Shown piece by piece: positions 1 to 64,000 of a DNA stretch of 64,000 nucleotides. A program made the position numbers and the translations under genes. Source of the DNA: Planctomycetales bacterium (GTDB lineage: Bacteria > 4484-113). The notes below the pieces were generated by a model, which saw only the letters and a list, made by a program, of their open reading frames with translations, searched no databases and was not told the origin of the DNA. Location: contig JAUWGS010000005.1 in assembly GCA_030606285.1 (NCBI GenBank), positions 66,716 through 130,715 of the forward strand. Direction: 5' to 3'. Within the stretch, counting starts at the first letter, position 1, and every line of letters starts with the position of its first letter.

Positions 1-1445
1 GGCGGGAGCGGCAGGTCGTCATCGTTGTACCAGTCGTAATGGAACATGAAATCCGTTATCTGTCCGCCGCCTCCAATTACGACATCTAGCGTCGCCAGCG
101 CAGGCGTCAGGTTCGGCGCGTCGACACGGTGATTGTCCGCATCCGGCATGGGCCAGGCCGCTTCATTACCGCCGTTGGGCAGTGTTGAGAGATCCGGATT
201 GAGCGCCCGCAGTATGTTCTCCGCCAGCGTCTCGTTCACGCCCGGCAGCGTCATAAGCATCCGCTTGCTCTCAATCGCCGAATAGACCCAGTCCGGGGCG
301 CAATAATGCTGTACCGTCTCGCCAAGCGCTATCCAAGACTCCCCATCGGGACTGTTGTCCGGCCAGCCATCAGCGCCTATGCCAGCCCAGTCTATATTGC
401 CCGTGACAGAACCGGATTGGTCGCGGAGCAGCACTGTATTCCGGTCGGGGAACAGGGGGTTGTCAATCCAGTGCCAGCCCCACTCTCCCGGCATATTATT
501 GTTATTGAAGTCGTCGGTGACCTGACCGTCCCAGAAACGCGTATCGTAAAGCGATGATTCCTCGGACCAGACACGCACCTTCTTGCAGAAGATGTTGAGG
601 TTGAGCCTTCCGCTCTCGTCTGCTACAGAGCCGTAAGCGCGGGTCAGCGTGCTTGGCACCGGGCCCTGGTCCAGATTCTCGTAGATACCCTCGTAGAGCC
701 GGGTACGGTAATCCAGCATCGCGTTGGCGATAGTCGCGCCGGTCGTAATGTCGGTCTCGTAGGGGCCGATCGGCGGGAACGCCGCCGGATAGTACCCGGG
801 GAAGAGGAGCTGATCCAACGCGTCCGGATTGAAGCCCTCGTTGACGCCATCGCCGTCAGTGTCACCCTCTACTGCAGCGAACTGGCTGTAAAACTCGAGC
901 GGCACACGCGCGGGGTTGATCGGCTGATAGTAATAAGGGTTGCGGAAGAAGTTGTATGCCCAACGCTGAGCGAGATAAACCGGCCCGTCGCCATTAAGAT
1001 AACGGAAGTCGTAATCATAGTTTCTCGGGTCGGAAGTATCATCGCCGGCGATGTACGAACGGTCCTTGCGCGGTCCGATCCAGTAATCGTCATTCGTGCC
1101 GTAGACGCCATCCAAGCCAGCCCCGCCGTTCACGAGCCCATCGCGCCGGAACCCGCGCCCATCGTCCACGATGATCGCGTTGCGCTCCTGCGTCTTGGAG
1201 ACCCAGTAATCGGGAAGCTGCTTCTCCTGGAGAAGTACCGACACCGCGCTCTCGATCGCCTGATCGGCTGCTCTCTCGGCTTTGGCGCCTTTAACCGCCT
1301 CGCCGACCGCCATAGTCTCAACGGAAATCGTGGAGAGAACAAGAAGGATGACCGGCAGGATGAACGCAATGAAAGCCAAGACCGCCAACAGGACAAAGCC
1401 CCGCTCTTTCTCGTTTTGCTTAATCAGATTGTAGCCATCACGCAT
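1..1445 (-). CDS. GspK-like minor pseudopilin, 3' end cut by window edge
   Basis: This frame is open from the ATG at 1445 to the left edge, so the C-terminus lies outside. The product starts with a short basic leader and the prepilin-peptidase type junction KERG|FVLLAVLAFIAFIL at residues 13-26, followed by a long hydrophobic helix. As in GspK/PilX proteins, position 5 of the mature protein is not Glu. Near residue 410 a helix-hairpin-helix-like stretch (LPGVNETLAENILRAL) matches the SAM-like region of GspK, which caps the pseudopilus tip. An in-frame TGA lies just upstream of the ATG and there is no strong ribosome binding site. It is the last gene seen in the minus-strand pseudopilin operon. 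The GspK assignment is inferred from these features and from its position after the J-like gene. Confidence 0.8.
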   Translation of the reverse strand, partial: MRDGYNLIKQNEKERGFVLLAVLAFIAFILPVILLVLSTISVETMAVGEAVKGAKAERAADQAIESAVSVLLQEKQLPDYWVSKTQERNAIIVDDGRGFRRDGLVNGGAGLDGVYGTNDDYWIGPRKDRSYIAGDDTSDPRNYDYDFRYLNGDGPVYLAQRWAYNFFRNPYYYQPINPARVPLEFYSQFAAVEGDTDGDGVNEGFNPDALDQLLFPGYYPAAFPPIGPYETDITTGATIANAMLDYRTRLYEGIYENLDQGPVPSTLTRAYGSVADESGRLNLNIFCKKVRVWSEESSLYDTRFWDGQVTDDFNNNNMPGEWGWHWIDNPLFPDRNTVLLRDQSGSVTGNIDWAGIGADGWPDNSPDGESWIALGETVQHYCAPDWVYSAIESKRMLMTLPGVNETLAENILRALNPDLSTLPNGGNEAAWPMPDADNHRVDAPNLTPALATLDVVIGGGGQITDFMFHYDWYNDDDLPLP

Positions 1446-1530
1446 AGTATACGCACCAGGTGGTCAGAGTCCACCGTATTATTCTACCCAGAAACAGGTG
1501 AAACGATAGAAGGATTCGCGCTCTGACGCC

Positions 1531-3210
1531 CTAGCGGTTTTCTTTCTCGTAGAACTTCCCACCTGGAGTGATCGGCCTGATGCGGTCGTCAGGATCGATC
1601 GGGTCGATGGCCGTGTAATCTATGCCCCTGAAGTAGTTCCAGTCCGCCCGGCGCATCCCCATGAGCCTGGCATCCGTCGGGTCCACTATAAGATCGAGGC
1701 GGAACATCTTCTGGGGGTAGATCATCTTGGTCATCACTACGTCTTTGCCATCCCCTATATAGAGATCGCGCGCCGAGTACATCGGCAGGGTGCGCTGACC
1801 GTCCCGGTACGGGACGGGACTGTCCAGATTGTAGTAGACGGCCATGCCGTTGCGTATCGTGCCGGACATGTTGCGGCGGTTTTCGATAATCCTTGTGGGC
1901 GTTGCCACAACCGTTGCGCGGATAGCGCGGAGATATGGAAGCCAGTAGGTTGGCAGCGGGTCGTCGGGAATGCCGTCTCCGTCGGGAATGCCATCAGCGT
2001 TGCCGGCATCCCATCCCGTAGGATCAGAGTTGTCCTGCCCGGTAAGGTACTCCGTGTCGTACCGGACCGCCCTGAACTCTCCATCAGTTGTCCAGGCGTA
2101 GTGGTCGGGCGGTGGGTTGTCCGGATCGCTGGGAGGGTCGTTCCAGAAGAAGTCGATATTCCATATGCCGTACGCAGACGCATCGCCAATATCGCCCGGT
2201 AGCAGATACTGGTCGGTCATGCGGTGCACCGTGGCCGAATTGTCGCACACGTCGATATGGCGCAGCTCGTAGTGGTCGAGTATCGGGACGCTGTCTGACA
2301 CGCCGCCACTCGTTCCGCCGGAATCCACAGTAGGCGCGTTCTCGAAGGACACATCGCCGGTCGCCAGATTGCGGTAAGCTACGTCACCCGCAGCGTCCAC
2401 CTTGTACACCGGCACTTCCATGAAGTACTCAAGGCGCAGGCGCGTGATATTTGTCCCGATTGGCTGGTTGTGGAAGCGATAGACGTAGTCGCCCAGCTCA
2501 GCAGAAGGGCGCTCATAGCCCACACCGATATTGGACTCACCAGCGGCTTCATATGGGCGATAGCGTATGTCAAGGTCCTGTGTCAGGACCGCTGTCTCGT
2601 CGCGAAAGCCCAGAGCGACCGACTGTGGGTAGCGGTCCGCGGGAAGATAGGTGCGATTGTAGGGTAGTATAGTCGACATGTAGTAGGGGGCATCCACGGT
2701 AGGAATCACTACTTTATAGTACGAGTCGTAGTTCACGACACGCATCCCCTGGATCTTCAGGTCTTTGGGTGGAGAAAGCGCCTCGGAGATGATGCTGGCG
2801 TCGAATCCGATTCGGTACTCTGACGAATGCGAGAGCTTCACATGATCGGAAAACGCCTCGGACATCGCGTAGTTAGTCGGCATGTAGAAGCTGCTGCCTA
2901 CCTCATAGCCGAGAATCCAGCGCGCGGCCTGGTCATGCTCTCTCACGTCGTCATCCGGTATGCCCGTAAGGTTGCGGTCGTTCATCGGCGGAACAGAGGT
3001 CGCCGACTCGATGTCGCGAGCGAGGTAGTCCAGAGTCAACTGAGCGCTGCCATTGAGCTGAGCACGGCTCTCGCCGGTCTGCAGAACTTCGAACGTGGAC
3101 TTCGCCAGCACTCCCAGCACGAGCAAAACGATGGAGGAGATGAGGATGACCACCAGCATCTCCAACATCGTGAACCCGCCCGACAGCTTCGTCAGTTCTC
3201 TACGTATCAT
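1531..3210 (-). CDS. GspJ/PilW-like minor pseudopilin with large C-terminal body
   Basis: The 559-residue product has the class III signal SGG|FTMLEMLVVILISSIVLLVL, with the cleavage Gly at 12 and the +5 Glu at 17, and then a long N-terminal helix. The next segment (ESRAQLNGSAQLTLDYLARDIESA) is the kind of amphipathic helix seen in PilW/GspJ proteins, where a multi-strand body follows. At 559 residues it is far longer than ordinary GspJ (about 200), with many Asp/Pro/Tyr-rich loops. The gene starts 11 bases after the stop of the third G-like pilin and ends 85 bases before the K-like gene, so co-transcription is likely. Role by family: a minor pseudopilin priming or decorating a type II secretion/type IV pilus-like fibre in the inner membrane and periplasm. 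Confidence 0.8.
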   Translation of the reverse strand: MIRRELTKLSGGFTMLEMLVVILISSIVLLVLGVLAKSTFEVLQTGESRAQLNGSAQLTLDYLARDIESATSVPPMNDRNLTGIPDDDVREHDQAARWILGYEVGSSFYMPTNYAMSEAFSDHVKLSHSSEYRIGFDASIISEALSPPKDLKIQGMRVVNYDSYYKVVIPTVDAPYYMSTILPYNRTYLPADRYPQSVALGFRDETAVLTQDLDIRYRPYEAAGESNIGVGYERPSAELGDYVYRFHNQPIGTNITRLRLEYFMEVPVYKVDAAGDVAYRNLATGDVSFENAPTVDSGGTSGGVSDSVPILDHYELRHIDVCDNSATVHRMTDQYLLPGDIGDASAYGIWNIDFFWNDPPSDPDNPPPDHYAWTTDGEFRAVRYDTEYLTGQDNSDPTGWDAGNADGIPDGDGIPDDPLPTYWLPYLRAIRATVVATPTRIIENRRNMSGTIRNGMAVYYNLDSPVPYRDGQRTLPMYSARDLYIGDGKDVVMTKMIYPQKMFRLDLIVDPTDARLMGMRRADWNYFRGIDYTAIDPIDPDDRIRPITPGGKFYEKENR

Positions 3211-3221
3211 TGATCATCCGC

Positions 3222-4283
3222 CTAGCGCGTCCGCGAATAATATGTTGCCGTGTTGAAAAGGGCGTACACCGCCTGCTCATAAGGAGTATCGCAGGCAGGA
3301 GCTCCCAGCGGCCCGCCGGTGTCAGCACCAAAACCACGGAATCCCGTTCGTCCGAACTCTTCTTTCTCATCCTGGAACTTGTTGACCCGGTTACTGGGAT
3401 GCCCGAAGCCGAACAGCAGGTACCCGGATACGTTGGTGCACCAGCGGTAACGGTCGTTTTCCGGAGTCATCGGATTATCCGCGAAAGGCGCAGCTGACAT
3501 ACTGAGAATCGGGACATACGCAAAATCCCCTGCAGCAGTGTGGATATCGCCCTGGTTATTAGGATCATAGTCGAAGTAATAGTCGTAGTTCGTCGTTATC
3601 CGCACGCGTTCGGCGAATATAGGATCGGGTGTGGTTCCGCTGTTGTCCGCTGTGGTGTTCGCCAGTATGTAAGGGCGGATGTTCGTCAGATCGTTCACCG
3701 CATTCGGCCACACAGCTTCGAAGCAGAAGACGTTGAGTATGCGGTTCGCATCCGCAATGCCGGATTTCTTGAACGGATTCTGCGGATATCCGCTGAGCGC
3801 ATCAGCGACAATGAGTGAGTCGAACCACCTCTGTATGTCCATGTTGCCCGAGTCAAGGACCACGTCCTTCACCTGCTTGAGCTGCTGGCGCACAGGCAGC
3901 GTCGATGGATTGAAACTGCCGGTACCTCCCAGCACGCCATATGTGAAGCCGCCAGGAGGCGGCATGCTCGCGCTGTACAGGTCAGGATCACCCAGGGCAT
4001 AGTCCGAGTAGGGAGCCATCACGTCCATAGCGGCACCCGGGTAGTTGCCTCCGTGTGTTGCGGCGTAGGTGGAGAGCGCCGCTTCGATCGAAGCGCAGTT
4101 CGCCTTCACCACGGCCTCTAGGGCCTTAGTGCGTGCACCTTTGACCATCGGCACCATGATCGTGATCAGGATGGCTATGATGCCAACCACGACAAGCATC
4201 TCGATCAGCGTAAATCCGGTTCTGCTCTTTATCATCATTCTCGAATCGACCTCGCTCACGTTTGGATGTAGGTTAGAATTCAT
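3222..4283 (-). CDS. GspG-like pseudopilin, third tandem paralogue
   Basis: This 353-residue prepilin has the junction RTG|FTLIEMLVVVGIIAILITI (Gly 23, +5 Glu at 28) and a mature N-terminal helix ending in a basic segment. The body shares landmarks with the two upstream paralogues: YPQNPFKK near the middle, a GDFAYVPI strand and a YLLFGFG strand. These correspond to YPANPF/YPDNPF, GHFTY/GDFVY and FLLIGWG/YQLWAYG in the others. The ATG at 4283 overlaps the preceding gene by 11 bases and has GGGG about six bases upstream; ATG at 4238 (Met16) would give a shorter leader. The family role is a major or minor pseudopilin subunit. Which of the three paralogues forms the main fibre cannot be told. 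Confidence 0.82.
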   Translation of the reverse strand: MNSNLHPNVSEVDSRMMIKSRTGFTLIEMLVVVGIIAILITIMVPMVKGARTKALEAVVKANCASIEAALSTYAATHGGNYPGAAMDVMAPYSDYALGDPDLYSASMPPPGGFTYGVLGGTGSFNPSTLPVRQQLKQVKDVVLDSGNMDIQRWFDSLIVADALSGYPQNPFKKSGIADANRILNVFCFEAVWPNAVNDLTNIRPYILANTTADNSGTTPDPIFAERVRITTNYDYYFDYDPNNQGDIHTAAGDFAYVPILSMSAAPFADNPMTPENDRYRWCTNVSGYLLFGFGHPSNRVNKFQDEKEEFGRTGFRGFGADTGGPLGAPACDTPYEQAVYALFNTATYYSRTR

Positions 4284-5214
4284 ATTTATCCCCGGTAGAA
4301 GTCGTATCCTCGTAAAACTTTCGCCCGCCGGAGAAATAGCCCACCAGTCCGCGCTCGAATTCGTCGCGGATCCCGTTTCCGTTGAAATCGCGCTTCGGGC
4401 TCCGCGGACGACTTGGTGAGGCTACGCTATTGTTTGGATACACCGCCCAGAAAACCCCGTTCAGCTCCACTCGCCCATATGCCCAGAGCTGGTAGTGGTC
4501 AACCAAGTCTATACGATACTCGCCGTTGGCAATCGGCAGGCCGGAGTATCTGAGTACCTGGTAGCTGACTGCCTCCGGAATCACCGAGGGCGGATCCTCC
4601 CTGTCTGCGTTTACGTCTCCTACGTTCCCGCCCCCTGTGTCCTCCGGGGACCCCATATTTTGGGTGTATACAAAATCACCCGCACACACTGAAACGAATG
4701 GATGGGGAATCGTCATATCCTCAACTGTGAACGCCCACAATATCGAACCCATCGGACGCTTCATGAACGGGTTGTCCGGGTAGGCGTCGAGATACCCAAG
4801 GGCGCGCAGCGGATCGGTAAACTGATTGAACACTGAGTTGTGTTCCTGTGACCACTGCGGCTCGATAAAACTGGTCGTCACATATTGGTTGTTCAGCGAT
4901 CCATCCTGGTTTGCGACCGGCACGCCGCCCCAAACGCCAAGCGGGTAGTAGGTGATCAAATCAGTTGATAAAACTTCATTTCCTGTCGCATCATACGCAT
5001 GAACTTTGTACGGGTACATCCCGTTGTAATCCACCGCGAACTGCTCGAGGGCTTTGCGGATAGTATCCAGGTTCTTCTGGATTTCAGTCTCGCGAGCCTT
5101 GATCCTTATGGCCTTAAACGACGGCATAGCTATGGAAACGAGTATCGCTATGATGCCAATGACCACTAACAACTCCACCAGAGTAAAACCCAATCTGTTA
5201 CTGCGCATAGTCAT
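4273..5214 (-). CDS. GspG-like pseudopilin, second tandem paralogue
   Basis: The 313-residue prepilin has the junction RLG|FTLVELLVVIGIIAILVSI (Gly 9, +5 Glu at 14) and the GspG-like downstream helix KARETEIQKNLDTIRKALEQ. It shares the YPDNPFM, GDFVYTQ and YQLWAYG landmarks with its two neighbours. The tail contains PKRDFNGNGIRDEFERG, an Asp/Asn-rich segment of the calcium-binding-loop type; that function is only suggested. ATG at 5214 is chosen; GTG 5217 and ATG 5208 are also possible and the Shine-Dalgarno signal is weak. The gene starts 9 bases after the upstream stop and its end overlaps the next start. Confidence 0.82.
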   Translation of the reverse strand: MTMRSNRLGFTLVELLVVIGIIAILVSIAMPSFKAIRIKARETEIQKNLDTIRKALEQFAVDYNGMYPYKVHAYDATGNEVLSTDLITYYPLGVWGGVPVANQDGSLNNQYVTTSFIEPQWSQEHNSVFNQFTDPLRALGYLDAYPDNPFMKRPMGSILWAFTVEDMTIPHPFVSVCAGDFVYTQNMGSPEDTGGGNVGDVNADREDPPSVIPEAVSYQVLRYSGLPIANGEYRIDLVDHYQLWAYGRVELNGVFWAVYPNNSVASPSRPRSPKRDFNGNGIRDEFERGLVGYFSGGRKFYEDTTSTGDKYEF

Positions 5215-5223
5215 CACCAAATC

Positions 5224-6213
5224 TTAATTGTCCGAAGAGAGTATCACCGTCGCACCGTAGAATCCCGAATCGATATTCGGATGGCCCGTGATGTCCACCT
5301 GTCCGAAACCGCCGTCGCCACCCTCACTGTCAACCATGTGGGGCCATATGATGCCTGGCAACGTAGTCTCGAGCGGGTCGAGAGTCATCGAACCGTCAAT
5401 GTCAAAGCCACCGAGGTCACTGTCCCACCACCTGGAGCTAAGGCCGGTCCCCTGCTCCCGGTTGTTCCGCGTCGCTCCCCAACCGATGAGCAGGAAACTC
5501 CGGGCATACTTGTAGTACTCCGAGCGCTGCAAGTCGCTGAGATCATCCCAGTCGTTATCGAAGTCGTATCCCTGCGTGTTCACCGGATTCAAGGGGATGT
5601 AGGTGAAGTGTCCCCGTGCAAATCGCTGATAGTCAATACGCATCGTGGAAACATTCAAGTAGGAGAGGTACGCCCACTGGCAGTAGTCCGCGTCAAAGAG
5701 GTCGGGCCCATCGGCTTCACTCGTGCCAAAGTAGAAGAGATTGGTCATCTGGCGGTCGGCCGGGCCACCCACTCTCAGGAACGGGTTGGCTGGGTAACGC
5801 TCCAGGTACCCATCCCGCACCAGCACGTCGATGCGCTCTGGGTCAGGCGTGATGCCATCGGGCAGATACCGCTCCGCTGAGGAAGGAAGCGGCACTATAA
5901 ACCGTTGATCCGCGATATTACCCTCGGGCGTGCCGCCACGCAATCCTGGACCATTAGCCAGAGCGCCGGTGCTGTCGAACACCCAGTTCATGCCGGGATA
6001 GAAGCCGTTATGATCCAAGCTCCACGAGGATAATGCCGTATGGATGTCATGCACGCCAGCTTTAACCTCGGCTTCGTGAGCCTTTACTCTGGCGCTGTTT
6101 ACGGCCGGCACTGCGATGGATACCAATATGATGATTATGGACATCACGACGAGCAGTTCCACGAGCGTGAAGCCGCCCTTTGTGTTCTCCAGATGCGTCA
6201 AGCTTCTCTCCAT
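5224..6213 (-). CDS. GspG-like pseudopilin, first tandem paralogue
   Basis: This 329-residue prepilin has the junction KGG|FTLVELLVVMSIIIILVSI (Gly 14, +5 Glu at 19). The N-helix continues into ARVKAHEAEVKAGVHDIHTAL, typical of GspG-like major pseudopilins. The body includes YPANPFLRV, GHFTYIPL and FLLIGWG, the landmarks shared with the next two genes. ATG 6213 is preferred over an upstream GTG at 6225 because a GAGGTGAG Shine-Dalgarno sequence lies about eight bases before it, overlapping the stop of the I-like gene. The protein is about twice the size of classical GspG. It is part of the seven-gene pseudopilin operon. Confidence 0.82.
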   Translation of the reverse strand: MERSLTHLENTKGGFTLVELLVVMSIIIILVSIAVPAVNSARVKAHEAEVKAGVHDIHTALSSWSLDHNGFYPGMNWVFDSTGALANGPGLRGGTPEGNIADQRFIVPLPSSAERYLPDGITPDPERIDVLVRDGYLERYPANPFLRVGGPADRQMTNLFYFGTSEADGPDLFDADYCQWAYLSYLNVSTMRIDYQRFARGHFTYIPLNPVNTQGYDFDNDWDDLSDLQRSEYYKYARSFLLIGWGATRNNREQGTGLSSRWWDSDLGGFDIDGSMTLDPLETTLPGIIWPHMVDSEGGDGGFGQVDITGHPNIDSGFYGATVILSSDN

Positions 6214-6227
6214 AATCGCTCTCACCT

Positions 6228-7232
6228 CTAGGGTGCCGGATTCGAAATAAACAGGAAGTTATTGGATGTAAGCAAATCGCTCTCGACGTCCACCGCGCTT
6301 TCCGAGTTGCTGGCCGGAATGAACGTCTTGAGCTCAACCTTGTTCAGCTCATCCGGGCGCAAGTACCTCTCCGGCGCCTTGCTCGGCAGCCAGAATACGA
6401 TAACCGCGACCAGCTTCCCCTTCATTCCGTACTTGCTCCGAACCTGGAACTTGTTCCACGGCCCCTTCAGAGGAGGGTAAGGGTCGAGCGCAGATGCACC
6501 GCCGTCAAATGGGCTGTCAACCGGGTAGATGTCCGCGTCATCATCGGCTGGTTCTGGGCAAACATCGAGGATCACTGTGCGCCTGCCGTATACAGTGTAA
6601 ATATCACGCCTGTATTCGGTTCCCAGCCGGAAGTCGTCAGTGGCGCCGATGGGTTCTTCCGACATCGAGTATGTGCGGGGATCCGTTGTCCGCATGTCGT
6701 CAGTCCGGCTCAGGCCCGTGTAGAAACCCATAGGCTCGTATTCATACGCTGCGTCGCCGTCGATATTCACGAATGGAGCGATAGGCCGCCCGGTGCTGCC
6801 GACCGTGTCACCGAAACCATTTATGTTTCGCCGCCGCACACCCGGAGTGTTGTCGTAGCCGTGGGTGCTGGGATCGTAGGGATTGAAGCCGAGCGGCAAC
6901 GGATAAAAGTACATGAAATAGTCGTGATCGTAGACTCCCCGGGGTGACGGCATAGTGTCAGGGTCAAGGCCGTTCAACTCGATGTCGTCCGGACTGGGTT
7001 GATTGTTGGCGCGGATCATCTCGTAAGGCATGCCCTTTATCTCGTTTATCCGCTCTTGCGCCAGCTCCAGCGCCCGGTTGCGGATGCTGGCTGCTTCGAT
7101 CGCCTGAAGTGCGCGGTTGTAGAAGAACGCAATAGGCACCATCACAAGCGCCAGTATCGCTACTGCAACCAGCAGTTCCAGCAGCGAGAAGCCTCCCCGC
7201 CTGGATGGTCTGACTCTAGAGCAAACAGTCAT
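6228..7232 (-). CDS. GspI/PilV-like minor pseudopilin
   Basis: The 334-residue prepilin has the junction RGG|FSLLELLVAVAILALVMVPI (Gly 14, +5 Glu at 19). It is followed by RNRALELAQERINEIKG, closely matching the helix after the membrane segment in GspI and PilV minor pilins (the ALELAQERINE pattern). The remaining 270 residues are rich in Pro, Asp and Tyr and are much larger than in classical GspI. The ATG lies two bases after the stop of the H-like gene. Family role: a minor pseudopilin that with J- and K-like partners forms the pseudopilus tip; here the J- and K-like genes lie downstream in the same operon. Confidence 0.8.
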   Translation of the reverse strand: MTVCSRVRPSRRGGFSLLELLVAVAILALVMVPIAFFYNRALQAIEAASIRNRALELAQERINEIKGMPYEMIRANNQPSPDDIELNGLDPDTMPSPRGVYDHDYFMYFYPLPLGFNPYDPSTHGYDNTPGVRRRNINGFGDTVGSTGRPIAPFVNIDGDAAYEYEPMGFYTGLSRTDDMRTTDPRTYSMSEEPIGATDDFRLGTEYRRDIYTVYGRRTVILDVCPEPADDDADIYPVDSPFDGGASALDPYPPLKGPWNKFQVRSKYGMKGKLVAVIVFWLPSKAPERYLRPDELNKVELKTFIPASNSESAVDVESDLLTSNNFLFISNPAP

Positions 7233-7234
7233 CT

Positions 7235-8632
7235 TTAGGGATTCCTCACAAGGAAATTGCGCCGATACGCGGTTACCTGAATGTAATCACCGAAGCCGGA
7301 TGCAGGGTCACTGACGTTGAGCCGATCATCGCTGTCGGCAATGTAGCGACCGTAATCGTTGGGAGCGTAGTCATCCACGAAGTACCGCCCGTTAATGGGC
7401 CACAAGGTCACGAGTCGGCCGGATCCGGTATTCTGCGAGCGCCGTGTCGATTTGATGGTGAATCCGTTCTCGGGATCCACAACCTCTTCCGTTACAAAGA
7501 AGCAGTAATACACGAGCGGCGCGCTCGGGCGCTTGGCCAGCCGTCCGTGGATCAGCCCTGCCGTTGACCCGTCGGGGAAGGGCTCAGGATCGTACGTCCA
7601 TTGCCAGACCTCTATCCTGCCGTCGGGGTTAATGGCATACAAGAACTGCAGCGACTGGAAGTCCGCGTATATATCGGCGGACAAGCCCGCACCGCTGTCA
7701 AACGAGACCAGGAACTTGTCCTGATACGGGTTGTATGCGTATACGCTTGGAGCGAAGTCCACTTCGCGCAGCAGAACATAGTCCACCATCTGCTCGGCGA
7801 GCATGGGGTGATCCACCCCGACTTCGTATGTCACCACGCCGTCCGCCGGGTCCAGGTCCATAACGTCAAACAGGGCAATCTCCTCGGTATCCGCTGTGCA
7901 GAACAGCTTGTTGTCCTGCAATCCAGTGCCCCCGGGGAAGCTGAGGGCTCCCGCGTAGTATGCGTTGCCGAGATAGCTGCCGGTGTAGGTGCCGCCGGTG
8001 TCGAGGTCAATCGGATAGAAGAACTTCGGAGTGGACGTGCGATTCACAAAGCTGCCCTGCGTGGGCGCCCCGCTGGCGATAGTGGCATCAATGTCCAGGG
8101 GGTACAGAGGTTCCGATGGACTGTAACCTGCGTCTACATCGTTCAGGAAATCCAGATAGGTATAGGGCGTGCCTGCCATCGGCCGGGCGGAGGCGGGCAC
8201 AAGCCCTGTGGTATCCGCACCCCAGCTCCGGCGTTGTTCCTTAACCAGGTAGTAACCGGTCGCCACACGCCTTACGCCTGGATTGTCCGCCACCAGCAGG
8301 GAACCGCTTGCCCGCATGTCATCGCCCACATCATACCCCAGCGGGGCTTCAATCTGGTTTCGGTCGTAGTCCCACTTGAAGCCAAGGAACACTCGCTGGC
8401 CGGACTTGCGTGCCTCGGTCATGGCCCACTGCAGATTCGTGGTGAAGTAGCTAACGGAGTTGGCAAGCTCGCGTTGAGACTGACCGTTCTTGATAACGGG
8501 CGCGGCAATCCCGATGAGGATTGCGATAATCACAAGCACAACCATCAGCTCAACGAGCGAAAAGCCGCGCTCAAACGCGCACGCACGGCAAGTGCCATTG
8601 CTGGTTCCGCGAATTCTGCTTGTCATCGTCAT
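7235..8632 (-). CDS. GspH-like pseudopilin, first gene of the operon
   Basis: The 465-residue prepilin has a 23-residue leader containing two Cys, then ERG|FSLVELMVVLVIIAILIGI (+5 Glu at 28). The segment NSVSYFTTNLQWAMTEARKS resembles the GspH/FimT signature in which a helix is followed by a packed body. The body is again unusually long. It is divergent from coaD with 133 bases between the two starts. A TAGAAT hexamer sits 3 bases before the ATG at 8632 and 9 bases before a second ATG (8626), and a TATACT lies further upstream, so the transcript leader is likely very short. It heads the H-I-G-G-G-J-K operon. Confidence 0.78.
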   Translation of the reverse strand: MTMTSRIRGTSNGTCRACAFERGFSLVELMVVLVIIAILIGIAAPVIKNGQSQRELANSVSYFTTNLQWAMTEARKSGQRVFLGFKWDYDRNQIEAPLGYDVGDDMRASGSLLVADNPGVRRVATGYYLVKEQRRSWGADTTGLVPASARPMAGTPYTYLDFLNDVDAGYSPSEPLYPLDIDATIASGAPTQGSFVNRTSTPKFFYPIDLDTGGTYTGSYLGNAYYAGALSFPGGTGLQDNKLFCTADTEEIALFDVMDLDPADGVVTYEVGVDHPMLAEQMVDYVLLREVDFAPSVYAYNPYQDKFLVSFDSGAGLSADIYADFQSLQFLYAINPDGRIEVWQWTYDPEPFPDGSTAGLIHGRLAKRPSAPLVYYCFFVTEEVVDPENGFTIKSTRRSQNTGSGRLVTLWPINGRYFVDDYAPNDYGRYIADSDDRLNVSDPASGFGDYIQVTAYRRNFLVRNP

Positions 8633-8713
8633 GGTATTCTACCCAAATGAAGTATACCTGTAAACTCGAATGCTCGCCATGTTGAACTGCGGGTTTCGGA
8701 GAAAACCCGCGGA

Positions 8714-8742
8714 TTGACACCATCCGCACTTGTATCTAGACT
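8714..8742 (+). promoter_or_regulatory. sigma70-type promoter of coaD
   Basis: A perfect -35 TTGACA (8714-8719) is followed after 17 bases by TAGACT (8737-8742), four of six matches to the -10 consensus. The implied start near 8749 leaves a leader of about 17 bases ending in the GGGAGAGG ribosome binding site. It also lies downstream of the in-frame TTG at 8730, which argues for the GTG start at 8766. Confidence 0.6.
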
Positions 8743-8765
8743 ATCTGCGTCGGGGAGAGGATATC

Positions 8766-9242
8766 GTGAACACCGCAATATACGCAGGCACTTTCGATCC
8801 GATTACAAACGGACACCTAGACATTCTACGGCGAGCTCTGCAAGTGTTCCCTCACATAACAGTTGCGACCGCTGAAACCGTTTCCAAGCGCTGTACGTTT
8901 ACGCTTGACGAGCGCCTTAGCCTGCTCAGAGAGGTGACCCGCGACATGGATGGAGTTGAAGTCCGGGCATTTGAAGGGTTGCTCGTTGACTTCGCCAGAG
9001 AGCTGGGTGCGAAAGTGATCATACGCGGTTTACGCCAGACAACCGATTTCGATTATGAGTTCCAGATGGCTACAATGAACGCAAGGCTTGACAGCGACAT
9101 CCAGACAATCTTCTTTCTGTCCAGCCTTGAATACCTGCATCTCAGCTCTTCGCTGGTGAAGGAAATCGCGACTCTGGGCGGGGATGTTTCCCAACTTGTT
9201 CCCCCACAGGTCGAAGATGCTATAATTCAAAAGGTCAAGTAG
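8766..9242 (+). CDS. coaD: pantetheine-phosphate adenylyltransferase
   Basis: The 158-residue product is a class I nucleotidyltransferase that transfers AMP from ATP to 4'-phosphopantetheine, the penultimate step of coenzyme A synthesis in the cytosol. The N-terminal YAGTFDPITNGH carries the (T/H)xGH nucleotide-binding motif. Other family marks are VIIRGLRQTTDFDYEFQMA in the middle and the ISSSxV(R/K)E-type motif, here LSSSLVKEIATLGGD. Length is normal (about 160). GTG 8766 is chosen because it has a good Shine-Dalgarno sequence and the promoter lies upstream; the reading frame is open further upstream to a TTG at 8730. The next gene follows after 20 bases. Confidence 0.95.
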   Translation: MNTAIYAGTFDPITNGHLDILRRALQVFPHITVATAETVSKRCTFTLDERLSLLREVTRDMDGVEVRAFEGLLVDFARELGAKVIIRGLRQTTDFDYEFQMATMNARLDSDIQTIFFLSSLEYLHLSSSLVKEIATLGGDVSQLVPPQVEDAIIQKVK

Positions 9243-9262
9243 TCCCGGAGACCAACAGCATA

Positions 9263-9784
9263 ATGACGGACGAAAAAGAGCGGCTTGACACAATTGAGCG
9301 CTTGCTCGAGGAGTTGGAGGGCTTCGCGCAAAAGAGCTCGTTCTGGCTACCCCACAAGATCATTATTCCCGACCAGGAGTTCTTCCGAATCTGCATGGAG
9401 CTGCGCGAAGCCATCCCCGCTGTTCTGAAGGAAGCCCGGGAGATCGTGGAGCAGCGCGACAACTACATCGAGAACGCTAAACGCGAGCATCGACGCATCC
9501 TTGAGACGGCGGAGTCCCGAGTCCGCGACCTCGTGAGTGAAGAGGCCGTCGTTCGAGAAGCCCAATACGAGGTGGACAGAATCATTGGGAATGCGGACGA
9601 GGAAGCTGCCGATCTCAAGCGCGAGGCCCTGCTTTACACCGACGATCTCCTGGCCAAACTGTCTGAGAGCTTCGCCCAGACTCTGGACACCGTCAACAAC
9701 GGGCGCAAGCTGATAAAGCACTTCCTGGAAGAGAACAGAACTGGCCCCACGCCTACCGGCGAGGAGATGAAGCAGGAACTCTAG
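9263..9784 (+). CDS. coiled-coil protein of unknown function
   Basis: This 173-residue soluble protein is dominated by charged helices. From about residue 55 to 130 the Ala/Glu/Arg-rich heptad-like run (AKREHRRILETAESRVRDL and following) resembles the stalk helices of ATP synthase b subunits and DivIVA-like proteins. There is no membrane segment. The N-terminal part has LPHKIIIPDQEFFRICMELREAIPAVLKEAREI. Short coiled-coil ORFs next to coaD are found in other genomes, but I cannot give a function. The ATG has GGAG about 12 bases upstream and lies 20 bases after coaD, so it is likely co-transcribed. Confidence 0.75.
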   Translation: MTDEKERLDTIERLLEELEGFAQKSSFWLPHKIIIPDQEFFRICMELREAIPAVLKEAREIVEQRDNYIENAKREHRRILETAESRVRDLVSEEAVVREAQYEVDRIIGNADEEAADLKREALLYTDDLLAKLSESFAQTLDTVNNGRKLIKHFLEENRTGPTPTGEEMKQEL

Positions 9785-9793
9785 GCTTTTGGG

Positions 9794-9799
9794 TATAAT
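9794..9799 (+). promoter_or_regulatory. -10 box before the peptidase lipoprotein gene
   Basis: A perfect TATAAT lies just after the stop of the coiled-coil gene and 43 bases before the ATG at 9843. No convincing -35 is seen. It suggests the lipoprotein gene can be transcribed independently. Confidence 0.45.
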
Positions 9800-9842
9800 A
9801 GTGCGATACGCTTAACTCGCGGCTTATGTGAGGAGTCTGACC

Positions 9843-11897
9843 ATGAGAAAAGTAGCGTTATTGGTAACCGCATCGCTTCTGGCGATACTGCTTGTCGCAG
9901 CAGCTTGCGGCGGAGGCGGCGATGATTCCACATCTCCGACGACCCCTGCGGCGGACGAGACCGAATGGGGGCAGACTTACATCCCCAGTAGCGAGGCACC
10001 CCCACTGAATCCCTCGGGGTCACTGCCCGGCTACGACGGCTATATTCCCCCAACTGTCATTGGCGACGATCCCGGTGTTCCGGAGCCTGTGACAACGTGG
10101 GTCCCCGAGCCTCCGATATTCTCCTTGCCGGTTGACAGCGGTGGAAACGGCTTTCTGACGGTGAGCAACTTCGAGCCCGCACAGCAACTCGGCCTTGTCA
10201 CGCTCAACGTTAACGAGGCCTACCGAGACTGGAAACCCACGCAGCAGCAGCTCCAGTCGTTCCCGCCGTTCTCGTTCTCACTGATGTTCTCGCTGGTCCA
10301 CCGAGGTACGTCGTCGGTGCAGGATCTTGAGCCTGTCAAGCCTGAGTATCTTGACCTCGGACTGGAAAACTACAAGGGGCTTCCTTTTGTAGAGGACCGG
10401 CTACCGGTGGACACTCTGTTCGAGCGTGAGCGAGCCTACCAGCTTGAGACAACCGGCTATGATGTGCTCGCACCGGTCAAAACCGCATCCATACTTAGCC
10501 GAGGCGAGGTTCGCACTTTCACCGAGATTCCGCGCACAATAGACCTGCCACCAATACAGCCCGGCGATGACGACCAGCTGGACCTCGAGGACCTACACTG
10601 GCCTGACAACTACTATGGGCAGGATGCACGCCTAGTGGCAATAGGTGCGCATTGCTACATCTTCCTCACCACAGAACTCAATGAAGGATTCCCCGACGGT
10701 GTACGCTTCACTGAGCGCAGGCTTTCGAACTTCGCGGCCGAGTTCGACGTCAACATCTTCCCGAAGGTCCAGGCTGCGTTCGGTGACATCCTGGGTTATC
10801 ACAACGAAGGACCGTTGCCGGGCGACGGACCGATCTGGAAGAACCTTGACCGTGACAGGATCCTGACCGGCAACGACTTCGACGAAGAGGGTAACCTCAT
10901 CAACCCGCTGCCGGGAGAGGCTGATTACATGATCGGGCGCGACAACCGCCTGGTGGTTGCAATGATGAATCTGCCGGCAGGCGCCGCTGGCTTGTACGCG
11001 AACTGGCAGCGAGGTATTGGCCGCCCATCAGAGGAAGAGGAAGGCCAGGAACGGGAGGAAGAATCGTATGCCTGGTCAACCTGCTTCCTGGACATAAGCA
11101 TTTTCCCTGCTGATTCCGATGACTGGAGCCAGCCGTATGCAGTACTCGCCCACGAGTTCCAGCACAAGCTGTACGCAGACCACTCGCTGCCCGATTCGGT
11201 GTGGCTGAACGAGGGACTGGCCCAGCTGGCCGTGTACATGGCAGGCTATACGCTCCAGAGCGGGCGGACTGCCCAGATACTTGTGAACCAGATCCGCACT
11301 TACCTTAATAACTTGAGCACCATCCCGCTGCCGGTTGACGCGGAGCGTATACAGGGCGTGGATGTGTTCGGCGCGTATGGCGCGCGCTTCCTGTTCTTTC
11401 TGTACATCGCCGAGCACTATGGCCCGGGTGCCATCCATAAGATCTATACCCAAAGCGGGTCTGACCCGGTAAAGATAATTGAGAACATTACCGGTGAGGA
11501 CTTCGAAGTGGTGTACACGAAGTGGATGCTGGCCAACCTTATTGATAGCATCTATATCGAAGAGGGCTCACCCCTCAGTTCCACCAACAATCCGTGGCTG
11601 CATTATCTGACATTCGACATCAAGAGCACTGTCGGCATGGATGAGTCTGACCGCCTGCCGGGACCTCCCATTCTGCGTTTGCCGGGAGAGGGTGACAGCT
11701 ATCCTGTAACCCGCTCTCTCATCCCGCTGGCGCCATACTGCGCACAGTACACGATTATTGAGAACGGCGACGGGCGCGACCTTGACCTGACCATGTTCGC
11801 CGACCCGAACTTCCGCTTCTATCTCCTGCCGGTTTCATTCAACACGCAGACAAACAAAGCAGAAGTCATCCCTGGGCTGTGGTTCCCGAACAGCTAG
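9843..11897 (+). CDS. lipoprotein with gluzincin (Peptidase MA/M30-like) zinc-peptidase domain
   Basis: The 684-residue precursor starts MRKVALLVTASLLAILLVAAAC, a lipoprotein signal with lipobox VAAA|C, and the mature form begins CGGGGDD. Residues 437-441 are HEFQH, the HEXXH zinc motif, and Glu457 in WLNEGLAQLAVYMAG is the probable third ligand. This HEXXH plus downstream WxxEGLA pattern is typical of the Peptidase MA and M30 clan. The roughly 400 residues before it form Pro-rich, beta-rich secreted modules of unknown fold. ATG 9843 is chosen because AGGAG lies seven bases upstream; a GTG at 9828 would add five residues before the signal. A strong hairpin terminator follows. The substrate is unknown. 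Confidence 0.8.
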   Translation: MRKVALLVTASLLAILLVAAACGGGGDDSTSPTTPAADETEWGQTYIPSSEAPPLNPSGSLPGYDGYIPPTVIGDDPGVPEPVTTWVPEPPIFSLPVDSGGNGFLTVSNFEPAQQLGLVTLNVNEAYRDWKPTQQQLQSFPPFSFSLMFSLVHRGTSSVQDLEPVKPEYLDLGLENYKGLPFVEDRLPVDTLFERERAYQLETTGYDVLAPVKTASILSRGEVRTFTEIPRTIDLPPIQPGDDDQLDLEDLHWPDNYYGQDARLVAIGAHCYIFLTTELNEGFPDGVRFTERRLSNFAAEFDVNIFPKVQAAFGDILGYHNEGPLPGDGPIWKNLDRDRILTGNDFDEEGNLINPLPGEADYMIGRDNRLVVAMMNLPAGAAGLYANWQRGIGRPSEEEEGQEREEESYAWSTCFLDISIFPADSDDWSQPYAVLAHEFQHKLYADHSLPDSVWLNEGLAQLAVYMAGYTLQSGRTAQILVNQIRTYLNNLSTIPLPVDAERIQGVDVFGAYGARFLFFLYIAEHYGPGAIHKIYTQSGSDPVKIIENITGEDFEVVYTKWMLANLIDSIYIEEGSPLSSTNNPWLHYLTFDIKSTVGMDESDRLPGPPILRLPGEGDSYPVTRSLIPLAPYCAQYTIIENGDGRDLDLTMFADPNFRFYLLPVSFNTQTNKAEVIPGLWFPNS

Positions 11898-11918
11898 GGA
11901 ACTCTCTGAAGATTCGTA

Positions 11919-11946
11919 AAAGAGGGGCCCTCGGGGGCCCCTCTTT
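11919..11946. terminator. strong bidirectional hairpin terminator
   Basis: A perfect 12-bp stem (AAAGAGGGGCCC pairing with GGGCCCCTCTTT) closes a four-base TCGG loop. It lies 21 bases after the lipoprotein stop and 43 bases before the sdhB stop on the other strand. The A and T ends of the stem give short U-tracts in both directions, fitting a terminator shared by convergent operons. Confidence 0.85.
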
Positions 11947-11989
11947 GTATCCATTGGACATTACCGCGTCCTGCAGGCGTCCCTGTTAG

Positions 11990-12739
11990 TTAGCTTTTCG
12001 AGAAGAACTTGCGAAGCCCGTAGCCGACCATCTGCCTGCCCAGCGCGGCGATGGACTCTGTTAGAGGAATCTCCTTCGGGCAAACGCGCACGCAGTTCTG
12101 AGCATTGCCGCAGTCTGTGATGCCGCCTGGCTTGGACATCTCCTCCAGACGTTCATCGGCCTGCATCGCACCTGTGGGATGCACGTTGAAGAGCCTGACC
12201 TGTGCCAGCACAGCCGCTCCTACGAAAGGTCGTTCCAGACCGTACTGCGGACACACCTCAAGGCAGCATCCGCATGTCATGCAGCGCGCAAGGGCGTACC
12301 TGAGCTGCTGCAATTCCTGTGAGCACCCAGGACCGGCTCCCAGGGCGTGTGTGCCGTCAATACTCACCCAGGTCTTGGACTTCGTCAGATCGTCGAAGAA
12401 CCGTTTCCGGTCAACCATCAGGTCCTTGATTAATGGGAACTTGGTTAAAGGCTCCAGGACGATGGGCTGCTCAAGATCGTCCACCAGCGCGGTGCAGGCT
12501 TGCCGCACCACATTATTAACAATCATCGTGCAGGCGCCGCAGACTTCCTCCAGGCAGGACTGGTCCCAAACGGGCGCAGAGGTCGGCTTACCCAGCCGAT
12601 TAACCGGATTCCGCTGGATCGTCTGGAGGCAGAAAAGCACGTTCAGACGTTCCTGGTAGGGAATCTCGAACTCTTCCCAGTGTGGCCGCTCATCAGGCCC
12701 GGCCTGCCGTTTGATCTTTAGTACAACAGTTTTAGGCAT
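11990..12739 (-). CDS. sdhB: succinate dehydrogenase/fumarate reductase iron-sulfur subunit
   Basis: The 249-residue subunit passes electrons from the flavoprotein to membrane quinone. The 2Fe-2S ligands are in SCLEEVCGACTMI with Cys62, 67, 70 and Cys82. The C-terminal ferredoxin part has CMTCGCCLEVCP and CGNAQNCVRVCP for the other clusters. Architecture matches the Bacillus-type (menaquinone-linked) enzyme, in keeping with the futalosine genes at 56-59 kb. It is the last gene of the fumarase beta-sdhC-sdhA-sdhB operon, 12 bases after sdhA. Confidence 0.95.
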   Translation of the reverse strand: MPKTVVLKIKRQAGPDERPHWEEFEIPYQERLNVLFCLQTIQRNPVNRLGKPTSAPVWDQSCLEEVCGACTMIVNNVVRQACTALVDDLEQPIVLEPLTKFPLIKDLMVDRKRFFDDLTKSKTWVSIDGTHALGAGPGCSQELQQLRYALARCMTCGCCLEVCPQYGLERPFVGAAVLAQVRLFNVHPTGAMQADERLEEMSKPGGITDCGNAQNCVRVCPKEIPLTESIAALGRQMVGYGLRKFFSKS

Positions 12740-12751
12740 ACCTTTCGGCTC

Positions 12752-14488
12752 CTAGTGCTTCACGTCATAGCGCCGCTCTCGGAGCGGCAACAACGAGATA
12801 TCAACCGGTTCGTAGGAGATCTTCAGCTCTTCCGCTGAATAATCCACCAGCGTAGTCTTCAGCCATTCATCGTCGTTTCGCTTGGGGAACGTTGGCTTAT
12901 AGTGCGCTCCACGGCTTTCCTCGCGAGCGCGCGCCGCCTTAACTATCATCTTGGCATAGAGCAGTCGGTCACGGAGTTCCCGAGCGAAGATAGCCTCTGC
13001 ATTCATCCTCCTGCCCTTATCACGAAGGCCTATTCGCGCAGCCTGAGCATCGAGATCTTCGAGCTTTGCGGCAACTTTGTCCAAAGTCGCGTTCTCGCGC
13101 ACAATAGTAACATCGCGGTCCATCATCTCGCCCATCTCATCCTGGATCAGGTAGGCGTTCTCCTCGCCATCAGACGCGAAAACCTCCTCGAACGCCTGTT
13201 CCTCGCGCCCGACCACTTCGGCGAGCGCACTGTCGGCGATGTCAGGCAGTTCCTGGCTGGCGTATTCCACGGCGGGCGCGCCCACAATCCTCCCGGCGTA
13301 TATGCACGAGAGCAGAGAGTTCGCACCCAGACGGTTGGCTCCGTGATACTCATAGTCGCATTCACCCACTGCGTACAAGCCCGGAACACTTGTCATCTGG
13401 TTGTAGTCAATCCACAATCCGCCCATTGAGTAGTGCACGGCGGGATACACTTTCATCGGATTGTGGTAGGGGTCTTCGCCCATGAATTTCTCGTATATCT
13501 CCAGGACGCCGCTGAGCTTGCGCCGCAGCACATCGTCGTCGATATGAGAAACATCCAGATAGACATAGCGCCCGCCGTCGGGACCCAGCCCCTGGTTCAC
13601 CACAATATCGTGGATCACTTTCGATGCAATGTCGCGAGGGACAAGATTACCGTAAGCAGGATACATTTCCTCGAAGAAGTACCACTTCTTGCCATCCTTG
13701 TAGGTCCAGACACGCCCGCCTTCCGCTCGCACGCTTTCTGATATCAGTCTGCGCTTGTCCAGACCTGCAATCGCTGTGGGATGGACTTGGACGAACTCGG
13801 GATTCGCAAAACGTGCGCCGGACTTGAATGCACGTATCACTGCCGAACCGGTGTTAATCATGGAGTTGGTGGTTCTGCCAAAGACTAGCCCCGGGCCGCC
13901 AACAGCCATCACGACAGCCGGGGCCCGAAAGGCTACAACTTCCATCGTGGGCATATTGAGCGCGGCGATCCCGCGGCAGCGGCCCTCGGAGTCCTTTAGG
14001 ATATTCTGCATGCTCCAGTATTCGAACTTCTCCACCAGGCCTTCGGCTTCATAGCGCCTTACCTGCTCGTCGAGCGCGTACATCAGTTGCTGACCGGTGG
14101 TCGCTCCGGCGAATGCAGTCCGGTGGTAGAGAGTGCCGCCGAAACCACGGAAGTCGAGATTCCCTTCGGGCGTTCGGTTGAACGGCACGCCCATACGGTC
14201 CAAGAGATACACGATGTTCGGTGCGTCGTCGCACATGCCCTTAGCGGGCGGCTGGTTCGCCAGGAAGTCACTGCCAACGATGGTCTCTTCGAAGTGAATC
14301 TGCGGACTGTCACCTTCGCCCAAGACGTTGATGGAGGCGTTGATCCCTCCCTGCGCGGTGACGCTGTGGCTGCGCTTGACCGGCACGTAGGAGAAAAGCT
14401 TGACCGGATGGCCGAGCTCGCATATGCGGATGGTCGCCATCAAGCCCGCCAGGCCGCCGCCAACGACTATGATCGCACGTTCAGACAT
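12752..14488 (-). CDS. sdhA: succinate dehydrogenase/fumarate reductase flavoprotein subunit
   Basis: This 578-residue FAD protein oxidises succinate to fumarate, or the reverse. The N-terminal Rossmann motif GGGLAG is at residues 10-15, and RSHSVTAQGGINAS holds His41, the expected covalent FAD attachment. Substrate-site landmarks include FVQVHPTAI and SESVRAEGGRVW, and the capping/helical tail contains AREESRGAHYKPTFPKRND. Size and order (C-A-B) are those of Bacillus-type complexes. It lies 9 bases after the sdhC stop, so the subunits are co-expressed. Confidence 0.95.
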   Translation of the reverse strand: MSERAIIVVGGGLAGLMATIRICELGHPVKLFSYVPVKRSHSVTAQGGINASINVLGEGDSPQIHFEETIVGSDFLANQPPAKGMCDDAPNIVYLLDRMGVPFNRTPEGNLDFRGFGGTLYHRTAFAGATTGQQLMYALDEQVRRYEAEGLVEKFEYWSMQNILKDSEGRCRGIAALNMPTMEVVAFRAPAVVMAVGGPGLVFGRTTNSMINTGSAVIRAFKSGARFANPEFVQVHPTAIAGLDKRRLISESVRAEGGRVWTYKDGKKWYFFEEMYPAYGNLVPRDIASKVIHDIVVNQGLGPDGGRYVYLDVSHIDDDVLRRKLSGVLEIYEKFMGEDPYHNPMKVYPAVHYSMGGLWIDYNQMTSVPGLYAVGECDYEYHGANRLGANSLLSCIYAGRIVGAPAVEYASQELPDIADSALAEVVGREEQAFEEVFASDGEENAYLIQDEMGEMMDRDVTIVRENATLDKVAAKLEDLDAQAARIGLRDKGRRMNAEAIFARELRDRLLYAKMIVKAARAREESRGAHYKPTFPKRNDDEWLKTTLVDYSAEELKISYEPVDISLLPLRERRYDVKH

Positions 14489-14497
14489 ACTCTCTCC

Positions 14498-15121
14498 CTA
14501 TTTCAGAAAACCGATGAGGGCAAGCAAACCGATGGCGAAGAACCCGAGCCCGACCAGCAGGCCAAATACCATTGCCCAGGTCTGCGAACGTTCGCTCACC
14601 GTAATGCCCCACTTGTATGCGAAGTTGAAAAGCCCGTTGCCCAGGTGAAATGACACGGACCCGACACCGACCACGTATATCGCGAACAGGAACGGGTTGG
14701 TCAAGTAGTTATGCATTAGCGTGAAAAGGTCATGGCTGGGATAGAGCGCGTGCCACACACGGGTTGCGAGAACATGGTAGGTGACAAACAGAAGCACGAT
14801 AACCCCTGTAGCGCGCTGCAGGAGATAGAACCAGTTGCGGGCGTAGGGCACGCGGGTTTCCACCGAGCCCAGACACACGATCCAGAGACCGAGTAATCCG
14901 TGGATGTATAGGGGTATGATGATAACCCCAAGCTCAATGGCAATGAGGTATGGCATCTTCCCCAATACTCCCGCCACAGCATTAAACTCGCCTGCTCCTA
15001 CCGTTGAAAGCGAGTTCACCAGGAAGTGCTCAATCATAAAGAGACTGAGCGGCACAATGGCCAGCAGGCTGTGCAGTCTCCTCACGAAGTAGTAGTTGTT
15101 CGCAACCAGATTCGCGATCAT
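14498..15121 (-). CDS. sdhC: succinate dehydrogenase cytochrome b558 subunit
   Basis: The 207-residue integral membrane protein has five predicted hydrophobic helices. Histidines are placed as in Bacillus-type di-heme SdhC, including RRLHSLLA, FMIEHFLVNS, YIHGLLG, TYHVLATRVWH and FHLGNGLFNF. It anchors SdhA/B and reduces menaquinone. A single fused anchor and no SdhD gene fits this class. The ATG has an AGAGG ribosome binding site close upstream. It follows the fumarase beta gene by 68 bases. Confidence 0.92.
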   Translation of the reverse strand: MIANLVANNYYFVRRLHSLLAIVPLSLFMIEHFLVNSLSTVGAGEFNAVAGVLGKMPYLIAIELGVIIIPLYIHGLLGLWIVCLGSVETRVPYARNWFYLLQRATGVIVLLFVTYHVLATRVWHALYPSHDLFTLMHNYLTNPFLFAIYVVGVGSVSFHLGNGLFNFAYKWGITVSERSQTWAMVFGLLVGLGFFAIGLLALIGFLK

Positions 15122-15189
15122 ATGGCCTCTACTGGATCCAGCGCGTACACGCCGGTATTGCTATAGCGATCAGTTTAGCGGCTGATTCC

Positions 15190-15747
15190 TCACAGCCGCC
15201 GGTATTCACTCATCCCCTGCTCAAACAGGTCGTTTCCTTCAACGTCGTTGACGACAACGACAGGGAATTCCTCAACCGTCAATCGCCGCACGGCTTCTGC
15301 ACCTAGTTCGTCAAAGGCGATGACTTCAGCCGCCGTGATCTGCTGTGATATGAGAGCGGCTGCGCCTCCGATGGCGGCACAGTAGACCGCCATATGTTCT
15401 TTGAGCACCTTGCGCACTTCATCCCCGCGTGAACCTTTGCCTACAGTCATTCTGACTCCCGATTCCGTCAGAAGCGGCGTATACGGGTCCATGCGATACG
15501 AGGTGGTTGGCCCTGCGGAGCCTATCACGCGTCCCGGGCGGGCGGGCGTCGGGCCAACATAGTAGATGACAGCGCCTTCAAGTTCGAACGGCAGCTCTCC
15601 GCCGTCCTCAATCATCTTCACAATCAGTTTGTGAGCCGCGTCACGGGCTGTGTAGATGGTGCCGGTTAGCATCACCACGTCGCCAGCACGATACTCACTA
15701 ACTTTGGCGGCGGTCAAAGGTGGCGTTGCCTTGAAGGTCTTCCCCAT
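15190..15747 (-). CDS. fumarate hydratase class I, beta (C-terminal) subunit
   Basis: The 185-residue product matches the FumB/TtdB C-terminal domain of class I hydrolyases. Marks are AGDVVMLTGTIYTARDAAH, YYVGPTPARPGRVIGSAGPTTSYRMD and the lysine-containing VGKGSRG. It interconverts fumarate and malate only with an alpha subunit that holds the iron-sulfur cluster; no alpha gene is present in this window. ATG 15747 (MGKTFKA) fits the family N-terminus. ATG 15771 is possible, but a TATAAT box lies between the two, only 10 bases before 15747, so the upstream ATG would probably not be transcribed from it. Its position before sdhC couples consecutive TCA steps. Confidence 0.9.
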   Translation of the reverse strand: MGKTFKATPPLTAAKVSEYRAGDVVMLTGTIYTARDAAHKLIVKMIEDGGELPFELEGAVIYYVGPTPARPGRVIGSAGPTTSYRMDPYTPLLTESGVRMTVGKGSRGDEVRKVLKEHMAVYCAAIGGAAALISQQITAAEVIAFDELGAEAVRRLTVEEFPVVVVNDVEGNDLFEQGMSEYRRL

Positions 15748-15757
15748 GGCAATCTGG

Positions 15758-15763
15758 ATTATA
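15758..15763 (-). promoter_or_regulatory. -10 box of the fumarase beta/sdhCAB operon
   Basis: Perfect TATAAT on the minus strand, 10 bases before ATG 15747. The predicted leader is only three or four bases and no Shine-Dalgarno sequence fits in it. Confidence 0.5.
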
Positions 15764-15838
15764 GCAGACATGGCGCTAAAATGAAGGGGCTGAAACCTCA
15801 ACTGTGTTAGAATCTGCAACGAGACAAGGAGCTGCCCT

Positions 15839-16945
15839 ATGAGAAAAATACTGAACTGGGCAAGGCTTCTCGCCATACTGGCAGTCGCCATAGTGACCCT
15901 TTCCGCGTGTGGCGGAGGCGGAGAGATTCTGCTCGGCTACTACCTCTACAAACAGTTCATCGATGAGGGCGGGAACTCAAGGATATGGCACGGGACTGTT
16001 AGCGACACAAACGGTCAGGCTCTCCCCGGTTATCTGGTGGAGGTAACGGCCAACCGTCCGGATCCTGCCGGTGATGAGCGTCGCAGCACGGAGACCGACG
16101 ACAACGGCGAGTACAGTATCGTGATGCCATGGTATGAGGTCGCCTCCTACGAGATAACCGTTATGCATGAAGGTATCACGGTCTACCACGATGAGATAGG
16201 CCCGGTCTTCAACCACGACCAGGCCAGAGACATCCAGGTATCACCTGTGGCCACGGTCACAGTCAGCGGGACAGTCACAGACAGCAACTCCGCTCCGCTG
16301 CCACAGGTCTTCGTGGCGGTGGCCAAGCCGGCGTCAATCGGCACCGAACCGGACACACTTGTCGCCCAAGCGGAAGGCGGCGCGAACTACCAGTTGACGA
16401 ACAGCACGGGCGTCTATTACTTCGAAGACATATTCGGCGAACCGCTTCTTGTGGCGGCATTCCATCCTTCGCACGGGTTCGGGTATTTCTACATTGAAGA
16501 ACCCTCGCCCATCAATTCCGGCGGCACCGTCATTATGCCCGGTGCAGGGCAAGTCGAGATCCGCGTTAGAGTCCTCGACTCAACAGGCGAACCGCTCGAA
16601 AACGCGATTCTCCCCGTGGACTACCGCTTCTCGCTAAAGTTTGTTCCGGCGTACGATCTTTCAAGCCAGATTGCCCTTGCGGTTGCGGACGCGGGCCTCT
16701 TCAGCAACATCACCGCTGAAGAAGTGATTGCGCTGCATCCCGTGAGCGGCAGCCTTCAGGTTTCCAGCACAGGCACCGAGGGGTTTGCCGATATCGCTTT
16801 CGAGGTCACCGCAGGGCTTTACCGGCTCACGCTGGAAGACACACAGGGAGGAACCTTCGTGGGCGTGCTGGTCGGGCTGGAGACTCGCGTGCTTCACGAT
16901 GCAGCAAGCGGTGAGATTGTCGAAGTTCGCATCCCGCTCAGCTAG
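15839..16945 (+). CDS. lipoprotein with carboxypeptidase-regulatory-like (CarbopepD_reg) domains
   Basis: The 368-residue precursor has the signal MRKILNWARLLAILAVAIVTLSAC with lipobox TLSA|C, then CGGGGEILL. Two transthyretin-like folds are suggested by repeated patterns: HGTVSDTNGQALPGYLVEV with DDNGEYSIVMPW at about 50-105, and SGTVTDSNSAPLPQVFVAV with NSTGVYYFEDIFG at about 142-205. A third related segment begins IRVRVLDSTGEPLENAILP. Such domains are cell-surface binding or spacer modules. The ATG has AAGGAG eight bases upstream and a TAGAAT -10 at 15808. The gene is divergent from the fumarase operon and overlaps the next gene tail-to-tail by 8 bases. Function unknown. Confidence 0.8.
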   Translation: MRKILNWARLLAILAVAIVTLSACGGGGEILLGYYLYKQFIDEGGNSRIWHGTVSDTNGQALPGYLVEVTANRPDPAGDERRSTETDDNGEYSIVMPWYEVASYEITVMHEGITVYHDEIGPVFNHDQARDIQVSPVATVTVSGTVTDSNSAPLPQVFVAVAKPASIGTEPDTLVAQAEGGANYQLTNSTGVYYFEDIFGEPLLVAAFHPSHGFGYFYIEEPSPINSGGTVIMPGAGQVEIRVRVLDSTGEPLENAILPVDYRFSLKFVPAYDLSSQIALAVADAGLFSNITAEEVIALHPVSGSLQVSSTGTEGFADIAFEVTAGLYRLTLEDTQGGTFVGVLVGLETRVLHDAASGEIVEVRIPLS

Positions 16946-18323
16946 ACCGGCCGTCCGAAACTGGAAGCCATTCGACGAGCCTTACATCGTCCGATGTGAG
17001 CAGAAGCAGCTTCTCGCCGAACATGAGCGGTCGGCAAACGGCGGGTTCCCCATCCACAGGAACTCTCACATCCTGACCCGTCTTTCGATCGATTAAATGG
17101 GGCACGCCCTGAGCACTGAGGGCCGTCATACACCCTGGGCACTCTACCAGAAACAACAGTTCATTACCTGCAGAAACAAGCTCAAGCCCCGTACCAAAGT
17201 CGGGAATGGCCGGGCGAGACCAGACTTCGGCTCCACCACGGCTCAAGCGCAGACTTTCCGGTGATAGAGCAAGCGTCTCGTCCCCGCTCAAATCCTCGCT
17301 CCACGTTCTGACGCTTGACGGCGGCTCCTGGATTTCCCTGAAAGCCCGGTCAACTTCCGCAAGCCACCTCTCATCGTCGAGCAGCTTCATTCCGCCTTGC
17401 CGCAGATCCAGCTCCGCGACCTTGAGCTTCCGTTTCCCGGAATCGTAGGCCGGGAACCGCAGAGTGTATCCGCGCACTTCCACCGGCAAGACGTCAAGGA
17501 AGTTGATGTACGGATATTGTGTTTTCGAAGCCGGGATGATGGCATTCGGGGCATGCCACATCACCCGCCCGGATTCTGCGTCCAGCAAAATGTATTCTCC
17601 ACTGGCGTAGTCGTGCTGACCGTATAGCAGGTGTACTTCCTGCCCCGTGTAGAGCAGCTCCAGATCTGTGAGCAGCCTGCGCGCTGTGACTACCGAGACC
17701 CAGACGACACTGCCGCCCTGCGTCAGAGCAGTGAGCCTCAGGTCTTTTGCCCAGGGATAGAAGTAGTCTGCGCCGGAACCACGCGGTGTATAAGTCAGGA
17801 GCAGCGGCGGTGAACTGCTGGCGTCCTGCAATGCTCGCCAGTCACGGCCAGTTGGTGTGAGCGCGAATGTGTTCTCATAGTGGACCGCGGCGCCGGGGTT
17901 CCGCGTGTCAATCACGTAGGCGGCATACTCCGCTGGCCTGGTTTCGAGCGCTTCACCCAGGTGCACTGCCAGCACAATGTCTTCTCCGAAAACGTACGCG
18001 GCATACCCGTCTTTCCGGTAGAGCACGCAACCCTCTTGGTCCAGCAACAGAAAACCGCAGCTCAACGAATCATCCACGTAGCTCACGAGCAGCGTGCCGT
18101 TCGAAAGCTCGCTGTACGTGTAGGGTATGAGTGGAGTCCTGAGCTTGCGTATGTGCCACTCGCTCGTGTCCAGATCGACAACAGCAAACACTCTTCCGCC
18201 CTGAAACCAGGCGGTAACCAGATGCTCCGCAGCTCTCCACGCATCCGCCCTACCCTGCTCATTGCAGGCGCCAAAAGCAGCCGCCAGCGCAATCAGAAGA
18301 AACAGGAGATGCAAAGCGCGCAC
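16938..18323 (-). CDS. putative lipoprotein, possibly beta-propeller-like, unknown function
   Basis: The precursor of about 461 residues starts with a lipoprotein signal (RALHLLFLLIALAAAFGAC, lipobox AFGA|C). The rest is beta-rich with repeated segments of the type GGRVFAVVDLDTSEWHIRK, DQEGCVLYRKDGYAAYV and LDAESGRVMWHAP. These resemble blades of PQQ-like propellers, but the motif is not clear enough to name a family. GTG 18323 is chosen because TAGAAT (18330-18335) directly abuts the ATG at 18329, so a transcript from that box would start at the GTG six bases downstream; ATG 18329 would add two residues. The stop lies inside the end of the convergent lipoprotein gene. Confidence 0.65.
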   Translation of the reverse strand: MRALHLLFLLIALAAAFGACNEQGRADAWRAAEHLVTAWFQGGRVFAVVDLDTSEWHIRKLRTPLIPYTYSELSNGTLLVSYVDDSLSCGFLLLDQEGCVLYRKDGYAAYVFGEDIVLAVHLGEALETRPAEYAAYVIDTRNPGAAVHYENTFALTPTGRDWRALQDASSSPPLLLTYTPRGSGADYFYPWAKDLRLTALTQGGSVVWVSVVTARRLLTDLELLYTGQEVHLLYGQHDYASGEYILLDAESGRVMWHAPNAIIPASKTQYPYINFLDVLPVEVRGYTLRFPAYDSGKRKLKVAELDLRQGGMKLLDDERWLAEVDRAFREIQEPPSSVRTWSEDLSGDETLALSPESLRLSRGGAEVWSRPAIPDFGTGLELVSAGNELLFLVECPGCMTALSAQGVPHLIDRKTGQDVRVPVDGEPAVCRPLMFGEKLLLLTSDDVRLVEWLPVSDGRSS

Positions 18324-18329
18324 GTTCAT

Positions 18330-18335
18330 ATTCTA
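18330..18335 (-). promoter_or_regulatory. -10 box, leaderless layout
   Basis: TAGAAT on the minus strand with exactly six bases to the in-frame GTG at 18323. No Shine-Dalgarno sequence is present. Confidence 0.4.
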
Positions 18336-18448
18336 CATCACTGAGGAGTGTCTGGAACGTCTGCACGCAAAGCAGCGGGGACGCATCATGGCGGAGGTCG
18401 CGCCCCGGCGAATAGAACTGCCGACTGTCTTGCAGTGGATTCCGGAGT

Positions 18449-19003
18449 CTATCCGAAGCTGACTTTCGGCGCTTCGCGCGCGGCTTCTTCGATCTCGAAG
18501 TAGTCGTGCGCGACAAGACCCATCATTCCCGCAACGACATTGTCGGGGAACCTCTGCCGCTTCGCATTGAAAGCAAGAACCACGTCGTTGAAGTGCTGGC
18601 GCGCGTAGGCGATCTTGTTCTCTATGGCAGACAGCTCCTCCTGTAGCTGGAGAAAGTTCTCGTTAGCTTTCAAGTCCGGGTAAGCCTCGGCAACCGCAAA
18701 GAGGCTCTTCAGCGCGCCGGTCAGGAGGTTCTCCGCCTCGCCCTGATCGCTCACGTTCTGGGCGGAGATTGCGTTGGAGCGAGCTTCCGTCACCTTCTGA
18801 AAGACTTCACGCTCGTGCTTCGCGTAGCCTTTCACCGTCTCCATCAGATTTGGCACCAGGTCGTACCGCTTCTTTAGCTGCACGTCCACCTGCGCCCAGC
18901 TTCCCTCTATCCGGTTGCGCAGCACGACAAACCGGTTGTAGAAGGCGATGAACCATAAAACGATAATGACGATTACGGCAATGATTACCCAAAAGACCCA
19001 CAT
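18449..19003 (-). CDS. lemA: LemA family protein
   Basis: The 184-residue product has an N-terminal membrane helix (VFWVIIAVIVIIVLWFIAFYN) and the LemA helical domain. Characteristic segments are LRNRIEGSWAQVDVQLKKR, YDLVPNLMETVKGYAKHE, LQEELSAIENKIAYARQHFND and FNAKRQRFPDNVVAGMMG. LemA proteins are membrane-anchored, mostly cytosolic or periplasmic helical bundles of unclear role. Length is typical. GAGAGG lies before the ATG. It is divergent from the Gld-type ABC operon with about 200 bases between them. Confidence 0.93.
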   Translation of the reverse strand: MWVFWVIIAVIVIIVLWFIAFYNRFVVLRNRIEGSWAQVDVQLKKRYDLVPNLMETVKGYAKHEREVFQKVTEARSNAISAQNVSDQGEAENLLTGALKSLFAVAEAYPDLKANENFLQLQEELSAIENKIAYARQHFNDVVLAFNAKRQRFPDNVVAGMMGLVAHDYFEIEEAAREAPKVSFG

Positions 19004-19102
19004 AGGTTACCTCTCAGGGGTTTTGTACTGGCCACGATTATATCACGCAACACAACGGGTAGAGCAGACGCAATCCCGCTGACCGTTGAACAAAGATGGT
19101 CG

Positions 19103-19163
19103 AGCATCCACCTAACCCAATGTTGGCTTGGGTATAATCCACCTGTTGACAGCGGTGGATGCT
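19103..19163 (+). promoter_or_regulatory. promoter with nested inverted repeats upstream of the ABC operon
   Basis: A TATAAT -10 box (19133-19138) is enclosed by 10-bp inverted repeats AGCATCCACC (19103-19112) and GGTGGATGCT (19154-19163). Inside these ACCCAA/TTGGGT arms (19114-19119, 19127-19132) run up to the -10 box. A second ATCCACC (19137-19143) can pair with the same right arm. The symmetry around the promoter looks like an operator or alternative hairpins. No regulator is identified. Confidence 0.45.
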
Positions 19164-19206
19164 GCGCTAAAATCACTTGCCCGCATTATCGAGGAGTGTT
19201 GCTGAA

Positions 19207-20139
19207 ATGATAGAGGTTGAGAACCTCACCAAACGTTTCGGTTCCACGGTTGCCGTGGACGCAGTGAGCTTCGCCGTGAAGCCCGGGGAGGTCGTTGGCT
19301 TCCTCGGCCCAAACGGCGCGGGAAAAACCACAACCATGCGGATCATCACCGGGCTCATCTACCCGCAGTCCGGCACCGCCCGTGTAAACGGGAGGGACAT
19401 CTGGGATGAACCGGTGGAAGTCCGCAGGCTTCTCGGCTATCTGCCCGAGGCTACTCCGCTCTACGACGAGATGAGCGTTACGGATTTTCTGCGGTTCGTC
19501 GCAACCGTGCGGGGCATCCCGTCCAGAGATATCCCCGCCAGAGTCGACAAGATGATCGACGTTTGCTCATTGCAGACGATGGCGTTCAAGGATATCTCAG
19601 AGCTTTCGCGGGGATTCCGTCAGCGCGTCGGCCTTGCCCAGGCGCTCATACACGACCCACCGGCACTCGTACTGGACGAGCTGACCAGCGGCCTGGACCC
19701 TTCGCAAATCCTGGAAATCAGGCGGCTCGTGCGTGAACTCGGCAAGGAGAAGGCTATCCTGTTCTCCACCCACATTCTCGACGAAGCCAACAAGACCTGC
19801 GACCGCATCCTAATCATCGATGACGGGCGTCTAGTCGGTGAAGGCAGCCCGCACGACCTTGCCGCCATGGCCAGCGGCGAAGCTGTATACAGCCTTGAAT
19901 TCAAGGGCGACGCGGAACTGTTCACGGAGAAGCTGCCCAATCACTTCAAGGTTGTGCACAGTCGGCCGGGCGCTGAAGGCTACACCGGGATGGAACTCAC
20001 CTGTTCTGACTCGGTGGATCACAGCGAAGATCTCTTCGATCTTACCGTCGCCGTCGGCGGCAAGCTGCGGCAGCTCTCACGTAAGGAAGCCACTTTAGAG
20101 GATGTCTTCCTGGAACTTACCAAGGGGGGTGAAGCGTGA
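19207..20139 (+). CDS. ABC transporter ATP-binding protein (GldA/NatA-like)
   Basis: This 310-residue ATPase has Walker A GPNGAGKT, Q-loop region GYLPEATPLYDEMSV, signature LSRGFRQRVGLAQAL and Walker B LVLDE, then LTSGLDP and the switch His in FSTHIL. The usual Pro of DEPTSGLD is Leu here (DELTSGLD), a small oddity next to the intact catalytic Glu. The C-terminal domain continues about 90 residues as in DrrA/GldA proteins. ATG 19207 has GAGGAG ten bases upstream; TTG 19177 is rejected. It is the first gene of a four-gene operon whose partners form a Gld-type ABC-2 exporter. Confidence 0.92.
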   Translation: MIEVENLTKRFGSTVAVDAVSFAVKPGEVVGFLGPNGAGKTTTMRIITGLIYPQSGTARVNGRDIWDEPVEVRRLLGYLPEATPLYDEMSVTDFLRFVATVRGIPSRDIPARVDKMIDVCSLQTMAFKDISELSRGFRQRVGLAQALIHDPPALVLDELTSGLDPSQILEIRRLVRELGKEKAILFSTHILDEANKTCDRILIIDDGRLVGEGSPHDLAAMASGEAVYSLEFKGDAELFTEKLPNHFKVVHSRPGAEGYTGMELTCSDSVDHSEDLFDLTVAVGGKLRQLSRKEATLEDVFLELTKGGEA

Positions 20140-20864
20140 TGCGGCAGGTTCTGGCGATCTACCGAAAGGAATTGCGGCTCTACTTCGACAGCCCCATCGC
20201 GTACATCTTCATAATTGTGTTTCTCGCGATAACGAGCTGGCTGTTCTTCCGCACCTTCTTCCTTATTAGAGTCTCCTCCATGAGAAGCTTCTTCACAATC
20301 ATCCCCTGGCTCTGCATGTTCTTTATCCCGGCAGTCTCGATGCGCCTATGGGCGGAGGAGCGAAAGACCGGCAGCAACGAGCTCCTGATGAGCCTGCCCC
20401 TTCAGGAATGGGAGGTCGTGCTCGGCAAGTACTTGGCGGCTCTAACTGTGTATGTCGTCGCCATCATTCTGACGACCCCGCTGGCAATCGTGGTCGGGGC
20501 GCTGGGCTCTCCGGAATGGGGCGTGATCGTGGGTAGCTACCTGGGATGCATTTTCCTGGGCGCGGCTATCCTCGCAATCGGCACGTTCATTAGCTCCCTC
20601 ACGAGCAATCAGATTGTGGCGTTCATCGTAAGCGTCATCATCGTCGCCGGGCTAACCATCGTCGGGCAGCCGCTGGTGACGATGTTCCTGCAGGGACCGC
20701 TGATTGTCCTCGTGCCCTACGCTGAATGGCTCGGGCTGGCAAACCACTTCAGCAGCATATCGCGCGGCGTCATCGACAGCAGAGACATCATCTACTACAT
20801 CCTTCTAACAACGCTGCCGTTATACCTTACTGTCAAGTCAATCCAGGCGAGTAAGGTAGGGTAA
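20139..20864 (+). CDS. ABC-2 type permease (GldF-like)
   Basis: The roughly 241-residue protein has six hydrophobic segments. It starts MRQVLAIYRKELRLYFDSPIAYIFI, the pattern of GldF/ABC-2 permeases, and contains MRLWAEERKTGSNELLMSLP, a cytoplasmic coupling segment seen across this family. ATG 20139 overlaps the ATPase stop (TGATG) and GGGGGG lies upstream; GTG 20136 is equally possible. Partner of the preceding ATPase in an export complex of unknown substrate. Confidence 0.9.
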   Translation: MRQVLAIYRKELRLYFDSPIAYIFIIVFLAITSWLFFRTFFLIRVSSMRSFFTIIPWLCMFFIPAVSMRLWAEERKTGSNELLMSLPLQEWEVVLGKYLAALTVYVVAIILTTPLAIVVGALGSPEWGVIVGSYLGCIFLGAAILAIGTFISSLTSNQIVAFIVSVIIVAGLTIVGQPLVTMFLQGPLIVLVPYAEWLGLANHFSSISRGVIDSRDIIYYILLTTLPLYLTVKSIQASKVG

Positions 20865-20866
20865 TC

Positions 20867-22522
20867 ATGGAAGCACGAAGAACCTACTGGCAAAGGCAAT
20901 CCTTCGAGATAGTTTTGGTCATCGTCCTGTTTGTGCTGGCAGCGTTCGTATCTGACCGCATATACACCCGGGCCGACCTGACGGCCGAGAAGGTCTTTAC
21001 GCTCACGGATTCCACGAAGAGCGTGCTGCGCAACATTGACGGCATAGTGAACGTGCAGCTCTACCTCTCGGGTGACCTGCCGGCGGAGGCGCTTCCTGCC
21101 GCCGAGCGGATCAAAGACCTGCTCTACGAGTACGAGGCGTATGGCGGAAGGCACTTCCGAATCCAGATCAAAGACCCGACAAACAACCCGGAAGCCAAGA
21201 AGCGTGCGGAGGAACTGGGGCTTCTTGAGGGCCAAATGCAGGCGCTTTCGCGAGACGAACTCGTTGTGAAGCGAGTGTATATGGGCATTGCGATGACCTA
21301 CCGGGACAAGAGCGAGATCATCCCGATCATAACGAATCCCGCTAACCTGGAGTATGACCTCACTTCAAGGATTATCAAGCTGACCCGCGAGAGCATCCCC
21401 GTCCTGGGAATCGTTGATTTCTCGCGGAGCTACGACATCCAGGATCCCGAAAACAAGTCCCGCTTCACGGTCATCAAGCAGGCGCTGCGTGACCGCTTTG
21501 AAGTGCAGGACATAAAGCTGGAAGAGACGCTGGAGATACCTGAGGAAGTCAAGGCGCTGATCTTCCTGCAGCCGATGGGACTGTCAGATGAAGCCAAGTA
21601 CGTGCTCGACCAGTACCTGCTGCGCGGCGGCAACATCTTTGCGCCGAGCGAAGCCATAATGATCGGCCAGCAGATGCAGGCCTTCCCCGCCCTCCCCGGT
21701 TACGAAACTGTTTTCAGCAGTTATGGCCTCGACCTCAAGAAAATGATGGTGCTGGAGAACAGAAACAACGCCATGGCGCGCTTCTCGACCGGCATGATGG
21801 TAATCCAGATGCCCTACCCGATGTGGGTGAAGATACAGCCTACGGGCTTCAGCAAGGACTTCGCGCCTATCGCGCCTCTGGACTCACTCGTGCTGCCATG
21901 GTCAGGCTACCTGTCCCTGCAAAAAGAGCTTCCCGACGGCGTGAAGGCAACTCCAATCCTGCACACATCCAAGGACGCCTATGCGTTGAGTTCTCCGTTT
22001 GACCTGAACCCTCAGCAGGATTGGCAGGCGCAGCGCGCGAACTCGTCCAAGCAGGGGACATTCGTGCTGGGTTATCTCCTGTCAGGCATCTTTCCCTCGG
22101 CATTTCCGGACGGGCCGCCGGTGCCAGACGAGAATACTCGCGAGGAGCGCACACAGCTCATTGCCGAGAAACTGGGCTCGCACACACATCTGAACGAAAG
22201 CTCGGAGCCAGGGAACCTTGCCGTAGTCTCCAATGGCAGATTCCTGGAAGACAACTACCTAAATGATTTCTCCGAAAACCTGCTGTTCGTTGAGAACATC
22301 GCCGACTGGATGCTGGAAAACGAATCCCTCATCGGCATCCGTTCCCGCAGCGTGGCTGCGCGGCCGTTTGAAATAGAACCGACCGAGCCGGTGAAGAACC
22401 TCATTAAGTTCGGACTCAGCATCGGTCTGCCGCTGCTCGTCGTGCTGTTCGGCCTCCTGCGCTGGGGTATCAGGCTGAAGCGGCGGAAGCTCATCAAGCA
22501 GCGCTACATGTCGGGGGAGTAA
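20867..22522 (+). CDS. GldG-like ABC transport auxiliary protein
   Basis: The 551-residue protein is anchored by an N-terminal helix (FEIVLVIVLFVLAAFVSDRIY) and a C-terminal one near residue 520 (GLPLLVVLFGLLRWGIRLKRR). The extracytoplasmic part begins RADLTAEKVFTLTDSTKSVL and has VYMGIAMTYRDKSEIIPII and EYDLTSRIIKLTRESIP, the landmarks of the GldG/uncharacterised ABC-type transport family. In Bacteroidetes GldG works with GldA and GldF in gliding and secretion; similar operons occur in many non-gliding bacteria. It follows the permease by two bases. Confidence 0.88.
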   Translation: MEARRTYWQRQSFEIVLVIVLFVLAAFVSDRIYTRADLTAEKVFTLTDSTKSVLRNIDGIVNVQLYLSGDLPAEALPAAERIKDLLYEYEAYGGRHFRIQIKDPTNNPEAKKRAEELGLLEGQMQALSRDELVVKRVYMGIAMTYRDKSEIIPIITNPANLEYDLTSRIIKLTRESIPVLGIVDFSRSYDIQDPENKSRFTVIKQALRDRFEVQDIKLEETLEIPEEVKALIFLQPMGLSDEAKYVLDQYLLRGGNIFAPSEAIMIGQQMQAFPALPGYETVFSSYGLDLKKMMVLENRNNAMARFSTGMMVIQMPYPMWVKIQPTGFSKDFAPIAPLDSLVLPWSGYLSLQKELPDGVKATPILHTSKDAYALSSPFDLNPQQDWQAQRANSSKQGTFVLGYLLSGIFPSAFPDGPPVPDENTREERTQLIAEKLGSHTHLNESSEPGNLAVVSNGRFLEDNYLNDFSENLLFVENIADWMLENESLIGIRSRSVAARPFEIEPTEPVKNLIKFGLSIGLPLLVVLFGLLRWGIRLKRRKLIKQRYMSGE

Positions 22523-22526
22523 CGCC

Positions 22527-23537
22527 ATGAAGAGAAAGGACTTCTCGAAATTCGGCTACCTGTTCGCTGCGATTGTCGTCCTGGTTATCTTCCTCGTTTA
22601 TACAAATCTGCAGGAACGAAAAATAGAAGAACGGCGCGAGGAAGCGCTCACGCCGCTGATTGCCTCGTCCGCTCTGGAAGGATGCAACTATGTGGTCATC
22701 TCCAAAGCAGGAGAAGACGACGTGGAACTGCTGCGGAAAAACGGCAGGTGGTACGTCCAGTTGCCTGAAAGGCTGTTTCCCGCACTTCCCGAAGACGTGG
22801 ATGATTTCTTCCACTACTTCAATGCCATCAAGCCGGAGAGCATCGTCAGCGAGGATAAGGCGGCATTTGCCGACTTCGGCGTGGACGAGGAAAGTGGAGT
22901 TACAGTGCGGTTCTTCAGCAGCGTGGAAAGCGACACCCCCGTGGCTGAACTCGTAATGGGCAAGAGCGGCCCGGACTATCACAGCGTGTACGCCCGCAAA
23001 GCGGGAGACGGCAGGACCTACCTCATACCGGAGAATCAGTCCACGCTCTGGAACCGGAAAGCGAAACTCTGGCGGGATACTTACCCGTTTCGCGAGTCGC
23101 GGGAGGACATCCATTCCATTGCCATTCGCACGGCCGACGAGACATTTACCGTCGCGCTGGGAGACGACGGCTTCTGGGCGTTTGGCGGCGGCGATCCAAA
23201 CACGGTGAACCAGGAGCAAACAGTGGGGCTCATCTCACGGCTGACCGGTCTCGTGGGTCTGTCGCTCGTTGACGATGTGGAATCCCAGCATGGCCTGGAC
23301 AATCCTGAATGGGAATTCGAACTCGGCGTAGGCGAGCGCACGGTAACGCTCTCCGTATCCGAGGAAATCGAGCAGAAGCGCTACTTGCGCAACTCGGAAC
23401 TCGACCAGGTATACCAAATCGGCGCAGCGCCCCTTCAGGGCGTCAAGACCGCGCGTAGAGACTACGTCCAGCGGGAAGACGAAACGGAGGAGACTGAAGG
23501 AACCGCAGGCGCGGCCGAAGAAGCCCCCGAAGAGTAA
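22527..23537 (+). CDS. DUF4340-like membrane-anchored protein
   Basis: The 336-residue protein has an N-terminal anchor (FGYLFAAIVVLVIFLVYTN) followed by repeated beta-rich modules (EDDVELLRKNGRWYVQLP; ADETFTVALGDDGFWAFGG), the DUF4340 pattern found downstream of GldG-like genes. The C-terminal 25 residues are very acidic (REDETEETEGTAGAAEEAP). It starts four bases after the GldG-like stop and ends the operon. Role unknown; context implies an accessory of the exporter. Confidence 0.8.
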   Translation: MKRKDFSKFGYLFAAIVVLVIFLVYTNLQERKIEERREEALTPLIASSALEGCNYVVISKAGEDDVELLRKNGRWYVQLPERLFPALPEDVDDFFHYFNAIKPESIVSEDKAAFADFGVDEESGVTVRFFSSVESDTPVAELVMGKSGPDYHSVYARKAGDGRTYLIPENQSTLWNRKAKLWRDTYPFRESREDIHSIAIRTADETFTVALGDDGFWAFGGGDPNTVNQEQTVGLISRLTGLVGLSLVDDVESQHGLDNPEWEFELGVGERTVTLSVSEEIEQKRYLRNSELDQVYQIGAAPLQGVKTARRDYVQREDETEETEGTAGAAEEAPEE

Positions 23538-23602
23538 CCGGGTTCCGCCGGCGTCAGACACCAGTTGAACCGGCACGAAGCTCTTCCACCGCAAGGCTAC
23601 AG

Positions 23603-23608
23603 TATAAT
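23603..23608 (+). promoter_or_regulatory. -10 box before the site-2 protease gene
   Basis: Perfect TATAAT, 26 bases before the ATG at 23635. No clear -35 and no clear Shine-Dalgarno sequence. Confidence 0.4.
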
Positions 23609-23634
23609 AGGCGCGCCGGCAACAGCGGCTTCAA

Positions 23635-24345
23635 ATGGGTGGTAGTTTCTTACTTAAGGTTCTAATCTTCGTTGTCCTCATTATTAGCGTGGTTATGCAC
23701 GAGTTCGCGCACGGAGCTGTGGCTGACGCCAACGGTGATCCAACCCCGCGCCTAGCCGGACGGTTGACCTGGAATCCACTGGCACATCTTGATCCTCTCG
23801 GCACCATATTCATCATCCTGATAATCTTTATGGGTGTTCCCTTTTTCGGCTGGGCCAAGCCGGTGCCTATTAACCCGACTTACTTCCGTGACTATCGCAA
23901 GGGGATGATAACCACCGCCATTGCCGGTCCTTTCGCTAACTTCTCCCTCCTCGTGCTGTGCATGGGGATCCTGTACTTCATGTACATCTTCAAGGTCTCA
24001 CCGAACTCCCTGATCGCAGGCATGCTGGGCATCGGCGTGCTAATCAACTTCATCCTGATGTTCTTCAACCTACTGCCAATACCCCCGCTGGACGGCAGCA
24101 AAGTGCTGATGCAATTTCTGCCGTGGAAGCACCAGATGACTTTCCTGAAACTGGAATCGTTTGGCTTCATTATCCTTATCGCGCTGCTCTTCACCGGTGT
24201 GCTGGGCACAATTCTACTGTGGGCATTCGGCGGAATGACCTGGGTGACGCTGCAATTGCTCGGACCTGAGTTCACAGGCTATCTTGCGAACGCTGATCCC
24301 ACCGGCATGATGGTTCACGTCATCAGGTACTTCTTCGCTGGATAG
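23635..24345 (+). CDS. site-2 protease family (M50) membrane metalloprotease
   Basis: The 236-residue polytopic protein has HEFAHG (residues 22-27), the HEXXH zinc site within a membrane helix. NLLPIPPLDGSK is the matching NPxPPLDG motif that supplies the Asp ligand. The architecture is the short, PDZ-free type of M50B peptidase common beside scpA. It probably cleaves membrane proteins within the bilayer; the substrate is unknown. ScpA starts 29 bases downstream, and this pairing is frequent in bacteria. Confidence 0.92.
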   Translation: MGGSFLLKVLIFVVLIISVVMHEFAHGAVADANGDPTPRLAGRLTWNPLAHLDPLGTIFIILIIFMGVPFFGWAKPVPINPTYFRDYRKGMITTAIAGPFANFSLLVLCMGILYFMYIFKVSPNSLIAGMLGIGVLINFILMFFNLLPIPPLDGSKVLMQFLPWKHQMTFLKLESFGFIILIALLFTGVLGTILLWAFGGMTWVTLQLLGPEFTGYLANADPTGMMVHVIRYFFAG

Positions 24346-24374
24346 CCCAGAGGAACCTGGGCGGCTTGCACGCA

Positions 24375-25112
24375 ATGCCTCAGAACTACAGAATCCAGCT
24401 GGCCAACTTCACAGGGCCCATTGACCTTCTGCTCCATCTCATCCGCGTAAACGAGATGGACATCCTTGACCTCGACCTGCATCTCATCACGCAGCAGTAC
24501 GTGGACGCGATTGCGGGAGAAGAGATCGCATCACTGGAGAACGCCTACTATTTCCTCCTGATGGCCTCGACACTGCTGGAAATCAAGAGCAAATCGCTCC
24601 TGCCGGACGAAAAGCAGGTAATCGATTCCGAAGAACCAACCGGCGAAGAAATGAAAGCCGACCTTGTCCGCAGGCTGCAAACATACCAGAACCTGAAGGG
24701 CATTGTGGCTGAACTCACGCAGCGCGAACACGAGCAGCGGCAAAGGCTTCCCGCTGACACACACAGCCGCTTGGAACAGACACTGGTCTATTCGCTCAAG
24801 GATGTATCCCTCTACGATCTAATAACAGCGTTTGAGGACGCGATAGCCCGTGCCCAGCCCGTTGGCGAACTGAGTTTCGCAGAGGAAGATCTGTCAGTGG
24901 ACGAAGCATTTGAAGATATCACCGAACTCCTGAAAGAGCGCAACGGGGAAGTCAACCTGAAAGAAGTGCTAGACCTGCACCGGGGCCTGCCTTGGCTGAT
25001 TGTCGCATTCCTTGCCGTGCTGGAGCTCATCAGCATCGAGAAGGTGCGGTTCAAGAAAAGGCGCGGCGGCATCGTCCTCAACCTGGTGGCCGATGCAGAT
25101 ACGCCGATCTAG
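24375..25112 (+). CDS. scpA: segregation and condensation protein A
   Basis: The 245-residue kleisin starts MPQNYRIQLANFTGPIDLLL, the conserved ScpA N-terminus that binds the SMC neck. It continues LHLIRVNEMDILDLDLHLITQQYVDAI and ends with a winged-helix-like tail (FLAVLELISIEKVRFKKR). It bridges SMC heads, and smc itself is at 46.8 kb in this window. ATG 24375 is chosen over TTG 24366. No scpB follows, since the next gene is convergent rlmB, whose end overlaps by 4 bases. Confidence 0.93.
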   Translation: MPQNYRIQLANFTGPIDLLLHLIRVNEMDILDLDLHLITQQYVDAIAGEEIASLENAYYFLLMASTLLEIKSKSLLPDEKQVIDSEEPTGEEMKADLVRRLQTYQNLKGIVAELTQREHEQRQRLPADTHSRLEQTLVYSLKDVSLYDLITAFEDAIARAQPVGELSFAEEDLSVDEAFEDITELLKERNGEVNLKEVLDLHRGLPWLIVAFLAVLELISIEKVRFKKRRGGIVLNLVADADTPI

Positions 25113-25876
25113 CTGCGGCGTGCCCAGTGCGCGCGGAAGAAGAACAGCGCCAGCGCGGTTGAGACTCCCAGATTAAGCGACTCCACGCCTTCCTGCATCG
25201 GTATGGTTAGCCTGAAGTCGCTCTTTTCTTTCAGCATCCGGCGCACGCCGCGTTCCTCGCGGCCCACGATGAATGCGGTTCGCCGGGGGAAGTCGAAGCT
25301 GAAGATACTCTCGCCCTCGTGAGCGTCCAGAGTGACCACCCAGAACTCATGCTTCTTGAGGCGGTCCACCGCCTGGGACAGATTCTCTCCGATGACGATT
25401 GAGGTGCGGTATGTCGCGCCGGCGGATACCTTGTGCACCGTGCAGTTCACCGGCGCTGTTCCGTGTTTGGGCAACACAACGGTGGCACCGGCTGCAGCGG
25501 CTGAACGGATGACGGCACCCAGATTCTGCGGATCGTTCACTCCGTCAAGCAGAAGTATCGAGGCTACATTTCCCAGCTTGGGAAGCACCTCACCCAGCAG
25601 CGCACCGGTGTAGGGCTCCGTGATTCCAGCAACCCCTTGATGCGAGAAGCCTTCCAGCACGGGAAACCAGGGGGCGTCCTCCAGCGGCTCAACGGGCAAG
25701 CCTGCTTCGCAAGCCGCCTTCCTTAGCTGCGCAAGCCGCTTTGAAGTGCTCTCAAGTAGGAACAGGCGACGCAGTGCGCCGGCCTGCAGCGCTTCGAAAG
25801 CAGGGTTAATCCCGTACACGAAGTGGTCGGGCAGTTGAGATGTATGGAGTTTGTCGCGCCGTAGCTTGCCGCCCAC
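25109..25876 (-). CDS. rlmB: TrmH/RlmB-family 23S rRNA 2'-O-methyltransferase
   Basis: The 255-residue SPOUT methyltransferase has an N-terminal substrate domain (HFVYGINPAFEAL) and the catalytic domain motifs LLLDGVNDPQNLGAVIRSA, FIVGREERGV and IPMQEGVESLNLGVSTA. In the best-known members it methylates the ribose of G2251 in 23S rRNA using S-adenosylmethionine; other TrmH-type targets cannot be excluded. The GTG start at 25876 has no ribosome binding site but lies exactly six bases after TAGAAT. An intrinsic terminator sits just upstream of that box. Confidence 0.9.
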   Translation of the reverse strand: MGGKLRRDKLHTSQLPDHFVYGINPAFEALQAGALRRLFLLESTSKRLAQLRKAACEAGLPVEPLEDAPWFPVLEGFSHQGVAGITEPYTGALLGEVLPKLGNVASILLLDGVNDPQNLGAVIRSAAAAGATVVLPKHGTAPVNCTVHKVSAGATYRTSIVIGENLSQAVDRLKKHEFWVVTLDAHEGESIFSFDFPRRTAFIVGREERGVRRMLKEKSDFRLTIPMQEGVESLNLGVSTALALFFFRAHWARRS

Positions 25877-25882
25877 ACTTAC

Positions 25883-25888
25883 ATTCTA
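25883..25888 (-). promoter_or_regulatory. -10 box of rlmB, leaderless layout
   Basis: TAGAAT on the minus strand with six bases to the GTG start. It abuts the U-tract of the terminator at 25891-25919. Confidence 0.45.
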
Positions 25889-25890
25889 AC

Positions 25891-25919
25891 AAAAAAAAAG
25901 GGGCTCACCTGGGAGCCCC
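25891..25919 (-). terminator. intrinsic terminator immediately upstream of rlmB
   Basis: On the minus strand a GGGGCTC stem, six-base loop and GAGCCCC are followed by nine T residues, a canonical Rho-independent terminator. It would end leftward transcripts arriving from 25920-26013, where no gene on this strand is recognised. It may mark the end of a small RNA or act as an attenuator. Confidence 0.85.
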
Positions 25920-26013
25920 CTATCCAAAGGTGTTACCAACAAGTTCTCGAAGGTCATTATGATAGACTTCCCTTAGCGGGTTTTGTTCCAGCCCGGCGAA
26001 GGGATTAACGACA

Positions 26014-26580
26014 GTGGCATTCAACCCGTTCAAACTGACCCATCTCAGCAAGGGCGTAAGAGCACTTGCGGTGATTCTCACCGTGTCGTTTCTTCTGGCC
26101 CTCGCAGCGGGCATCTACTCACTCTCCCGGCAGCGGGGGACAACGGTAGCCGGCGGCTTTTACTCCTACCAGCTCCAGCTGGAACACGGACTGTCGCTTG
26201 GCTCCCCGTATGAGGGCGAGGCGGCCCTGGTTGCCCATCTTGAAGAGCGCGGATTCTCACTGCTGCGCAGGCTCAGCGATGATAACTTTGAGTTCGAGTC
26301 GCCCAATTCTGATTATCTACTTCGAGTGAAGACCCACCGGGGATATGTGAGTTCCATCTATCACTACCTGCACCGCAACGCCAGCCGGCCGCAGTCGCGC
26401 CCATGCTTCCTTGGATGCAGCCCGGAAGAACTTAGGCAAAGGCTCGGCGCTCCATCAGCAATTGAGGCTTACCCTGTTCCGAGCTATCGCTACGAACTCG
26501 CTGACGCCGTACTCACAATCGTGTTCTGTGACGATGGCTGGGCTGTGGAGGCCGACCTGCAGCGGCCGATTGTGGGCTAG
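26014..26580 (+). CDS. membrane-anchored hypothetical protein
   Basis: The 188-residue product has one N-terminal membrane helix (ALAVILTVSFLLALAAGIYSL) after a short basic segment, so it is anchored or secreted. The rest is a small alpha/beta domain with Cys pairs in RPCFLGCSPEELRQRLGAP and IVFCDDGWAVEAD. The LGCSPEELRQRLGAP part resembles the start of SmpA/BamE-type small envelope domains (…G.s.e.v...lG.P), a weak similarity. It starts with GTG; AAGGG lies about 11 bases upstream. No family is assigned. Confidence 0.65.
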   Translation: MAFNPFKLTHLSKGVRALAVILTVSFLLALAAGIYSLSRQRGTTVAGGFYSYQLQLEHGLSLGSPYEGEAALVAHLEERGFSLLRRLSDDNFEFESPNSDYLLRVKTHRGYVSSIYHYLHRNASRPQSRPCFLGCSPEELRQRLGAPSAIEAYPVPSYRYELADAVLTIVFCDDGWAVEADLQRPIVG

Positions 26581-26635
26581 CAGCCTGCCGCTTCAAACTG
26601 AGAACGGCACGGGCAGAGCCGGGCGGGCGTCCGCT

Positions 26636-27826
26636 CTACTCCGCTTCAGTCTGCATGAAGAAAGTTATGCCGACGTGGCGTCGGTCCACAGGCTCCGGCT
26701 CCGGAGGCAGGCGCTCCTCTCGCCTGGTGCGAGGCTTCTTTGTCTCCTCGCTGTAATAGCGCATGTCGAGGTTCGCGAGGAGCCCGGGATACTTGAGTTC
26801 GAACATCGGAAAGTCGAATGATCCGGGGAAGAAGGACATGGTCTCAAAGTCGAATATCTGGGGACGCTCCACTCCGAAGATCATCCCCTGCTCGTAGTCG
26901 AAGACATAGCGGCCGGCGATTGAGAAGTTCCCCAGCGCTTCATACTTGAAAATGGAGGTGTCCGTTTCCTCTTCCCAGTACTGGTGGAAGTCCACTATCC
27001 CGTGCGTGTCGATGATTACGCAGGAGCGCATACCGATCCGCGTGAAGCCAAGAACGCGGTACACGAATTTGCACATCACAGGATCCGGCAGGCCTGGTAT
27101 GCCAACAGGAATTGTGGCAAACCACATGTCCTCTCGCCACACCGGATAGTCGGGCAGCCTCAGACAGTGGTTCCATTCGAATAGATGACCAATGTCGATC
27201 CTGACCTCACCGGGAGAAATGGAACGGCGGGAATACTCGCGCAGCTGGCTCAGGCCCTGCACGTCAAGAACATCCCCGCCCTTACTCTCAACGTAGACCA
27301 GGGTGCTAACCAGGATATTGTCCACATTGAAAGTGGGGTCCTCCTCTCCGGCGCGGTCGTCGTCACCAGCCTGCAACGGGTCGCCGCCGATGGGGGGAGG
27401 TGATTGCAGGCTATCCAGTGGAGGCGGATTGTCAACCGATTGTCCACCGCCGCCGCCGCCACCGCCGCCGCGGCCGCCACCGCCGCCGCCCTGATACTGA
27501 CGGTCCTCTCTCGTCCGCCTTACGGGAAAGGAGAAGACGTCATAGTCGTAAAACTCGATGACGTGGCGGTTCAAACCGTGCAGCGAAGAGGCAACTCTGT
27601 CACGATACATTGCCCGGATGCGAAAAGTGACGTCAAGATCCGTCAGCTCTCCCGGGCGAGTAATAGCACCGAGAAGACTAATGGCCGTCATGTAGCGGTT
27701 GGACTCGTTCTCCTCCGGGTCAAACGACAGTGTCACCGGCCGATCCACCCGCGCCAACGCCGCCGAAACGCCCAACAACAGCACCGTTATGACGGTGAGA
27801 ACCCCGATAATCCATCTCATCCTCAT
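26636..27826 (-). CDS. secreted hypothetical protein with poly-glycine tract
   Basis: The 396-residue precursor has a signal peptide (MRMRWIIGVLTVITVLLLGVSAALA|RVD). After about 110 residues a run of Gly broken by one Arg (15 Gly in 16 residues) leads into a Pro/Asp-rich linker. The C-terminal half is beta-rich, with the phrases YVFDYEQGMIFGVE and DIGHLFEWNHCLRLPDYPVW. The gene starts with ATG behind AGGGGA. It lies between a plus-strand hypothetical gene and tRNA-Ala. Function unknown. Confidence 0.7.
   Translation of the reverse strand: MRMRWIIGVLTVITVLLLGVSAALARVDRPVTLSFDPEENESNRYMTAISLLGAITRPGELTDLDVTFRIRAMYRDRVASSLHGLNRHVIEFYDYDVFSFPVRRTREDRQYQGGGGGGRGGGGGGGGGQSVDNPPPLDSLQSPPPIGGDPLQAGDDDRAGEEDPTFNVDNILVSTLVYVESKGGDVLDVQGLSQLREYSRRSISPGEVRIDIGHLFEWNHCLRLPDYPVWREDMWFATIPVGIPGLPDPVMCKFVYRVLGFTRIGMRSCVIIDTHGIVDFHQYWEEETDTSIFKYEALGNFSIAGRYVFDYEQGMIFGVERPQIFDFETMSFFPGSFDFPMFELKYPGLLANLDMRYYSEETKKPRTRREERLPPEPEPVDRRHVGITFFMQTEAE
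27445..27491. repeat. CCG trinucleotide tract inside a coding region
   Basis: A near-perfect CCG/CGG microsatellite of about 15 units with single interruptions encodes the poly-glycine tract of the secreted protein. Because units are three bases, slippage would change linker length without breaking the frame. Confidence 0.8.
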
Positions 27827-27904
27827 AAGTCGTCCCCTGTTGAATCCTGAGAATCAGACCTGAGTATTAGACCCGCAAACTCGCTGCAGGTTCACCCACA
27901 GGCA

Positions 27905-27980
27905 TGGTGGAGCAGAGGGGATTCGAACCCCTGACCTTATCCACGCCAAGGATACGCGCTACCAACTGCGCCACTGCCCC
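27905..27980 (-). tRNA. tRNA-Ala (anticodon GGC)
   Basis: A complete 76-nt cloverleaf on the minus strand. Acceptor GGGGCAG pairs with CTGCTCC, including the G3-U70 wobble that identifies alanine tRNA. The anticodon loop TTGGCGT sits on stem TATCC/GGATA, giving anticodon GGC for GCC codons. The T arm has GTTCGAATC. The 3' ACCA is encoded. The 5' end lies three bases after the rsfS stop codon, so it is probably cut from a shared transcript. Confidence 0.95.
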
Positions 27981-27983
27981 GTT

Positions 27984-28361
27984 TCAAATGTCGAGCACTT
28001 CGCCTTCTGACCACAGATCCTCCAGCCGGTAGAACGCGCGCGCCTCAGGTAACATCACGTGCACGACCAGCCAGCTGTAGTCCAGAACGATCCAGGAACC
28101 ATTCTGATAGCCCTGAAGGCTGTCCAGGATTATATCATACTCCTTCAGGCGCTCGGCGACGCGATCAGCTATCGCGCGGTTCTGAATCGGAGTCTCTCCC
28201 ATCGTGATGCACATCACGTCGAGGTAGTCCACTACACCAGTCATATCGAGGAATACCGTCTCCGCCGCTTTGCGGTCAGCAGCAGCGTCTTTTACTACGA
28301 CGAGGGCAGCTAGCACATCCAGGCCCTCGGTCAGCTTTCGGTCGGTTATAGTTGTCGCCAC
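27984..28361 (-). CDS. rsfS: ribosome silencing factor RsfS
   Basis: The 125-residue protein binds ribosomal protein L14 and blocks subunit joining in starvation. Family marks are DMTGVVDYLDVMCITMGET, NRAIADRVAERLKEY, GSWIVLDYSWLVVHVMLPEARAFY and the terminal LEDLWSEGE. The GTG start has AAGGAG five bases upstream. It lies between the ROK kinase gene and tRNA-Ala, all on the minus strand. Confidence 0.95.
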   Translation of the reverse strand: MATTITDRKLTEGLDVLAALVVVKDAAADRKAAETVFLDMTGVVDYLDVMCITMGETPIQNRAIADRVAERLKEYDIILDSLQGYQNGSWIVLDYSWLVVHVMLPEARAFYRLEDLWSEGEVLDI

Positions 28362-28386
28362 AGGACTCCTTCAATGCGCATTTATT

Positions 28387-29298
28387 TTATTTTAACATAG
28401 TTCCAAACGAACTCCGCGCCTGGTGCGCTGCACCCAGCAGGCTTGCCCTGCTGCGCATCTTGGATATCACAATGCGAGGTCGGGGCCCGATGCCTTTCAT
28501 GATTCCCTTGGACAGAGCCTGCCGCGCCGCGGGCAGAAAGGCCCTTGCCGCCCGGCTGATGCCGCCACCCAGCACAAACACAGGCGGCGCGAAGAGGTTA
28601 TAGATGGTTGACATACCCGTGCCGAGATAGCGCCCGAGAGTGGTAAACGCCTTCTCAGCCGCATCGTCACCTCGTCTGAACGCCTGGTACACGTCGTAAG
28701 GGCTCAGCATGTCTGCGCTCCCACCGTATCGCCGATACGAATCCATCAGCGCCCGCTTGCTCACGTAGGCTTCCAGGCAGCCTGAACCGCCGCAACCGCA
28801 ACGCGCGCCACCTTCGCGAACCTTGATGTGCCCGATCTCGGGCGAGATGTCGCTCATGCTGCGCACGAGGCCCCGCTCGCTGATCAGGCTTCCGCCCAGG
28901 CCGGAGCCAAGCGTGAGCGCGCATAACCCGGAGAACTGATCCCGGAACTCGAAGTGGTAAACCCCGAGGGCGAATGCATCCGCGTCATTAATGACTACCG
29001 CCGGCACCTGGAACCGCACTTTCAGGGCTTCGGCAAGTGCGAGCGATTTCCACAGTGTGTTCGGCGAATAGAGTATGCTGCCGTCCCGTATCACACCGCA
29101 GCTTCCGGCGCCAATTGCCGTAAGCTCCTCGTCCTCAGTAGCTACCAGCGAACCGAGGAGGGCGCATACGAAGTCGAGGAACTTCCGTGCATCTGCACTG
29201 GGCGGGACCAGGCGGCCCCGGCTGGCCACCAGCTCGCCGTCCTCTGACACGAGACCGGCACGCACGTTCGTTGCACCGATATCTAAAACGCCAATCAT
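28387..29298 (-). CDS. ROK family sugar kinase/glucokinase-like protein
   Basis: The 303-residue protein has the ATP-binding start MIGVLDIGATNVRAGLV, the catalytic region VINDADAFALGVYHFE and the ROK signature with zinc ligands CGCGGSGCLEAYVS. LTLGSGLGGSLIS is the second phosphate-binding loop. There is no N-terminal helix-turn-helix, so it is an enzyme rather than a NagC-type repressor. Substrate could be glucose or another hexose. AGGTG precedes the ATG. The rsfS GTG follows after 25 bases. Confidence 0.9.
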   Translation of the reverse strand: MIGVLDIGATNVRAGLVSEDGELVASRGRLVPPSADARKFLDFVCALLGSLVATEDEELTAIGAGSCGVIRDGSILYSPNTLWKSLALAEALKVRFQVPAVVINDADAFALGVYHFEFRDQFSGLCALTLGSGLGGSLISERGLVRSMSDISPEIGHIKVREGGARCGCGGSGCLEAYVSKRALMDSYRRYGGSADMLSPYDVYQAFRRGDDAAEKAFTTLGRYLGTGMSTIYNLFAPPVFVLGGGISRAARAFLPAARQALSKGIMKGIGPRPRIVISKMRSRASLLGAAHQARSSFGTMLK

Positions 29299-29350
29299 CA
29301 GGCACCTATGGTATAGCGCAGTTCAACTAAGCTCAAGCGTTCCGCGTGAC

Positions 29351-30208
29351 TCATTCTTCGTACGCAGTATCGTCCTCAATGAGAGTATAGGTGAGCTGTC
29401 CTGCGGTGAACTTCACAACCCTGTGTGGTGGCAGTGTTTCGACGAAGAACTCCTGCGTCGAATCGCTGAACGCCAGACGCAAGTGCTCGCACACGTGTTT
29501 CTCCGCGTCTGCGGCGTAGATGGTCTCCCGCCCAAGCCGTTCAATCAGTACGGCGTAGTTGCGATACCTGAATGGAGCAGTCACAAGGAGTACGCTGAGG
29601 CGCGGGAATCGCTCAACGGCCAGCTGGCTGAACAGCAGGTACAGCTCCTCCAGGTCGTAAGCCTTCATCGGATGGCGAAACGAGAAAAAAGTCCCGACAT
29701 CCTCCGCCTCAATCGAGACCGCCACGAGGTCGTAATAGTACTCCGCAACCCAGGTCTCTGCTGGCCGGGCACCGTCCGGAATCGGGCCTGACTGCAAATC
29801 GTACAGCTTTAGCGAGCATTCAACAGGAGCCAGTGATAGGCCCTCAACTACTACCCGCGAACGTCCAACAAAGGGGTATGCGTATTCCTTCACCAGCTCC
29901 CGGTGCAGTTCTCCTTCCGCAGCCGCCACAGACATCGACACCTTCAACCTGCCACGCACGACTCCTTCGGTGTCCTGTACGATGTAGACCAGCCGGCGGG
30001 GAGCGAAGCCTGCCGCCATATCGGCGTACTCCGGATGAAACAGCGACGGTTCCAATTCGAGCATCTGAACGTCGTCTGATACCGCTATTTCGCTCAGGCT
30101 TCCCGGCTGCGCACCGTCCTGAGCCCATACCTTAACCACAAGCAGGATCAGAGCTGCCAGCAGCGGCACGCTGAGGGCAGCCACAATTCTACTTAGCATT
30201 GACAGCAT
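29351..30208 (-). CDS. membrane-anchored or secreted hypothetical protein
   Basis: The roughly 285-residue product has an N-terminal hydrophobic segment (IVAALSVPLLAALILLVVKVWA) and a beta-rich extracytoplasmic body. The phrase MKAYDLEELYLLFSQLAVE and the pattern of a polymer-binding-like beta domain faintly recall DUF3108 outer-envelope proteins; this is weak. ATG 30208 overlaps the stop of the upstream TPR gene (TGATG); GTG 30217 and ATG 30199 are alternatives. Translational coupling suggests joint function with that gene. Confidence 0.65.
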   Translation of the reverse strand: MLSMLSRIVAALSVPLLAALILLVVKVWAQDGAQPGSLSEIAVSDDVQMLELEPSLFHPEYADMAAGFAPRRLVYIVQDTEGVVRGRLKVSMSVAAAEGELHRELVKEYAYPFVGRSRVVVEGLSLAPVECSLKLYDLQSGPIPDGARPAETWVAEYYYDLVAVSIEAEDVGTFFSFRHPMKAYDLEELYLLFSQLAVERFPRLSVLLVTAPFRYRNYAVLIERLGRETIYAADAEKHVCEHLRLAFSDSTQEFFVETLPPHRVVKFTAGQLTYTLIEDDTAYEE

Positions 30209-31575
30209 CAGAAGCACGCCCTTATGAAAAGCAGCAGCAACAAGACCCCACCGCTGACCGCAGCTACTTCTTCAATCTGCTTCAGGCGCTTCTCTCCGGT
30301 TGTGAGAGCCTCCGGTGGTTCGCGCATCCCTCTGAAGTCGTAGTAGCAAATCTCGCTGTCACCGGCTCTGGAGATTGACCAATCGCAGACTCTTGAAGTA
30401 TCGAAGTCCGGAACAGGCTCAGCTTCCTGTTCCTCGTCTTCCACCTCCTCGCCGTCTGCGGCCTGGGCGTATTCACGTGTCGCGCGAAACATCTCGTCCA
30501 ATCGCCGCATCCGCTCGTAGTCAGTTTTGGGCGGCGAGACATACACCCGGCGCGGTCCTTTCGGCTCAGGCGGAAGCACGTCGAGCACAGATTGCTCAGT
30601 CACCTGCTCGCCGGACAACACCCACTTGAACTCCGAAGCCTCCAGCAGCCGGTCTCCGCTCAGACTCTGGATCACGTTCTTCAGCTTCGCTTCGCGCCAG
30701 AGCATGTAGTTCCTCACATCCGGATTCAGCACGCGCTTTAGTCTCAGGCCGCAGGACTCTCTCAGCGCGAGCACCGGCAGGCCGTCCTGTTCAAGCGCAT
30801 GGCTGTAAACGAACTTTGCCAGAGTCGTCAGATACGGATTGCGCTCCTTTATGTAAATAGCATCGTTTTTTAGCGTGATGGCAGCGCGGTGGTGATCCCC
30901 GCACTCCAGCTCGGTGAGCGCGCGTAGTATATGAATGGTAACGTCCAAGTTGTCCCGGCTCGGGCGGTCTTCCGCCGAGAGGACGTCGCGCGCCGCAGCA
31001 AAGTCACCCGCCAAACAGTGAATCTCACCCGCCAGCACGCGCATCTCATCGTGCCAGCTCACGAGGTTCTGCAACTCCCGCAGCACGCGCAGAGCTTCCC
31101 CGCTCTCGCCGGATTTCCACAACGCAACTATCAGCATCATCGAGACGCCATAGTAGTCCAGGTACACGGGAAAGAACTGGAACCGGCTGATTCGCAACAA
31201 GATACGAAACGTCGGCATGAACCGGCGCACCAGGACGCCCGTTCCTGCCTCGACCTTCCGCGCAGCCCGGAGGTGCTTCACAGCCTCGGAAAAGCGACCC
31301 TCGCGCAGCGCGAGCATTCCAGCCAGCGCGGACGCTTCAGCGTAATCCGGTGTCAGCGCCAGCGCTCCGGCGAGCTCAGCCTGTGCGCCTGCGTCATCGT
31401 ACTCCGCAAGCCGTCCCAGAGCCGCCCGCAACCTCCTCTCTTCCGCCTTGAACAGCAGTTGTGCCAGGCGCGGCACTCGTGGTTCAACCAGCGTGTCCAC
31501 TTCATACGCCGTGTAGGCGGGTTGTATCACTGAAAGCGGAAGGTTGTTGAAGCTGACGCACTCCATCGTGAGCAC
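30208..31575 (-). CDS. TPR-like helical membrane protein
   Basis: The 455-residue protein is mainly helical. From about residue 40 to 300 it has TPR-like hairpins (LALTPDYAEASALAGMLALREGRFSEAVKHLRAARKVE, and CLAGDFAAARDVLS). The C-terminal part is low-complexity acidic, then a predicted membrane helix near the end (SGGVLLLLLFIRACF). This topology places the repeats in the cytosol with a tail anchor. GTG 31575 lies six bases after TATAGT; ATG 31566 is the alternative. It follows tonB by 106 bases. Confidence 0.72.
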   Translation of the reverse strand: MLTMECVSFNNLPLSVIQPAYTAYEVDTLVEPRVPRLAQLLFKAEERRLRAALGRLAEYDDAGAQAELAGALALTPDYAEASALAGMLALREGRFSEAVKHLRAARKVEAGTGVLVRRFMPTFRILLRISRFQFFPVYLDYYGVSMMLIVALWKSGESGEALRVLRELQNLVSWHDEMRVLAGEIHCLAGDFAAARDVLSAEDRPSRDNLDVTIHILRALTELECGDHHRAAITLKNDAIYIKERNPYLTTLAKFVYSHALEQDGLPVLALRESCGLRLKRVLNPDVRNYMLWREAKLKNVIQSLSGDRLLEASEFKWVLSGEQVTEQSVLDVLPPEPKGPRRVYVSPPKTDYERMRRLDEMFRATREYAQAADGEEVEDEEQEAEPVPDFDTSRVCDWSISRAGDSEICYYDFRGMREPPEALTTGEKRLKQIEEVAAVSGGVLLLLLFIRACF

Positions 31576-31581
31576 CAGTGA

Positions 31582-31587
31582 ACTATA
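31582..31587 (-). promoter_or_regulatory. -10 box of the TPR gene, leaderless layout
   Basis: TATAGT on the minus strand, six bases before GTG 31575; no ribosome binding site close by. Confidence 0.4.
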
Positions 31588-31681
31588 ACAGAACTCCCGC
31601 TCATCCTGGAAGCAACACCAGAGCTATACCGTCAGGACGCTGTCTGAGCCGCGAGTACGTGGGCTTCCTAAAAACCCGTGC

Positions 31682-32401
31682 TCATTCAAGCACGAAGCTC
31701 AGGCTCACAATAAACTCGCGGTCAGCCGGCCCAAGCTCAGTGGGGAAGGCGGGAAACCCCGGCACGCTCCGCACAGCTTCCAGCGCCGCTTCGTCTAGTT
31801 CGCCGTGGCTGCTTGAATCCGAGATTGTGAGGCTGTTCAGCCCACCATTCGCCGTCAACGAGAAGCGTACCTGCACAATCCCCTGGTGTCGCAGCCGGCG
31901 GGCGATTCCGGGATACGATTTCTGTCCTTCAATGAGCGCTACCAATCTCGCGTGATAGGCTGCGAGCACGTCGGTCAAGCGATTCTCATCAATAACCGGT
32001 GCGCCCCGCTCCGCACCTTCCGGGCCGAATCCCGCAGATTCAGTTCGCTCTTCGCTTTGCGCCGGGTCGTTTGCGGGAACTCCCGCGGAGTCCGCCCCCG
32101 GAGCCTGCAATCCACCGTCTGCCGTTTGAACCGCGCTCAGTTCAGTATCGTTGTTCTCAACCTGTGGGGATTCCTGGTCAGGCTCTGCTAACCTTGATGG
32201 CCGAGGAATAGAAACAGGAGACGAAAACGCACGCGTGGATTGCTGCGGCACCAGATTCGCCCTGGCAACCGGAGCCTGCGTTTTCAGCGCCAGGATTACA
32301 GTTTGACCACCTGCCGACGCCGCATCCAGCGAGAGAGTCGCGACTACCAGGCCAACCAGCGCAACCGACAGAACGAAAGCTATGACGCGGTAGTACTTCA
32401 T
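31682..32401 (-). CDS. TonB-family energy transducer
   Basis: The 239-residue protein has an N-terminal membrane helix (YRVIAFVLSVALVGLVVATLSL), a Pro/Glu-rich periplasmic linker and a C-terminal TonB domain. YPGIARRLRHQGIVQVRFSL is the conserved YP...A...G.V...F segment, followed by GGLNSLTISDSSSHGELDEAALEAVRS. It couples proton motive force through ExbB/ExbD to outer-membrane transporters, implying an outer membrane. Its start overlaps the exbD stop by four bases. Confidence 0.9.
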   Translation of the reverse strand: MKYYRVIAFVLSVALVGLVVATLSLDAASAGGQTVILALKTQAPVARANLVPQQSTRAFSSPVSIPRPSRLAEPDQESPQVENNDTELSAVQTADGGLQAPGADSAGVPANDPAQSEERTESAGFGPEGAERGAPVIDENRLTDVLAAYHARLVALIEGQKSYPGIARRLRHQGIVQVRFSLTANGGLNSLTISDSSSHGELDEAALEAVRSVPGFPAFPTELGPADREFIVSLSFVLE

Positions 32402-32802
32402 TCCGGTCTCGCCTCCAGCGCAACACCGGTCACGGGAGATGCCCGTATAATATCCAGGACCTCTACAACGCGCTGAAGCCTCACGTTCTTGTCGGCGCGC
32501 AGCCTTACAAAATCCTGCTCATCTGCCGACACCAGGCCAAGCCTCTCCGCCAATGCCTCATCTGTCATCGTCGTCCCGTCCACGTGGATGCGGCCATCCT
32601 CGTCCAGGACGATTGTGATCTGGCTTCCCTCGGTCATACTGGCGGTGCTGCTCCCCGGCAGCTCCACTTCCAGCGCGGGCTGGAGGAACCTCGAGACCAG
32701 CATAATGAAAATCAGCAGGATGAATACGATATCCACAATGGGTGCGATGAGGATGGTCGGCGAGGACAGCCGGCTGGCGCGTGTTCGCACGGGCGTGATC
32801 AC
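32398..32802 (-). CDS. exbD: ExbD/TolR biopolymer transport protein
   Basis: The 134-residue protein has one membrane helix containing Asp24 in PIVDIVFILLIFIMLVS, the proton-pathway residue of ExbD. The periplasmic domain reads ITIVLDEDGRIHVDGTTMT and VRLRADKNVRLQRVVEVLD. It lies between exbB (three bases upstream) and tonB (four-base overlap). TolR is an alternative, but the linked TonB favours ExbD. Confidence 0.92.
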   Translation of the reverse strand: MITPVRTRASRLSSPTILIAPIVDIVFILLIFIMLVSRFLQPALEVELPGSSTASMTEGSQITIVLDEDGRIHVDGTTMTDEALAERLGLVSADEQDFVRLRADKNVRLQRVVEVLDIIRASPVTGVALEARPE

Positions 32803-32805
32803 GGC

Positions 32806-33387
32806 TCAGACTACCTCCCAGCCGCGACGACGGAAGTCATCCACCACGCGGGTTAGAAGCAGGTGAAGCTCATGCTCGTAGCGCTGCAGGCTCGACGTGA
32901 AATACCCGTACGCAATCAGCGCCGGTATTGCAATCACCAGACCCACAGCGGTAGTCAGCAGCGCTTCCCAGATACCGCCCGCAAGGTCCGAAGGATTTAC
33001 CATACTGGAAAGTGCCTCGATGCGGATGAAGACGCGGATCAGGCCGGTCACCGTGCCCAGCAGTCCCAGCAGCGGTGCTGCCTGCGCGATAATGCTCAGG
33101 CTGGGCAGGCCGTACTCGGCGTCCTGCACGTCGCGCTCCGCAAGTTGCTCCGCCAGATCGGTTGCCAGGCGCTTCTCGGATCGCGCTTCAATCAGCGCTT
33201 TGAGCAGCCGTGACCGCCCTGGCTCGTCAGGAAGTGTTTCGCCGTCCTTGATTAGCGCGAGATGGCGGCGCCGGGGATGAAGGATAAACGCATAGAAGTA
33301 TGCGCGCTCGAAGATGAGATAGAGCGCCCACACGGCCATGGCCAAGAGAGGCCAGATGAAGAAACCACCTTTCTCTAACAGGAACAT
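32806..33387 (-). CDS. exbB: MotA/TolQ/ExbB proton channel protein
   Basis: The 193-residue inner-membrane protein has an N-terminal helix (GGFFIWPLLAMAVWALYLIFERAYF). Its conserved two-helix channel region contains LSIIAQAAPLLGLLGTVTGLI and WEALLTTAVGLVIAIPALIAYGYF. First gene of exbB-exbD-tonB. A TAGAAT lies about 29 bases before the ATG. It is divergent from mreC. Confidence 0.93.
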   Translation of the reverse strand: MFLLEKGGFFIWPLLAMAVWALYLIFERAYFYAFILHPRRRHLALIKDGETLPDEPGRSRLLKALIEARSEKRLATDLAEQLAERDVQDAEYGLPSLSIIAQAAPLLGLLGTVTGLIRVFIRIEALSSMVNPSDLAGGIWEALLTTAVGLVIAIPALIAYGYFTSSLQRYEHELHLLLTRVVDDFRRRGWEVV

Positions 33388-33520
33388 TAGACGGCGGAAA
33401 CCAGTCGGTCTCTATTCTACCGCAATGAACTCCCGGACAAAGAGGAGGTTTGCTATTGCGGCGAGTTGTTATACCATTTACCATCGTGGTGTCTGCAAGT
33501 ACCGCTACTGGACGTGACCT

Positions 33521-34369
33521 GTGACGGTTCAGCGAAGACCGCCGAGGCTCCAAACGCTACAGGGCAGGGGATGGCTACTCTGGGTCATCCTGATAGTGTT
33601 CGCGCTCCTGGCGGTGCGCCTTGTCGCATTGGTTACCGGCAACAAGCAGGCTGTTGACGGTGCGCTGACGGTTACTGCGGGAGCGGCTGCGGAGGTCGCC
33701 GACAGCGGCGTGTCGGGAGTGGTCGGCTTCTTCGAGATCTTCCGCATCGGCCACCATCTGCGGCGCGAACGGAAATTAGAAAGGGAGATTGCCGCGCTGA
33801 ATACGACGATGCAGATGCAGGCGTCCGCAGTTAAGGAGAACGCCGAGCTGCGCCGTCTGCTGGCACTGCCTGAATACGCCAACTACGACTACATCGGTGC
33901 GGAGGTCGTCACCCGAAGCATGGATTTCTGGTTTGACGCTCTTGTGCTCAACCGGGGAAGAGAGGCTGGCATCGCGGTGCAGAATCTCGTTGTCAACTCC
34001 CAGGGGCTTGTGGGGGAGATAGCTGAAGTCGGCCGGGGCTACTCCAAGGTCAGGCTTCTGACCAGCCCCGACTTCGCTCTGTCCGCGATAAGCAATACGT
34101 CGAAAATCGGCGGCGTGGCAAGAGGACAGGGCCCGTCCCGCCTTAGCTTCGAATACGTGCAGGCGGACGCTCCTTTGAAGCTCCAGGAGAAGCTCTTCAC
34201 CGCGGGGCTTGCGCCGCAGGCCGACGGTAATCCGCGCCCGCGCGGCATACTCCTGGGGCATGTGGAGAGCATCAGGAGAACCGAGCATCTCACAACACTC
34301 AAGGTAATAGCCCGGCCGGCGATTGATGTGACCAGAATCGGGCCGGTAGTAGTCGTTGTAAACAAGTGA
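33521..34369 (+). CDS. mreC: rod shape-determining protein MreC
   Basis: The 282-residue protein has an N-terminal helix (GWLLWVILIVFALLAVRLVALV), a coiled coil (LRRERKLEREIAALNTTMQMQ) and the MreC beta domain. Marks are AEVVTRSMDFWFDALVLNRG, GIAVQNLVVNSQGLVGEIAEV and KVRLLTSPDFALSA. It scaffolds the elongasome in the periplasm. The GTG start lacks a good ribosome binding site. It overlaps mreD by four bases. Confidence 0.93.
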   Translation: MTVQRRPPRLQTLQGRGWLLWVILIVFALLAVRLVALVTGNKQAVDGALTVTAGAAAEVADSGVSGVVGFFEIFRIGHHLRRERKLEREIAALNTTMQMQASAVKENAELRRLLALPEYANYDYIGAEVVTRSMDFWFDALVLNRGREAGIAVQNLVVNSQGLVGEIAEVGRGYSKVRLLTSPDFALSAISNTSKIGGVARGQGPSRLSFEYVQADAPLKLQEKLFTAGLAPQADGNPRPRGILLGHVESIRRTEHLTTLKVIARPAIDVTRIGPVVVVVNK

Positions 34370-34875
34370 GAACACCGGGCATCAGACTGTTCCTCATCTT
34401 CCTGGTGGCTTTCGTCGTTCAGCTCATCCTGCTCAAATATATCCCTGCATTCGCCCGCACCTGCGACCTTATCCTATTGTTTCTCGCCGCACTTGCAGTG
34501 TCACGGCACACGGGTCTGGTGGTTGTGTACGCGCTCTGTGCGGGCATGCTCATCGACTCGCTATCCGTTAGCTATCCGCTGATGCACACAGTCTTCTACG
34601 GGGCGGCAGCGGTGCTGCTCTCCGTAAAGCGTCCCTATACTTACCTCAGCCACACATCACTATTTGTCCTGACAGTCGCAGGGCTACTAGCGGGAAAAAT
34701 CGTGTTTGCGTACGTCTGGACGCTCCTGTTCGTTCAGGCCATTAGCCCGGTGATGCTCTTCCGAGTGAGCCTTAGCGGGATTATTCTCCTGCTGCTCATC
34801 GCTCAGCTTGGCGCACGCAGGCTCCTGCTTGCCCTAAAGGAACCGGAGGTGCTGGATATTGATGTGGAGCATTAA
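34366..34875 (+). CDS. mreD: rod shape-determining protein MreD
   Basis: The 169-residue integral membrane protein has about five helices and the MreD-type AGMLIDSLSVSYPLMHTVFYG segment (…G...D.....PlG...). It acts with MreC and PBP2 in lateral wall growth. GTG start overlaps mreC; its end overlaps mrdA by 14 bases, giving tight translational coupling. Confidence 0.9.
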   Translation: MRTPGIRLFLIFLVAFVVQLILLKYIPAFARTCDLILLFLAALAVSRHTGLVVVYALCAGMLIDSLSVSYPLMHTVFYGAAAVLLSVKRPYTYLSHTSLFVLTVAGLLAGKIVFAYVWTLLFVQAISPVMLFRVSLSGIILLLLIAQLGARRLLLALKEPEVLDIDVEH

Positions 34876-36658
34876 GGGAGTGAGCCTCCAGCACAGCCGG
34901 GAGATCAGCTTCACGCTCGTGCTGGCTGCGCTCATTGCCTTGCTCGCCGTTCAGCTCACCAGCCTTCAGGTGATTCAACACCGCCGCTACCTGGCGAAAT
35001 CACTGGGCAACAAGATACAGGCTATCCCCATCTTCGCACCGCGCGGCGAGATATTCGACCGCGCAGGCCGGCCCCTGGCGGTCAACAGGCCATCCTACAC
35101 GCTGAAGTACTTTCCGCCGGTCGGCGAACCGGACAGCGACGAGACACTGACTCATCTGGCACAGTGGCTGGGTGTCGCCCACGGCGAGCTTGTGGATTCT
35201 GTTAGCAGGCAGCGCACGCTTCTGTACTCGTTTCAGCCTGTGACCGTAGCTTCGGAAATCACCCTCGAGCAGGTCGCTTATGTTGAGGAGAACCCCGGGC
35301 TGTTTCCGGGCTGCTTTGTTGACGCTGACACTTCCAAACGCTACTACCCTCTTGGCTCGGCGGCGGCTCATCTCGTCGGCTACACCGCAATGATGACCAA
35401 AAACGAGTTTGAGGCGAAGAGAGTTGCCGGCTACCTCGCAAACGAGTTTTTAGGCAAAGAGGGTATCGAGCGCCAGTACGAGGGTCTTGTACACGGCAAG
35501 CTTGGCGAACGGGACATCGAGGTTGACCGCAACCGCTGTTTCAGGCGGATCGTGGTGGAGAAACCGCCGTCGAAGGGCGAGGACCTGTACATCACCATAG
35601 ATAGCCGGATCCAGAAGGCGGCCTACGGCGCACTGGGAAACCGGCGCGGGGCGGCGATAGTTATGAAGCCGCGGACGGGCGAAGTGCTCGCTCTTGCCTG
35701 CTCGCCGTCCTACGACCCCAACCGGTTCCGCGATGAGGACGGCGGCGAGTACCTGGCCCGGATTATCTCCAACACGCGTTACCCGATGCTCAACCGGGCG
35801 GTCGGCAATGCCTATGCTCCCGCCTCCACGATCAAGCCGGCTGTCGTTCTCGGCGCACTGGAGTCAGGCATCATTTCAAGGGGCACAACCTTCTACTGCC
35901 CGGGCTACCTCCAGATAGGCAACCGCAAGTTCTACGACTGGAAGAGGGAGGGGCACGGAACGCTTGGAATAGTGGACGTAATCGGCAAGTCCAGCGATGT
36001 GGCGCTTTACAGGATCGGCCTGGACATGGGCCTCCTGAATCTGCGCCATTACATGCGCGAGTTTGGCTTTGGGAAACATACCGGCATTGACCTGCCGCAG
36101 GAAGCGAAAGGGCTGGTGCCGTCAGCCGAATGGAAGCGCAAGCACTACTCCGGCGAACGTTACAACGAGGTGGACCGGATCTGGTACGACGGCGATACGG
36201 CGAATCTCTCCATCGGACAGGGGTATATGCTCGCTACGCCGCTCCAAGTACTGGTGATGGTAAACACAATCGCCAACGATGGAATCACCGCAAAACCAAC
36301 GATGCTAAAAGGCACCAAGTCCGCGGTAGGCGTTGACACAGCCCGGCGTGAGCTGCCGCTGGTACACGGGTTCGACCGAGAGAACCTCAATCTAATGAAA
36401 CGCGGTATGCGGCGCGCGGTGCTTCTCGGAGGAACGGCCGAAGAGCTGCGGACTCTGCCGGTGCCAGTGGCCGGAAAGACCGGAACCGCCGAAGTATGGA
36501 TGGGCGAGCCGCATAGCTGGTTCGTGGGCTACTTCCCGTCGGATGACCCACAGGTATCGTTTGTAGTTTTCCTCGAGAACGGCGGCTCCTCCCATAAAGC
36601 CGCCGTGCCAGCGGCGAGGGAATTGATTACCGACATCGTGCGCATACTGGAGATGTGA
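34862..36658 (+). CDS. mrdA: penicillin-binding protein 2 (transpeptidase)
   Basis: The 598-residue class B PBP cross-links elongating peptidoglycan. An N-terminal anchor (ISFTLVLAALIALLAVQLTSLQV) is followed by the dimerisation domain (RGEIFDRAGRPLAVNRPSY). The transpeptidase motifs are SxxK in YAPASTIKP, SxN-type SSD in GKSSDVALY and KTG in VAGKTGTAEVW. ATG 34862 has GGAGGTG about ten bases upstream; TTG 34859 is less likely. It is the last gene of the mre operon, and the GGGATTAG-type repeats begin only a few bases after its stop. Confidence 0.95.
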   Translation: MWSIKGVSLQHSREISFTLVLAALIALLAVQLTSLQVIQHRRYLAKSLGNKIQAIPIFAPRGEIFDRAGRPLAVNRPSYTLKYFPPVGEPDSDETLTHLAQWLGVAHGELVDSVSRQRTLLYSFQPVTVASEITLEQVAYVEENPGLFPGCFVDADTSKRYYPLGSAAAHLVGYTAMMTKNEFEAKRVAGYLANEFLGKEGIERQYEGLVHGKLGERDIEVDRNRCFRRIVVEKPPSKGEDLYITIDSRIQKAAYGALGNRRGAAIVMKPRTGEVLALACSPSYDPNRFRDEDGGEYLARIISNTRYPMLNRAVGNAYAPASTIKPAVVLGALESGIISRGTTFYCPGYLQIGNRKFYDWKREGHGTLGIVDVIGKSSDVALYRIGLDMGLLNLRHYMREFGFGKHTGIDLPQEAKGLVPSAEWKRKHYSGERYNEVDRIWYDGDTANLSIGQGYMLATPLQVLVMVNTIANDGITAKPTMLKGTKSAVGVDTARRELPLVHGFDRENLNLMKRGMRRAVLLGGTAEELRTLPVPVAGKTGTAEVWMGEPHSWFVGYFPSDDPQVSFVVFLENGGSSHKAAVPAARELITDIVRILEM

Positions 36659-36661
36659 GAG

Positions 36662-36797
36662 AAAGGGATTGGGGGTTAGGGTTTAGGGATTAGAGATCAG
36701 GGATTAGAGGTGAGGGTTTAGGGGTTAGGTAAGAGGGTCTAGGTGTTTGAGGTTAGGGGTTAGCCAATCCCTAATCCCTATCTCCTATTCCCTGTCG
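36662..36797. repeat. degenerate GGGATTAG-type repeat hairpin, left flank
   Basis: About 100 bases of imperfect G-rich units (variants of GGGATTAG, GGGTTTAG, GGGGTTAG) run directly into about 35 bases of the complementary C-rich units (CCAATCCCTAATCCCTAT and so on). The two arms can fold into a long imperfect hairpin. The C-rich arm reaches into the 3' end of the four-helix-bundle gene and supplies its stop codon. Confidence 0.9.
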
Positions 36798-37174
36798 CGC
36801 TTTCCAAGAGAAGCAGCGAGTCGGGTGAGCATCTTCTGGAGTTCGGTGACTAAGCTCTCAAACAAGTCGTTGTCTGGGTTTTTAATGTATCTAAAATCAA
36901 AGGCGAGAATACGTAGAGTGTCAAGCTCTGCGAGAGAACCTAACGAGTGGTAGACGAATTGGCGGAACTCATTACGGTATTGACGGGAGTGGCCCTCGGC
37001 GATGTTGGCAGGTACCGATACGGCTGCCCGTCGCAGCTGCGAGATCAAACCGTACCTCTCACTCGCGGGAAAGCCTACCGTGAACTTATACACGAGCTTG
37101 GCAAGCTCGATCCCTTTAGCCCACACCTTGAGGTCGCGGTAGCTCTTGACCTGATTGCCCGTTTGCGCCGCCAT
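36785..37174 (-). CDS. four-helix-bundle protein (S23/IVS-type, TIGR02436-like)
   Basis: The 129-residue protein matches the family first known from intervening sequences in 23S rRNA. It has SYRDLKVWAKGIELAKLVYK, FPASERYGLISQLRRAAVSV, PANIAEGHSRQYRNEFRQFV and SLGSLAELDTLRIL. The fold is shared with bAvd of diversity-generating retroelements, but no reverse transcriptase is here. ATG has GGAGAAG upstream and a TACAAT -10 box at 37195-37200. The last residues (KRDRE and stop) are encoded by the flanking repeat. The family's biochemical role is unknown. Confidence 0.9.
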   Translation of the reverse strand: MAAQTGNQVKSYRDLKVWAKGIELAKLVYKFTVGFPASERYGLISQLRRAAVSVPANIAEGHSRQYRNEFRQFVYHSLGSLAELDTLRILAFDFRYIKNPDNDLFESLVTELQKMLTRLAASLGKRDRE

Positions 37175-37202
37175 ATCGTCTTCTCCAGATTTAAATTGTA
37201 AC

Positions 37203-37321
37203 TAAGGATTATAGGTCAGAGGTTAGGGGCTAGAGGTGAGGGCTTAGGGGTTAGCTATTCCCTAATCCCTATCCCCTATCACCTATTCCCTAATCTCTAT
37301 TCCCTATCCCCTATCCCCTCC
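37203..37321. repeat. degenerate GGGATTAG-type repeat hairpin, right flank
   Basis: A G-rich arm of about 50 bases (units such as AGGTCAGAGGTTAGGGGCTAG) is followed by about 65 bases of C-rich complementary units (CCCTAATCCCTATCCCCTAT). The layout matches the left flank. The C-rich arm forms the last codons and stop of the cyclase-ATPase-TPR gene. Confidence 0.9.
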
Positions 37322-40300
37322 AGCGCCTTCAGCGCAAAATCGGTAAGCTCCTCCAGACTCATCGCTTCCGCGCGGGCTCTGGCTTCCGCAAGCTCCTTTT
37401 CAGAAAGTGTCTCGTTCAGCTTCGCCCTCGCCTCGTCAAGCTCGCCCTGCTCCATTGGGCCAAGCTTGTGGTTCATCACTTTCGCTTGCCGCTCCGCACC
37501 GGAAAGGAGAACAGTGGATTCCTTAAAGCGCCCGGTCATCACCAGAAGGTGTCCGCAGACGATGAGTGCGTGAGGTTTCGAAAGCCGAGCACGGATGTCA
37601 CTATTGGCTAGCAGAGCTTCTTTAAGATACTGCTTGGCATCGGCAAATCGCCCCTGCTTCGTCATCAGTGAACTCAGATTAGCTAAGCAACATCCTGTAA
37701 GATAGCGAGGCCCTATCTCGCGGCACCTCTGCAAGCTTTCCAGATGAAGCTGTTCAGCTTTATCGTCGCGACTCTGCAGGTGTGCGACGACCCCTAAATT
37801 AATCAGCCCTCGCGTAATCCCGAAATGGTCGCCGATCCCGCCTTTGATCTCTAAGCTCTCCTGCCATAGTTTCTGGGCTTCCCCATACCTTCCTTGAAAA
37901 TAAGCCGTGGTTCCCAGGGCAAACACGGAATTAGCGATTCCAGATTGGGCGCCTATTTGACTGTATATTTCTAGACTCTCCCTGTTAAGCTCCTCGCTCT
38001 GCCCGTAACGCCCCTGGGCGCGGGCAATAAGTCCCAGGTTCATGATGGATACGGCGATTCCCCAGTGATCGCCGACCTCGCGGAGCAAGTCTAGGCTCTC
38101 CTTTTGAAGCTTCTCCGCTTCCTCGTATCTCCCTTGATCAATTGCCATGTTTGCTAGGCTAATTAGCGGCATAGCAATTTCATATGGGTCGCCGATCTCG
38201 CACATTATCTCCAGGCTCTCCCTATAGAGCTTCTCCGCCTCCTCGCAACGCCCTTGGGCGTTAGCGACAAGTCCCAGTTGGCGTCGTGCTCGCGCAAGCG
38301 AGTGAGAATGCCCCACTTCCTCAGCTAGCTCCTCTGCAGCGCTTGCCGCCTTCGTACTCTCATTATAGCGAGTGAAGGTCCAAAGGAAACGTGCCGTTCC
38401 TAGCAAAGCCTCGATTTCAAGAGTAACTTCTTTGATTCTGTGTGCGGTCTCAGTTATCCGCTCATACCACGAAAGCCCATCCCGCCACGCACTTACGATG
38501 TTCAGATAGCGAAACAAGTGCGCGGCAAATGGCAGCAGCAGTTCGGGTTTTTCGCGGTTCAGCGCGATATCCAGCCCTTCATAGATGTTTTCCAACTCCA
38601 TCCCAAGAATCTTCAGCGCTTCAAGCTGACCGTGACCTTTGAGGCGCTCTCCCTCGCGCTCAATGAGGTTTGCGAAATAGCTCGCATGGGCGAGGATTCT
38701 TTCTTCATATTCATCTTCTGTAGGGCGGGGACCTGTGCCGGTGGCACGGGCGTCTCGCCCGTGATTCACCTCATCCCCTGCAACGGGCACGGCATGCCGG
38801 GCCCGTGCACCATTACCCATCATAGCGGGCACAACATGTTGTGCCCCTACAGTAGACTCCGCTGCTTCAAAGAAAAATCCACCTTTGAACGTGGAAACCG
38901 CCCGTAGAACCTCGCGCTGCACGTCGGTTAGCAAATTATACGACCAATCAAGTGATGCGCGGATGCTGCGCTGGCGTTCCGGGACATCACTCATCTTCGC
39001 GGTCAGCTCAAGCTGATGCTCTACTTCAGCTAGCAGCTCGCCAAGCGTGAAGCTATCCGCCCACGCCGCGGCAAGCTCAATGGAGAGAGGCACGCCGTTG
39101 AGCTTCGCGCAAATATCGTTGACCGTGGCGAGATTCCCCGTCGTAAGCGAAAAATCATGCTTCACGAGGGTTGCGCGGTCCACAAACAACTGCACCGCGT
39201 CCGGGAGTTCTTCCTCTGTAGGCTTGCCCGCCGTGGCGGGGCGGGGACTATCATCGGTGGCACGGCCGTCCCGGCCGTGATTGGTTGCTGAGGGAATCAC
39301 AGGCGAGACGCCTGTGCCACCACTTTCAGCCCGGCCTACCCCGGTTGGTAGCGGCTCAAGCCGATACACCTTCTCCGCCTTCAACCGCAACGGTTCACGT
39401 GACGTTACAAGCAGACTCACCTTGGGCGCGTGCTGGAGGATGTCAGAAAGCAGGTCTTTGCCCTCCATCACGTGCTCGAAGTTATCAAAGCACACCAGCA
39501 TCTGCTTCTCGCGCAGGTAATCAATGAGCTGCTCTCGCGGCTCCGCCTTTCCGTAGAACTGGAAGCCCAGCGCATCGGCGGTCGCGCCGACTATGCGCTC
39601 ATGCGAACCAACCGGCGCGAGCAGCACTTCAAAGACGCCGTTTTCGTAGTGATCGAGCAGGTTAGCGCAGAGTTGCGTTGCCAGCCGGCTCTTGCCGTAT
39701 CCGCCCGGCGCGGTGACGGTAACTAGACGCTGCTTCTTCTCGGTGATGATTTGCTTCAGCTCCCCGTGCTCCCGCTCCCGCCCGATAAACGCGTTCGGCT
39801 GAAAGACCAGGTTGTTGGGGCGATATTCCAGCGTGGGCAGCGGCGGAAACTCGTGCAGCGCAAACTCAGGATGGTTAAGTTGATACAGATGCTCCGGCTC
39901 CGCCAAATCGCGTAGATGATGCGACCCCAGGTCGGTCAGCTTCGCGCCATCCACGGCTTCGCCGACATGCGCCCGCACCGCCTCCGAGACCAGCGCCTGC
40001 CCCGGATGGCAGACCTGCACGATGCGCGATGCCCGGTTCAGCGCGTGCCCGAAGTATCCTTTGCCCACCGCCAGGCGCTTCAGCGGCCCGCCGTGACCCA
40101 CCAGCCGCACTTGAAGCGATGTCTCATCGGGCAGCGTAGGCACTGCATCCATACCCCGCTCCACGTCCACCATTGCGGAAACGCAGACGGCAGCTGTGTC
40201 AAAGAGCGCGATGTAGCCGTCGCCGAGGTTCTTCATTATCTCGCCACCGCGAGACTGCACCACTTCCTCAACAATCCCGTTGTGCTCTTCTAAAGCGTGG

Positions 40301-40392
40301 CTGAACTCGTCCGGATACTGCTCCCACAGCGCGGACGAGCGGTAGATGTCGGTGAACAGAATGAACGAAGTCTGTTCTTGAGTGCCGCTCAA
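37297..40392 (-). CDS. class III nucleotidyl cyclase-ATPase-TPR signalling protein
   Basis: The 1031-residue protein has three parts. Residues about 1-165 form an adenylate/guanylate cyclase catalytic domain with metal Asp in ILFTDIYRSSALWE and KNLGDGYIALFD. Residues about 190-500 form an STAND/NB-ARC-like ATPase with Walker A TAPGGYGKSRLA and LLVTSREPLRLKAEKVYRLEPL. The C-terminal half holds at least six TPR motifs (YEEAEKLQKESLDLLREVGD type). Two palindromic repeats are translated in frame. TTG 40392 is preferred because GAGGGGG lies about ten bases before it and a TAGAAT further upstream; the frame is open to GTG 40425. The last codons (EGIGDRE) come from the flanking repeat. Confidence 0.85.
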   Translation of the reverse strand: MSGTQEQTSFILFTDIYRSSALWEQYPDEFSHALEEHNGIVEEVVQSRGGEIMKNLGDGYIALFDTAAVCVSAMVDVERGMDAVPTLPDETSLQVRLVGHGGPLKRLAVGKGYFGHALNRASRIVQVCHPGQALVSEAVRAHVGEAVDGAKLTDLGSHHLRDLAEPEHLYQLNHPEFALHEFPPLPTLEYRPNNLVFQPNAFIGREREHGELKQIITEKKQRLVTVTAPGGYGKSRLATQLCANLLDHYENGVFEVLLAPVGSHERIVGATADALGFQFYGKAEPREQLIDYLREKQMLVCFDNFEHVMEGKDLLSDILQHAPKVSLLVTSREPLRLKAEKVYRLEPLPTGVGRAESGGTGVSPVIPSATNHGRDGRATDDSPRPATAGKPTEEELPDAVQLFVDRATLVKHDFSLTTGNLATVNDICAKLNGVPLSIELAAAWADSFTLGELLAEVEHQLELTAKMSDVPERQRSIRASLDWSYNLLTDVQREVLRAVSTFKGGFFFEAAESTVGAQHVVPAMMGNGARARHAVPVAGDEVNHGRDARATGTGPRPTEDEYEERILAHASYFANLIEREGERLKGHGQLEALKILGMELENIYEGLDIALNREKPELLLPFAAHLFRYLNIVSAWRDGLSWYERITETAHRIKEVTLEIEALLGTARFLWTFTRYNESTKAASAAEELAEEVGHSHSLARARRQLGLVANAQGRCEEAEKLYRESLEIMCEIGDPYEIAMPLISLANMAIDQGRYEEAEKLQKESLDLLREVGDHWGIAVSIMNLGLIARAQGRYGQSEELNRESLEIYSQIGAQSGIANSVFALGTTAYFQGRYGEAQKLWQESLEIKGGIGDHFGITRGLINLGVVAHLQSRDDKAEQLHLESLQRCREIGPRYLTGCCLANLSSLMTKQGRFADAKQYLKEALLANSDIRARLSKPHALIVCGHLLVMTGRFKESTVLLSGAERQAKVMNHKLGPMEQGELDEARAKLNETLSEKELAEARARAEAMSLEELTDFALKALEGIGDRE
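38719..38851. repeat. palindromic element TGTAGGG...CCCTACA inside coding sequence
   Basis: This 133-base element begins TGTAGGGCGGGG and ends CCCCTACA, with internal palindromes (ACGGGCGTCTCGCCCGT, CACAACATGTTGTG, a GGGCACGGCATGCC arm). It keeps the frame of the cyclase gene and encodes an Ala/Gly/Arg-rich loop that includes NHGRDARAT. At least 30 bases at its left end (38710-38739) are identical to 51804-51833. Confidence 0.85.
39256..39321. repeat. second palindromic element, GGTGGCAC...GTGCCACC, in the same gene
   Basis: Perfect 8-base terminal inverted repeats enclose two palindromes (CACGGCCGTCCCGGCCGTG and CACAGGCGAGACGCCTGTG). Read on the gene's strand it gives GGTGVSPVIPSATN and HGRDGRAT, placed between the ATPase domain and helical region without breaking the frame. 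Confidence 0.85.
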
Positions 40393-40484
40393 ATCGGCTT
40401 GCCCCCTCGCAAGCGATTCTAGCACGTGTCCCGACTTCCGCCCGTTGTGTTCCCGGCCAAAGATTACTATCCCGGCTGTCAGGC

Positions 40485-40490
40485 TATAAT
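40485..40490 (+). promoter_or_regulatory. -10 box of cysS
   Basis: Perfect TATAAT 18 bases before the ATG at 40509; predicted leader about 12 bases with only a weak AAAGG ribosome binding site. Confidence 0.5.
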
Positions 40491-40508
40491 GAAAGGGCTG
40501 TAAAAGGT

Positions 40509-41963
40509 ATGGCGCTGCGAATCTACAACACGATGAGCCGCAGCAAGGAGGACTTCGTGCCTCTCAAGCACCGGCTCGTAACTATGTACACCTGCGGCCT
40601 GACGGTGTACGACCATATGCACATCGGGCACGCCCGCACGTACCTGTTCTGGGACGTCGTGCGCCGCTACCTGAAGTATCGCGGCTACGAAGTCTACGCC
40701 ATCATAAACAACACGGACATCGAAGACAAGATCATCACGCGCGCCAATGAACTGGGAGTGCCGTTCACGCTTATCGGCGACTTCTACACGCGCTCGTTCT
40801 ACAGCGATCTCAACGCGCTCGGTGTTGCGCCCTACGCGCTCGACTGCACGGCGAGCGATTACGTCGAAGAGATGGTCGACACCGTCCGGCGCATTGTGGA
40901 TAACGGTTACGGATACGTAATTGACGGCGACGTGTTTTTTGAAGTCGAGAAGTTTTCCGGCTACGGCAAGCTCTCGGGCCAACGGCTGGAAGACCTGCTG
41001 GCCGGCTCCCGGGTGGAAGTTAACGAGCGGAAGCGGCATCCGATGGATTTTTCGCTGTGGAAGGCGGCGAAGCCCGACGAGCCGAGCTGGGAAAGCCCCT
41101 GGGGGCGGGGGCGTCCGGGATGGCATGTGGAATGCTCCACGATGGCCTACCACTTCTTCGGCGGCACCTACGACATCAAAGGCGGCGCGGTGGACAATCT
41201 CTTCCCGCACCACGAAAACGAGATAGCCCAGACCTACGCCGCTTACGGCATACCGCTGGCAAAGTACTACATGCACCCGGAGCATTTCCTTGTCGAAGGC
41301 ACCAAGATGAGCAAGTCGCTTGGCAACTTCATCACCGTCCGCGAAATGCTCAATGACTGGCAGCCCGCCGAGATCCGGCTGTACTTCCTCGGCACGCACT
41401 ACCGCGCGCAGATGAACCTCACGCAGGAGGGTCTTCGCGGCAGCAGAGCCGGCTACAAGAAGCTCCGCCAGTTCCGGTCAGTCGTGGAAGACGTGCTGGC
41501 GCGCAACGAAATGTCGGAGCCCGGCGTAAACGATCTTGCAGCAGCCGACCGCGATTCGCCGTGGCTGAAACTTGCGGCGAAACTCGAGGCCAACTTCGTT
41601 GAGGCGATGGACGATGACTTCAATACGGCAAGGGCGCTGGCATTAGTCTTCGAGTACATCGGTGATGCCTACAAGCAGGGACTCGATGACGCAGGCGATG
41701 CGCGCGCACTGGCGTCAGCGCACCGGACGTTCGAGGAAATCACCGCTACAATCGGTCTGGTTGATAAGCCCGGCTTGACAATTGGCGAGCACTCAGGCGA
41801 GAATGTTTACTTCAAGGGGCTAATCGAGCAGCTGATCTCGCGGAGGGACGCGGCAAGGAAAGAAGGGGATTTTGCCGTTGCCGACCTCCTGAGAGATATA
41901 CTAACCGCAGCGGGCATAGCCCTTGAGGACGCTGCTGGCGGTACAAGATGGAAGCTGCAGTAG
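40509..41963 (+). CDS. cysS: cysteinyl-tRNA synthetase
   Basis: The 484-residue class I synthetase charges tRNA-Cys. The zinc-site Cys and HIGH motif are in YTCGLTVYDHMHIGHARTYL, the other zinc ligands in WHVECSTMA and FPHHENEIAQ, and the KMSKS loop in GTKMSKSLGNFIT. Length is typical, with the DALR anticodon domain at about 350-410. It is divergent from the cyclase gene. The STAS gene follows after 19 bases. Confidence 0.97.
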   Translation: MALRIYNTMSRSKEDFVPLKHRLVTMYTCGLTVYDHMHIGHARTYLFWDVVRRYLKYRGYEVYAIINNTDIEDKIITRANELGVPFTLIGDFYTRSFYSDLNALGVAPYALDCTASDYVEEMVDTVRRIVDNGYGYVIDGDVFFEVEKFSGYGKLSGQRLEDLLAGSRVEVNERKRHPMDFSLWKAAKPDEPSWESPWGRGRPGWHVECSTMAYHFFGGTYDIKGGAVDNLFPHHENEIAQTYAAYGIPLAKYYMHPEHFLVEGTKMSKSLGNFITVREMLNDWQPAEIRLYFLGTHYRAQMNLTQEGLRGSRAGYKKLRQFRSVVEDVLARNEMSEPGVNDLAAADRDSPWLKLAAKLEANFVEAMDDDFNTARALALVFEYIGDAYKQGLDDAGDARALASAHRTFEEITATIGLVDKPGLTIGEHSGENVYFKGLIEQLISRRDAARKEGDFAVADLLRDILTAAGIALEDAAGGTRWKLQ

Positions 41964-41982
41964 CGCCTGCGGGTGAGCGCAT

Positions 41983-42339
41983 ATGATCAACCATTATAAA
42001 ACCAGGGGAGTATTCATTCTGGAACTCTCCGATGAAATCACACTGACCACACTGGCGGACATCCGAAGCCGCATAGACGGTCTGAACCTGCCCCAGTACC
42101 CGCAGGTGGTCATAGACCTTTCTCAGGTCTCATTCTTCGACAGCTCCGGCATGGGCTATCTTGTCATTCTCATTAAGAACGTCAAGCTGGCCCAGGGGCG
42201 AATCGCGCTTGCATCACCCAAGCAGATGGTCCGGAAGCTGCTTACAGCCATCAAGGTGGACAAGTTCGTGGACATATTCGACAGCGTTGAAGAGGCAATC
42301 GATTCGCTGACATCGGAAGTGCAGGAAGAAAAGCAGTAG
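41983..42339 (+). CDS. STAS domain anti-sigma factor antagonist
   Basis: The 118-residue protein has the SpoIIAA-like fold. VVIDLSQVSFFDSSGMGYLV contains the phosphorylatable Ser of the DSSG motif, and LASPKQMVRKLLTAI, then FVDIFDSVEEAIDSL, complete the fold. Its likely partners, an anti-sigma kinase and phosphatase, are not in the window. It probably shares the cysS transcript. A short extension (TSEVQEEKQ) ends the protein. Confidence 0.9.
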   Translation: MINHYKTRGVFILELSDEITLTTLADIRSRIDGLNLPQYPQVVIDLSQVSFFDSSGMGYLVILIKNVKLAQGRIALASPKQMVRKLLTAIKVDKFVDIFDSVEEAIDSLTSEVQEEKQ

Positions 42340-42358
42340 CCTTAAGCCCGTACTTCAT

Positions 42359-42383
42359 GACCGGCTGCTGATTTCGGCCGGTC
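42359..42383. terminator. possible weak convergent hairpin
   Basis: GACCGGC and GCCGGTC form a 7-bp stem with an 11-base loop between the STAS gene and the convergent ABC-like gene. There is no clear U-tract, so termination is uncertain. Confidence 0.35.
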
Positions 42384-43324
42384 TAGAAAAACCGCTGGTG
42401 GCAGTACTCGTAGCCCTCGGTATGCGGCTCCAGAACGACCGCAACGATGTCAATGCCCAGACTGCGCAGGTGCGCCAGAGCACTGTCCAGCGTCGTTCTT
42501 ACCTCTATAAGCAGCGCATTCTCCAAAACCGCCTTCACTGCCAGATGCTCATTCTCGTCCTGTGCCCTCGAATGGCGATAGAAATACTCGCCGCAGATAA
42601 CCAGCACTTCGCGGGATTGTGGCAAGCCCTCGCCAGTCGCATCAGGCTCCCGATGCCTTGCGGAGTCCTCACCGGATTGACGCGTCAGCTCCACGAGCTG
42701 CCCCCCCGCGAGATGGTACACGCCGGTAAACACATCCATATGCCCAAAGAAACGCGCACTCGTCAGTATCGCCGTGCCTGCTCCCGCCTTGTGCCACACG
42801 TGCAGATTACGCGCAACACGCTCGCATGTGGCAAAGGAGAAACGTGAAAGGTAGTCGTCAACGAGCAGGTAATCGGGTTCAGCGGCAAGGGCGCAGAGCA
42901 GTTCAAACTCAAGCACCTGGCTCTGGGGCAACGTGTCTAACCGCAGGCGCCGCATGTCTTCCTCGCTCCACGGAAGATGGAAGCGCTGCAACATCTCGTG
43001 CGGGTTCGCCCTTCCCGTGCCCTGCTTGATCTGGTGCGCAAACAGGTTCCAGAGGGTACCGACCCCTTCAGCCGAGGTCTCCCTTCGGAGATACTCGATG
43101 CGCGGAAGATCCGGCCCGAACAGCCCGTAGACGGGGACCGAACCCAGCAGTACCTTTCCCGCGTTTGGCCGTCGGCGCCCTCCGATAACGTCAAGGAGCA
43201 CCGTCTTCCCGGCACCATTGGCGCCCAGAATCAGGAATACGCCGGGCTCCGCAAGCTCCAGAGTCAGGTTGTCGAGCACCTTCTTAGCGCCGAAGGAAAC
43301 CGTCACGCCCTGCAAGAAGATCAC
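42383..43324 (-). CDS. ABC-like ATPase with degenerate signature and Walker B
   Basis: The 313-residue protein has an N-terminal ABC ATPase domain: VSFGAKKVLDNLTLEL, Walker A GANGAGKTVLLD, and DYLLVDDYLSRF at the Walker B position, where the catalytic Glu is Asp. The LSGGQ signature is replaced by LPQSQ. The last 90 residues are a separate domain (REVLVICGEYFYRHSRAQDE...). No permease is adjacent. It may be a non-transport ABC protein or a weak ATPase. The GTG start lies six bases after TATAAT. Confidence 0.75.
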   Translation of the reverse strand: MIFLQGVTVSFGAKKVLDNLTLELAEPGVFLILGANGAGKTVLLDVIGGRRRPNAGKVLLGSVPVYGLFGPDLPRIEYLRRETSAEGVGTLWNLFAHQIKQGTGRANPHEMLQRFHLPWSEEDMRRLRLDTLPQSQVLEFELLCALAAEPDYLLVDDYLSRFSFATCERVARNLHVWHKAGAGTAILTSARFFGHMDVFTGVYHLAGGQLVELTRQSGEDSARHREPDATGEGLPQSREVLVICGEYFYRHSRAQDENEHLAVKAVLENALLIEVRTTLDSALAHLRSLGIDIVAVVLEPHTEGYEYCHQRFF

Positions 43325-43330
43325 GCGTGG

Positions 43331-43336
43331 ATTATA
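43331..43336 (-). promoter_or_regulatory. -10 box of the ABC-like gene, leaderless layout
   Basis: Perfect TATAAT on the minus strand with six bases to the GTG start at 43324. Confidence 0.5.
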
Positions 43337-43361
43337 GCATCCGGCAGGCGTTGCGCCCGCG

Positions 43362-44036
43362 CTACCAGGGCAGATAAAGAGGCATCTCTTCCCGCTTGAT
43401 GAAGCTAAACTTGAAATCGCCCACGGAGATGCTCACACCGCGCCGCACCTCGTAGCGCTCCGGCTCGAAGTACACTTCGCCGACGAAGCGGCAGTCAATG
43501 TTGAAGTACATGCCGTAGCCCTGGAAGGGGAAGAGCATTGTGTAGAGCCCCTCCTTCCGGTCGCAATATATTGCATAGGGATAAAGGGTTATCGAGGTTA
43601 CTTGGTCTATGTACGTAACGTAATGTTGCATCCGGCGCGTGGAGTACACAAAGACGCGCGACACCACCGCTGTGAGATCCAGGCCCTCTTCGGTGAAACG
43701 CCGCTTGCCCAGGCGCTTGCTCTGGCGGAACTCGATGTAGACTTCCTGGAAGTCGCGCTGGCCATCAACCCAGTCTCGCCACTCATAGTAGAAGTAGCGG
43801 TTGTTCACGATTGCCTTGGGTTTGCCCCGGCGTTCGAGCATTTCTTCAAGCGTGGTTGTCCCCGGAGTAATCCCGCGGAAGACTTTCACCAGGCTGGGCT
43901 CGTAGTAGTAGGGGAACGGGTAGTAAAACGCGCCGCCATGAGGCGCGGGTCTTATCCGGCTGTGCGATGGTGCAGCCGTCAACAATACGAACACCGTCGT
44001 CGCCAGCACTACCCAGAGACTGCGTGCACCCAGCAT
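43362..44036 (-). CDS. secreted hypothetical protein
   Basis: The 224-residue precursor has a signal peptide (LWVVLATTVFVLLTAAPSHS). The mature start is Pro/Tyr-rich (GGAFYYPFPYYYEPS). The motif ITPGTTTLEEMLERRGKPKAIV resembles the small outer-envelope SmpA/BamE-type start (G.t....v...lG.P), followed by a large beta-rich domain. The function is not known. TATAAT lies eight bases before the ATG, overlapping a GTAGGTGG sequence. It is divergent from the glycosyltransferase gene. Confidence 0.7.
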   Translation of the reverse strand: MLGARSLWVVLATTVFVLLTAAPSHSRIRPAPHGGAFYYPFPYYYEPSLVKVFRGITPGTTTLEEMLERRGKPKAIVNNRYFYYEWRDWVDGQRDFQEVYIEFRQSKRLGKRRFTEEGLDLTAVVSRVFVYSTRRMQHYVTYIDQVTSITLYPYAIYCDRKEGLYTMLFPFQGYGMYFNIDCRFVGEVYFEPERYEVRRGVSISVGDFKFSFIKREEMPLYLPW

Positions 44037-44044
44037 CCACCTAC

Positions 44045-44050
44045 ATTATA
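44045..44050 (-). promoter_or_regulatory. -10 box of the secreted hypothetical gene
   Basis: TATAAT on the minus strand with eight bases to ATG 44036, another near-leaderless layout. Confidence 0.45.
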
Positions 44051-44071
44051 CCGGCACATCCGGCCGCGTGC

Positions 44072-44077
44072 TAAACT
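44072..44077 (+). promoter_or_regulatory. -10-like box of the glycosyltransferase gene
   Basis: TAAACT, six bases before GTG 44084. No ribosome binding site is present. Confidence 0.35.
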
Positions 44078-44083
44078 TGCACC

Positions 44084-45163
44084 GTGCACGTCGTGCTGGA
44101 CGGTCAAGCGCTTGTGGGGGGGATACCCACCGGATTCGGCATTTACGCCAAACTCGTGGCAAGCGCGCTGGAGCTGATTGCAGGGCGTGAAGAGAGCTTT
44201 TCCCACAATATCGCCTATCCCCATCCCAGGGATAAGCCTCTAGCAAGCGTATGGCAGCGCGTGCTGTGGGAGCAATACATCCTCCGGTCAAAATGCCGCG
44301 AAACGCTTAGCCCTGCGCTGCTGCATTCCCCCTGTCTCGGCGCGCCGCTCTTCCCTCCCCTGCCGCTGGTATGTACCGTGCACGACCTCATCCTGCTCGA
44401 CGAAGAAATCCCCGGAATATTCGCCCGGGAGTACTTCACACGGCTCGTTCCCGCAGGCTGGCGACAGGCGAAACTCGTGCTCACGGACACTGAGCATGTC
44501 CGCCAGAAGGTCATCGAACGACTGCGCATCCCGGCGCATCGGATCGTATCCCTGCCGCTCTACAGCCGATACGAAAGCTCGCAGCCAAGATGGCAGCCGC
44601 CTGAAGGGCCGCCGCGCTTCCTGATGATTGGAACGGTTGAGCCGCGCAAGGGATTCACCACCGCCATCGGCGCACTCGCGCAATTGCCCGAGCCTTTGAG
44701 AAGCGATGCCCGCCTGGTGATAGCGGGCAAACGCACGCCGCACACGGTCGAGCTTATTTCGCTGGCGCAGCGGCTGGGAGTTCAGCAGTCGGTGGAGTTC
44801 ATCGATTACCAGCAGGAGCTTACGCAGCTCTACCTGGGCGCATCGGCACTGGTGTTTCCCAGCCTTGATGAGGGCTTTGGACTGCCGCCACTGGAGGCGA
44901 TGAGCTTAGGTGTGCCGGTTCTCATTAGCAGCATTGAGGTGCTCCGCGAAACTTACGAGCAAGTAGATGAAGTCACCAATCCAGGGATGTTCCCCGCCGG
45001 CAGAGAGAGCGCCCTTGCCGGGCTTATGCGGCAAGTCCTGGAGGACAGCGGTTTTACTGCGAGCCTGACGAGCTTCGGCAGCCTGATTGCCGGACAACTA
45101 ACACAGGAGAGATTCGCTGACGGCTTGCTCGCGGCATACCGCCGCGCGATAGAGAGGTCGTGA
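44084..45163 (+). CDS. glycosyltransferase family 4 (GT-B fold)
   Basis: The 359-residue enzyme starts HVVLDGQALVGGIPTGFGIYA, a GT4 N-domain glycine loop. The C-domain has FLMIGTVEPRKGFTTAI, the conserved sugar-nucleotide segment, and ALVFPSLDEGFGLPPLEAM, the E-x7-E motif of GT4 enzymes. It transfers a sugar to an unknown acceptor, probably in envelope polysaccharide synthesis. GTG start. The PaaK-like gene follows after 22 bases. Confidence 0.9.
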   Translation: MHVVLDGQALVGGIPTGFGIYAKLVASALELIAGREESFSHNIAYPHPRDKPLASVWQRVLWEQYILRSKCRETLSPALLHSPCLGAPLFPPLPLVCTVHDLILLDEEIPGIFAREYFTRLVPAGWRQAKLVLTDTEHVRQKVIERLRIPAHRIVSLPLYSRYESSQPRWQPPEGPPRFLMIGTVEPRKGFTTAIGALAQLPEPLRSDARLVIAGKRTPHTVELISLAQRLGVQQSVEFIDYQQELTQLYLGASALVFPSLDEGFGLPPLEAMSLGVPVLISSIEVLRETYEQVDEVTNPGMFPAGRESALAGLMRQVLEDSGFTASLTSFGSLIAGQLTQERFADGLLAAYRRAIERS

Positions 45164-45185
45164 TAGACTCATTACGAGGGGAACC

Positions 45186-46640
45186 ATGCCTGGAGATATC
45201 TTCTGGCGAAAGCGCAACCGCGCTGACCTGATCAACTGGCAGCTCGCAAAGCTACGCACTTTCCTGGCAAACCGCGTCCTCCCGTTCAACGATTTCTACC
45301 GCGAGCGCTTCAAGCAGGCAGGCGTGCAGCCCGATTCCTTCCAGGAACTCAAGGACCTTATGCGCCTGCCGCTAATGAGCAAGGCCGACATCGTGCCGGA
45401 TGCTGAGAATCCCAACCGCTACCGGCAAATCATCCTGCAACCCACGGAACAGCAGCTCAAAGAATCGCTCACCCTCGGTGACAAGGCCGTAATGCTGTGG
45501 CGCAAGCTGGGGCGCGGCCAGAGCTTCCGCGACCAGCTCTACGACGACTTCCTGCCGGTTCACCTGACATTCACCACCGGCCGCAGTGCGCTGGCAACGC
45601 CGGTGCTCTACACGAAAAGAGACGTGGACATTCTGAAACTGGCGGCGAAGCGTATCTTCGCCCTGAGCGGTATCACGCGCGGCGAGGACACTGGCGTCAG
45701 TGTATTCCCCTTCGCGCCGCATCTGGCGTTCTGGCAGGTGGCGTTCGCCGGATTCGAAGTCGGCCTACTGGTCGTTAACACCGGCGGGGGGTGTGCAATG
45801 GGAAGCCAGGGCATCCTGCGCCTTCTCGGCAGGTTGCAGCCAACTCTGCTCGTCGGCACTCCCGGCTACGTCTATCACCTGGTGCAGCTCGCCAGGGAGC
45901 AGGGGCGGAGCTTCCCCCAGCTGCGCACGATTGTGCTCGGCGCCGAGCGGGTCAACGAAGCCTACCGCGCCAAGCTCAAGGAGCACCTTGCGGACATAGA
46001 CGCTCCCGAGGTGAAAGTTCTCGCAACCTACGGCCTTACCGAAGCGAAGAAAGCCTGGATTCAGTGCGAGGAGGGCGGGCGCTACATTACGTACCCCGAC
46101 GTAGAGTTCTTCGAAGTCGTTGACCCCGACACCGGTGAACAGGTCCCCGAAGGCGAGCCGGGCGAAATTGTGCTTACTATGCTCGATGGCAGCGGCTCGG
46201 TATTCATCCGCTACCGCACCGGCGACCTGGTGACCGAGGGCATCGTGTATGAGCACTGCGACACCATCGGACGCGTCGCGCCGATGGTGGGCGCGGACAT
46301 CCGGCGCGCCAGCGAAATCCGCAAGGTCAAAGACACGCTACTCGACCTAAACGAGCTTCACCTGATGCTCCAGGGAATCCCGGAAATCCTCGAATGGCAG
46401 GTGGAGCTGCGCAAGCGGGACGACGACCCGTTCGGCCTGGACGAAATGTGGCTCAAGCTCGCGCTCAAGGAAGGCGTTGACCCCGAGTTCATGGAGCGGC
46501 AGATAAACGACGAGATGCACAACCGCTACGAGATGCACTTCGACCGCTTCTTGTTCTACAGCCGCGAAGACATCGCCAAGCTGCTCAAGCTCGACGACGC
46601 CCCCAAAGAACTCCGCATCGTGGACAACCGCCCGCGGTAG
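45186..46640 (+). CDS. phenylacetate-CoA ligase-like (PaaK/CapK-type) adenylate-forming protein
   Basis: The 484-residue protein belongs to the ANL superfamily. Its P-loop-like segment is HLTFTTGRSALATPVLYTKRD. VLATYGLTEAKKAWIQCEEG is the A5-type region, and GEIVLTMLDGSGSVFIRYRTGDL is the conserved Asp region. The canonical SSGTTG is altered to FTTGRS, so the carboxylic acid substrate may differ from phenylacetate. GAGGGG lies before the ATG. It sits after a glycosyltransferase, as CapK-like members often do in polysaccharide loci. Confidence 0.8.
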   Translation: MPGDIFWRKRNRADLINWQLAKLRTFLANRVLPFNDFYRERFKQAGVQPDSFQELKDLMRLPLMSKADIVPDAENPNRYRQIILQPTEQQLKESLTLGDKAVMLWRKLGRGQSFRDQLYDDFLPVHLTFTTGRSALATPVLYTKRDVDILKLAAKRIFALSGITRGEDTGVSVFPFAPHLAFWQVAFAGFEVGLLVVNTGGGCAMGSQGILRLLGRLQPTLLVGTPGYVYHLVQLAREQGRSFPQLRTIVLGAERVNEAYRAKLKEHLADIDAPEVKVLATYGLTEAKKAWIQCEEGGRYITYPDVEFFEVVDPDTGEQVPEGEPGEIVLTMLDGSGSVFIRYRTGDLVTEGIVYEHCDTIGRVAPMVGADIRRASEIRKVKDTLLDLNELHLMLQGIPEILEWQVELRKRDDDPFGLDEMWLKLALKEGVDPEFMERQINDEMHNRYEMHFDRFLFYSREDIAKLLKLDDAPKELRIVDNRPR

Positions 46641-46730
46641 CCGTTCCTCGAGCGTGTACTTAGCCCGAATAAGCGCAGAGACAGCCGGCTGATGTTCCCC
46701 CACCCCCTTACCGCACGGCGGCGCTTGGTT

Positions 46731-46736
46731 TATAAT
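46731..46736 (+). promoter_or_regulatory. -10 box of smc
   Basis: Perfect TATAAT 39 bases before the GTG start of smc. The reading frame is open upstream of it, but starts there would precede the transcript. Confidence 0.45.
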
Positions 46737-46775
46737 CGTGTACCGACACTCACGGGCGCATCGCCGGCTGAATAC

Positions 46776-49700
46776 GTGCTGAGACTAACGAAAATCGAGC
46801 TTACCGGGTTCAAGAGCTTCGCGCTGCCGACGGCCATCGAAACCGACAACGACATCCTCGGCCTGGTCGGCCCCAACGGCGCGGGTAAGAGCAACATTCT
46901 CGACGCCGTCCACTTCGCGTTCGGCGAGCAAAAACCCACGATGCTGCGCGTGGGACGTGTTTCCGATATCATCTTCGGCGGCGCCAAGTCCCATACCAGG
47001 CAGAACCTGGCGCGCGTGCAGCTCACCTTCGAGTACTTCGAGAAGGACGACGAAGAGCCGCAACTGGCGGAAGAGCTCCAGTTGATAACGCTGCCCGAGG
47101 AAGACGAGACGGTCGATTACGCTTCGCGCCCATACGGAAGCGAGGTCGGCGAGTTCGAGCCCGAACCGGAAACCGGGCCGGCGCTGGACGACGAGATTGG
47201 CGTCGCGGGCCTGGACAAGCTGCAGCCCGGCGACGTCATCACACTTACGCGCAAGGCCTATCGCGACGGGCTTTCCGAATACTCGCTGAACGGCAAATCC
47301 GTGCGCTTGAGCACCGTGGACAGGTTCTTCGCGCGCTTCCAGCTAGGACGCTACTCCGCTTTTTCCATCAACCAGGGCGAGGTGGAGAAGAAGCTGCTTT
47401 CCAGCCCGCGCGATATCCGCGAATGGTTGGGCGAGGCCAGCGGCGTGGCGCTGCTCCTGCGCGCGAAAGAAACGGTAGCCCGCAGGTTGCAGCGCAGTCA
47501 GCGCAATCTCACACGCATTAGCGACATTCTGCTGACGCTGCGCGACGACGTCAAGGCTCTAGGCGAACAGGCGGAAGACACTGAGCGCCACAACTACCTG
47601 GAGCAGCAGCGTCGGTGGCTGGCTGGCTACTTGGCGCGAGGACGCCTGCTCTCGGCTGCCGCGAAGGCGGAGAAAATCCGAGGCGAGCGCAGCAGCCATG
47701 CGCAGCGCCTGACAAAACTCGAAACCGATATCGCCGCGCGCCAAGCGGAGCTGGAGCAGGCCGAGCGAGAAGCCGCTGAACTGCTCGAACACGAACGGCA
47801 GATGATGGACGAGCTCAATGCGCAGCGCGACGCCCTCTCCCGCCAGCGCATCTCCGAAAGCGTTTTGCAGGAAAAACAGCGCAGCCTTACCTCCCGGCGC
47901 GATGAAGACGCCGGGCGGCTGGGTAGTGTTGAGCAGCGCACCGGTGAGCTTGCCGGGCGCTTTGAAAATTTACAGGGACGCGTGACCCGCAGTGCTGGCG
48001 CGCTGAAAAAAACCGGCGAAACGCTGCGCAACGCCGAAGAGCTTTTACTGCGGGAGGAAAATTCCGTCGTCTGGCTGAAAGACGAACTGGCTTCCGCCGA
48101 CAAGAAGCGCGTGGAGCTTGAGCAGGAGCTCGCCGTAACACGCGAGAAACTCGCGCACGCGCACCACGAGCGGACTCAAACAGACAGGAGGCTCGCCGGG
48201 GTGGAGAAGGAGCGCGAAGCCCGGGCCTCAGAACTCGCCCGCCTGAAGAGCGACAGCGACCAGCTCTCGCTCGATTTCGAGAAAAAGGAAGAGCGGCTGG
48301 CAACCGAAGAGCGGCGTCTGGCCGAGGCCCGCAAGCGCTACGAGGAAATCTCGAACGACCTGCGCGCAGCTGAAAAACAACTCGCCGCAGTCAACGAGCG
48401 GTCAGGCTATATGGCCGCGATGAAGAACACATACGAGGAACTCAAATCGGAGTTCTACACCCGCGACGCCGCTGCGTCACCGTCACTCACCCTGACGCCG
48501 CTGCTCGACCTCGTCAGCTTCGACGAGGAATGGGCGGACGCCGTCGAGCTTGCGCTGGGCGATGTGGCAAGGGCGCTCGTGCTGGCGGACGACGGCGGCG
48601 AGTCCATCATTGACGAACGCACGCTCCACGGCATCTTCATCGCGCCCGCAACTGCGGTAAGCTCCAGTGCGGATGCGCCCTGGGTGAGTCTCTGGAACCA
48701 GTTACACGGTGGCGCTGGCGTAATCGCGGCGCTTAGATCGTCGCTGGGCGAGATTGCCGTCGTGGAACGGTCTGACGAAGCCAGCGCGCTGCTCGCTAAA
48801 CACCCCACGCTCGCCGGCTGCATCATCCGGCCAGCCCTGACGCTGGTCACGCGCGGCGTCATCCGTAAGCCCGGAGCGCCCGAAACCTCGCTGCTCTTTC
48901 GCCGGCACGCCGAAATGCCCCGAGTGGATGAGGAAGTAATCGAACTCGCCGCCAAGCGCGCGCAGCTCGAAAAGCGGGTGCAGGAGCTCGAAGCCGAGCG
49001 CGACCGCTGGGCCAGCGAGTCGGTGCACTGGGACAAGGCGGTGCGCAACCTGCAGATGATGTCCCTCGACTTGCGGGGCAAGCTGTCCGAAGCCATCTCG
49101 CGCGAAGAAGGCATCATGACGGAGCGCGAGAGAATCGCCGAGGAGCATCGCGGCCTTGCCGCCAGGCGCGACGAGCTTGCCGCGCAGGAACGCGAACTGG
49201 ATACCCGCGCGAATGAACTCACGGCTAAGCTGAAGAAAATCTCCGCCGAGGCAACGCGCTCTTCGGAAAGCCTGCAGTCCACCGAGCAGGCGCTGGATGA
49301 GCGCCGCAAGGAAATACGCGAACTCGAAAAGGCACGGATGAAGCTGGCTACGGAGCATGAAGTGGCAGAAACCCAGTTCGCGAGTCTCACCCGCGAGCGG
49401 GAGAATCTCGAAGCCGAGCACGACCGCCTGTCCGCCGATCTCGACTCCGCCGCTGCCCAGCTAAAGGCCGTCTCGGACGAGCAAAAGGAGCTGGCCACGG
49501 AGCTGAAAAAGGCGGAAAAGCGCATTGGCCGCTTGGAGAAGGATGCGGAGAAGAGAGCCGCCGAGCAAAGCAGCCTTACCGAGCGGCGCGAGCGCATCAC
49601 CACCGAAATCCAGTCGCTTACCGAGAACCGGCTGCGGCTTGAAACATCTTCTGGCGATTACCAGGAGCGGCTGTGGGAAGTCGAGAGCGAAGTATCCGAG

Positions 49701-50570
49701 ATTATCCGGGAGATTCACGGAAACCTCGGCATCTCCATAATCACCATGATGCACGAGCTGGCGCAGGACGCCGTCCGTCCCGCCGTGCAGCCCGCCGACT
49801 TCTTCCCCCGGTTCGCAGCGGCTGAATCGCCCGCCGTCACAGAAGACGTGGCACAGGAAAGCGCACCCTTGCTCGACTACCACAAGCTGACCGAAAAGCA
49901 GATCCGCGAGGAACTCGGCAGGATCGAGCGCGCGCTGGCTAACCTGGGCGAAGTCAATCCGCTCGCGCCACGCGACTTCTGCGAGCGGCACGAGCGCCTC
50001 CAGTTCCTGACGCAGCAGGAACAGGACCTGAAGCTGGCGATTGAGGATATGAAAGAAATGCTCGAGAAGCTTGACCGCCAGACGCGCGACCGTTTCGCCA
50101 GGAGCCTGAAGCTCATCGAGGGCAAGTTCAACGAGCTCTTCATGCGGCTCTTCGGCGGCGGGTTCGCGCGCTTCAAACTTACCGAGCCCGGCGACCTTAT
50201 CGAGTCCGGCGTGGAAATAGAAGTCCAGCTTCCCAACGCGCGGCGCCAGAACATCAAGGCCCTGTCCGGCGGCGAGCGCAGCCTGCTCTTCATCGCCCTC
50301 TTCATCGCTGTACACATGGTGCGGCCGGGAAGCTTCTGTGTGCTCGACGAAGTTGACGCTTCATTAGACGACGTAAACATCGTGCGGCTGTGCCAGTTGC
50401 TGGAAGACCTTTCGCAGCGTGAGCAGTTCCTGGTCATCACGCACAACAAGCGCACGATGAAGGTGATGCAGCGGCTCATCGGCGTCGTGACGCAGCCGCG
50501 CGGCATCTCGCGCGTGATTGAAGTATCGCTGAAGCAGGCCGAACGTTACGCGGACAAGGGTGCGGCGTGA
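46776..50570 (+). CDS. smc: chromosome segregation protein SMC
   Basis: The 1264-residue ATPase folds chromosomes with ScpA. It begins LRLTKIELTGFKSFALP and has Walker A GPNGAGKS at 32-39. Two long coiled-coil arms flank a hinge at about residues 570-700 (LTPLLDLVSFDEEWADAVELALGD). The C-terminal signature and Walker B are ALSGGERSLLFIALF and CVLDEVDASLDD. GTG 46776 matches the family N-terminus. The N-lobe has an unusual acidic insertion of roughly 60 residues (about 95-155, EDDEEP.., EFEPEPETGP) before TLTRKAYRDG. Its stop overlaps ftsY. Confidence 0.96.
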   Translation: MLRLTKIELTGFKSFALPTAIETDNDILGLVGPNGAGKSNILDAVHFAFGEQKPTMLRVGRVSDIIFGGAKSHTRQNLARVQLTFEYFEKDDEEPQLAEELQLITLPEEDETVDYASRPYGSEVGEFEPEPETGPALDDEIGVAGLDKLQPGDVITLTRKAYRDGLSEYSLNGKSVRLSTVDRFFARFQLGRYSAFSINQGEVEKKLLSSPRDIREWLGEASGVALLLRAKETVARRLQRSQRNLTRISDILLTLRDDVKALGEQAEDTERHNYLEQQRRWLAGYLARGRLLSAAAKAEKIRGERSSHAQRLTKLETDIAARQAELEQAEREAAELLEHERQMMDELNAQRDALSRQRISESVLQEKQRSLTSRRDEDAGRLGSVEQRTGELAGRFENLQGRVTRSAGALKKTGETLRNAEELLLREENSVVWLKDELASADKKRVELEQELAVTREKLAHAHHERTQTDRRLAGVEKEREARASELARLKSDSDQLSLDFEKKEERLATEERRLAEARKRYEEISNDLRAAEKQLAAVNERSGYMAAMKNTYEELKSEFYTRDAAASPSLTLTPLLDLVSFDEEWADAVELALGDVARALVLADDGGESIIDERTLHGIFIAPATAVSSSADAPWVSLWNQLHGGAGVIAALRSSLGEIAVVERSDEASALLAKHPTLAGCIIRPALTLVTRGVIRKPGAPETSLLFRRHAEMPRVDEEVIELAAKRAQLEKRVQELEAERDRWASESVHWDKAVRNLQMMSLDLRGKLSEAISREEGIMTERERIAEEHRGLAARRDELAAQERELDTRANELTAKLKKISAEATRSSESLQSTEQALDERRKEIRELEKARMKLATEHEVAETQFASLTRERENLEAEHDRLSADLDSAAAQLKAVSDEQKELATELKKAEKRIGRLEKDAEKRAAEQSSLTERRERITTEIQSLTENRLRLETSSGDYQERLWEVESEVSEIIREIHGNLGISIITMMHELAQDAVRPAVQPADFFPRFAAAESPAVTEDVAQESAPLLDYHKLTEKQIREELGRIERALANLGEVNPLAPRDFCERHERLQFLTQQEQDLKLAIEDMKEMLEKLDRQTRDRFARSLKLIEGKFNELFMRLFGGGFARFKLTEPGDLIESGVEIEVQLPNARRQNIKALSGGERSLLFIALFIAVHMVRPGSFCVLDEVDASLDDVNIVRLCQLLEDLSQREQFLVITHNKRTMKVMQRLIGVVTQPRGISRVIEVSLKQAERYADKGAA

Positions 50571-51568
50571 TGCGGCTATTCGGCAGGCGCGACAGGAGGA
50601 AGCAAGACGCGAGTCCAGCAGAGCGCGCCGAAAGGCTCTCCCGCTGGCGCAAAGGCCTGAACCGCACTAAAGCGAGCTTCTCCGGCTTCCTGCAATTTGT
50701 TGCGACGGGCGAGGCGGAACTGGGCGAGGAGTACTACTCGGAGCTCCACGACGCGCTGATTCTGGCCGATATCGGCGCAGCGCTCGCGGAGAAAACGGTC
50801 TCGTGGTTACGAACCACATCAAGCGAACAGGGAGTAAGCAGTTCGGAAGTTGCGCGACAACTGCTTAAGCAACGGCTCACCGAAATGCTGGCAACCGAAG
50901 AGCCCAAACCGCTCTTCGCGGACGAACGGCTCAACGTGATCCTCTTCGCCGGCGTCAACGGCACCGGAAAAACTACGATGCTCGCCAAGATTGCCCGGCT
51001 CCTGCTAGACGAGAACTTAAGCGTGGTCGCGGCGGCGGCGGACACGTTCCGCGCGGCGGCGGTGGAGCAGCTCTCCATCTGGGGGCAGCGCGTGGGCTTC
51101 CCCGTCATCACCGGCGCGCAGGGCGCAGATCCCGCAAGCGTGGTCTACAACACGGTCGAGCACGCGCTGGCGCAGGGAAAACACGCGGTGCTTATTGACA
51201 CCGCCGGCCGGATGCAGACGAAAACGGCGCTGATGGATGAGCTTTCAAAGATCGGCCGCGCCGCCCGCAAAGTCGTCGAGAAGCGCGGCGAGGATCCGGA
51301 CGAAAAGCTGCACGAGGTGAACCTGCTCGTGCTCGACGCCACGACGGGCCAGAACGCAATCTCGCAGGCGAAGCTGTTTTCCGAAGCCATCGCCCTTCAC
51401 GGCCTGGTGCTCAACAAGATTGACGGAACCGCCAAGGGCGGCGTCATCTTCCCGGTCGTGGCGACGGCGCAGGTGCCGGTAATGTTCCTGGGCGTGGGCG
51501 AAGACGTAGATGACATCGTGGAGTTCGACGCCGCTGAGTTCGCAAGCGCGCTGCTGGACAACGACTAA
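50570..51568 (+). CDS. ftsY: signal recognition particle receptor FtsY
   Basis: The 332-residue SRP GTPase delivers ribosome-SRP complexes to the membrane. The N-domain is LSRWRKGLNRTKASFSGFLQ. The G-domain has G1 FAGVNGTGKTTMLAK, the insertion box DTFRAAAVEQL, G3 IDTAGRMQ, G4 LNKIDGTAKGG and the closing FLGVGEDVDDI. The ATG overlaps the smc stop (TGATG), giving the common smc-ftsY operon. There is no membrane-targeting acidic A-domain, as in the short forms. Confidence 0.97.
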   Translation: MRLFGRRDRRKQDASPAERAERLSRWRKGLNRTKASFSGFLQFVATGEAELGEEYYSELHDALILADIGAALAEKTVSWLRTTSSEQGVSSSEVARQLLKQRLTEMLATEEPKPLFADERLNVILFAGVNGTGKTTMLAKIARLLLDENLSVVAAAADTFRAAAVEQLSIWGQRVGFPVITGAQGADPASVVYNTVEHALAQGKHAVLIDTAGRMQTKTALMDELSKIGRAARKVVEKRGEDPDEKLHEVNLLVLDATTGQNAISQAKLFSEAIALHGLVLNKIDGTAKGGVIFPVVATAQVPVMFLGVGEDVDDIVEFDAAEFASALLDND

Positions 51569-51637
51569 TGCTTGCCCACCTACTTCTCCCTGTTCTAGAG
51601 TCGCGGCTTTCCAGTCGCGATTTGAACCTGGAGTGGT

Positions 51638-51683
51638 GACCTCCAGGTCGCCACACCGCTGCAAATCGCGCGACCTGGAGGTC
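51638..51683. repeat. inverted repeat GACCTCCAGGTC/GACCTGGAGGTC
   Basis: Twelve-base perfect inverted arms at 51638-51649 and 51672-51683 lie in the ftsY-lipoprotein gap, next to CGCGATTT/AAATCGCG copies that extend the stem. This is part of the 392-base intergenic stretch after ftsY, otherwise filled with palindromes and no convincing gene. Confidence 0.75.
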
Positions 51684-51813
51684 GCGCGTCCGGTATGCAA
51701 GTAGCCGGTGGCGCAGGCGCTTGCCCGCCACGTATAATACTGAGTACGCCGGGCGCGCCGTCGCCGTAGCGCTATGGCGCGTCGGCGACTCACCAGTCCG
51801 GCTCTTCATCTTC

Positions 51814-51887
51814 TGTAGGGCGGGGACCTGTGCCCCGCCGTCTGTGATTTCTTTAAATCAACGGCGGCCATAAATGGCCGCCCTACA
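51814..51887. repeat. palindromic element TGTAGGGCGG...CCGCCCTACA
   Basis: A 74-base element with perfect 10-base terminal inverted repeats. Inside are GGCGGGGACCTGTGCCCCGCC and GGCGGCCAT-AA-ATGGCCGCC hairpins. Its left end and at least ten bases of flank are identical to the element inside the cyclase gene at 38719. Confidence 0.88.
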
Positions 51888-51934
51888 GTGCCGCTCCGAA
51901 TCGCCACACCTTTGCCACATCCCGAATATCCAGC

Positions 51935-51940
51935 TATAAT
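51935..51940 (+). promoter_or_regulatory. -10 box of the lipoprotein gene
   Basis: Perfect TATAAT, followed by GGAGG at 51951-51955 and ATG 51961. Confidence 0.5.
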
Positions 51941-51960
51941 CAGCATCAGCGGAGGTTGTT

Positions 51961-52620
51961 ATGATTGAGCGCATTACTATGCTTGCGTGCTGCGCAGTGA
52001 TTGTGCTGCTGACGTGCTGCGGGATTTCGCCCGAAGAGCGGCTGAAACTCGTCGCCAACGGAGAGCTCATTCCTTACGTGTATTACGACGTGGACGACGT
52101 CACCAAGGAACGCCTGGAAACGGTGAGTGTTGAGCTTACTTACGACCCGGCGACCGACGAGCTTTCCGGCCCGTTCTGGTGCCTTGACCTGTCCGCGCCG
52201 CACGAAGAAGACATCGTTGCAGCGCTGGAGGGCCGGGGCGGCGCAGACGAAATCGAGCTCCACTTCGGCGCTAACAAATACTGGGACGAGGACCAGCACG
52301 GGTTCTACTTCACCCGCGTCGAAGACACGAGCGTGCGCGACGAGCGCGGCAAAAAGCTGATCAGCCTGCAACTGCGCCCGCTGGTGCACATCCCTATGGA
52401 CGAGCTTCGCGGCCGCCTGCACGAGCTGGTAGCCCCGGTAGATGATAGTGTTGCGGCCGCGTCGTGCTGCGAGACCGGCAGGCTTGGGCCAAGCGACATC
52501 TACTCGCCGCTGTGGCTCATACGCAATCCCTCCCGCAAACGCGCGCACCTCGCTCTCATTGACGAAGGCGAATCCGTGAGCAGGTTCCTTATCGCCCTCG
52601 GCGCGAAGGAAGAGAAGTAG
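51961..52620 (+). CDS. putative lipoprotein of unknown function
   Basis: The 219-residue precursor has a short hydrophobic signal (MLACCAVIVLLTCCGIS) with a lipobox-like LLTC|C. The mature part has YDVDDVTKERLETVSVELTY and a beta-rich body, ending SPLWLIRNPSRKRAHLALI. A clear ribosome binding site and TATAAT box support the start. A diverged copy of its last 40 codons lies at 54891-55013, beyond the HD/YwgA genes. Function unknown. Confidence 0.7.
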   Translation: MIERITMLACCAVIVLLTCCGISPEERLKLVANGELIPYVYYDVDDVTKERLETVSVELTYDPATDELSGPFWCLDLSAPHEEDIVAALEGRGGADEIELHFGANKYWDEDQHGFYFTRVEDTSVRDERGKKLISLQLRPLVHIPMDELRGRLHELVAPVDDSVAAASCCETGRLGPSDIYSPLWLIRNPSRKRAHLALIDEGESVSRFLIALGAKEEK

Positions 52621-52707
52621 TCGCGCTAGCAAACGATTACAGAGATACAAAGCGGGTTTTAGGTTGATATTGAGCCGAGCACACAGGGCTTAGCTTATTG
52701 TGAGACA

Positions 52708-53289
52708 TTAGTCCACCCTTAGTAATCCTAATTGAACAAGCGGCTGGACTCGCGAGTCGACGTCAGAAAGTACCCATCCCTTCTGCTTAGCCCTCTGAAC
52801 TACTTCCCCAACAGTTAGCACCTCACCTGCCTTCTCCTCAATAATGAAGTGTATCTTGGCAGCCTCGGCGAGTTCGCTGACAGTTAAGTTCTCGGTTCTA
52901 TCTACGACACTACTGAGGCCCTTTGCGAACCCGGGAAGCCCTTCTGCGTCGCTGTTCCCTAGAGATTCGTGAAGCTCCGATCCTCTACCAGTTAGGCGAT
53001 AGCGATATTCGAATCTTGGGAGCAATTCAGACTGGTTCTCACCTCGCAGCACCCGCAATGTGGTTCGATCCTCCTCAGTTAAGTCGAGAGCCAAACATGT
53101 TCTTAGGCCATCAGTAAGTTCATCGGAATAGGGACCATATAAATATGCGCGGAACGCCACAAAACGTATCTGCGTGAGTGCTTGCGTTAGGTATACTTCC
53201 TTGTGGAGTCTAGTGCGCCCTTCCAAACCGCTTACTGCGTGAGCACCCACAGTCATTAGCACAACGTGATGCGGTCGGATTTTCATCAC
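52708..53289 (-). CDS. YwgA-like winged-helix protein, partner of the HD phosphohydrolase
   Basis: The 193-residue protein has GRTRLHKEVYLTQAL and AYLYGPYSDELTDGLRTCLAL, the pattern of the YwgA family (G.trLqK..yL....YGPys..l...l..L). The C-terminal part, LTVGEVVQRAKQKGWVLSD...VQPLVQLGLLRVD, looks like a small winged helix. In Bacillus subtilis ywgA lies beside ywfO, an HD phosphohydrolase; the same pair is here with a four-base overlap (GTG 53289; ATG 53286 possible). It likely binds or regulates the HD enzyme, but the function is unproven. The G+C content drops in this stretch. Confidence 0.75.
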   Translation of the reverse strand: MMKIRPHHVVLMTVGAHAVSGLEGRTRLHKEVYLTQALTQIRFVAFRAYLYGPYSDELTDGLRTCLALDLTEEDRTTLRVLRGENQSELLPRFEYRYRLTGRGSELHESLGNSDAEGLPGFAKGLSSVVDRTENLTVSELAEAAKIHFIIEEKAGEVLTVGEVVQRAKQKGWVLSDVDSRVQPLVQLGLLRVD

Positions 53290-54734
53290 TTGCCCCCTTG
53301 TTGATATAGATTATACAACTTATCCCGAATCTCCGAAGCTCGATCCGAATCAGCACTAAGATTATCGGTTGGATCGTCCTGCACGATTACCTGTAGCCTT
53401 ATCTGCTCCGGCTCCTGTAAGCGCCTGAGAATAGAGGGTTCATGCTCGGATAGCTTCCTCGCTTCCCCATGTTCTGGTCTTATTACAACCGTCTCTGGCT
53501 CAAGCCGGTACTTCTCGCGACCTGTGTGCGGAGTTGCGGATGTGGTGTTTCTTACAATGACCAGTTCCGAGGGACATCCAAGAACCTCGGCTATCTCCTG
53601 TTCCTCCTTCCTCGCCTCATCAGTATGGCTCTCCAGTGTCGTTAATCTATCTTGGCTATTAATGTCCTTAGTGAGAACGCGGATGTCCTCATCCAGTCTA
53701 AGTTTCAGCAAACGTCTGTCTCTGATTCGCCGAAATAGGTCCCCTGCATATCCGTTAGCAGCACAGCCGCAGTCCATCATCCTCTCATCATGCCAGAGCA
53801 AGAATTCACTGATGTATTCCTGTGTATCTCCGTATTCAAAGAGCTTTCCGAGATTGTCATGCGGTTTCACAGATGTTTGGCTCTCAGGCATGCCCACAAG
53901 TGTCAGGTTAAGCCCACGCACTAGCATATTATCAGTCACCACTCTCACTTTGTGAAAGTACAACTGCTCTGCAAGAAAGAACTTGGCAAGAATGCACTGC
54001 TCAATGGCCCTTACACCCTCTCCCTTAATTGCCAGAAAGCAGTGGGGACCACTGATGTGAATCGTCGTGCTTTCGATCACTTTCTCTAAGTCGAACACAC
54101 CGTACTTCACGCCAGCATAGTGACTGTCCCTCAGCAGGTAGTCTAGTTTGTCGGAATCAACAGGGCCACTGACGATCTCCTTTGCCAGGAAACGGACCTC
54201 CCTTCCCTGATGTTTCTTGCCCTCAATGACTTGAACAACGTCATCCAGATCCTCTTCAAGTATTTCTACAAGCTCTTCAGAGTGACGGATTAAACTGGAA
54301 GTAATCCTCTCATGTAGAGACTCGACTTCCTCAGTATTGCGCAGACTCACTGGCAGTTTTGAAAGCAAGACAGGTTCAGTTGAATGGCCGAACGGCAAGT
54401 GCCCTATGTCATGTAATAGCGCGGCAATTCGCACTATGCGCCGGAAATCATCTGGCGACTTGCCAAGCAGTATCTCGTCGCGTTGTCCTGTAGTTAGCGA
54501 TTGGATTTCCTCTAGCAAATGGTCAGCCATTCGTGAGGCGACGCGAAGCGTGCCAACGCTGTGCTCGAATCGTGTGTGAACAGCGCCCGGATAAACAAGG
54601 TACGCATGGGCAAGCTGTCTGATTCTTCTCAGCCTTTGAAACGGGCGGGAGTCTATTAGCCGCCTTTCCTTCTGTGTGAGCGGTATGAATCCGTGAATTG
54701 GATCCCGGATGCTTGTTGGATACTTCAGCTCCAT
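53286..54734 (-). CDS. HD-domain phosphohydrolase (YwfO/SAMHD1-like)
   Basis: The 482-residue enzyme belongs to the dNTP triphosphohydrolase-like HD family. It starts LKYPTSIRDPIHGFIPLT, with HTRFEHSVGT (His58), the HD pair His108-Asp109 in AALLHDIGHLPFGHS and VDSDKLDYLLRDSHYAGV supplying the last metal Asp. The C-terminal 200 residues are variable. Close relatives hydrolyse deoxynucleotides; activity here is inferred. ATG 54734 is chosen over TTG 54746. Repeated TATACT boxes lie just upstream. It overlaps the YwgA-like gene. Confidence 0.85.
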   Translation of the reverse strand: MELKYPTSIRDPIHGFIPLTQKERRLIDSRPFQRLRRIRQLAHAYLVYPGAVHTRFEHSVGTLRVASRMADHLLEEIQSLTTGQRDEILLGKSPDDFRRIVRIAALLHDIGHLPFGHSTEPVLLSKLPVSLRNTEEVESLHERITSSLIRHSEELVEILEEDLDDVVQVIEGKKHQGREVRFLAKEIVSGPVDSDKLDYLLRDSHYAGVKYGVFDLEKVIESTTIHISGPHCFLAIKGEGVRAIEQCILAKFFLAEQLYFHKVRVVTDNMLVRGLNLTLVGMPESQTSVKPHDNLGKLFEYGDTQEYISEFLLWHDERMMDCGCAANGYAGDLFRRIRDRRLLKLRLDEDIRVLTKDINSQDRLTTLESHTDEARKEEQEIAEVLGCPSELVIVRNTTSATPHTGREKYRLEPETVVIRPEHGEARKLSEHEPSILRRLQEPEQIRLQVIVQDDPTDNLSADSDRASEIRDKLYNLYQQGGK

Positions 54735-54797
54735 TGCGAGGAACAAACTAAGTATACATTAGTATAGCTTGAATGTCAACAAGCTACTGCCATGTTC

Positions 54798-54897
54798 TTA
54801 CCCCAGCGCCTGTTGTAGGTCGCTGATTATATCCCCCGCATCCTCCAATCCAACCGACAGCCTCAGCATTTCGGGCAATATGCCGATGGCTCGCCGC
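54798..54897 (-). pseudogene. C-terminal fragment of a Cys/Met-metabolism PLP enzyme, copy A
   Basis: Translated on the minus strand this gives ERRAIGILPEMLRLSVGLED followed by AGDIISDLQQALG and a stop, the C-terminus of cystathionine gamma-synthase/O-acetylhomoserine sulfhydrylase-type enzymes. There is no upstream domain: the frame is joined to unrelated sequence at 54891-54897. A second copy lies at 56135-56235. Confidence 0.8.
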
Positions 54898-55013
54898 TCT
54901 GGCTCATACGCAACCCTTCCCGAAAACGCGCGCACCTTGCGCTCATTGACGAAGGCGTGTCGGTAGACAGGTTCCTCATCGCAATCGGCGCGAAGGAGAA
55001 GGAGGAGAGGTGA
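54891..55013 (+). pseudogene. truncated duplicate of the 51961-52620 lipoprotein gene tail
   Basis: In the plus frame this reads SPLWLIRNPSRKRAHLALID, EGVSVDRFLIAIGAKEKEER and stop, matching the last 40 codons of the lipoprotein gene with few changes. No start or signal remains. Its left edge coincides with the edge of the PLP-enzyme fragment at TCGCCGCT. Confidence 0.85.
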
Positions 55014-55037
55014 GGCTGCGGACGCAGGCGTGGCTCA

Positions 55038-55745
55038 CTATGATTGCTCTGAAAAGAAGCTGCGCAGGTCGCGCAGGCAGGCTGCACAAAGCGGACTGTC
55101 AGCGTGAAGCCGCTCATCCGTCATTCTAAGCCAGTCACCGGGAACTATCAGACCTTGGCGCATGACGCAGCCATTATTGGTGCAATGCTTGCCCAAGCTC
55201 TCCTCGACGTTATCCTTTCTATTTAGGGCTGGAACCCTAAAAACGTGCCCGACCTCGTGCATCACTTCCGTCTGGATGCAGCCCGCCATTTGTTCTTTAG
55301 AATTTAGCCCGCAAAACCTCTTAACCGACAACACCGTTCCTAGCGCGGGATACGCGGAGCCAGCAACGTAACAGGTATCTTCGTCCTGGTATATGTCCGT
55401 GTGGAGGACTAGGACATGGTAGTGAGGATGGTCAGAGCCAAGAAGTAAATCGGAGCCATTAGGCAGCTCCAGAAGCTTGTCAAGGACAACGGAGGCGTTG
55501 GCTTGCTTTGGGCGAGAGCTTTCCTCCCGCCCTCGGTTCACATACCACTCCACGCTCTTGTGCGGAACTAAGGTGTCGTCGGTTGAGCTTCGCTCCTCTG
55601 ACGAGCGACCGAGATTGTGCACCTCGATAGCCTGGTCAACGCCTGCAAGCTGAAGTATCTCACGAATTCCAGCTAGTACGGCTTTCAACTGGAAGTCTTC
55701 AATTCCGTCCTCCGACATCACATAGATTGGCTTAATGTTTCTCAC
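55038..55745 (-). CDS. divergent archaemetzincin-like zinc protease
   Basis: The 235-residue protein has HEVGH at 163-167, then His187-Cys188-X4-Cys193-X-Met195 (KHCTNNGCVM) and Cys220-X2-Cys223. This matches archaemetzincins, whose motif combines HEXXH, a third His, CX4CXM and a CXXC pair. Here about 19 residues separate HEXXH from the third His, instead of the usual five, and 24 rather than 17 lie before the CXXC. It may still bind a catalytic and a structural zinc. GTG start with AAAGG upstream. It is in the low-G+C island. Substrate unknown. Confidence 0.65.
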   Translation of the reverse strand: MRNIKPIYVMSEDGIEDFQLKAVLAGIREILQLAGVDQAIEVHNLGRSSEERSSTDDTLVPHKSVEWYVNRGREESSRPKQANASVVLDKLLELPNGSDLLLGSDHPHYHVLVLHTDIYQDEDTCYVAGSAYPALGTVLSVKRFCGLNSKEQMAGCIQTEVMHEVGHVFRVPALNRKDNVEESLGKHCTNNGCVMRQGLIVPGDWLRMTDERLHADSPLCAACLRDLRSFFSEQS

Positions 55746-55793
55746 GGTGATGCCTTTACTAGCCGTAAGAATAGCGGTTCAACGCAGCATCGA

Positions 55794-56081
55794 TTATTTC
55801 GCTTCTCCCCTGAGGAGGGTGGCTATAATTCCCACCAGCCCGACAATGAGAATCGCCGCCCCGATGAGAAGGAAGGTTATATAAGTTACTATGTAAGGAT
55901 GAGCCAGGTCAGTGGTAATCATCTTATAGTAGGGATTAATGTTATGTTCAGACCACTCCATCATGCCCATGTCCAATAACCCAAGCTGCGCCATGGTACA
56001 GCTTCGAGCCAGTAGCATGAGAATGACACCCGCGAGGGCTACAGTCCCTGAGAAGATCAGGGCGGTTGTCTGCTTCATCAT
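55794..56081 (-). CDS. small two-helix membrane protein
   Basis: The roughly 95-residue product has two hydrophobic helices (TALIFSGTVALAGVILMLLA and YITFLLIGAAILIVGLVGII) separated by a Met/Asn/Tyr-rich loop. The tandem ATG at 56081/56078 follows GAGAGG; a TATGAT -10-like box lies further upstream. A longer open frame to 56267 is rejected because it would run through the PLP-enzyme fragment. No family recognised. Confidence 0.6.
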   Translation of the reverse strand: MMKQTTALIFSGTVALAGVILMLLARSCTMAQLGLLDMGMMEWSEHNINPYYKMITTDLAHPYIVTYITFLLIGAAILIVGLVGIIATLLRGEAK

Positions 56082-56134
56082 AATAGCTTGACCTCTCAAT
56101 GCCAAAATCATAGCATACACAGCCAGCTTCCCCG

Positions 56135-56235
56135 CTACCCCAGCGACTGCTGCAAATCGGCAACAATATCCGCCGCGTCTTCCAATCCCACCGACAGGCG
56201 CAGCATTTCGGGCAGTAACCCTATTGCGCGCCGCT
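56135..56235 (-). pseudogene. C-terminal fragment of a Cys/Met-metabolism PLP enzyme, copy B
   Basis: The minus strand gives ERRAIGLLPEMLRLSVGLED then AADIVADLQQSLG and stop, nearly the same as copy A at 54798-54897. Again only the C-terminus is present. The intact enzyme gene is not in the window. The 115 bases from here to mqnC hold short palindromes (GGGCTGGTGAGCCC) and no gene. Confidence 0.8.
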
Positions 56236-56350
56236 CGCCTTTCCCCCTCTGAGTACGCGGCGCTCACTAGCGCCGCTCTGAATCGCCGGGCTGGTGAGCC
56301 CGGCCTACCCGGTTAAGAGCCTTCCCTGGCTACCGGCCACTGGCCCCTGG

Positions 56351-57445
56351 CTATTCCAACAACTCATACTGCGTCGTGCGGCGCTGGGGCGTGAAGCCGG
56401 CCTTTGAGATCAACCGGCGGAGTTCCGCTTCGGTCATCGCGTAACTCGTCCCGGCGGCGGCGACGACGTTTTCTTCGAGCATCGTGCCGCCCATGTCGTT
56501 TGCGCCGAACATCAGCGCAAGCTGCCCCACCTTCGGCCCCATCGTTACCCACGACGCCTGCAAATTCTCAAAGTTACTAAGATACAACCGCGCCACCGCA
56601 AGCGTCCGCAGGTAATCCAGCCCACCCACAGCCGTGCCGCCCAGCGCGGTGTTCTCCGGCTGGTAGGTCCAGCAGATAAACGCGGTGAAGCCCCCCGTTT
56701 CGTCCTGCAATGCGCGGATGCGCTCCAGGTGCTCGATGCGCTCGGCGAGCGTCTCCACATGCCCGAACATCATCGTCGCCGTAGTGCGCATCCTTAAGCC
56801 GTGCGCCTCACGCATCACGCCAATCCACTCGTCGGCGGTGCACTTGTGCGGCGACACTTCGCTGCGCACGCGGTCGGATAAAATCTCCGCGCCGCCTCCG
56901 GGCAGGCTGTCCAGCCCCGCCTCGCGCAGTCTGCTTAACACCTCGCGCACCGGCATCCCGAAAAGCCTGCTAAAATGCACAACTTCCGGCGGCGAGAACG
57001 AATGCAGCGTCGTTTTAGGAAAGTCGCGCTTGATGCAGCGCAACAGGTCTAAATACCACTCGAACGGCAGCGAAGGATGGTGCCCGCCCTGCATCAATAT
57101 CTGCTTCGCGCCAAGCTCCACTGCCTCGGTGATCTTCGCCCTTATCACCGGCTCGTATTGATTGACGTACGCATCCTCGTCGCCGATATCGCGCGAGAAT
57201 GCGCAGAAGCGGCAGCGGCTGATGCAGACATTCGTGTAATTGATATTGCGGTCGACGACGTAGGTCACAACTCTTGGCTCAACACGCTTAAGCCGCAACT
57301 TGTGCGCCGCGCGCCCAAGCTCATGGATATCGCCCGCACGCAGCAGAAGCTCGCCTTCTTCGCAGCTCAGGCGTCCGCCAGCCACCGGTTTTGAGCAGAG
57401 CTTTCCGGTTTCGTCAATCGGGAGGCTGCTCGGCTTATCCGACAT
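56351..57445 (-). CDS. mqnC: cyclic dehypoxanthinyl futalosine synthase
   Basis: The 364-residue radical SAM enzyme cyclises dehypoxanthinyl futalosine in menaquinone synthesis. The CX3CX2C cluster motif is NINYTNVCISRCRFCAF. Family marks are TTATMMFGHVETLAERIEHL, QASWVTMGPKVGQLALMFGA and NDMGGTMLEENVVAAAG. Length is typical. It follows mqnA by five bases and ends the operon. Confidence 0.95.
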   Translation of the reverse strand: MSDKPSSLPIDETGKLCSKPVAGGRLSCEEGELLLRAGDIHELGRAAHKLRLKRVEPRVVTYVVDRNINYTNVCISRCRFCAFSRDIGDEDAYVNQYEPVIRAKITEAVELGAKQILMQGGHHPSLPFEWYLDLLRCIKRDFPKTTLHSFSPPEVVHFSRLFGMPVREVLSRLREAGLDSLPGGGAEILSDRVRSEVSPHKCTADEWIGVMREAHGLRMRTTATMMFGHVETLAERIEHLERIRALQDETGGFTAFICWTYQPENTALGGTAVGGLDYLRTLAVARLYLSNFENLQASWVTMGPKVGQLALMFGANDMGGTMLEENVVAAAGTSYAMTEAELRRLISKAGFTPQRRTTQYELLE

Positions 57446-57450
57446 GCAGG

Positions 57451-58215
57451 CTACTTCGCGAGCTTAGCGAGCTTGAGTTCATGCACCTTCTGGCGGAAAA
57501 ACTCGAGGAAATCCAGATCGCGGGGCGAAAGCCGGAAGTGCAGCGCCTTGCCGAAGTAATCCACCAGGGCCTTGTGGCTCACCTGCCATTCCCGCTCCGC
57601 GAACTTGCACAGCCCGTCCCAGTCTTCCTCGACTTTGGCGTAGGCTTCCTCCAGTATCCCCACAAGGTCATCCGAGACCGGCTCGCTGCCCTGCCACATT
57701 GCAAACACGACCGGCAGCTTGAACAGCTTGTCAATCAGCGCGGCAATGTCGTAGGCATAATGGTACGTGAACTGCGGATGGAAATTCTGGTCGCCGATGA
57801 TCACGCGGCCGATTTTTGGCTGGAGCTTCGCGCGGACGTCTCTGGCAGGTGTAAACTTCACGCGCTGTTGTCGTTCGTTGAAGATAATGCGGGTCAGCGC
57901 GTTGCTGGTTAGGCTGGCCGGGTCCTCTTCAACCACGGTCACCTTATCCAGCGGATCCTGCGAGTAGATCATCACCGTTATCACCCGGCCCTCGGCAGCC
58001 ACGCAGAGGTCGGTTATCCGGCTGCGCAGCTTCGCGGCGTACACGAATGACGAAGTGAGGGCTGCATCGAGCTTCCCCTCCCGCATCAGGTGGAACAGCT
58101 CCGCCGGCATCCCCCACGTAGGCTTCACGCGCGGGTGGTCCTGCAGCCCGTGAACGAGCGGCAGCGCATTGAGAAACGGTAACAGTCCAACTCTAAACTT
58201 CTTGGGCATCTTCAT
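57451..58215 (-). CDS. mqnA: chorismate dehydratase
   Basis: The 254-residue protein of the MqnA/MqnD family dehydrates chorismate, the first futalosine-pathway step. It has RVGLLPFLNALPLVHGL, GKLDAALTSSFVYA and a periplasmic-binding-like two-lobe layout with VIIGDQNFHPQF and FAMWQGSE. It lies between mqnE (22-base overlap) and mqnC, which favours MqnA. ATG 58215 or 58209. Confidence 0.92.
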   Translation of the reverse strand: MKMPKKFRVGLLPFLNALPLVHGLQDHPRVKPTWGMPAELFHLMREGKLDAALTSSFVYAAKLRSRITDLCVAAEGRVITVMIYSQDPLDKVTVVEEDPASLTSNALTRIIFNERQQRVKFTPARDVRAKLQPKIGRVIIGDQNFHPQFTYHYAYDIAALIDKLFKLPVVFAMWQGSEPVSDDLVGILEEAYAKVEEDWDGLCKFAEREWQVSHKALVDYFGKALHFRLSPRDLDFLEFFRQKVHELKLAKLAK

Positions 58216-59308
58216 CCACCGGTTCGTATTCGCGCATATCCCGATAGAGCGCGTCGCGCATAATCGGTTTCAGCCCGGCGCCCCTAATGATACCAGCAAG
58301 CTCGCTAATGGTCACCCCTTTGGGCGCAGTGGCTCCAGCAGCGTGATAGATTCGCTCATACACTACAGTGCCGTCCACGTCGTCCGCGCCCCAGAGGAGC
58401 ATCACCTGCGCGAGCTTCAACCCGTATTCCACCCAGTAGGCCTTGATGTGGGGGAATTTGTGGAGCGCGACGCGCGACGCGGCCACGTGGCGCAGATCCT
58501 CCACGCCGGTGGTGAACTCGCCGCCCAACCGGTTCCCCACCGGATGGTACGCCAGCGGTATGAACGCCTGAAAACCCCCTGTCTCATCCTGCAAGTCGTA
58601 GAGCTGGAGCAGATGTTCAGCTTTCTGCTTGGGCGTCTCCACATGGCCGTAGAGCATCGTGGCGTTCGTGGGAATCCCCAGCTCGTGCGCCGTGCGGTGC
58701 ACAGCGAGCCATTCGTCTCCCGAAATCTTGTCCGGGCAAATCTGTAAGCGCACTTCGTCAGCGAATACCTCCGCCCCTCCACCGGGCATCGCATCCAGTC
58801 CCGCGTCTTTTAGGTCGAGGAGCGTATCGCGCACGCTCATACCTGACAGCTCAGCCATCCATGCTACTTCCACTGCGGTAAACGCCTTTAGCTGCACCTC
58901 CAGGAAGGCTTCGCGCAGTGTCGTGAGAATCCCCCGATAGTATCCGTAATCCGCCAGCTCGCGCGGCGGGATTGCGCCAACAATGTGAAACTCCCGCACG
59001 TCCTGAACACCATCGGCTTTCAGGCTCTCCACAATCTCGTCCGGCTGCAGAAAATAGGCATCGTCATCTGTAGCATCAGCGCTGAAGGAGCAGAACAGGC
59101 AGCGGTTCTGGCAGATGTTCGTGTAGTTTATATGCCGGTTTGCCACGACATACGTGCGGTCGCCGTGCAGCTTCATGCGAATTTCGTGCGCCAGCCCGCC
59201 CAGCCAGTGAAGGTCGGCGTCGGTGAGTAGGAACACGACTTCATCCGGCGTCAGCCGCTCGCCGGACAGGGCCTTGCGCTCGATGGTTGATTGGACGGAG
59301 TCCCGCAC
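58193..59308 (-). CDS. mqnE: aminofutalosine synthase
   Basis: The 371-residue radical SAM enzyme makes aminofutalosine from the MqnA product and S-adenosylmethionine. The cluster motif is HINYTNICQNRCLFCSF. Other marks are DRTYVVANRHINYTNIC, DAMPGGGAEVF and IPTNATMLYGHVETPKQKAE, which separate it from MqnC. The GTG start lies eight bases after TAGAAT and has no ribosome binding site. It is the first gene of mqnE-mqnA-mqnC. The nucleosidase step (MqnB or MTAN) and MqnD are not in the window. Confidence 0.94.
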   Translation of the reverse strand: MRDSVQSTIERKALSGERLTPDEVVFLLTDADLHWLGGLAHEIRMKLHGDRTYVVANRHINYTNICQNRCLFCSFSADATDDDAYFLQPDEIVESLKADGVQDVREFHIVGAIPPRELADYGYYRGILTTLREAFLEVQLKAFTAVEVAWMAELSGMSVRDTLLDLKDAGLDAMPGGGAEVFADEVRLQICPDKISGDEWLAVHRTAHELGIPTNATMLYGHVETPKQKAEHLLQLYDLQDETGGFQAFIPLAYHPVGNRLGGEFTTGVEDLRHVAASRVALHKFPHIKAYWVEYGLKLAQVMLLWGADDVDGTVVYERIYHAAGATAPKGVTISELAGIIRGAGLKPIMRDALYRDMREYEPVDEDAQEV

Positions 59309-59316
59309 TGCCGCGT

Positions 59317-59322
59317 ATTCTA
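59317..59322 (-). promoter_or_regulatory. -10 box of the mqn operon
   Basis: TAGAAT on the minus strand with eight bases to GTG 59308. Confidence 0.4.
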
Positions 59323-59383
59323 TGCGACTTGCGCTTCTTCAACAAGCACTGTCCGCCAGCCGTATTCGCTTCCGCCCATCTGC

Positions 59384-59408
59384 TATAATTGAGCTTCAGT
59401 CAGGAGGG
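59384..59408 (+). promoter_or_regulatory. -10 box and ribosome binding site of dnaN
   Basis: TATAAT at 59384-59389 and AGGAGGG at 59402-59408, six bases before ATG 59415. One of the clearest promoter/Shine-Dalgarno pairs in the window. Confidence 0.6.
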
Positions 59409-59414
59409 ACAACT

Positions 59415-60539
59415 ATGAAACTCACCATCTCCCAGGAAAAGTTGAGCCAGGCGCTCAACCTTGTCAGCAAGGCGGTCTCCAGCCGCACGCTGAACCTGGT
59501 TCTCGCTCACATCCGGTTCCAGGTGACGAAGAAGAGCCTGACGCTCACCGGGTCGGACGGCGATTTCACGATCGAACACACGGTCGATACCGAGGGAGAA
59601 CGTGAAGGCGCGCTGCTAGTGCCCGCGCGACTCTTCGTCGACCTCATCACGAGGCTGCCCAAAAAGGACGTGACGCTGGAGCGCCAGGACGGGATGCTCA
59701 AGATTGTAAGCGGCTACTCGGATTACTCCATCAACATCCTGCCCGACGAGAACTTCCCCAGCCTTCCGCTGTTCGAGGAAGGTAAGCTGGCGCAGCTTCC
59801 CGCCGGACTGCTGAGGAGCGCCCTGGGGCGAACCACCTTCAGCGCCCTCAAAGACCCCAGCGGGACCACGAGCCACTATACGCACGGCGTGCTGCTCAAC
59901 TTCCACGAAGACAACCTGGACATCGTGGCAACGGACGGGCACCGCCTGGCGCTGGAGCGAATGGACAATCCCGCGCCGGAAATCAAAGACCGCAGCCTGC
60001 TGGTACCCACTACAATCACCGAGGAGCTAAGGCGGGCACTGCCGAGCGAAGAGGATAAGACCGTCGAGATCTACTTCCTGAGCAACCAGGTCTTCTTCAA
60101 GTTCGATAACAGCGTCTTCGGCGGATCGCTCTTCGACATCAAGTACCCCGATTACCTGAAGGTAGTGCCCAAGGAAACCAAATCCGTCGCCAACGTAAAC
60201 CGCAGCGCGTTGCGTGAGGCGCTTCAGCGCGTCCTCATTGTGTTTAAGGTAAAGGAGCAGAATCCGGTCGTCCGGGTGGAGACCAGCGGTGACAGCCTGG
60301 TCATCTCAAGCGAATCCCAGGATGTTGGCAAAGGCGTCGAGGAAATGCCGTTCACTCAGGGCTCGCCTTTCGCGGACATACGCATCGCTATCAACCCGGC
60401 GTATCTGGCTGATGTTCTCGCGGTGGTGGACGCGGATACCGTTGACCTGCACTGGACGAGCGAAGTGAACCCGCTGAAGCTGGAGCTTCCGGAGAAGCCC
60501 GGTTACACTTATATTGTGATGCCCATCCGGATGGACTAG
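59415..60539 (+). CDS. dnaN: DNA polymerase III beta sliding clamp
   Basis: The 374-residue protein forms the ring clamp that tethers polymerase to DNA. Three repeated clamp domains are seen, with LVSKAVSSRTLNLVLAHIRF at the start, VATDGHRLALERMD in the middle and the C-terminal YTYIVMPIRMD, matching the (M)PxR(M/L) end. The open frame extends upstream to 59223, but the ATG has a perfect ribosome binding site. dnaA is not next to it, an unusual placement. csrA-like follows after 48 bases. Confidence 0.96.
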   Translation: MKLTISQEKLSQALNLVSKAVSSRTLNLVLAHIRFQVTKKSLTLTGSDGDFTIEHTVDTEGEREGALLVPARLFVDLITRLPKKDVTLERQDGMLKIVSGYSDYSINILPDENFPSLPLFEEGKLAQLPAGLLRSALGRTTFSALKDPSGTTSHYTHGVLLNFHEDNLDIVATDGHRLALERMDNPAPEIKDRSLLVPTTITEELRRALPSEEDKTVEIYFLSNQVFFKFDNSVFGGSLFDIKYPDYLKVVPKETKSVANVNRSALREALQRVLIVFKVKEQNPVVRVETSGDSLVISSESQDVGKGVEEMPFTQGSPFADIRIAINPAYLADVLAVVDADTVDLHWTSEVNPLKLELPEKPGYTYIVMPIRMD

Positions 60540-60587
60540 GAACAGTCGCAGTTGCCCGGAGGGGTGGGCTTTGGCGGAAAACCCGAA

Positions 60588-61070
60588 TTGCTGGTACTTA
60601 CGAGAAAGCCTGGCGAACGTGTCTTGATCGGCCCGTCGATCAGGATGGAGTTTGTTGGCGTAGACGCAGAACATCAGGCTCGTCTGGGTTTTTCCTCAAC
60701 TCAACACCTTAAGCTGGTCTCGCCGGACATTTCGCTTGATTGCGATATGCCTTCTGGTAGCCCCGATGAGCCGGTAAAGCACGAAGTCGCCCTTGCGGTC
60801 GACCAGAAGGTCAAGGTGAACGATGTGATTGAAGTCACGGTGGTCGCAGTAAAAGGCGAGCAAGTCCGCATCGGGCTGGAAGCCCCCGACGAAATCTACA
60901 TCTTTCGCGAGGAAGTGCACGCTGAGATCCTGCAAGAGAGCATTCAGGTGGCGCAGAAGGAAAGTGAACTCACCGGCGATGAGCTTCCGCGTCCTCCCTT
61001 CGGCCTTGCTCAGGGCGGTGAGCCAGCCGAACCGCCACGGGACATCGAAGACGAGCCGCCCGCTGACTAG
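60588..61070 (+). CDS. CsrA-family protein with two tandem CsrA folds
   Basis: The 160-residue product from TTG 60588 begins LVLTRKPGE like canonical 61-residue CsrA, but two CsrA-like units follow. Unit 1 (1-48) keeps the beta1 LTRK, while its beta5 reads KLVSPD. Unit 2 (64-117) has a beta1 HEVALAVDQK without the TRK, but keeps VKGEQVRIGLEAP and IFREEV with Arg107 equal to Arg44. A Pro/acidic tail of about 43 residues follows. Only one composite RNA face (beta1 of unit 1 with beta5 of unit 2) retains the key residues. The frame is open to GTG 60564 and TTG 60552; start uncertain. Confidence 0.85.
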   Translation: MLVLTRKPGERVLIGPSIRMEFVGVDAEHQARLGFSSTQHLKLVSPDISLDCDMPSGSPDEPVKHEVALAVDQKVKVNDVIEVTVVAVKGEQVRIGLEAPDEIYIFREEVHAEILQESIQVAQKESELTGDELPRPPFGLAQGGEPAEPPRDIEDEPPAD

Positions 61071-61081
61071 CGCTCCCGCAT

Positions 61082-61678
61082 CTACTCGATTGCGCCGAGC
61101 AGACCCGGCAACCCGCACTCCTTAAGCAGGCGGTCAAGCAGGTTCAGCGGCATGCCAACAACGTTAAAGAAATCACCGCTTATCCTTCGCACCAGGACAC
61201 CACCGACTCCCTGAATTGCGTAAGAGCCAGCCTTGTCCATAATCTGGGCTTTCTCAATGTATATATCCTCTTCCGCTGGCGAGAGTGAGCCGAACGTGAC
61301 ATCCGTGCATTCCGCATCACAACGGCACTTACCGCGACAGTGCACCGCCAGTCCCGTGACCACAAGATGCGTGCGGTCATAGAGCCTGCGCAGTGTGGCG
61401 CGGGCATCGTCCAGGCTCGCAGGCTTGCCGTAGATGCGCCCGTCGGCGTGCACAATCGTATCCGCGGAGATGACCACGGCTTCCGGGTGCATCCGGGAGT
61501 GGGTCTCTCCCTTGCTGCGCGCGGCGTCGCACGCAAATCGAATCGCGCTGTCTCTGTCAACTGGCTTAGAGTAATCAGGCGCAAGATCCGTCTCCGGATC
61601 AATAGCCTTAAAATTCAGGCCGATGCCGCGCAGAACTTCGCGCCGTCGCGGTGACCGTGATGCGAGCACTACTTCCAT
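61082..61678 (-). CDS. maf: Maf-family nucleoside triphosphate pyrophosphatase
   Basis: The 198-residue protein hydrolyses non-canonical or surplus nucleoside triphosphates. It begins [20 protein letters not shown], the nucleotide-binding Maf signature, and has [18 protein letters not shown] with the catalytic Asp, and [13 protein letters not shown]. An unusual Cys-rich loop ([11 protein letters not shown]) lies near 114-124. The ATG is seven bases after TATAAT and has no ribosome binding site. It is divergent from mnmG. Confidence 0.93.
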
Positions 61679-61685
61679 AACTGCT

Positions 61686-61691
61686 ATTATA
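61686..61691 (-). promoter_or_regulatory. -10 box of maf, leaderless layout
   Basis: Perfect TATAAT on the minus strand with seven bases to the ATG, which would be the first transcribed codon. Confidence 0.55.
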
Positions 61692-61736
61692 TGGGCTGGG
61701 CCGAGCCATCGCAGTGCTCAGTGCGAACCGCCACTG

Positions 61737-63689
61737 ATGAAACCGCAGGAACACTACGAATCCATTGTTGTCGGCGCGGGACACGCCGGCTGCGAAGCCG
61801 CGCACTCCTGCGCCCGCCTGGGGTTGTCGACGCTGCTGATTACCCTAAAACTGGACATGGTCGCGCGCATGAGCTGCAATCCCAGCATCGGGGGGCCGGC
61901 CAAAGGCCATCTAGCACGCGAGATAGACGCGCTGGGCGGAGTGATGGGCGAAGTCATAGACCGCGCCTACATCAATCTGCGGCTGCTCAATACGGGCAAG
62001 GGCCCCGCCGTGCAAGCGCTTCGGGCGCAGGCCGACCGCGCGCTTTACTCGCGGGTTATGCTCAATCTGCTTCAACGCACTCCGAATCTGACTCTGCTCG
62101 AAGGCGAAGTGAGCGAAATCCTCACAGAGCCTTCGACCGAGCCGCCGGGAGTGCGCGTGAAGGGCGTGCGGCTCACCGATGACCGCGAGTTCTTCGCCCC
62201 CCGCTGCATCATCGCGCCGGGCACTTTCCTTGCCGCAAAGCTGATGATAAGCGATGAAATCTGGGAAGGCGGACGCTGGGATGAGCCCGCGAGCAACGAT
62301 CTATCCGCGAACCTGAGGAAGCTGGGTTTTCCGCTGGGCCGCCTAAAGACCGGAACCAGCCCTCGCCTGCACCGCGACAGCCTGGACTACACCGCGCTTT
62401 CGGTGCAGGTCTCGGAATGGCGGCGCGACGCCTTCCGCTGCTACGGCGAAAGCGAAATCCCGCCGATGCTCCTTCCGTGCTGGCAGACCCGCACCGACGA
62501 GCGCACCGTGCGCTACATCGGCGACAATACGTCGCTCTCGGCGCTCTATTCCGGGCACATTACCGGCGTGGGCCCCCGCTACTGCCCGTCCATCGAGGAT
62601 AAAGTGCGCCGATTCCCGGACAACCTGTCGCATCCGGTGTTCCTCGAACCCGACGGGCTTACGACGATGGAGGTCTACGTTCAGGGACTCACCACCAGCC
62701 TGCCGGTCGAGGTGCAGCAGGGCTTCCTGGCACGCACTAAGGGTCTGGAAAACGCACGCATCCTGCGGCCAGGCTACGCGGTTGAATACGACTACCAGAA
62801 TCCGGTCGAGCTGCACCCGCATCTGGAGACAAAGCGCGTCGCGGGGCTTTACTTCGCGGGCCAGGTCAACGGCACAACCGGCTACGAAGAAGCAGGCGCG
62901 CAGGGGCTGGTGGCGGGCGCGAACGCGGGCCTGTCCCTGCTGGGACGGGACTTCCTGCCGCTCGCCCGCGACAACTCCTACATCGGCGTGCTCATCGACA
63001 ACCTGACAACGCTCGGCACCGAAGAGCCCTTCCGCATGTTCACCGCGTCCTGCGAATACCGGCTGCTGCTGCGCAGCGACAACGCCGCGCTGCGGCTGGG
63101 GGAAATGGCGTACGAATGCGGGCTTCTGCCCGAAGGCAAATTCGCCGTGCTGCGTGAGCTAAAGCACCGCGTGCAGTTCTTCACCTCGGAGCTTGCAGCC
63201 GCGCGAACAGATGGTTGCGCTGAGGTGAAAGACCTCGATTTGCCGACAGGCTTCAAGATACTGGATCTGGCGAAACGCCCCGAAGTCGACGAGAAGCGCT
63301 TCATGGACTGCGCCCGGAGCGCGATTGCCGGTAGCAGCCATGGCGTCGTGGCGGACAAAATCCTCAGCGAAACCGCCCTGCGGCAGGTCTATATCGGCAC
63401 GAAATACGCGGGCTACATAACGCGGCAGCAGGAAGAGGCGGCCCGTCTGCGCAAATACGAGCGCATCAAGATACCGCTCGATTATGACTACGGCAGTGCG
63501 ATTGGCGTTTCGTCGGAGGCGCGCGAGAAACTCGAGCTGGTGCAGCCCAAGACTCTGGGGCAGGCGGCGCGCATACCCGGCATACGGCCCGCCGACATCG
63601 CCGCGCTCGCCATGGCGCTCCGGCGCCCAAGGCCCGCCGCTGAATCGCAGTCTGCTAAAATCAATGTGTCGGGTAGCCGCGATGAATAG
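61737..63689 (+). CDS. mnmG: tRNA uridine-5-carboxymethylaminomethyl modification enzyme, FAD subunit
   Basis: The 650-residue FAD protein (GidA) modifies U34 of tRNAs with MnmE. The FAD motif is [13 protein letters not shown], and [38 protein letters not shown] and the C-terminal helical [13 protein letters not shown] region are diagnostic. ATG 61737 is chosen since it begins the conserved N-terminus; the open frame reaches 61623. No Shine-Dalgarno sequence is obvious. The usual mnmE and rsmG neighbours are absent. Confidence 0.96.
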
Positions 63690-63701
63690 GAGGGTACAAA
63701 G

Positions 63702-63890
63702 ATGTTCTTTTTACGATGGCTAATAGGCGCTGCAGTAGCACTCGTCGTCTGTGCAGCCGGCTTTGCTCTTGTCCAGCACCTGATGAGGCCTACTCCACCT
63801 GACGGAGTGATGGTGGCATCGGTTTCGAGTATCGTGACTTCTATCGCTGCGGTCTTCGCGCTTTTCCCCCGGAAGAAGAAGAAAGGCTAG
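63702..63890 (+). CDS. small membrane protein
   Basis: The 62-residue product has two hydrophobic helices (WLIGAAVALVVCAAGFALV and VMVASVSSIVTSIAAVFALF) joined by RPTPPDG and ends in RKKKKG, a basic tail placing the termini in the cytosol. AGGAGGG lies before the ATG. It follows mnmG by 12 bases and overlaps the selA stop on the opposite strand. No family recognised. Confidence 0.7.
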   Translation: MFFLRWLIGAAVALVVCAAGFALVQHLMRPTPPDGVMVASVSSIVTSIAAVFALFPRKKKKG

Positions 63891-64000
63891 CTGTCGCTTG
63901 CGCGCGCCGTAGCCAAAACCGCTTTAAGCAGCGCACCATCCTGCACCGGGAGGACGGCTCGAAGGTCAAGCAGCAGCCTGTCTTCGCGCACAATCGCCAG
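63887..64000 (-). CDS. selA: L-seryl-tRNA(Sec) selenium transferase, C-terminal fragment in window
   Basis: The last 37 residues of a minus-strand gene that runs off the right edge. REDRLLLDLRAVLPVQDGAL matches the conserved SelA C-terminus (the RLLLDLR segment), after which a short helix ends the protein. SelA converts Ser-tRNA(Sec) to selenocysteinyl-tRNA. The assignment rests on this short tail, so it should be checked in the adjoining sequence. Confidence 0.72.
   Translation of the reverse strand: MAIVREDRLLLDLRAVLPVQDGALLKAVLATARASDS

Follow-up and report, generated by a model that had tools for sequence, protein, structure and literature searches.

Leaderless transcription from extended -10 promoters as the likely explanation for start codons six to eight bases behind a TATAAT-like box in a diderm bacterial lineage

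Eight genes in the window (the whole 64,000-nucleotide stretch of DNA that was analysed) carry a -10-like hexamer six to eight bases ahead of the start codon. On the minus strand, maf reads TATAAT-N7-ATG (61676-61691, with the first base of the start codon at 61678), and a gene for an ABC-type ATPase (Pfam ABC_tran) reads TGcTATAAT-N6-GTG (43322-43336; start 43324). Also on this strand are rlmB, with TAGAAT-N6-GTG (25874-25888; start 25876), and a TPR gene with TGtTATAGT-N6-GTG (31573-31587; start 31575). The layout of a putative lipoprotein gene (18321-18335, minus strand; start 18323) is TAGAAT-N6-GTG, and an in-frame ATG at 18329 adjoins its -10 box. The gene for a putative secreted protein (44034-44050, minus strand; start 44036) has TATAAT-N8-ATG and lies back to back with the putative promoter of a GT4-like glycosyltransferase gene on the plus strand, TGcTAAACT-N6-GTG (44072-44086; start 44084). 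Finally, mqnE (NCBIfam MqnE; 59306-59322, minus strand; start 59308) has TAGAAT-N8-GTG. These eight combinations of hexamer, gap and start codon had been put forward in an earlier note on this DNA, and all eight read back exactly as given there.

The contrast case is dnaN (59415-60539, plus strand), which starts behind a clear Shine-Dalgarno (SD) sequence (CAGGAGGGACAACT-ATG). Clear ribosome binding sites had been claimed for dnaN (59415) and for gene 51961, and SD sequences are indeed present in both. Directly downstream of dnaN lies a tandem CsrA gene, whose 168-aa product matches the CsrA domain twice (60564-61070, plus strand). The mqnE gene, found in only four of the ten genomes of the phylum, belongs to a row of futalosine-route menaquinone genes (56351-59308, minus strand), the others being of the VitK2_biosynth (MqnA/D-type) and mqnC-like radical SAM kinds.

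The hexamer TANNNT is loose enough to precede any AT-containing start, and the eight cases could in principle reflect coincidence or the reader's selection. The raw counts agree with such a reading: on both strands of the window, TANNNT-N6-RTG, TANNNT-N7-RTG and TANNNT-N8-RTG occur 28, 30 and 18 times, against 26.4, 26.0 and 25.6 times in dinucleotide shuffles. Because the window counts do not exceed those of the shuffles, the loose pattern alone is no evidence. The spacing of TAKAAT to RTG, taken over both strands without restriction to gene starts, shows only a modest peak. Counts at gene starts, however, do separate signal from chance: TAKAAT before candidate starts is most frequent at a gap of six (24 occurrences), with 1-7 occurrences at most other gaps.

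The draft genome around the window amounts to 2.30 Mb in 36 contigs, of which 1.09 Mb (about half) was sampled in stretches, and 823 genes were called in this sample by codon usage with a home-made gene caller. A mixture model, also home-made, picks for each gene a start codon and an upstream class (none, motif 1 or motif 2); its motifs and spacings are learned from random starting matrices, and the fit with the best likelihood out of eight random starts was kept. In that fit, motif 1 is TAtAAT, present in about 30% of the 823 genes with the gap peaking at 6, 7 and 8, and motif 2 is the SD-type AGGAGg, present in about 55% with a gap of mostly 4-8. Several random starts led to other motif solutions of lower likelihood, such as tAATCn, and these were rejected on that ground. 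The box at a gap of 6-8 is assigned to 14-16% of the 823 genes (14.4% as the model fraction), a share that is to be read with the caveat that the motif itself enters into the model's choice of starts. The 178 genes with a single candidate start are free of this circularity, and 17 of them have TANAAT at a gap of 6-8, versus about 1.4 expected. A posterior above 0.5 for a box at this gap was reached by 129 of the 823 genes, referred to below as class genes. Among the 56 genes in the window, the fitted model makes eight leaderless calls, and these are exactly the eight starts described above.

When each upstream region is shuffled, the motif and the spacing peak both vanish. The same model applied to 150 kb of Escherichia coli gives 1.9% and the motif dissolves. 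In 150 kb of plasmid MP1 from Deinococcus radiodurans, whose lineage is known for leaderless genes, the share is 11.5% and the gap peaks at 6-7. Together with the counts at gene starts and the single-candidate genes, the upstream shuffles and the E. coli control make coincidence or selection an extremely improbable source of the pattern. The genome-wide enrichment that the earlier note had proposed to look for is thus present in about half of the genome. The usual distance from a -10 box to the first transcribed base is 6-8 bp, and the enriched box sits, as had also been claimed, at the distance expected for transcription that begins on the start codon.

Several features of the class boxes bear on whether they are promoters. 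A TGn extension precedes 65 of the 129 boxes, versus 25% of all TANAAT hexamers in the sample. The -35 region of the class genes was searched for clear positional information and none was found; at spacers of 16-18, at least four of six matches to TTGACA occur in 18 of 129 genes, with 15 of 129 at control spacers of 32-34 and three of 129 at 24-26. Only four of the 129 class genes have an SD-like tetramer in the gap between box and start, the shortness of which itself limits the room for one. Where the box is 15-24 nt away, 21 of 54 genes have such a tetramer, in line with many of these genes being leadered. The start codons of the class comprise 64 ATG, 63 GTG and two TTG, so that GTG accounts for 49% of the class versus 21% of SD genes.

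The class is also set apart by gene order. A co-directional gene lies within 25 nt ahead of 8% of class genes versus 43% of SD genes, and a divergent neighbour is found for 50% versus 21%. Class genes thus tend to stay out of distal operon positions, in keeping with genes that stand alone or lead an operon. Ten divergent pairs have two class starts, and all ten spacers measure 37-99 bp (median about 60); between SD-SD pairs the median is 339 bp. Random pairing would give 7.5 such pairs, so it is the short spacers, rather than the number of pairs, that are telling. The 47-bp spacer between the secreted protein and glycosyltransferase genes (44037-44083) contains two back-to-back -10 boxes and is too short to accommodate SD leaders; the relatives G001 and G002 show both boxes as well. 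Boxes are likewise placed back to back in nine further divergent spacers of the sampled loci.

This context weighs on the idea that the AT-rich box is a translational element, for example a site of S1 binding or an unstructured patch, that acts on a leadered mRNA and is no promoter at all. Either a Pribnow box or binding by S1 can indeed be behind an AT bias at -20 to -10 (Nakagawa 2017). However, a diffuse U-rich bias is not what is seen here: the signal consists of a defined hexamer at a fixed spacing, extended by TGn, and it clusters at genes that are divergent or come first in their operon. In addition, divergent spacers of 37-71 bp leave little room for upstream promoters and leaders. A purely translational role is therefore very unlikely.

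A different objection accepts the -10 boxes as real and places the true starts further downstream, so that the mRNAs would be leadered and the start codons misassigned. Start prediction is generally uncertain, and a few orthologues do move the start downstream (TPR in G001 and G002, mqnE in G002). On the other hand, the peak is also seen in genes that have just one candidate start. In maf, in the glycosyltransferase and in several orthologues of rlmB, homology at the N-terminus extends right up to the start, and in pooled relatives the gap again peaks at exactly six. Misassignment of the starts must be judged most improbable.

Individual orthologues illustrate both the conservation and its limits. 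In the glycosyltransferase gene, TANNNT stands at a gap of 5-7 before RTG in all eight orthologues inspected, and in maf it stands at a gap of 6-9 before ATG or GTG in seven of eight genomes; outside the genus, the orthologues of these two proteins mostly share 37-50% identity. The maf match in the draft genome of G004 (locus L174) has one in-frame TAA, reflecting either a broken gene or an assembly error. The gap of six before rlmB is kept in G001 (GTG), G002 (ATG) and G008 (GTG). For the lipoprotein, G001 keeps TAGAAT-N6-GTG and lacks the alternative ATG, so that the GTG at 18323 is the conserved start. Orthologues of mqnE have a gap of nine in G001 and TAAAAT-N8-GTG in G008; in G002 (locus L110) the -10 box is kept and the codon at that place is ATC, not a start codon. 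The TPR orthologue of G001 (locus L182) similarly keeps its -10 box, with ACG at the gap of six, and in G002 the gene seems to start behind a leader with an SD sequence. For TPR in G001 and mqnE in G002, these codons would mean either that the leaderless start has been lost or that non-standard start codons are used.

The phylum consists here of ten genomes in four families, and seven relatives were sampled. Fitted singly, most of them show the box with a peak at a gap of 6-7. When the relatives are pooled (664 genes), one of four random starts gives the same TAtAAT with the peak at six, and the likelihood of that fit nearly equals that of a seeded fit. At a gap of 5-9, the class makes up 10-24% of genes in each of the seven relatives. 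Within the family, ten of 14 class orthologues stay leaderless versus two of 54 SD genes that switch into the class (p=2e-7). At the level of the order, six of 12 are kept versus 12 of 39 that switch in, a difference that is not significant (p=0.30), and the start mode thus turns over at larger distance. Taken as an ancestral and phylum-wide mode of expression, with recurring back-to-back promoter pairs in the 37-99 bp between divergent starts, the extended -10 leaderless arrangement is favoured with moderate confidence.

What is observed, then, is the sequence layout, with its enrichment across genome and phylum, its gene-order context and its conservation. Leaderless transcription from extended -10 promoters is very likely the best explanation for the eight cited genes and for the 14-16% of the genome's genes that share their layout. 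The promoters would be of the main (sigma70-type) kind, with a -10 box that is often TGn-extended, stands 6-8 bp before the start codon and functions without a detectable -35 element. RNA polymerase would begin on the first base (A or G) of the ATG or GTG, or no more than 1-2 nt away from it, producing a leaderless mRNA. The location of the -10 box, with its gap of six to eight bases, is the reason for placing the mRNA start there; about one gene in seven probably has an mRNA that opens with the start codon. Translation would presumably fall to ribosomes able to accept an AUG or GUG at the 5' terminus, and the near absence of TTG (two of 129) fits loading of this kind. Most remaining genes would have leaders with SD sequences. 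Where transcription starts and how ribosomes load are both inferred from sequence; so qualified, the leaderless interpretation offered in the earlier note is supported by the enrichment and the spacing.

Genes of this kind are known from other bacteria. TA-led genes have been described in Acidobacteria, Actinobacteria, Aquificae, Chloroflexi, Deinococcus-Thermus, delta-Proteobacteria and others, with an average share of 13-27% in positive genomes of Acidobacteria, Aquificae, Actinobacteria and delta-Proteobacteria and of 39% in Deinococcus-Thermus (Zheng 2011, PMC3160421). As in those genomes, TANNNT or TATAAT is found here about 12 bp before the start, and such genes are mixed with SD-led ones; unlike those groups, the present lineage is a small diderm phylum of ten genomes. 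The earlier note had remarked that leaderless mRNA is not common in most diderms. The organism itself is rightly counted among the diderms, since Omp85 is carried by all ten genomes of the phylum, but leaderless genes are not as unusual among diderms as that remark implied, given the presence of Acidobacteria, Aquificae, delta-Proteobacteria and others in the survey of Zheng 2011. Deinococci resemble the phylum in carrying Omp85 (as seen in the control genomes) and in having, under the same model, a class at gaps 6-7 of about 11.5% in D. radiodurans MP1, although the MP1 box is weaker (TCtAcT, from a small sample) than the clean TAtAAT found here.

According to the account of Lomsadze 2018 given in PMC9581028, leaderless transcription is predicted in 21.6% of bacterial species and in up to 40% of transcripts. 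The leaderless genome class of GeneMarkS-2, as far as that account describes it, resembles the present case in mixing SD and promoter signals upstream of genes; here, in contrast, the case comes from a draft-genome lineage and is backed by comparison across a phylum. In mycobacteria, a leaderless start requires no more and no less than an ATG or GTG at the 5' end (Shell 2015, PMC4633059), and 127 of the 129 class starts are likewise ATG or GTG. The mycobacterial rule was tested experimentally in Actinobacteria, whereas the present one concerns a different phylum and comes from sequence. A literature search for leaderless genes in MAG-based work or in Armatimonadetes found nothing, and no earlier report was found for this lineage, which may have been mentioned under the phylum's own name. 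Since Zheng 2011 and Lomsadze 2018 describe leaderless genes widely, what is added is a further lineage with an already known kind of gene expression.

Because about one start in seven lacks an SD sequence, -10 boxes have to be part of any model that predicts starts in such genomes. Promoters pared down to a -10 element would be simple to study in the back-to-back leaderless pairs. More generally, the finding adds a diderm lineage that would mix leaderless and SD initiation, and it is relevant to the question of an ancestral origin of leaderless initiation in bacteria.

Follow-up and report, generated by a model that had tools for sequence, protein, structure and literature searches.

CsrA/RsmA-type proteins bind RNA on a face that is formed by strand beta1 of one protomer and strand beta5 of the opposing protomer (PMC7652899), and two equivalent RNA faces are a trait of typical CsrA members, rather than of the Pfam family PF02599 as curated. 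What becomes of these faces when two CsrA units are joined in one chain is the question raised by a gene of the Planctomycetales bacterium represented by assembly GCA_030606285.1 (contig JAUWGS010000005.1). The whole stretch of 64,000 nucleotides that was analysed is referred to below as the window.

A csrA gene with two units in one chain

The gene (60588-61070, + strand) is a single open frame of 160 codons, uninterrupted by stops, whose translation opens with L-LVLTRKPGE; with the TTG start codon taken as Met this becomes MLVLTRKPGE, the canonical CsrA start being MLVLTRK. The encoded protein (160 aa) matches the Pfam CsrA model (PF02599) in two stretches, with a whole-protein E-value of 1.4e-23 and 83.1 bits (cut-off 27), and scores above the cut-offs of two NCBIfam csrA models (NF002469 and TIGR00202). 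The first-pass annotation of this DNA had described two CsrA-like units in one chain, a description with which the two Pfam stretches agree. No second CsrA was found in the window genome (G000; 2.3 Mb, 91% complete), in which the tandem is the sole CsrA.

Unit 1 comprises a beta1-beta2 region (residues 1-15, MLVLTRKPGERVLIG; 60588-60632, + strand), in which the RNA-contact strand with T5 and R6 is retained, and a beta3-beta5 region (residues 16-54; 60633-60749, + strand), which has no C-terminal helix and carries Ser-Pro-Asp at residues 45-47 in place of Arg44-Glu-Glu. Unit 2 starts with a beta1-beta2 region (residues 63-78; 60774-60821, + strand) in which TRK is lost and, by column reading of the alignment, Ala-Leu-Ala is found at residues 68-70; its beta3-beta5 region and helix start (residues 79-117; 60822-60938, + strand) retain G96, A99-P100, R107 (the equivalent of Arg44) and E109, with Arg107-Glu-Glu kept as a motif. 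The replacement in unit 1, as well as the loss of TRK and the retention of Arg107 in unit 2, had been pointed out earlier, and that description proved accurate. The end of the C-terminal helix and a Pro/acidic tail make up the last 43 residues (118-160; 60939-61067, + strand), of which Ser118 is the equivalent of the FliW-contact residue Asn55.

The dnaN gene, encoding the DNA polymerase III beta subunit according to Pfam (59421-60539, + strand), lies 48 nt upstream of csrA and is possibly co-transcribed with it, and a convergent maf-like gene (61082-61678, - strand; Pfam Maf, E 4.6e-48) lies 11 nt downstream. Beside dnaN, a futalosine-type menaquinone cluster is located at 56351-59308 (- strand), where two CofH/MqnC-type radical SAM genes flank a VitK2_biosynth (MqnA/MqnD-type) gene. 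The sole Rfam match in the window is a tRNA gene at 27908-27980 (- strand).

Distribution of the tandem

A full-length tandem CsrA is present in nine of the ten sampled genomes of the window's class, and the tenth (77% complete) gave no CsrA match. When a profile built from these nine tandems (A1) was run over 385 genomes, the nine were the only full-length matches; the CsrA matches listed for other genomes span one unit, and no full-length tandem match was obtained among the approximately 375 genomes outside the class. Within the window's genus, the second member (G001) encodes a tandem protein that is 64% identical and sits in the same dnaN-csrA-maf context. The window protein found no match among plasmid records, and no description of a tandem CsrA was found in the open literature searched. 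Multiplicity of another kind was seen in two genomes of one family (G144 and G281), each with at least 10 CsrA matches.

Asymmetric conservation of the two units

Residues that never vary among the nine tandems are L2, V3, T5, R6, G9, E10 and G15 in unit 1 and V86, G96, A99, P100, R107, E109 and I114 in unit 2. At position 44 of unit 1 an Arg is found in none of the nine (0/9), and the second face is therefore broken in all of them; judged by sequence, no single chain has two equivalent faces. The beta1 Arg of unit 2 is lost in four of the nine (G000, G001, G008 and G009), that is, in the window's genus, in family f4 and in one of the f3 genomes; SRK or TRK is kept at this place in family f2 (G003-G006), and SRQ is found in the other f3 genome (G007). 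Arg44 of unit 1 was probably lost first, the decay of beta1 in unit 2 having followed later in some lineages. Relatives with arginines on both faces, which would speak against the first-pass annotation, were not encountered in this survey: some keep the beta1 Arg of unit 2, none has Arg44 in unit 1.

The same asymmetry is visible in the overall degree of conservation. Mean pairwise identity among the nine tandems is 0.71 in the beta1-beta2 region of unit 1 and 0.52-0.57 in the beta3-beta5 region of unit 2, compared to 0.25 and 0.30 in the other halves (beta3-beta5 of unit 1 and beta1-beta2 of unit 2, respectively); along the chain of ordinary single CsrAs, identities are 0.59, 0.39 and 0.46. 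Between the two members of the window's genus, dN is 0.035 (residues 2-15) and 0.121 (residues 79-117) in the kept halves, and 0.27 (16-62), 0.41 (63-78) and 0.42 (tail) in the other parts, at a dS of 0.57 to 2.8 that is high and uncertain. The tail is poorly conserved across the class (15% mean pairwise identity); it is alike in both genus members (PPR-[DE]-x-EDEPP), a likeness that does not extend class-wide. The suggestion of the first-pass annotation that the tail may add a partner site finds no support here.

Because the beta1 and beta5 strands in a CsrA face come from opposing protomers, the kept halves of the tandem are those of one face. Arg44 has been reported as critical in CsrA, the R44A protein being defective in RNA binding (PMC7652899). 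R6 of unit 1 and R107 of unit 2 are both invariant in the nine tandems, and it is from the geometry known for the CsrA dimer that they are placed on a shared face. We read this conservation as pointing to an intramolecular pseudo-dimer that has a single RNA face.

Predicted structure

An AlphaFold2 model of the window protein, computed with five relatives, was of moderate confidence (pLDDT 69.6, pTM 0.56), with pLDDT values of 73-87 across most of the two-unit core and strands in both units. In unit 1 the predicted strands comprise residues 18-25, 31-37, 41-45 and 50-54, and there is no helix; the single helix of the model spans residues 108-128, and the tail is disordered (pLDDT <50 at 129-152). 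Residues 62-118 of the modelled unit 2 superpose on the CsrA structure 2bti_B with an rmsd of 1.6 A over 57 residues. The structure prediction that the first-pass annotation had proposed as a check thus places, at moderate confidence, a CsrA-like unit 2 beside a beta domain formed by unit 1. The model gave no readable inter-unit distances, so that the shared RNA face is an inferred one. In a Foldseek search with the model, CsrA chains top the list, with no E-value below 0.09. VIA-align placed S-layer DUF1608, FHA and TIFA structures above the CsrA chains (Z up to 7.5); these were rejected as common beta-sandwich arrangements of low identity.

Tandem CsrA proteins on viral contigs

A separate family of tandem CsrA proteins was found on the scanned viral contigs (L033/L089, L090, L091, L092 and L039/L093), located at 10001-10396 in L089 and at the same offset in L090, L091, L092 and L093. 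Here, too, unit 1 has kept the beta1 Arg and has no Arg44 (ITDE or VTDD); in unit 2 the beta1 Arg is gone and VHREE is kept. The viral tandem matches Pfam CsrA in two stretches (E 2.2e-20); since a Foldseek search with its model did not retrieve CsrA, its identity as a CsrA rests on Pfam. No match to it was found among phage records, and the genes nearby include endolysin-like and CI-like repressor matches. A third architecture, in which a unit cut before beta5 is followed by a complete CsrA, is present in L030 and L031 (2001-2300) and in L094 (10001-10342). All tandem types have a common polarity, with beta1 contributed by the first unit and beta5 by the second. Low identity and different spacing, rather than a tree, suggest that the viral tandems arose independently of the class tandem.

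Flagellar context and FliW

In one genome of family f3 (G007, L085; Pfam-checked), the tandem csrA ends a flagellar operon in the order flgK, flgL, DUF6470, fliW, csrA, and the same order is found in the other f3 genome (G009, L087). This module is likely to be the ancestral setting of the tandem. FliW, FlhA and flagellin co-occur in six class genomes (G003, G004, G005, G007, G008 and G009) and were absent from four (G000, G001, G002 and G006). Neither fliW nor flagellin was found in the window genome at its 91% completeness; the window's genus, in which csrA follows dnaN and not a fliW/flgK-flgL operon, has lost flagella, FliW and flagellin. The class flagellins (L175-L193) are very large, with open frames of approximately 900-1140 codons, and each f2 genome carries several copies of them.

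In Bacillus subtilis, the change of CsrA Asn55 to Asp leads to deficient FliW binding, and one FliW suffices for inhibiting a CsrA dimer (PMC6529632). The equivalent residue of the tandem by our numbering, 118, is Asn in four of the six genomes with FliW, and is Ser or Gly in all three tandems from genomes without FliW (Asn in 0/3).

Flagellin leaders

In twelve of thirteen flagellin leaders from the six flagellated tandem genomes, the Shine-Dalgarno (SD) sequence is held in the ANGGAN hexaloop of a hairpin that is closed by a C-G pair and has a stem of 5-10 bp; this count leaves out L189, a fourteenth, divergent Flagellin_N gene without such a hairpin. Across the 12 aligned hairpins, 93.8% of the cells are paired and both partners have changed in six of the eight pairs; a covariation score of 0.731 was obtained, compared to 0.228 when shuffled and at most 0.144 when slid. 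A covariance model of this hairpin (R1) was run over the class. Its top matches are mostly flagellin starts, together with L220 (G007:C84), an SD hairpin of this type in front of what sequence reading identifies as a FliS-like chaperone gene, which suggests a wider flagellar regulon. In the non-flagellated class genomes R1 found nothing below an E-value of 0.3, and neither G000 nor G001 has a significant SD hairpin. In the window genome the best matches have E-values of 0.3 or worse; the top one (L201) was rejected, as by sequence reading it lies inside a coding sequence, and with regard to autoregulation no ANGGAN hairpin was seen on reading the csrA leaders of G000 and G001.

For comparison, 30 genomes from other families, all with a CsrA of one unit, each contributed one flagellin leader. 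In 18 of these 30 leaders an upstream "tether" ANGGAN hairpin stands 15-63 nt before the SD (most at 20-33 nt), an arrangement expected in 0.6% of shuffled leaders, whereas it was found in one of the 13 tandem leaders (Fisher test on leaders, p = 0.002); conversely, an SD hairpin of at least 5 bp occurs in 12/13 tandem leaders and in 5/30 single-CsrA leaders (p = 5e-6). Both tests treat leaders that are non-independent within one genome and within the class, concern a single clade on the tandem side and use thresholds set after the first leaders had been seen. When genomes rather than leaders are counted and a stricter 5-bp criterion is applied, the SD hairpin is present in 6/6 tandem and 4/30 single-CsrA genomes (p = 1e-4), and the tether in 1/6 and 13/30, respectively, a difference that is not significant (p = 0.37). 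Further ANGGAN hairpins are present upstream in four tandem leaders (L175, L177, L179 and L180), the nearest at a distance of 61 nt from the SD site and the others at 104-138 nt, and L177 has three near-identical copies (GGCAC-A[AC]GGAG-GTGTC) approximately 40 nt apart. A strict claim of one site per leader was dropped because of these additional hairpins.

Canonical CsrA bridges sites that are 10-63 nt apart, and full repression of glgC requires both CsrA faces (PMC7652899). The contrast between the two sets of leaders fits the needs of a CsrA that is unable to bridge two sites, on the evidence of one clade; since the flagellated tandem genomes all come from one class, the leader architecture may represent a single event that coincided with the tandem.

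A probable one-faced CsrA and the alternatives

We consider it probable that the tandem is a fused CsrA dimer with one RNA face, which represses translation by binding an SD hairpin and so occluding the SD, and has FliW as its antagonist in the flagellated relatives. Units 1 and 2 would fold onto each other as protomers do in a CsrA dimer; unit 1 would contribute beta1 and unit 2 beta5 to the intact face, the opposite face (unit-2 beta1 with unit-1 beta5) having lost its arginines. Such a chain would bind one ANGGAN hairpin at a time, and repression would come from sitting directly on the SD hairpin instead of anchoring upstream and then reaching the SD. Gene order and leaders suggest flagellin mRNA as the target and FliW as the antagonist in the flagellated class members, with perhaps one FliW per tandem chain, because the C-terminal helix is present in unit 2 only. 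In the window's genus, the same face may serve some other mRNA after the loss of flagellin and FliW. Sequence asymmetry with its conservation, distribution, gene context and leader architecture with its covarying SD hairpins are the well-supported elements of this account. Its core, a pseudo-dimer left with intact strands only in unit 1 for beta1 and in unit 2 for beta5, had already been proposed in the first-pass annotation, and the class invariants, the dN values, the viral tandems, the AlphaFold2 model and the leaders all agree with it. The further proposal that such a protein would escape titration by multi-site sRNAs does not follow, as single sites could be filled one by one and only bridging with its cooperativity is lost; the partner gene seen in the class is fliW, not an sRNA.

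Three other readings have to be weighed. The leader architecture (SD hairpin, no tether) may be a lineage trait of the flagellin genes that has nothing to do with the tandem, either with a tandem that does not bind these hairpins or with a one-facedness that did not shape them. The single clade is in keeping with this, as is the occurrence of an SD hairpin of at least 5 bp in 5/30 single-CsrA leaders; we nevertheless regard it as unlikely, given that the loop and closing pair fit the CsrA consensus (C-ANGGAN-G) on a covarying stem, that the class-wide model search is topped mostly by flagellin starts and one FliS-like gene, and that each of these genomes has one CsrA match.

Somewhat less probable is an exchange of units between two tandem chains, giving a four-unit particle with two composite faces that could still bridge, so that the fusion would serve only to set the stoichiometry. 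The conservation pattern is compatible with such a particle because each composite face would still pair beta1 of unit 1 with beta5 of unit 2, and natural CsrA protomers do interdigitate (PMC7652899), but AlphaFold2 builds a single-chain core at moderate confidence and the flagellin leaders of the class are mostly without the tether that bridging would use (1/13 against 18/30).

It also seems improbable, to a slightly greater degree, that in the window's genus the protein is left over from the lost flagellar system, is decaying and has no current role in RNA binding. Although FliW, FlhA and flagellin are absent from the three members of the window's family, the genus has no significant SD hairpin in either genome and the FliW-contact Asn is replaced, the halves of the kept face show the lowest dN between G000 and G001 (0.035 and 0.121, at the dS of 0.57 to 2.8), REE and TRK are intact and the dnaN context of the gene is kept. 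This pattern of substitution indicates that the RNA face is still under selection in the window's genus.

A fusion of two adjacent csrA genes by sequencing or assembly error, or a chance occurrence, can be dismissed, because the genus mate has its 64% identical copy in the same context and seven further class genomes carry the tandem, in all nine with the asymmetry conserved, and the window gene itself is one stop-free frame.

Comparison with known systems and significance

The tandem resembles the CsrA/RsmA family (E. coli CsrA, B. subtilis CsrA, RsmE; PF02599) in that both units match the CsrA domain, in the RNA-contact residues kept in beta1 (T5/R6) and beta5 (R44), and in the ANGGAN hairpin at the flagellin SD and the fliW neighbour of its relatives. 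It differs from it by two units per chain and one predicted RNA face instead of two, with unit 1 having neither Arg44 nor the C-terminal helix and unit 2 in some cases without the beta1 Arg. With the Hag-FliW-CsrA module of B. subtilis (PMC6529632), the class shares the flgK-flgL-DUF6470-fliW-csrA order in family f3 and an SD-overlapping CsrA-type site in its flagellin leaders, whereas its CsrA is fused as a single chain, the hairpin encloses the SD itself and most leaders have no upstream tether; in the window's genus FliW and flagellin are absent altogether. RsmN/RsmF of Pseudomonas (PDB 4KJI and 4K59) have a CsrA-family fold and give a weak match to the window protein in sequence and fold, but they are single-unit proteins with a rearranged fold, according to the PDB title, and not tandems.

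Comparable, too, are CsrA dimers engineered to carry R44A in one of their chains, which have one intact RNA face in a dimer-like body (Mercante et al. 2009, cited after PMC7652899). One intact face, predicted in the tandem, and an expected loss of bridging are common to both; the tandem is natural, fused and conserved in a class, with targets that have apparently adapted. That the class swapped a two-faced dimer for a one-faced chain, with its flagellin leaders switching in step from tether plus SD to a lone SD hairpin, that a fusion of like asymmetry came about separately in viruses, and that one lineage kept the protein after the loss of flagella and FliW, is a scenario to which we give about an even chance.

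The need for the second face of CsrA and for bridging has so far been probed with engineered half-dead heterodimers. The tandem would represent a natural case that extends through a class, with one face lost and targets that have apparently changed accordingly, and with an independent viral parallel in addition. It offers a monovalent CsrA for comparison with bivalent ones, and a possible 1:1 building block for the stoichiometry of FliW, CsrA and flagellin. The rule predicted from it, that where there is no bridging the SD itself must be in the hairpin, could be examined in any CsrA lineage.
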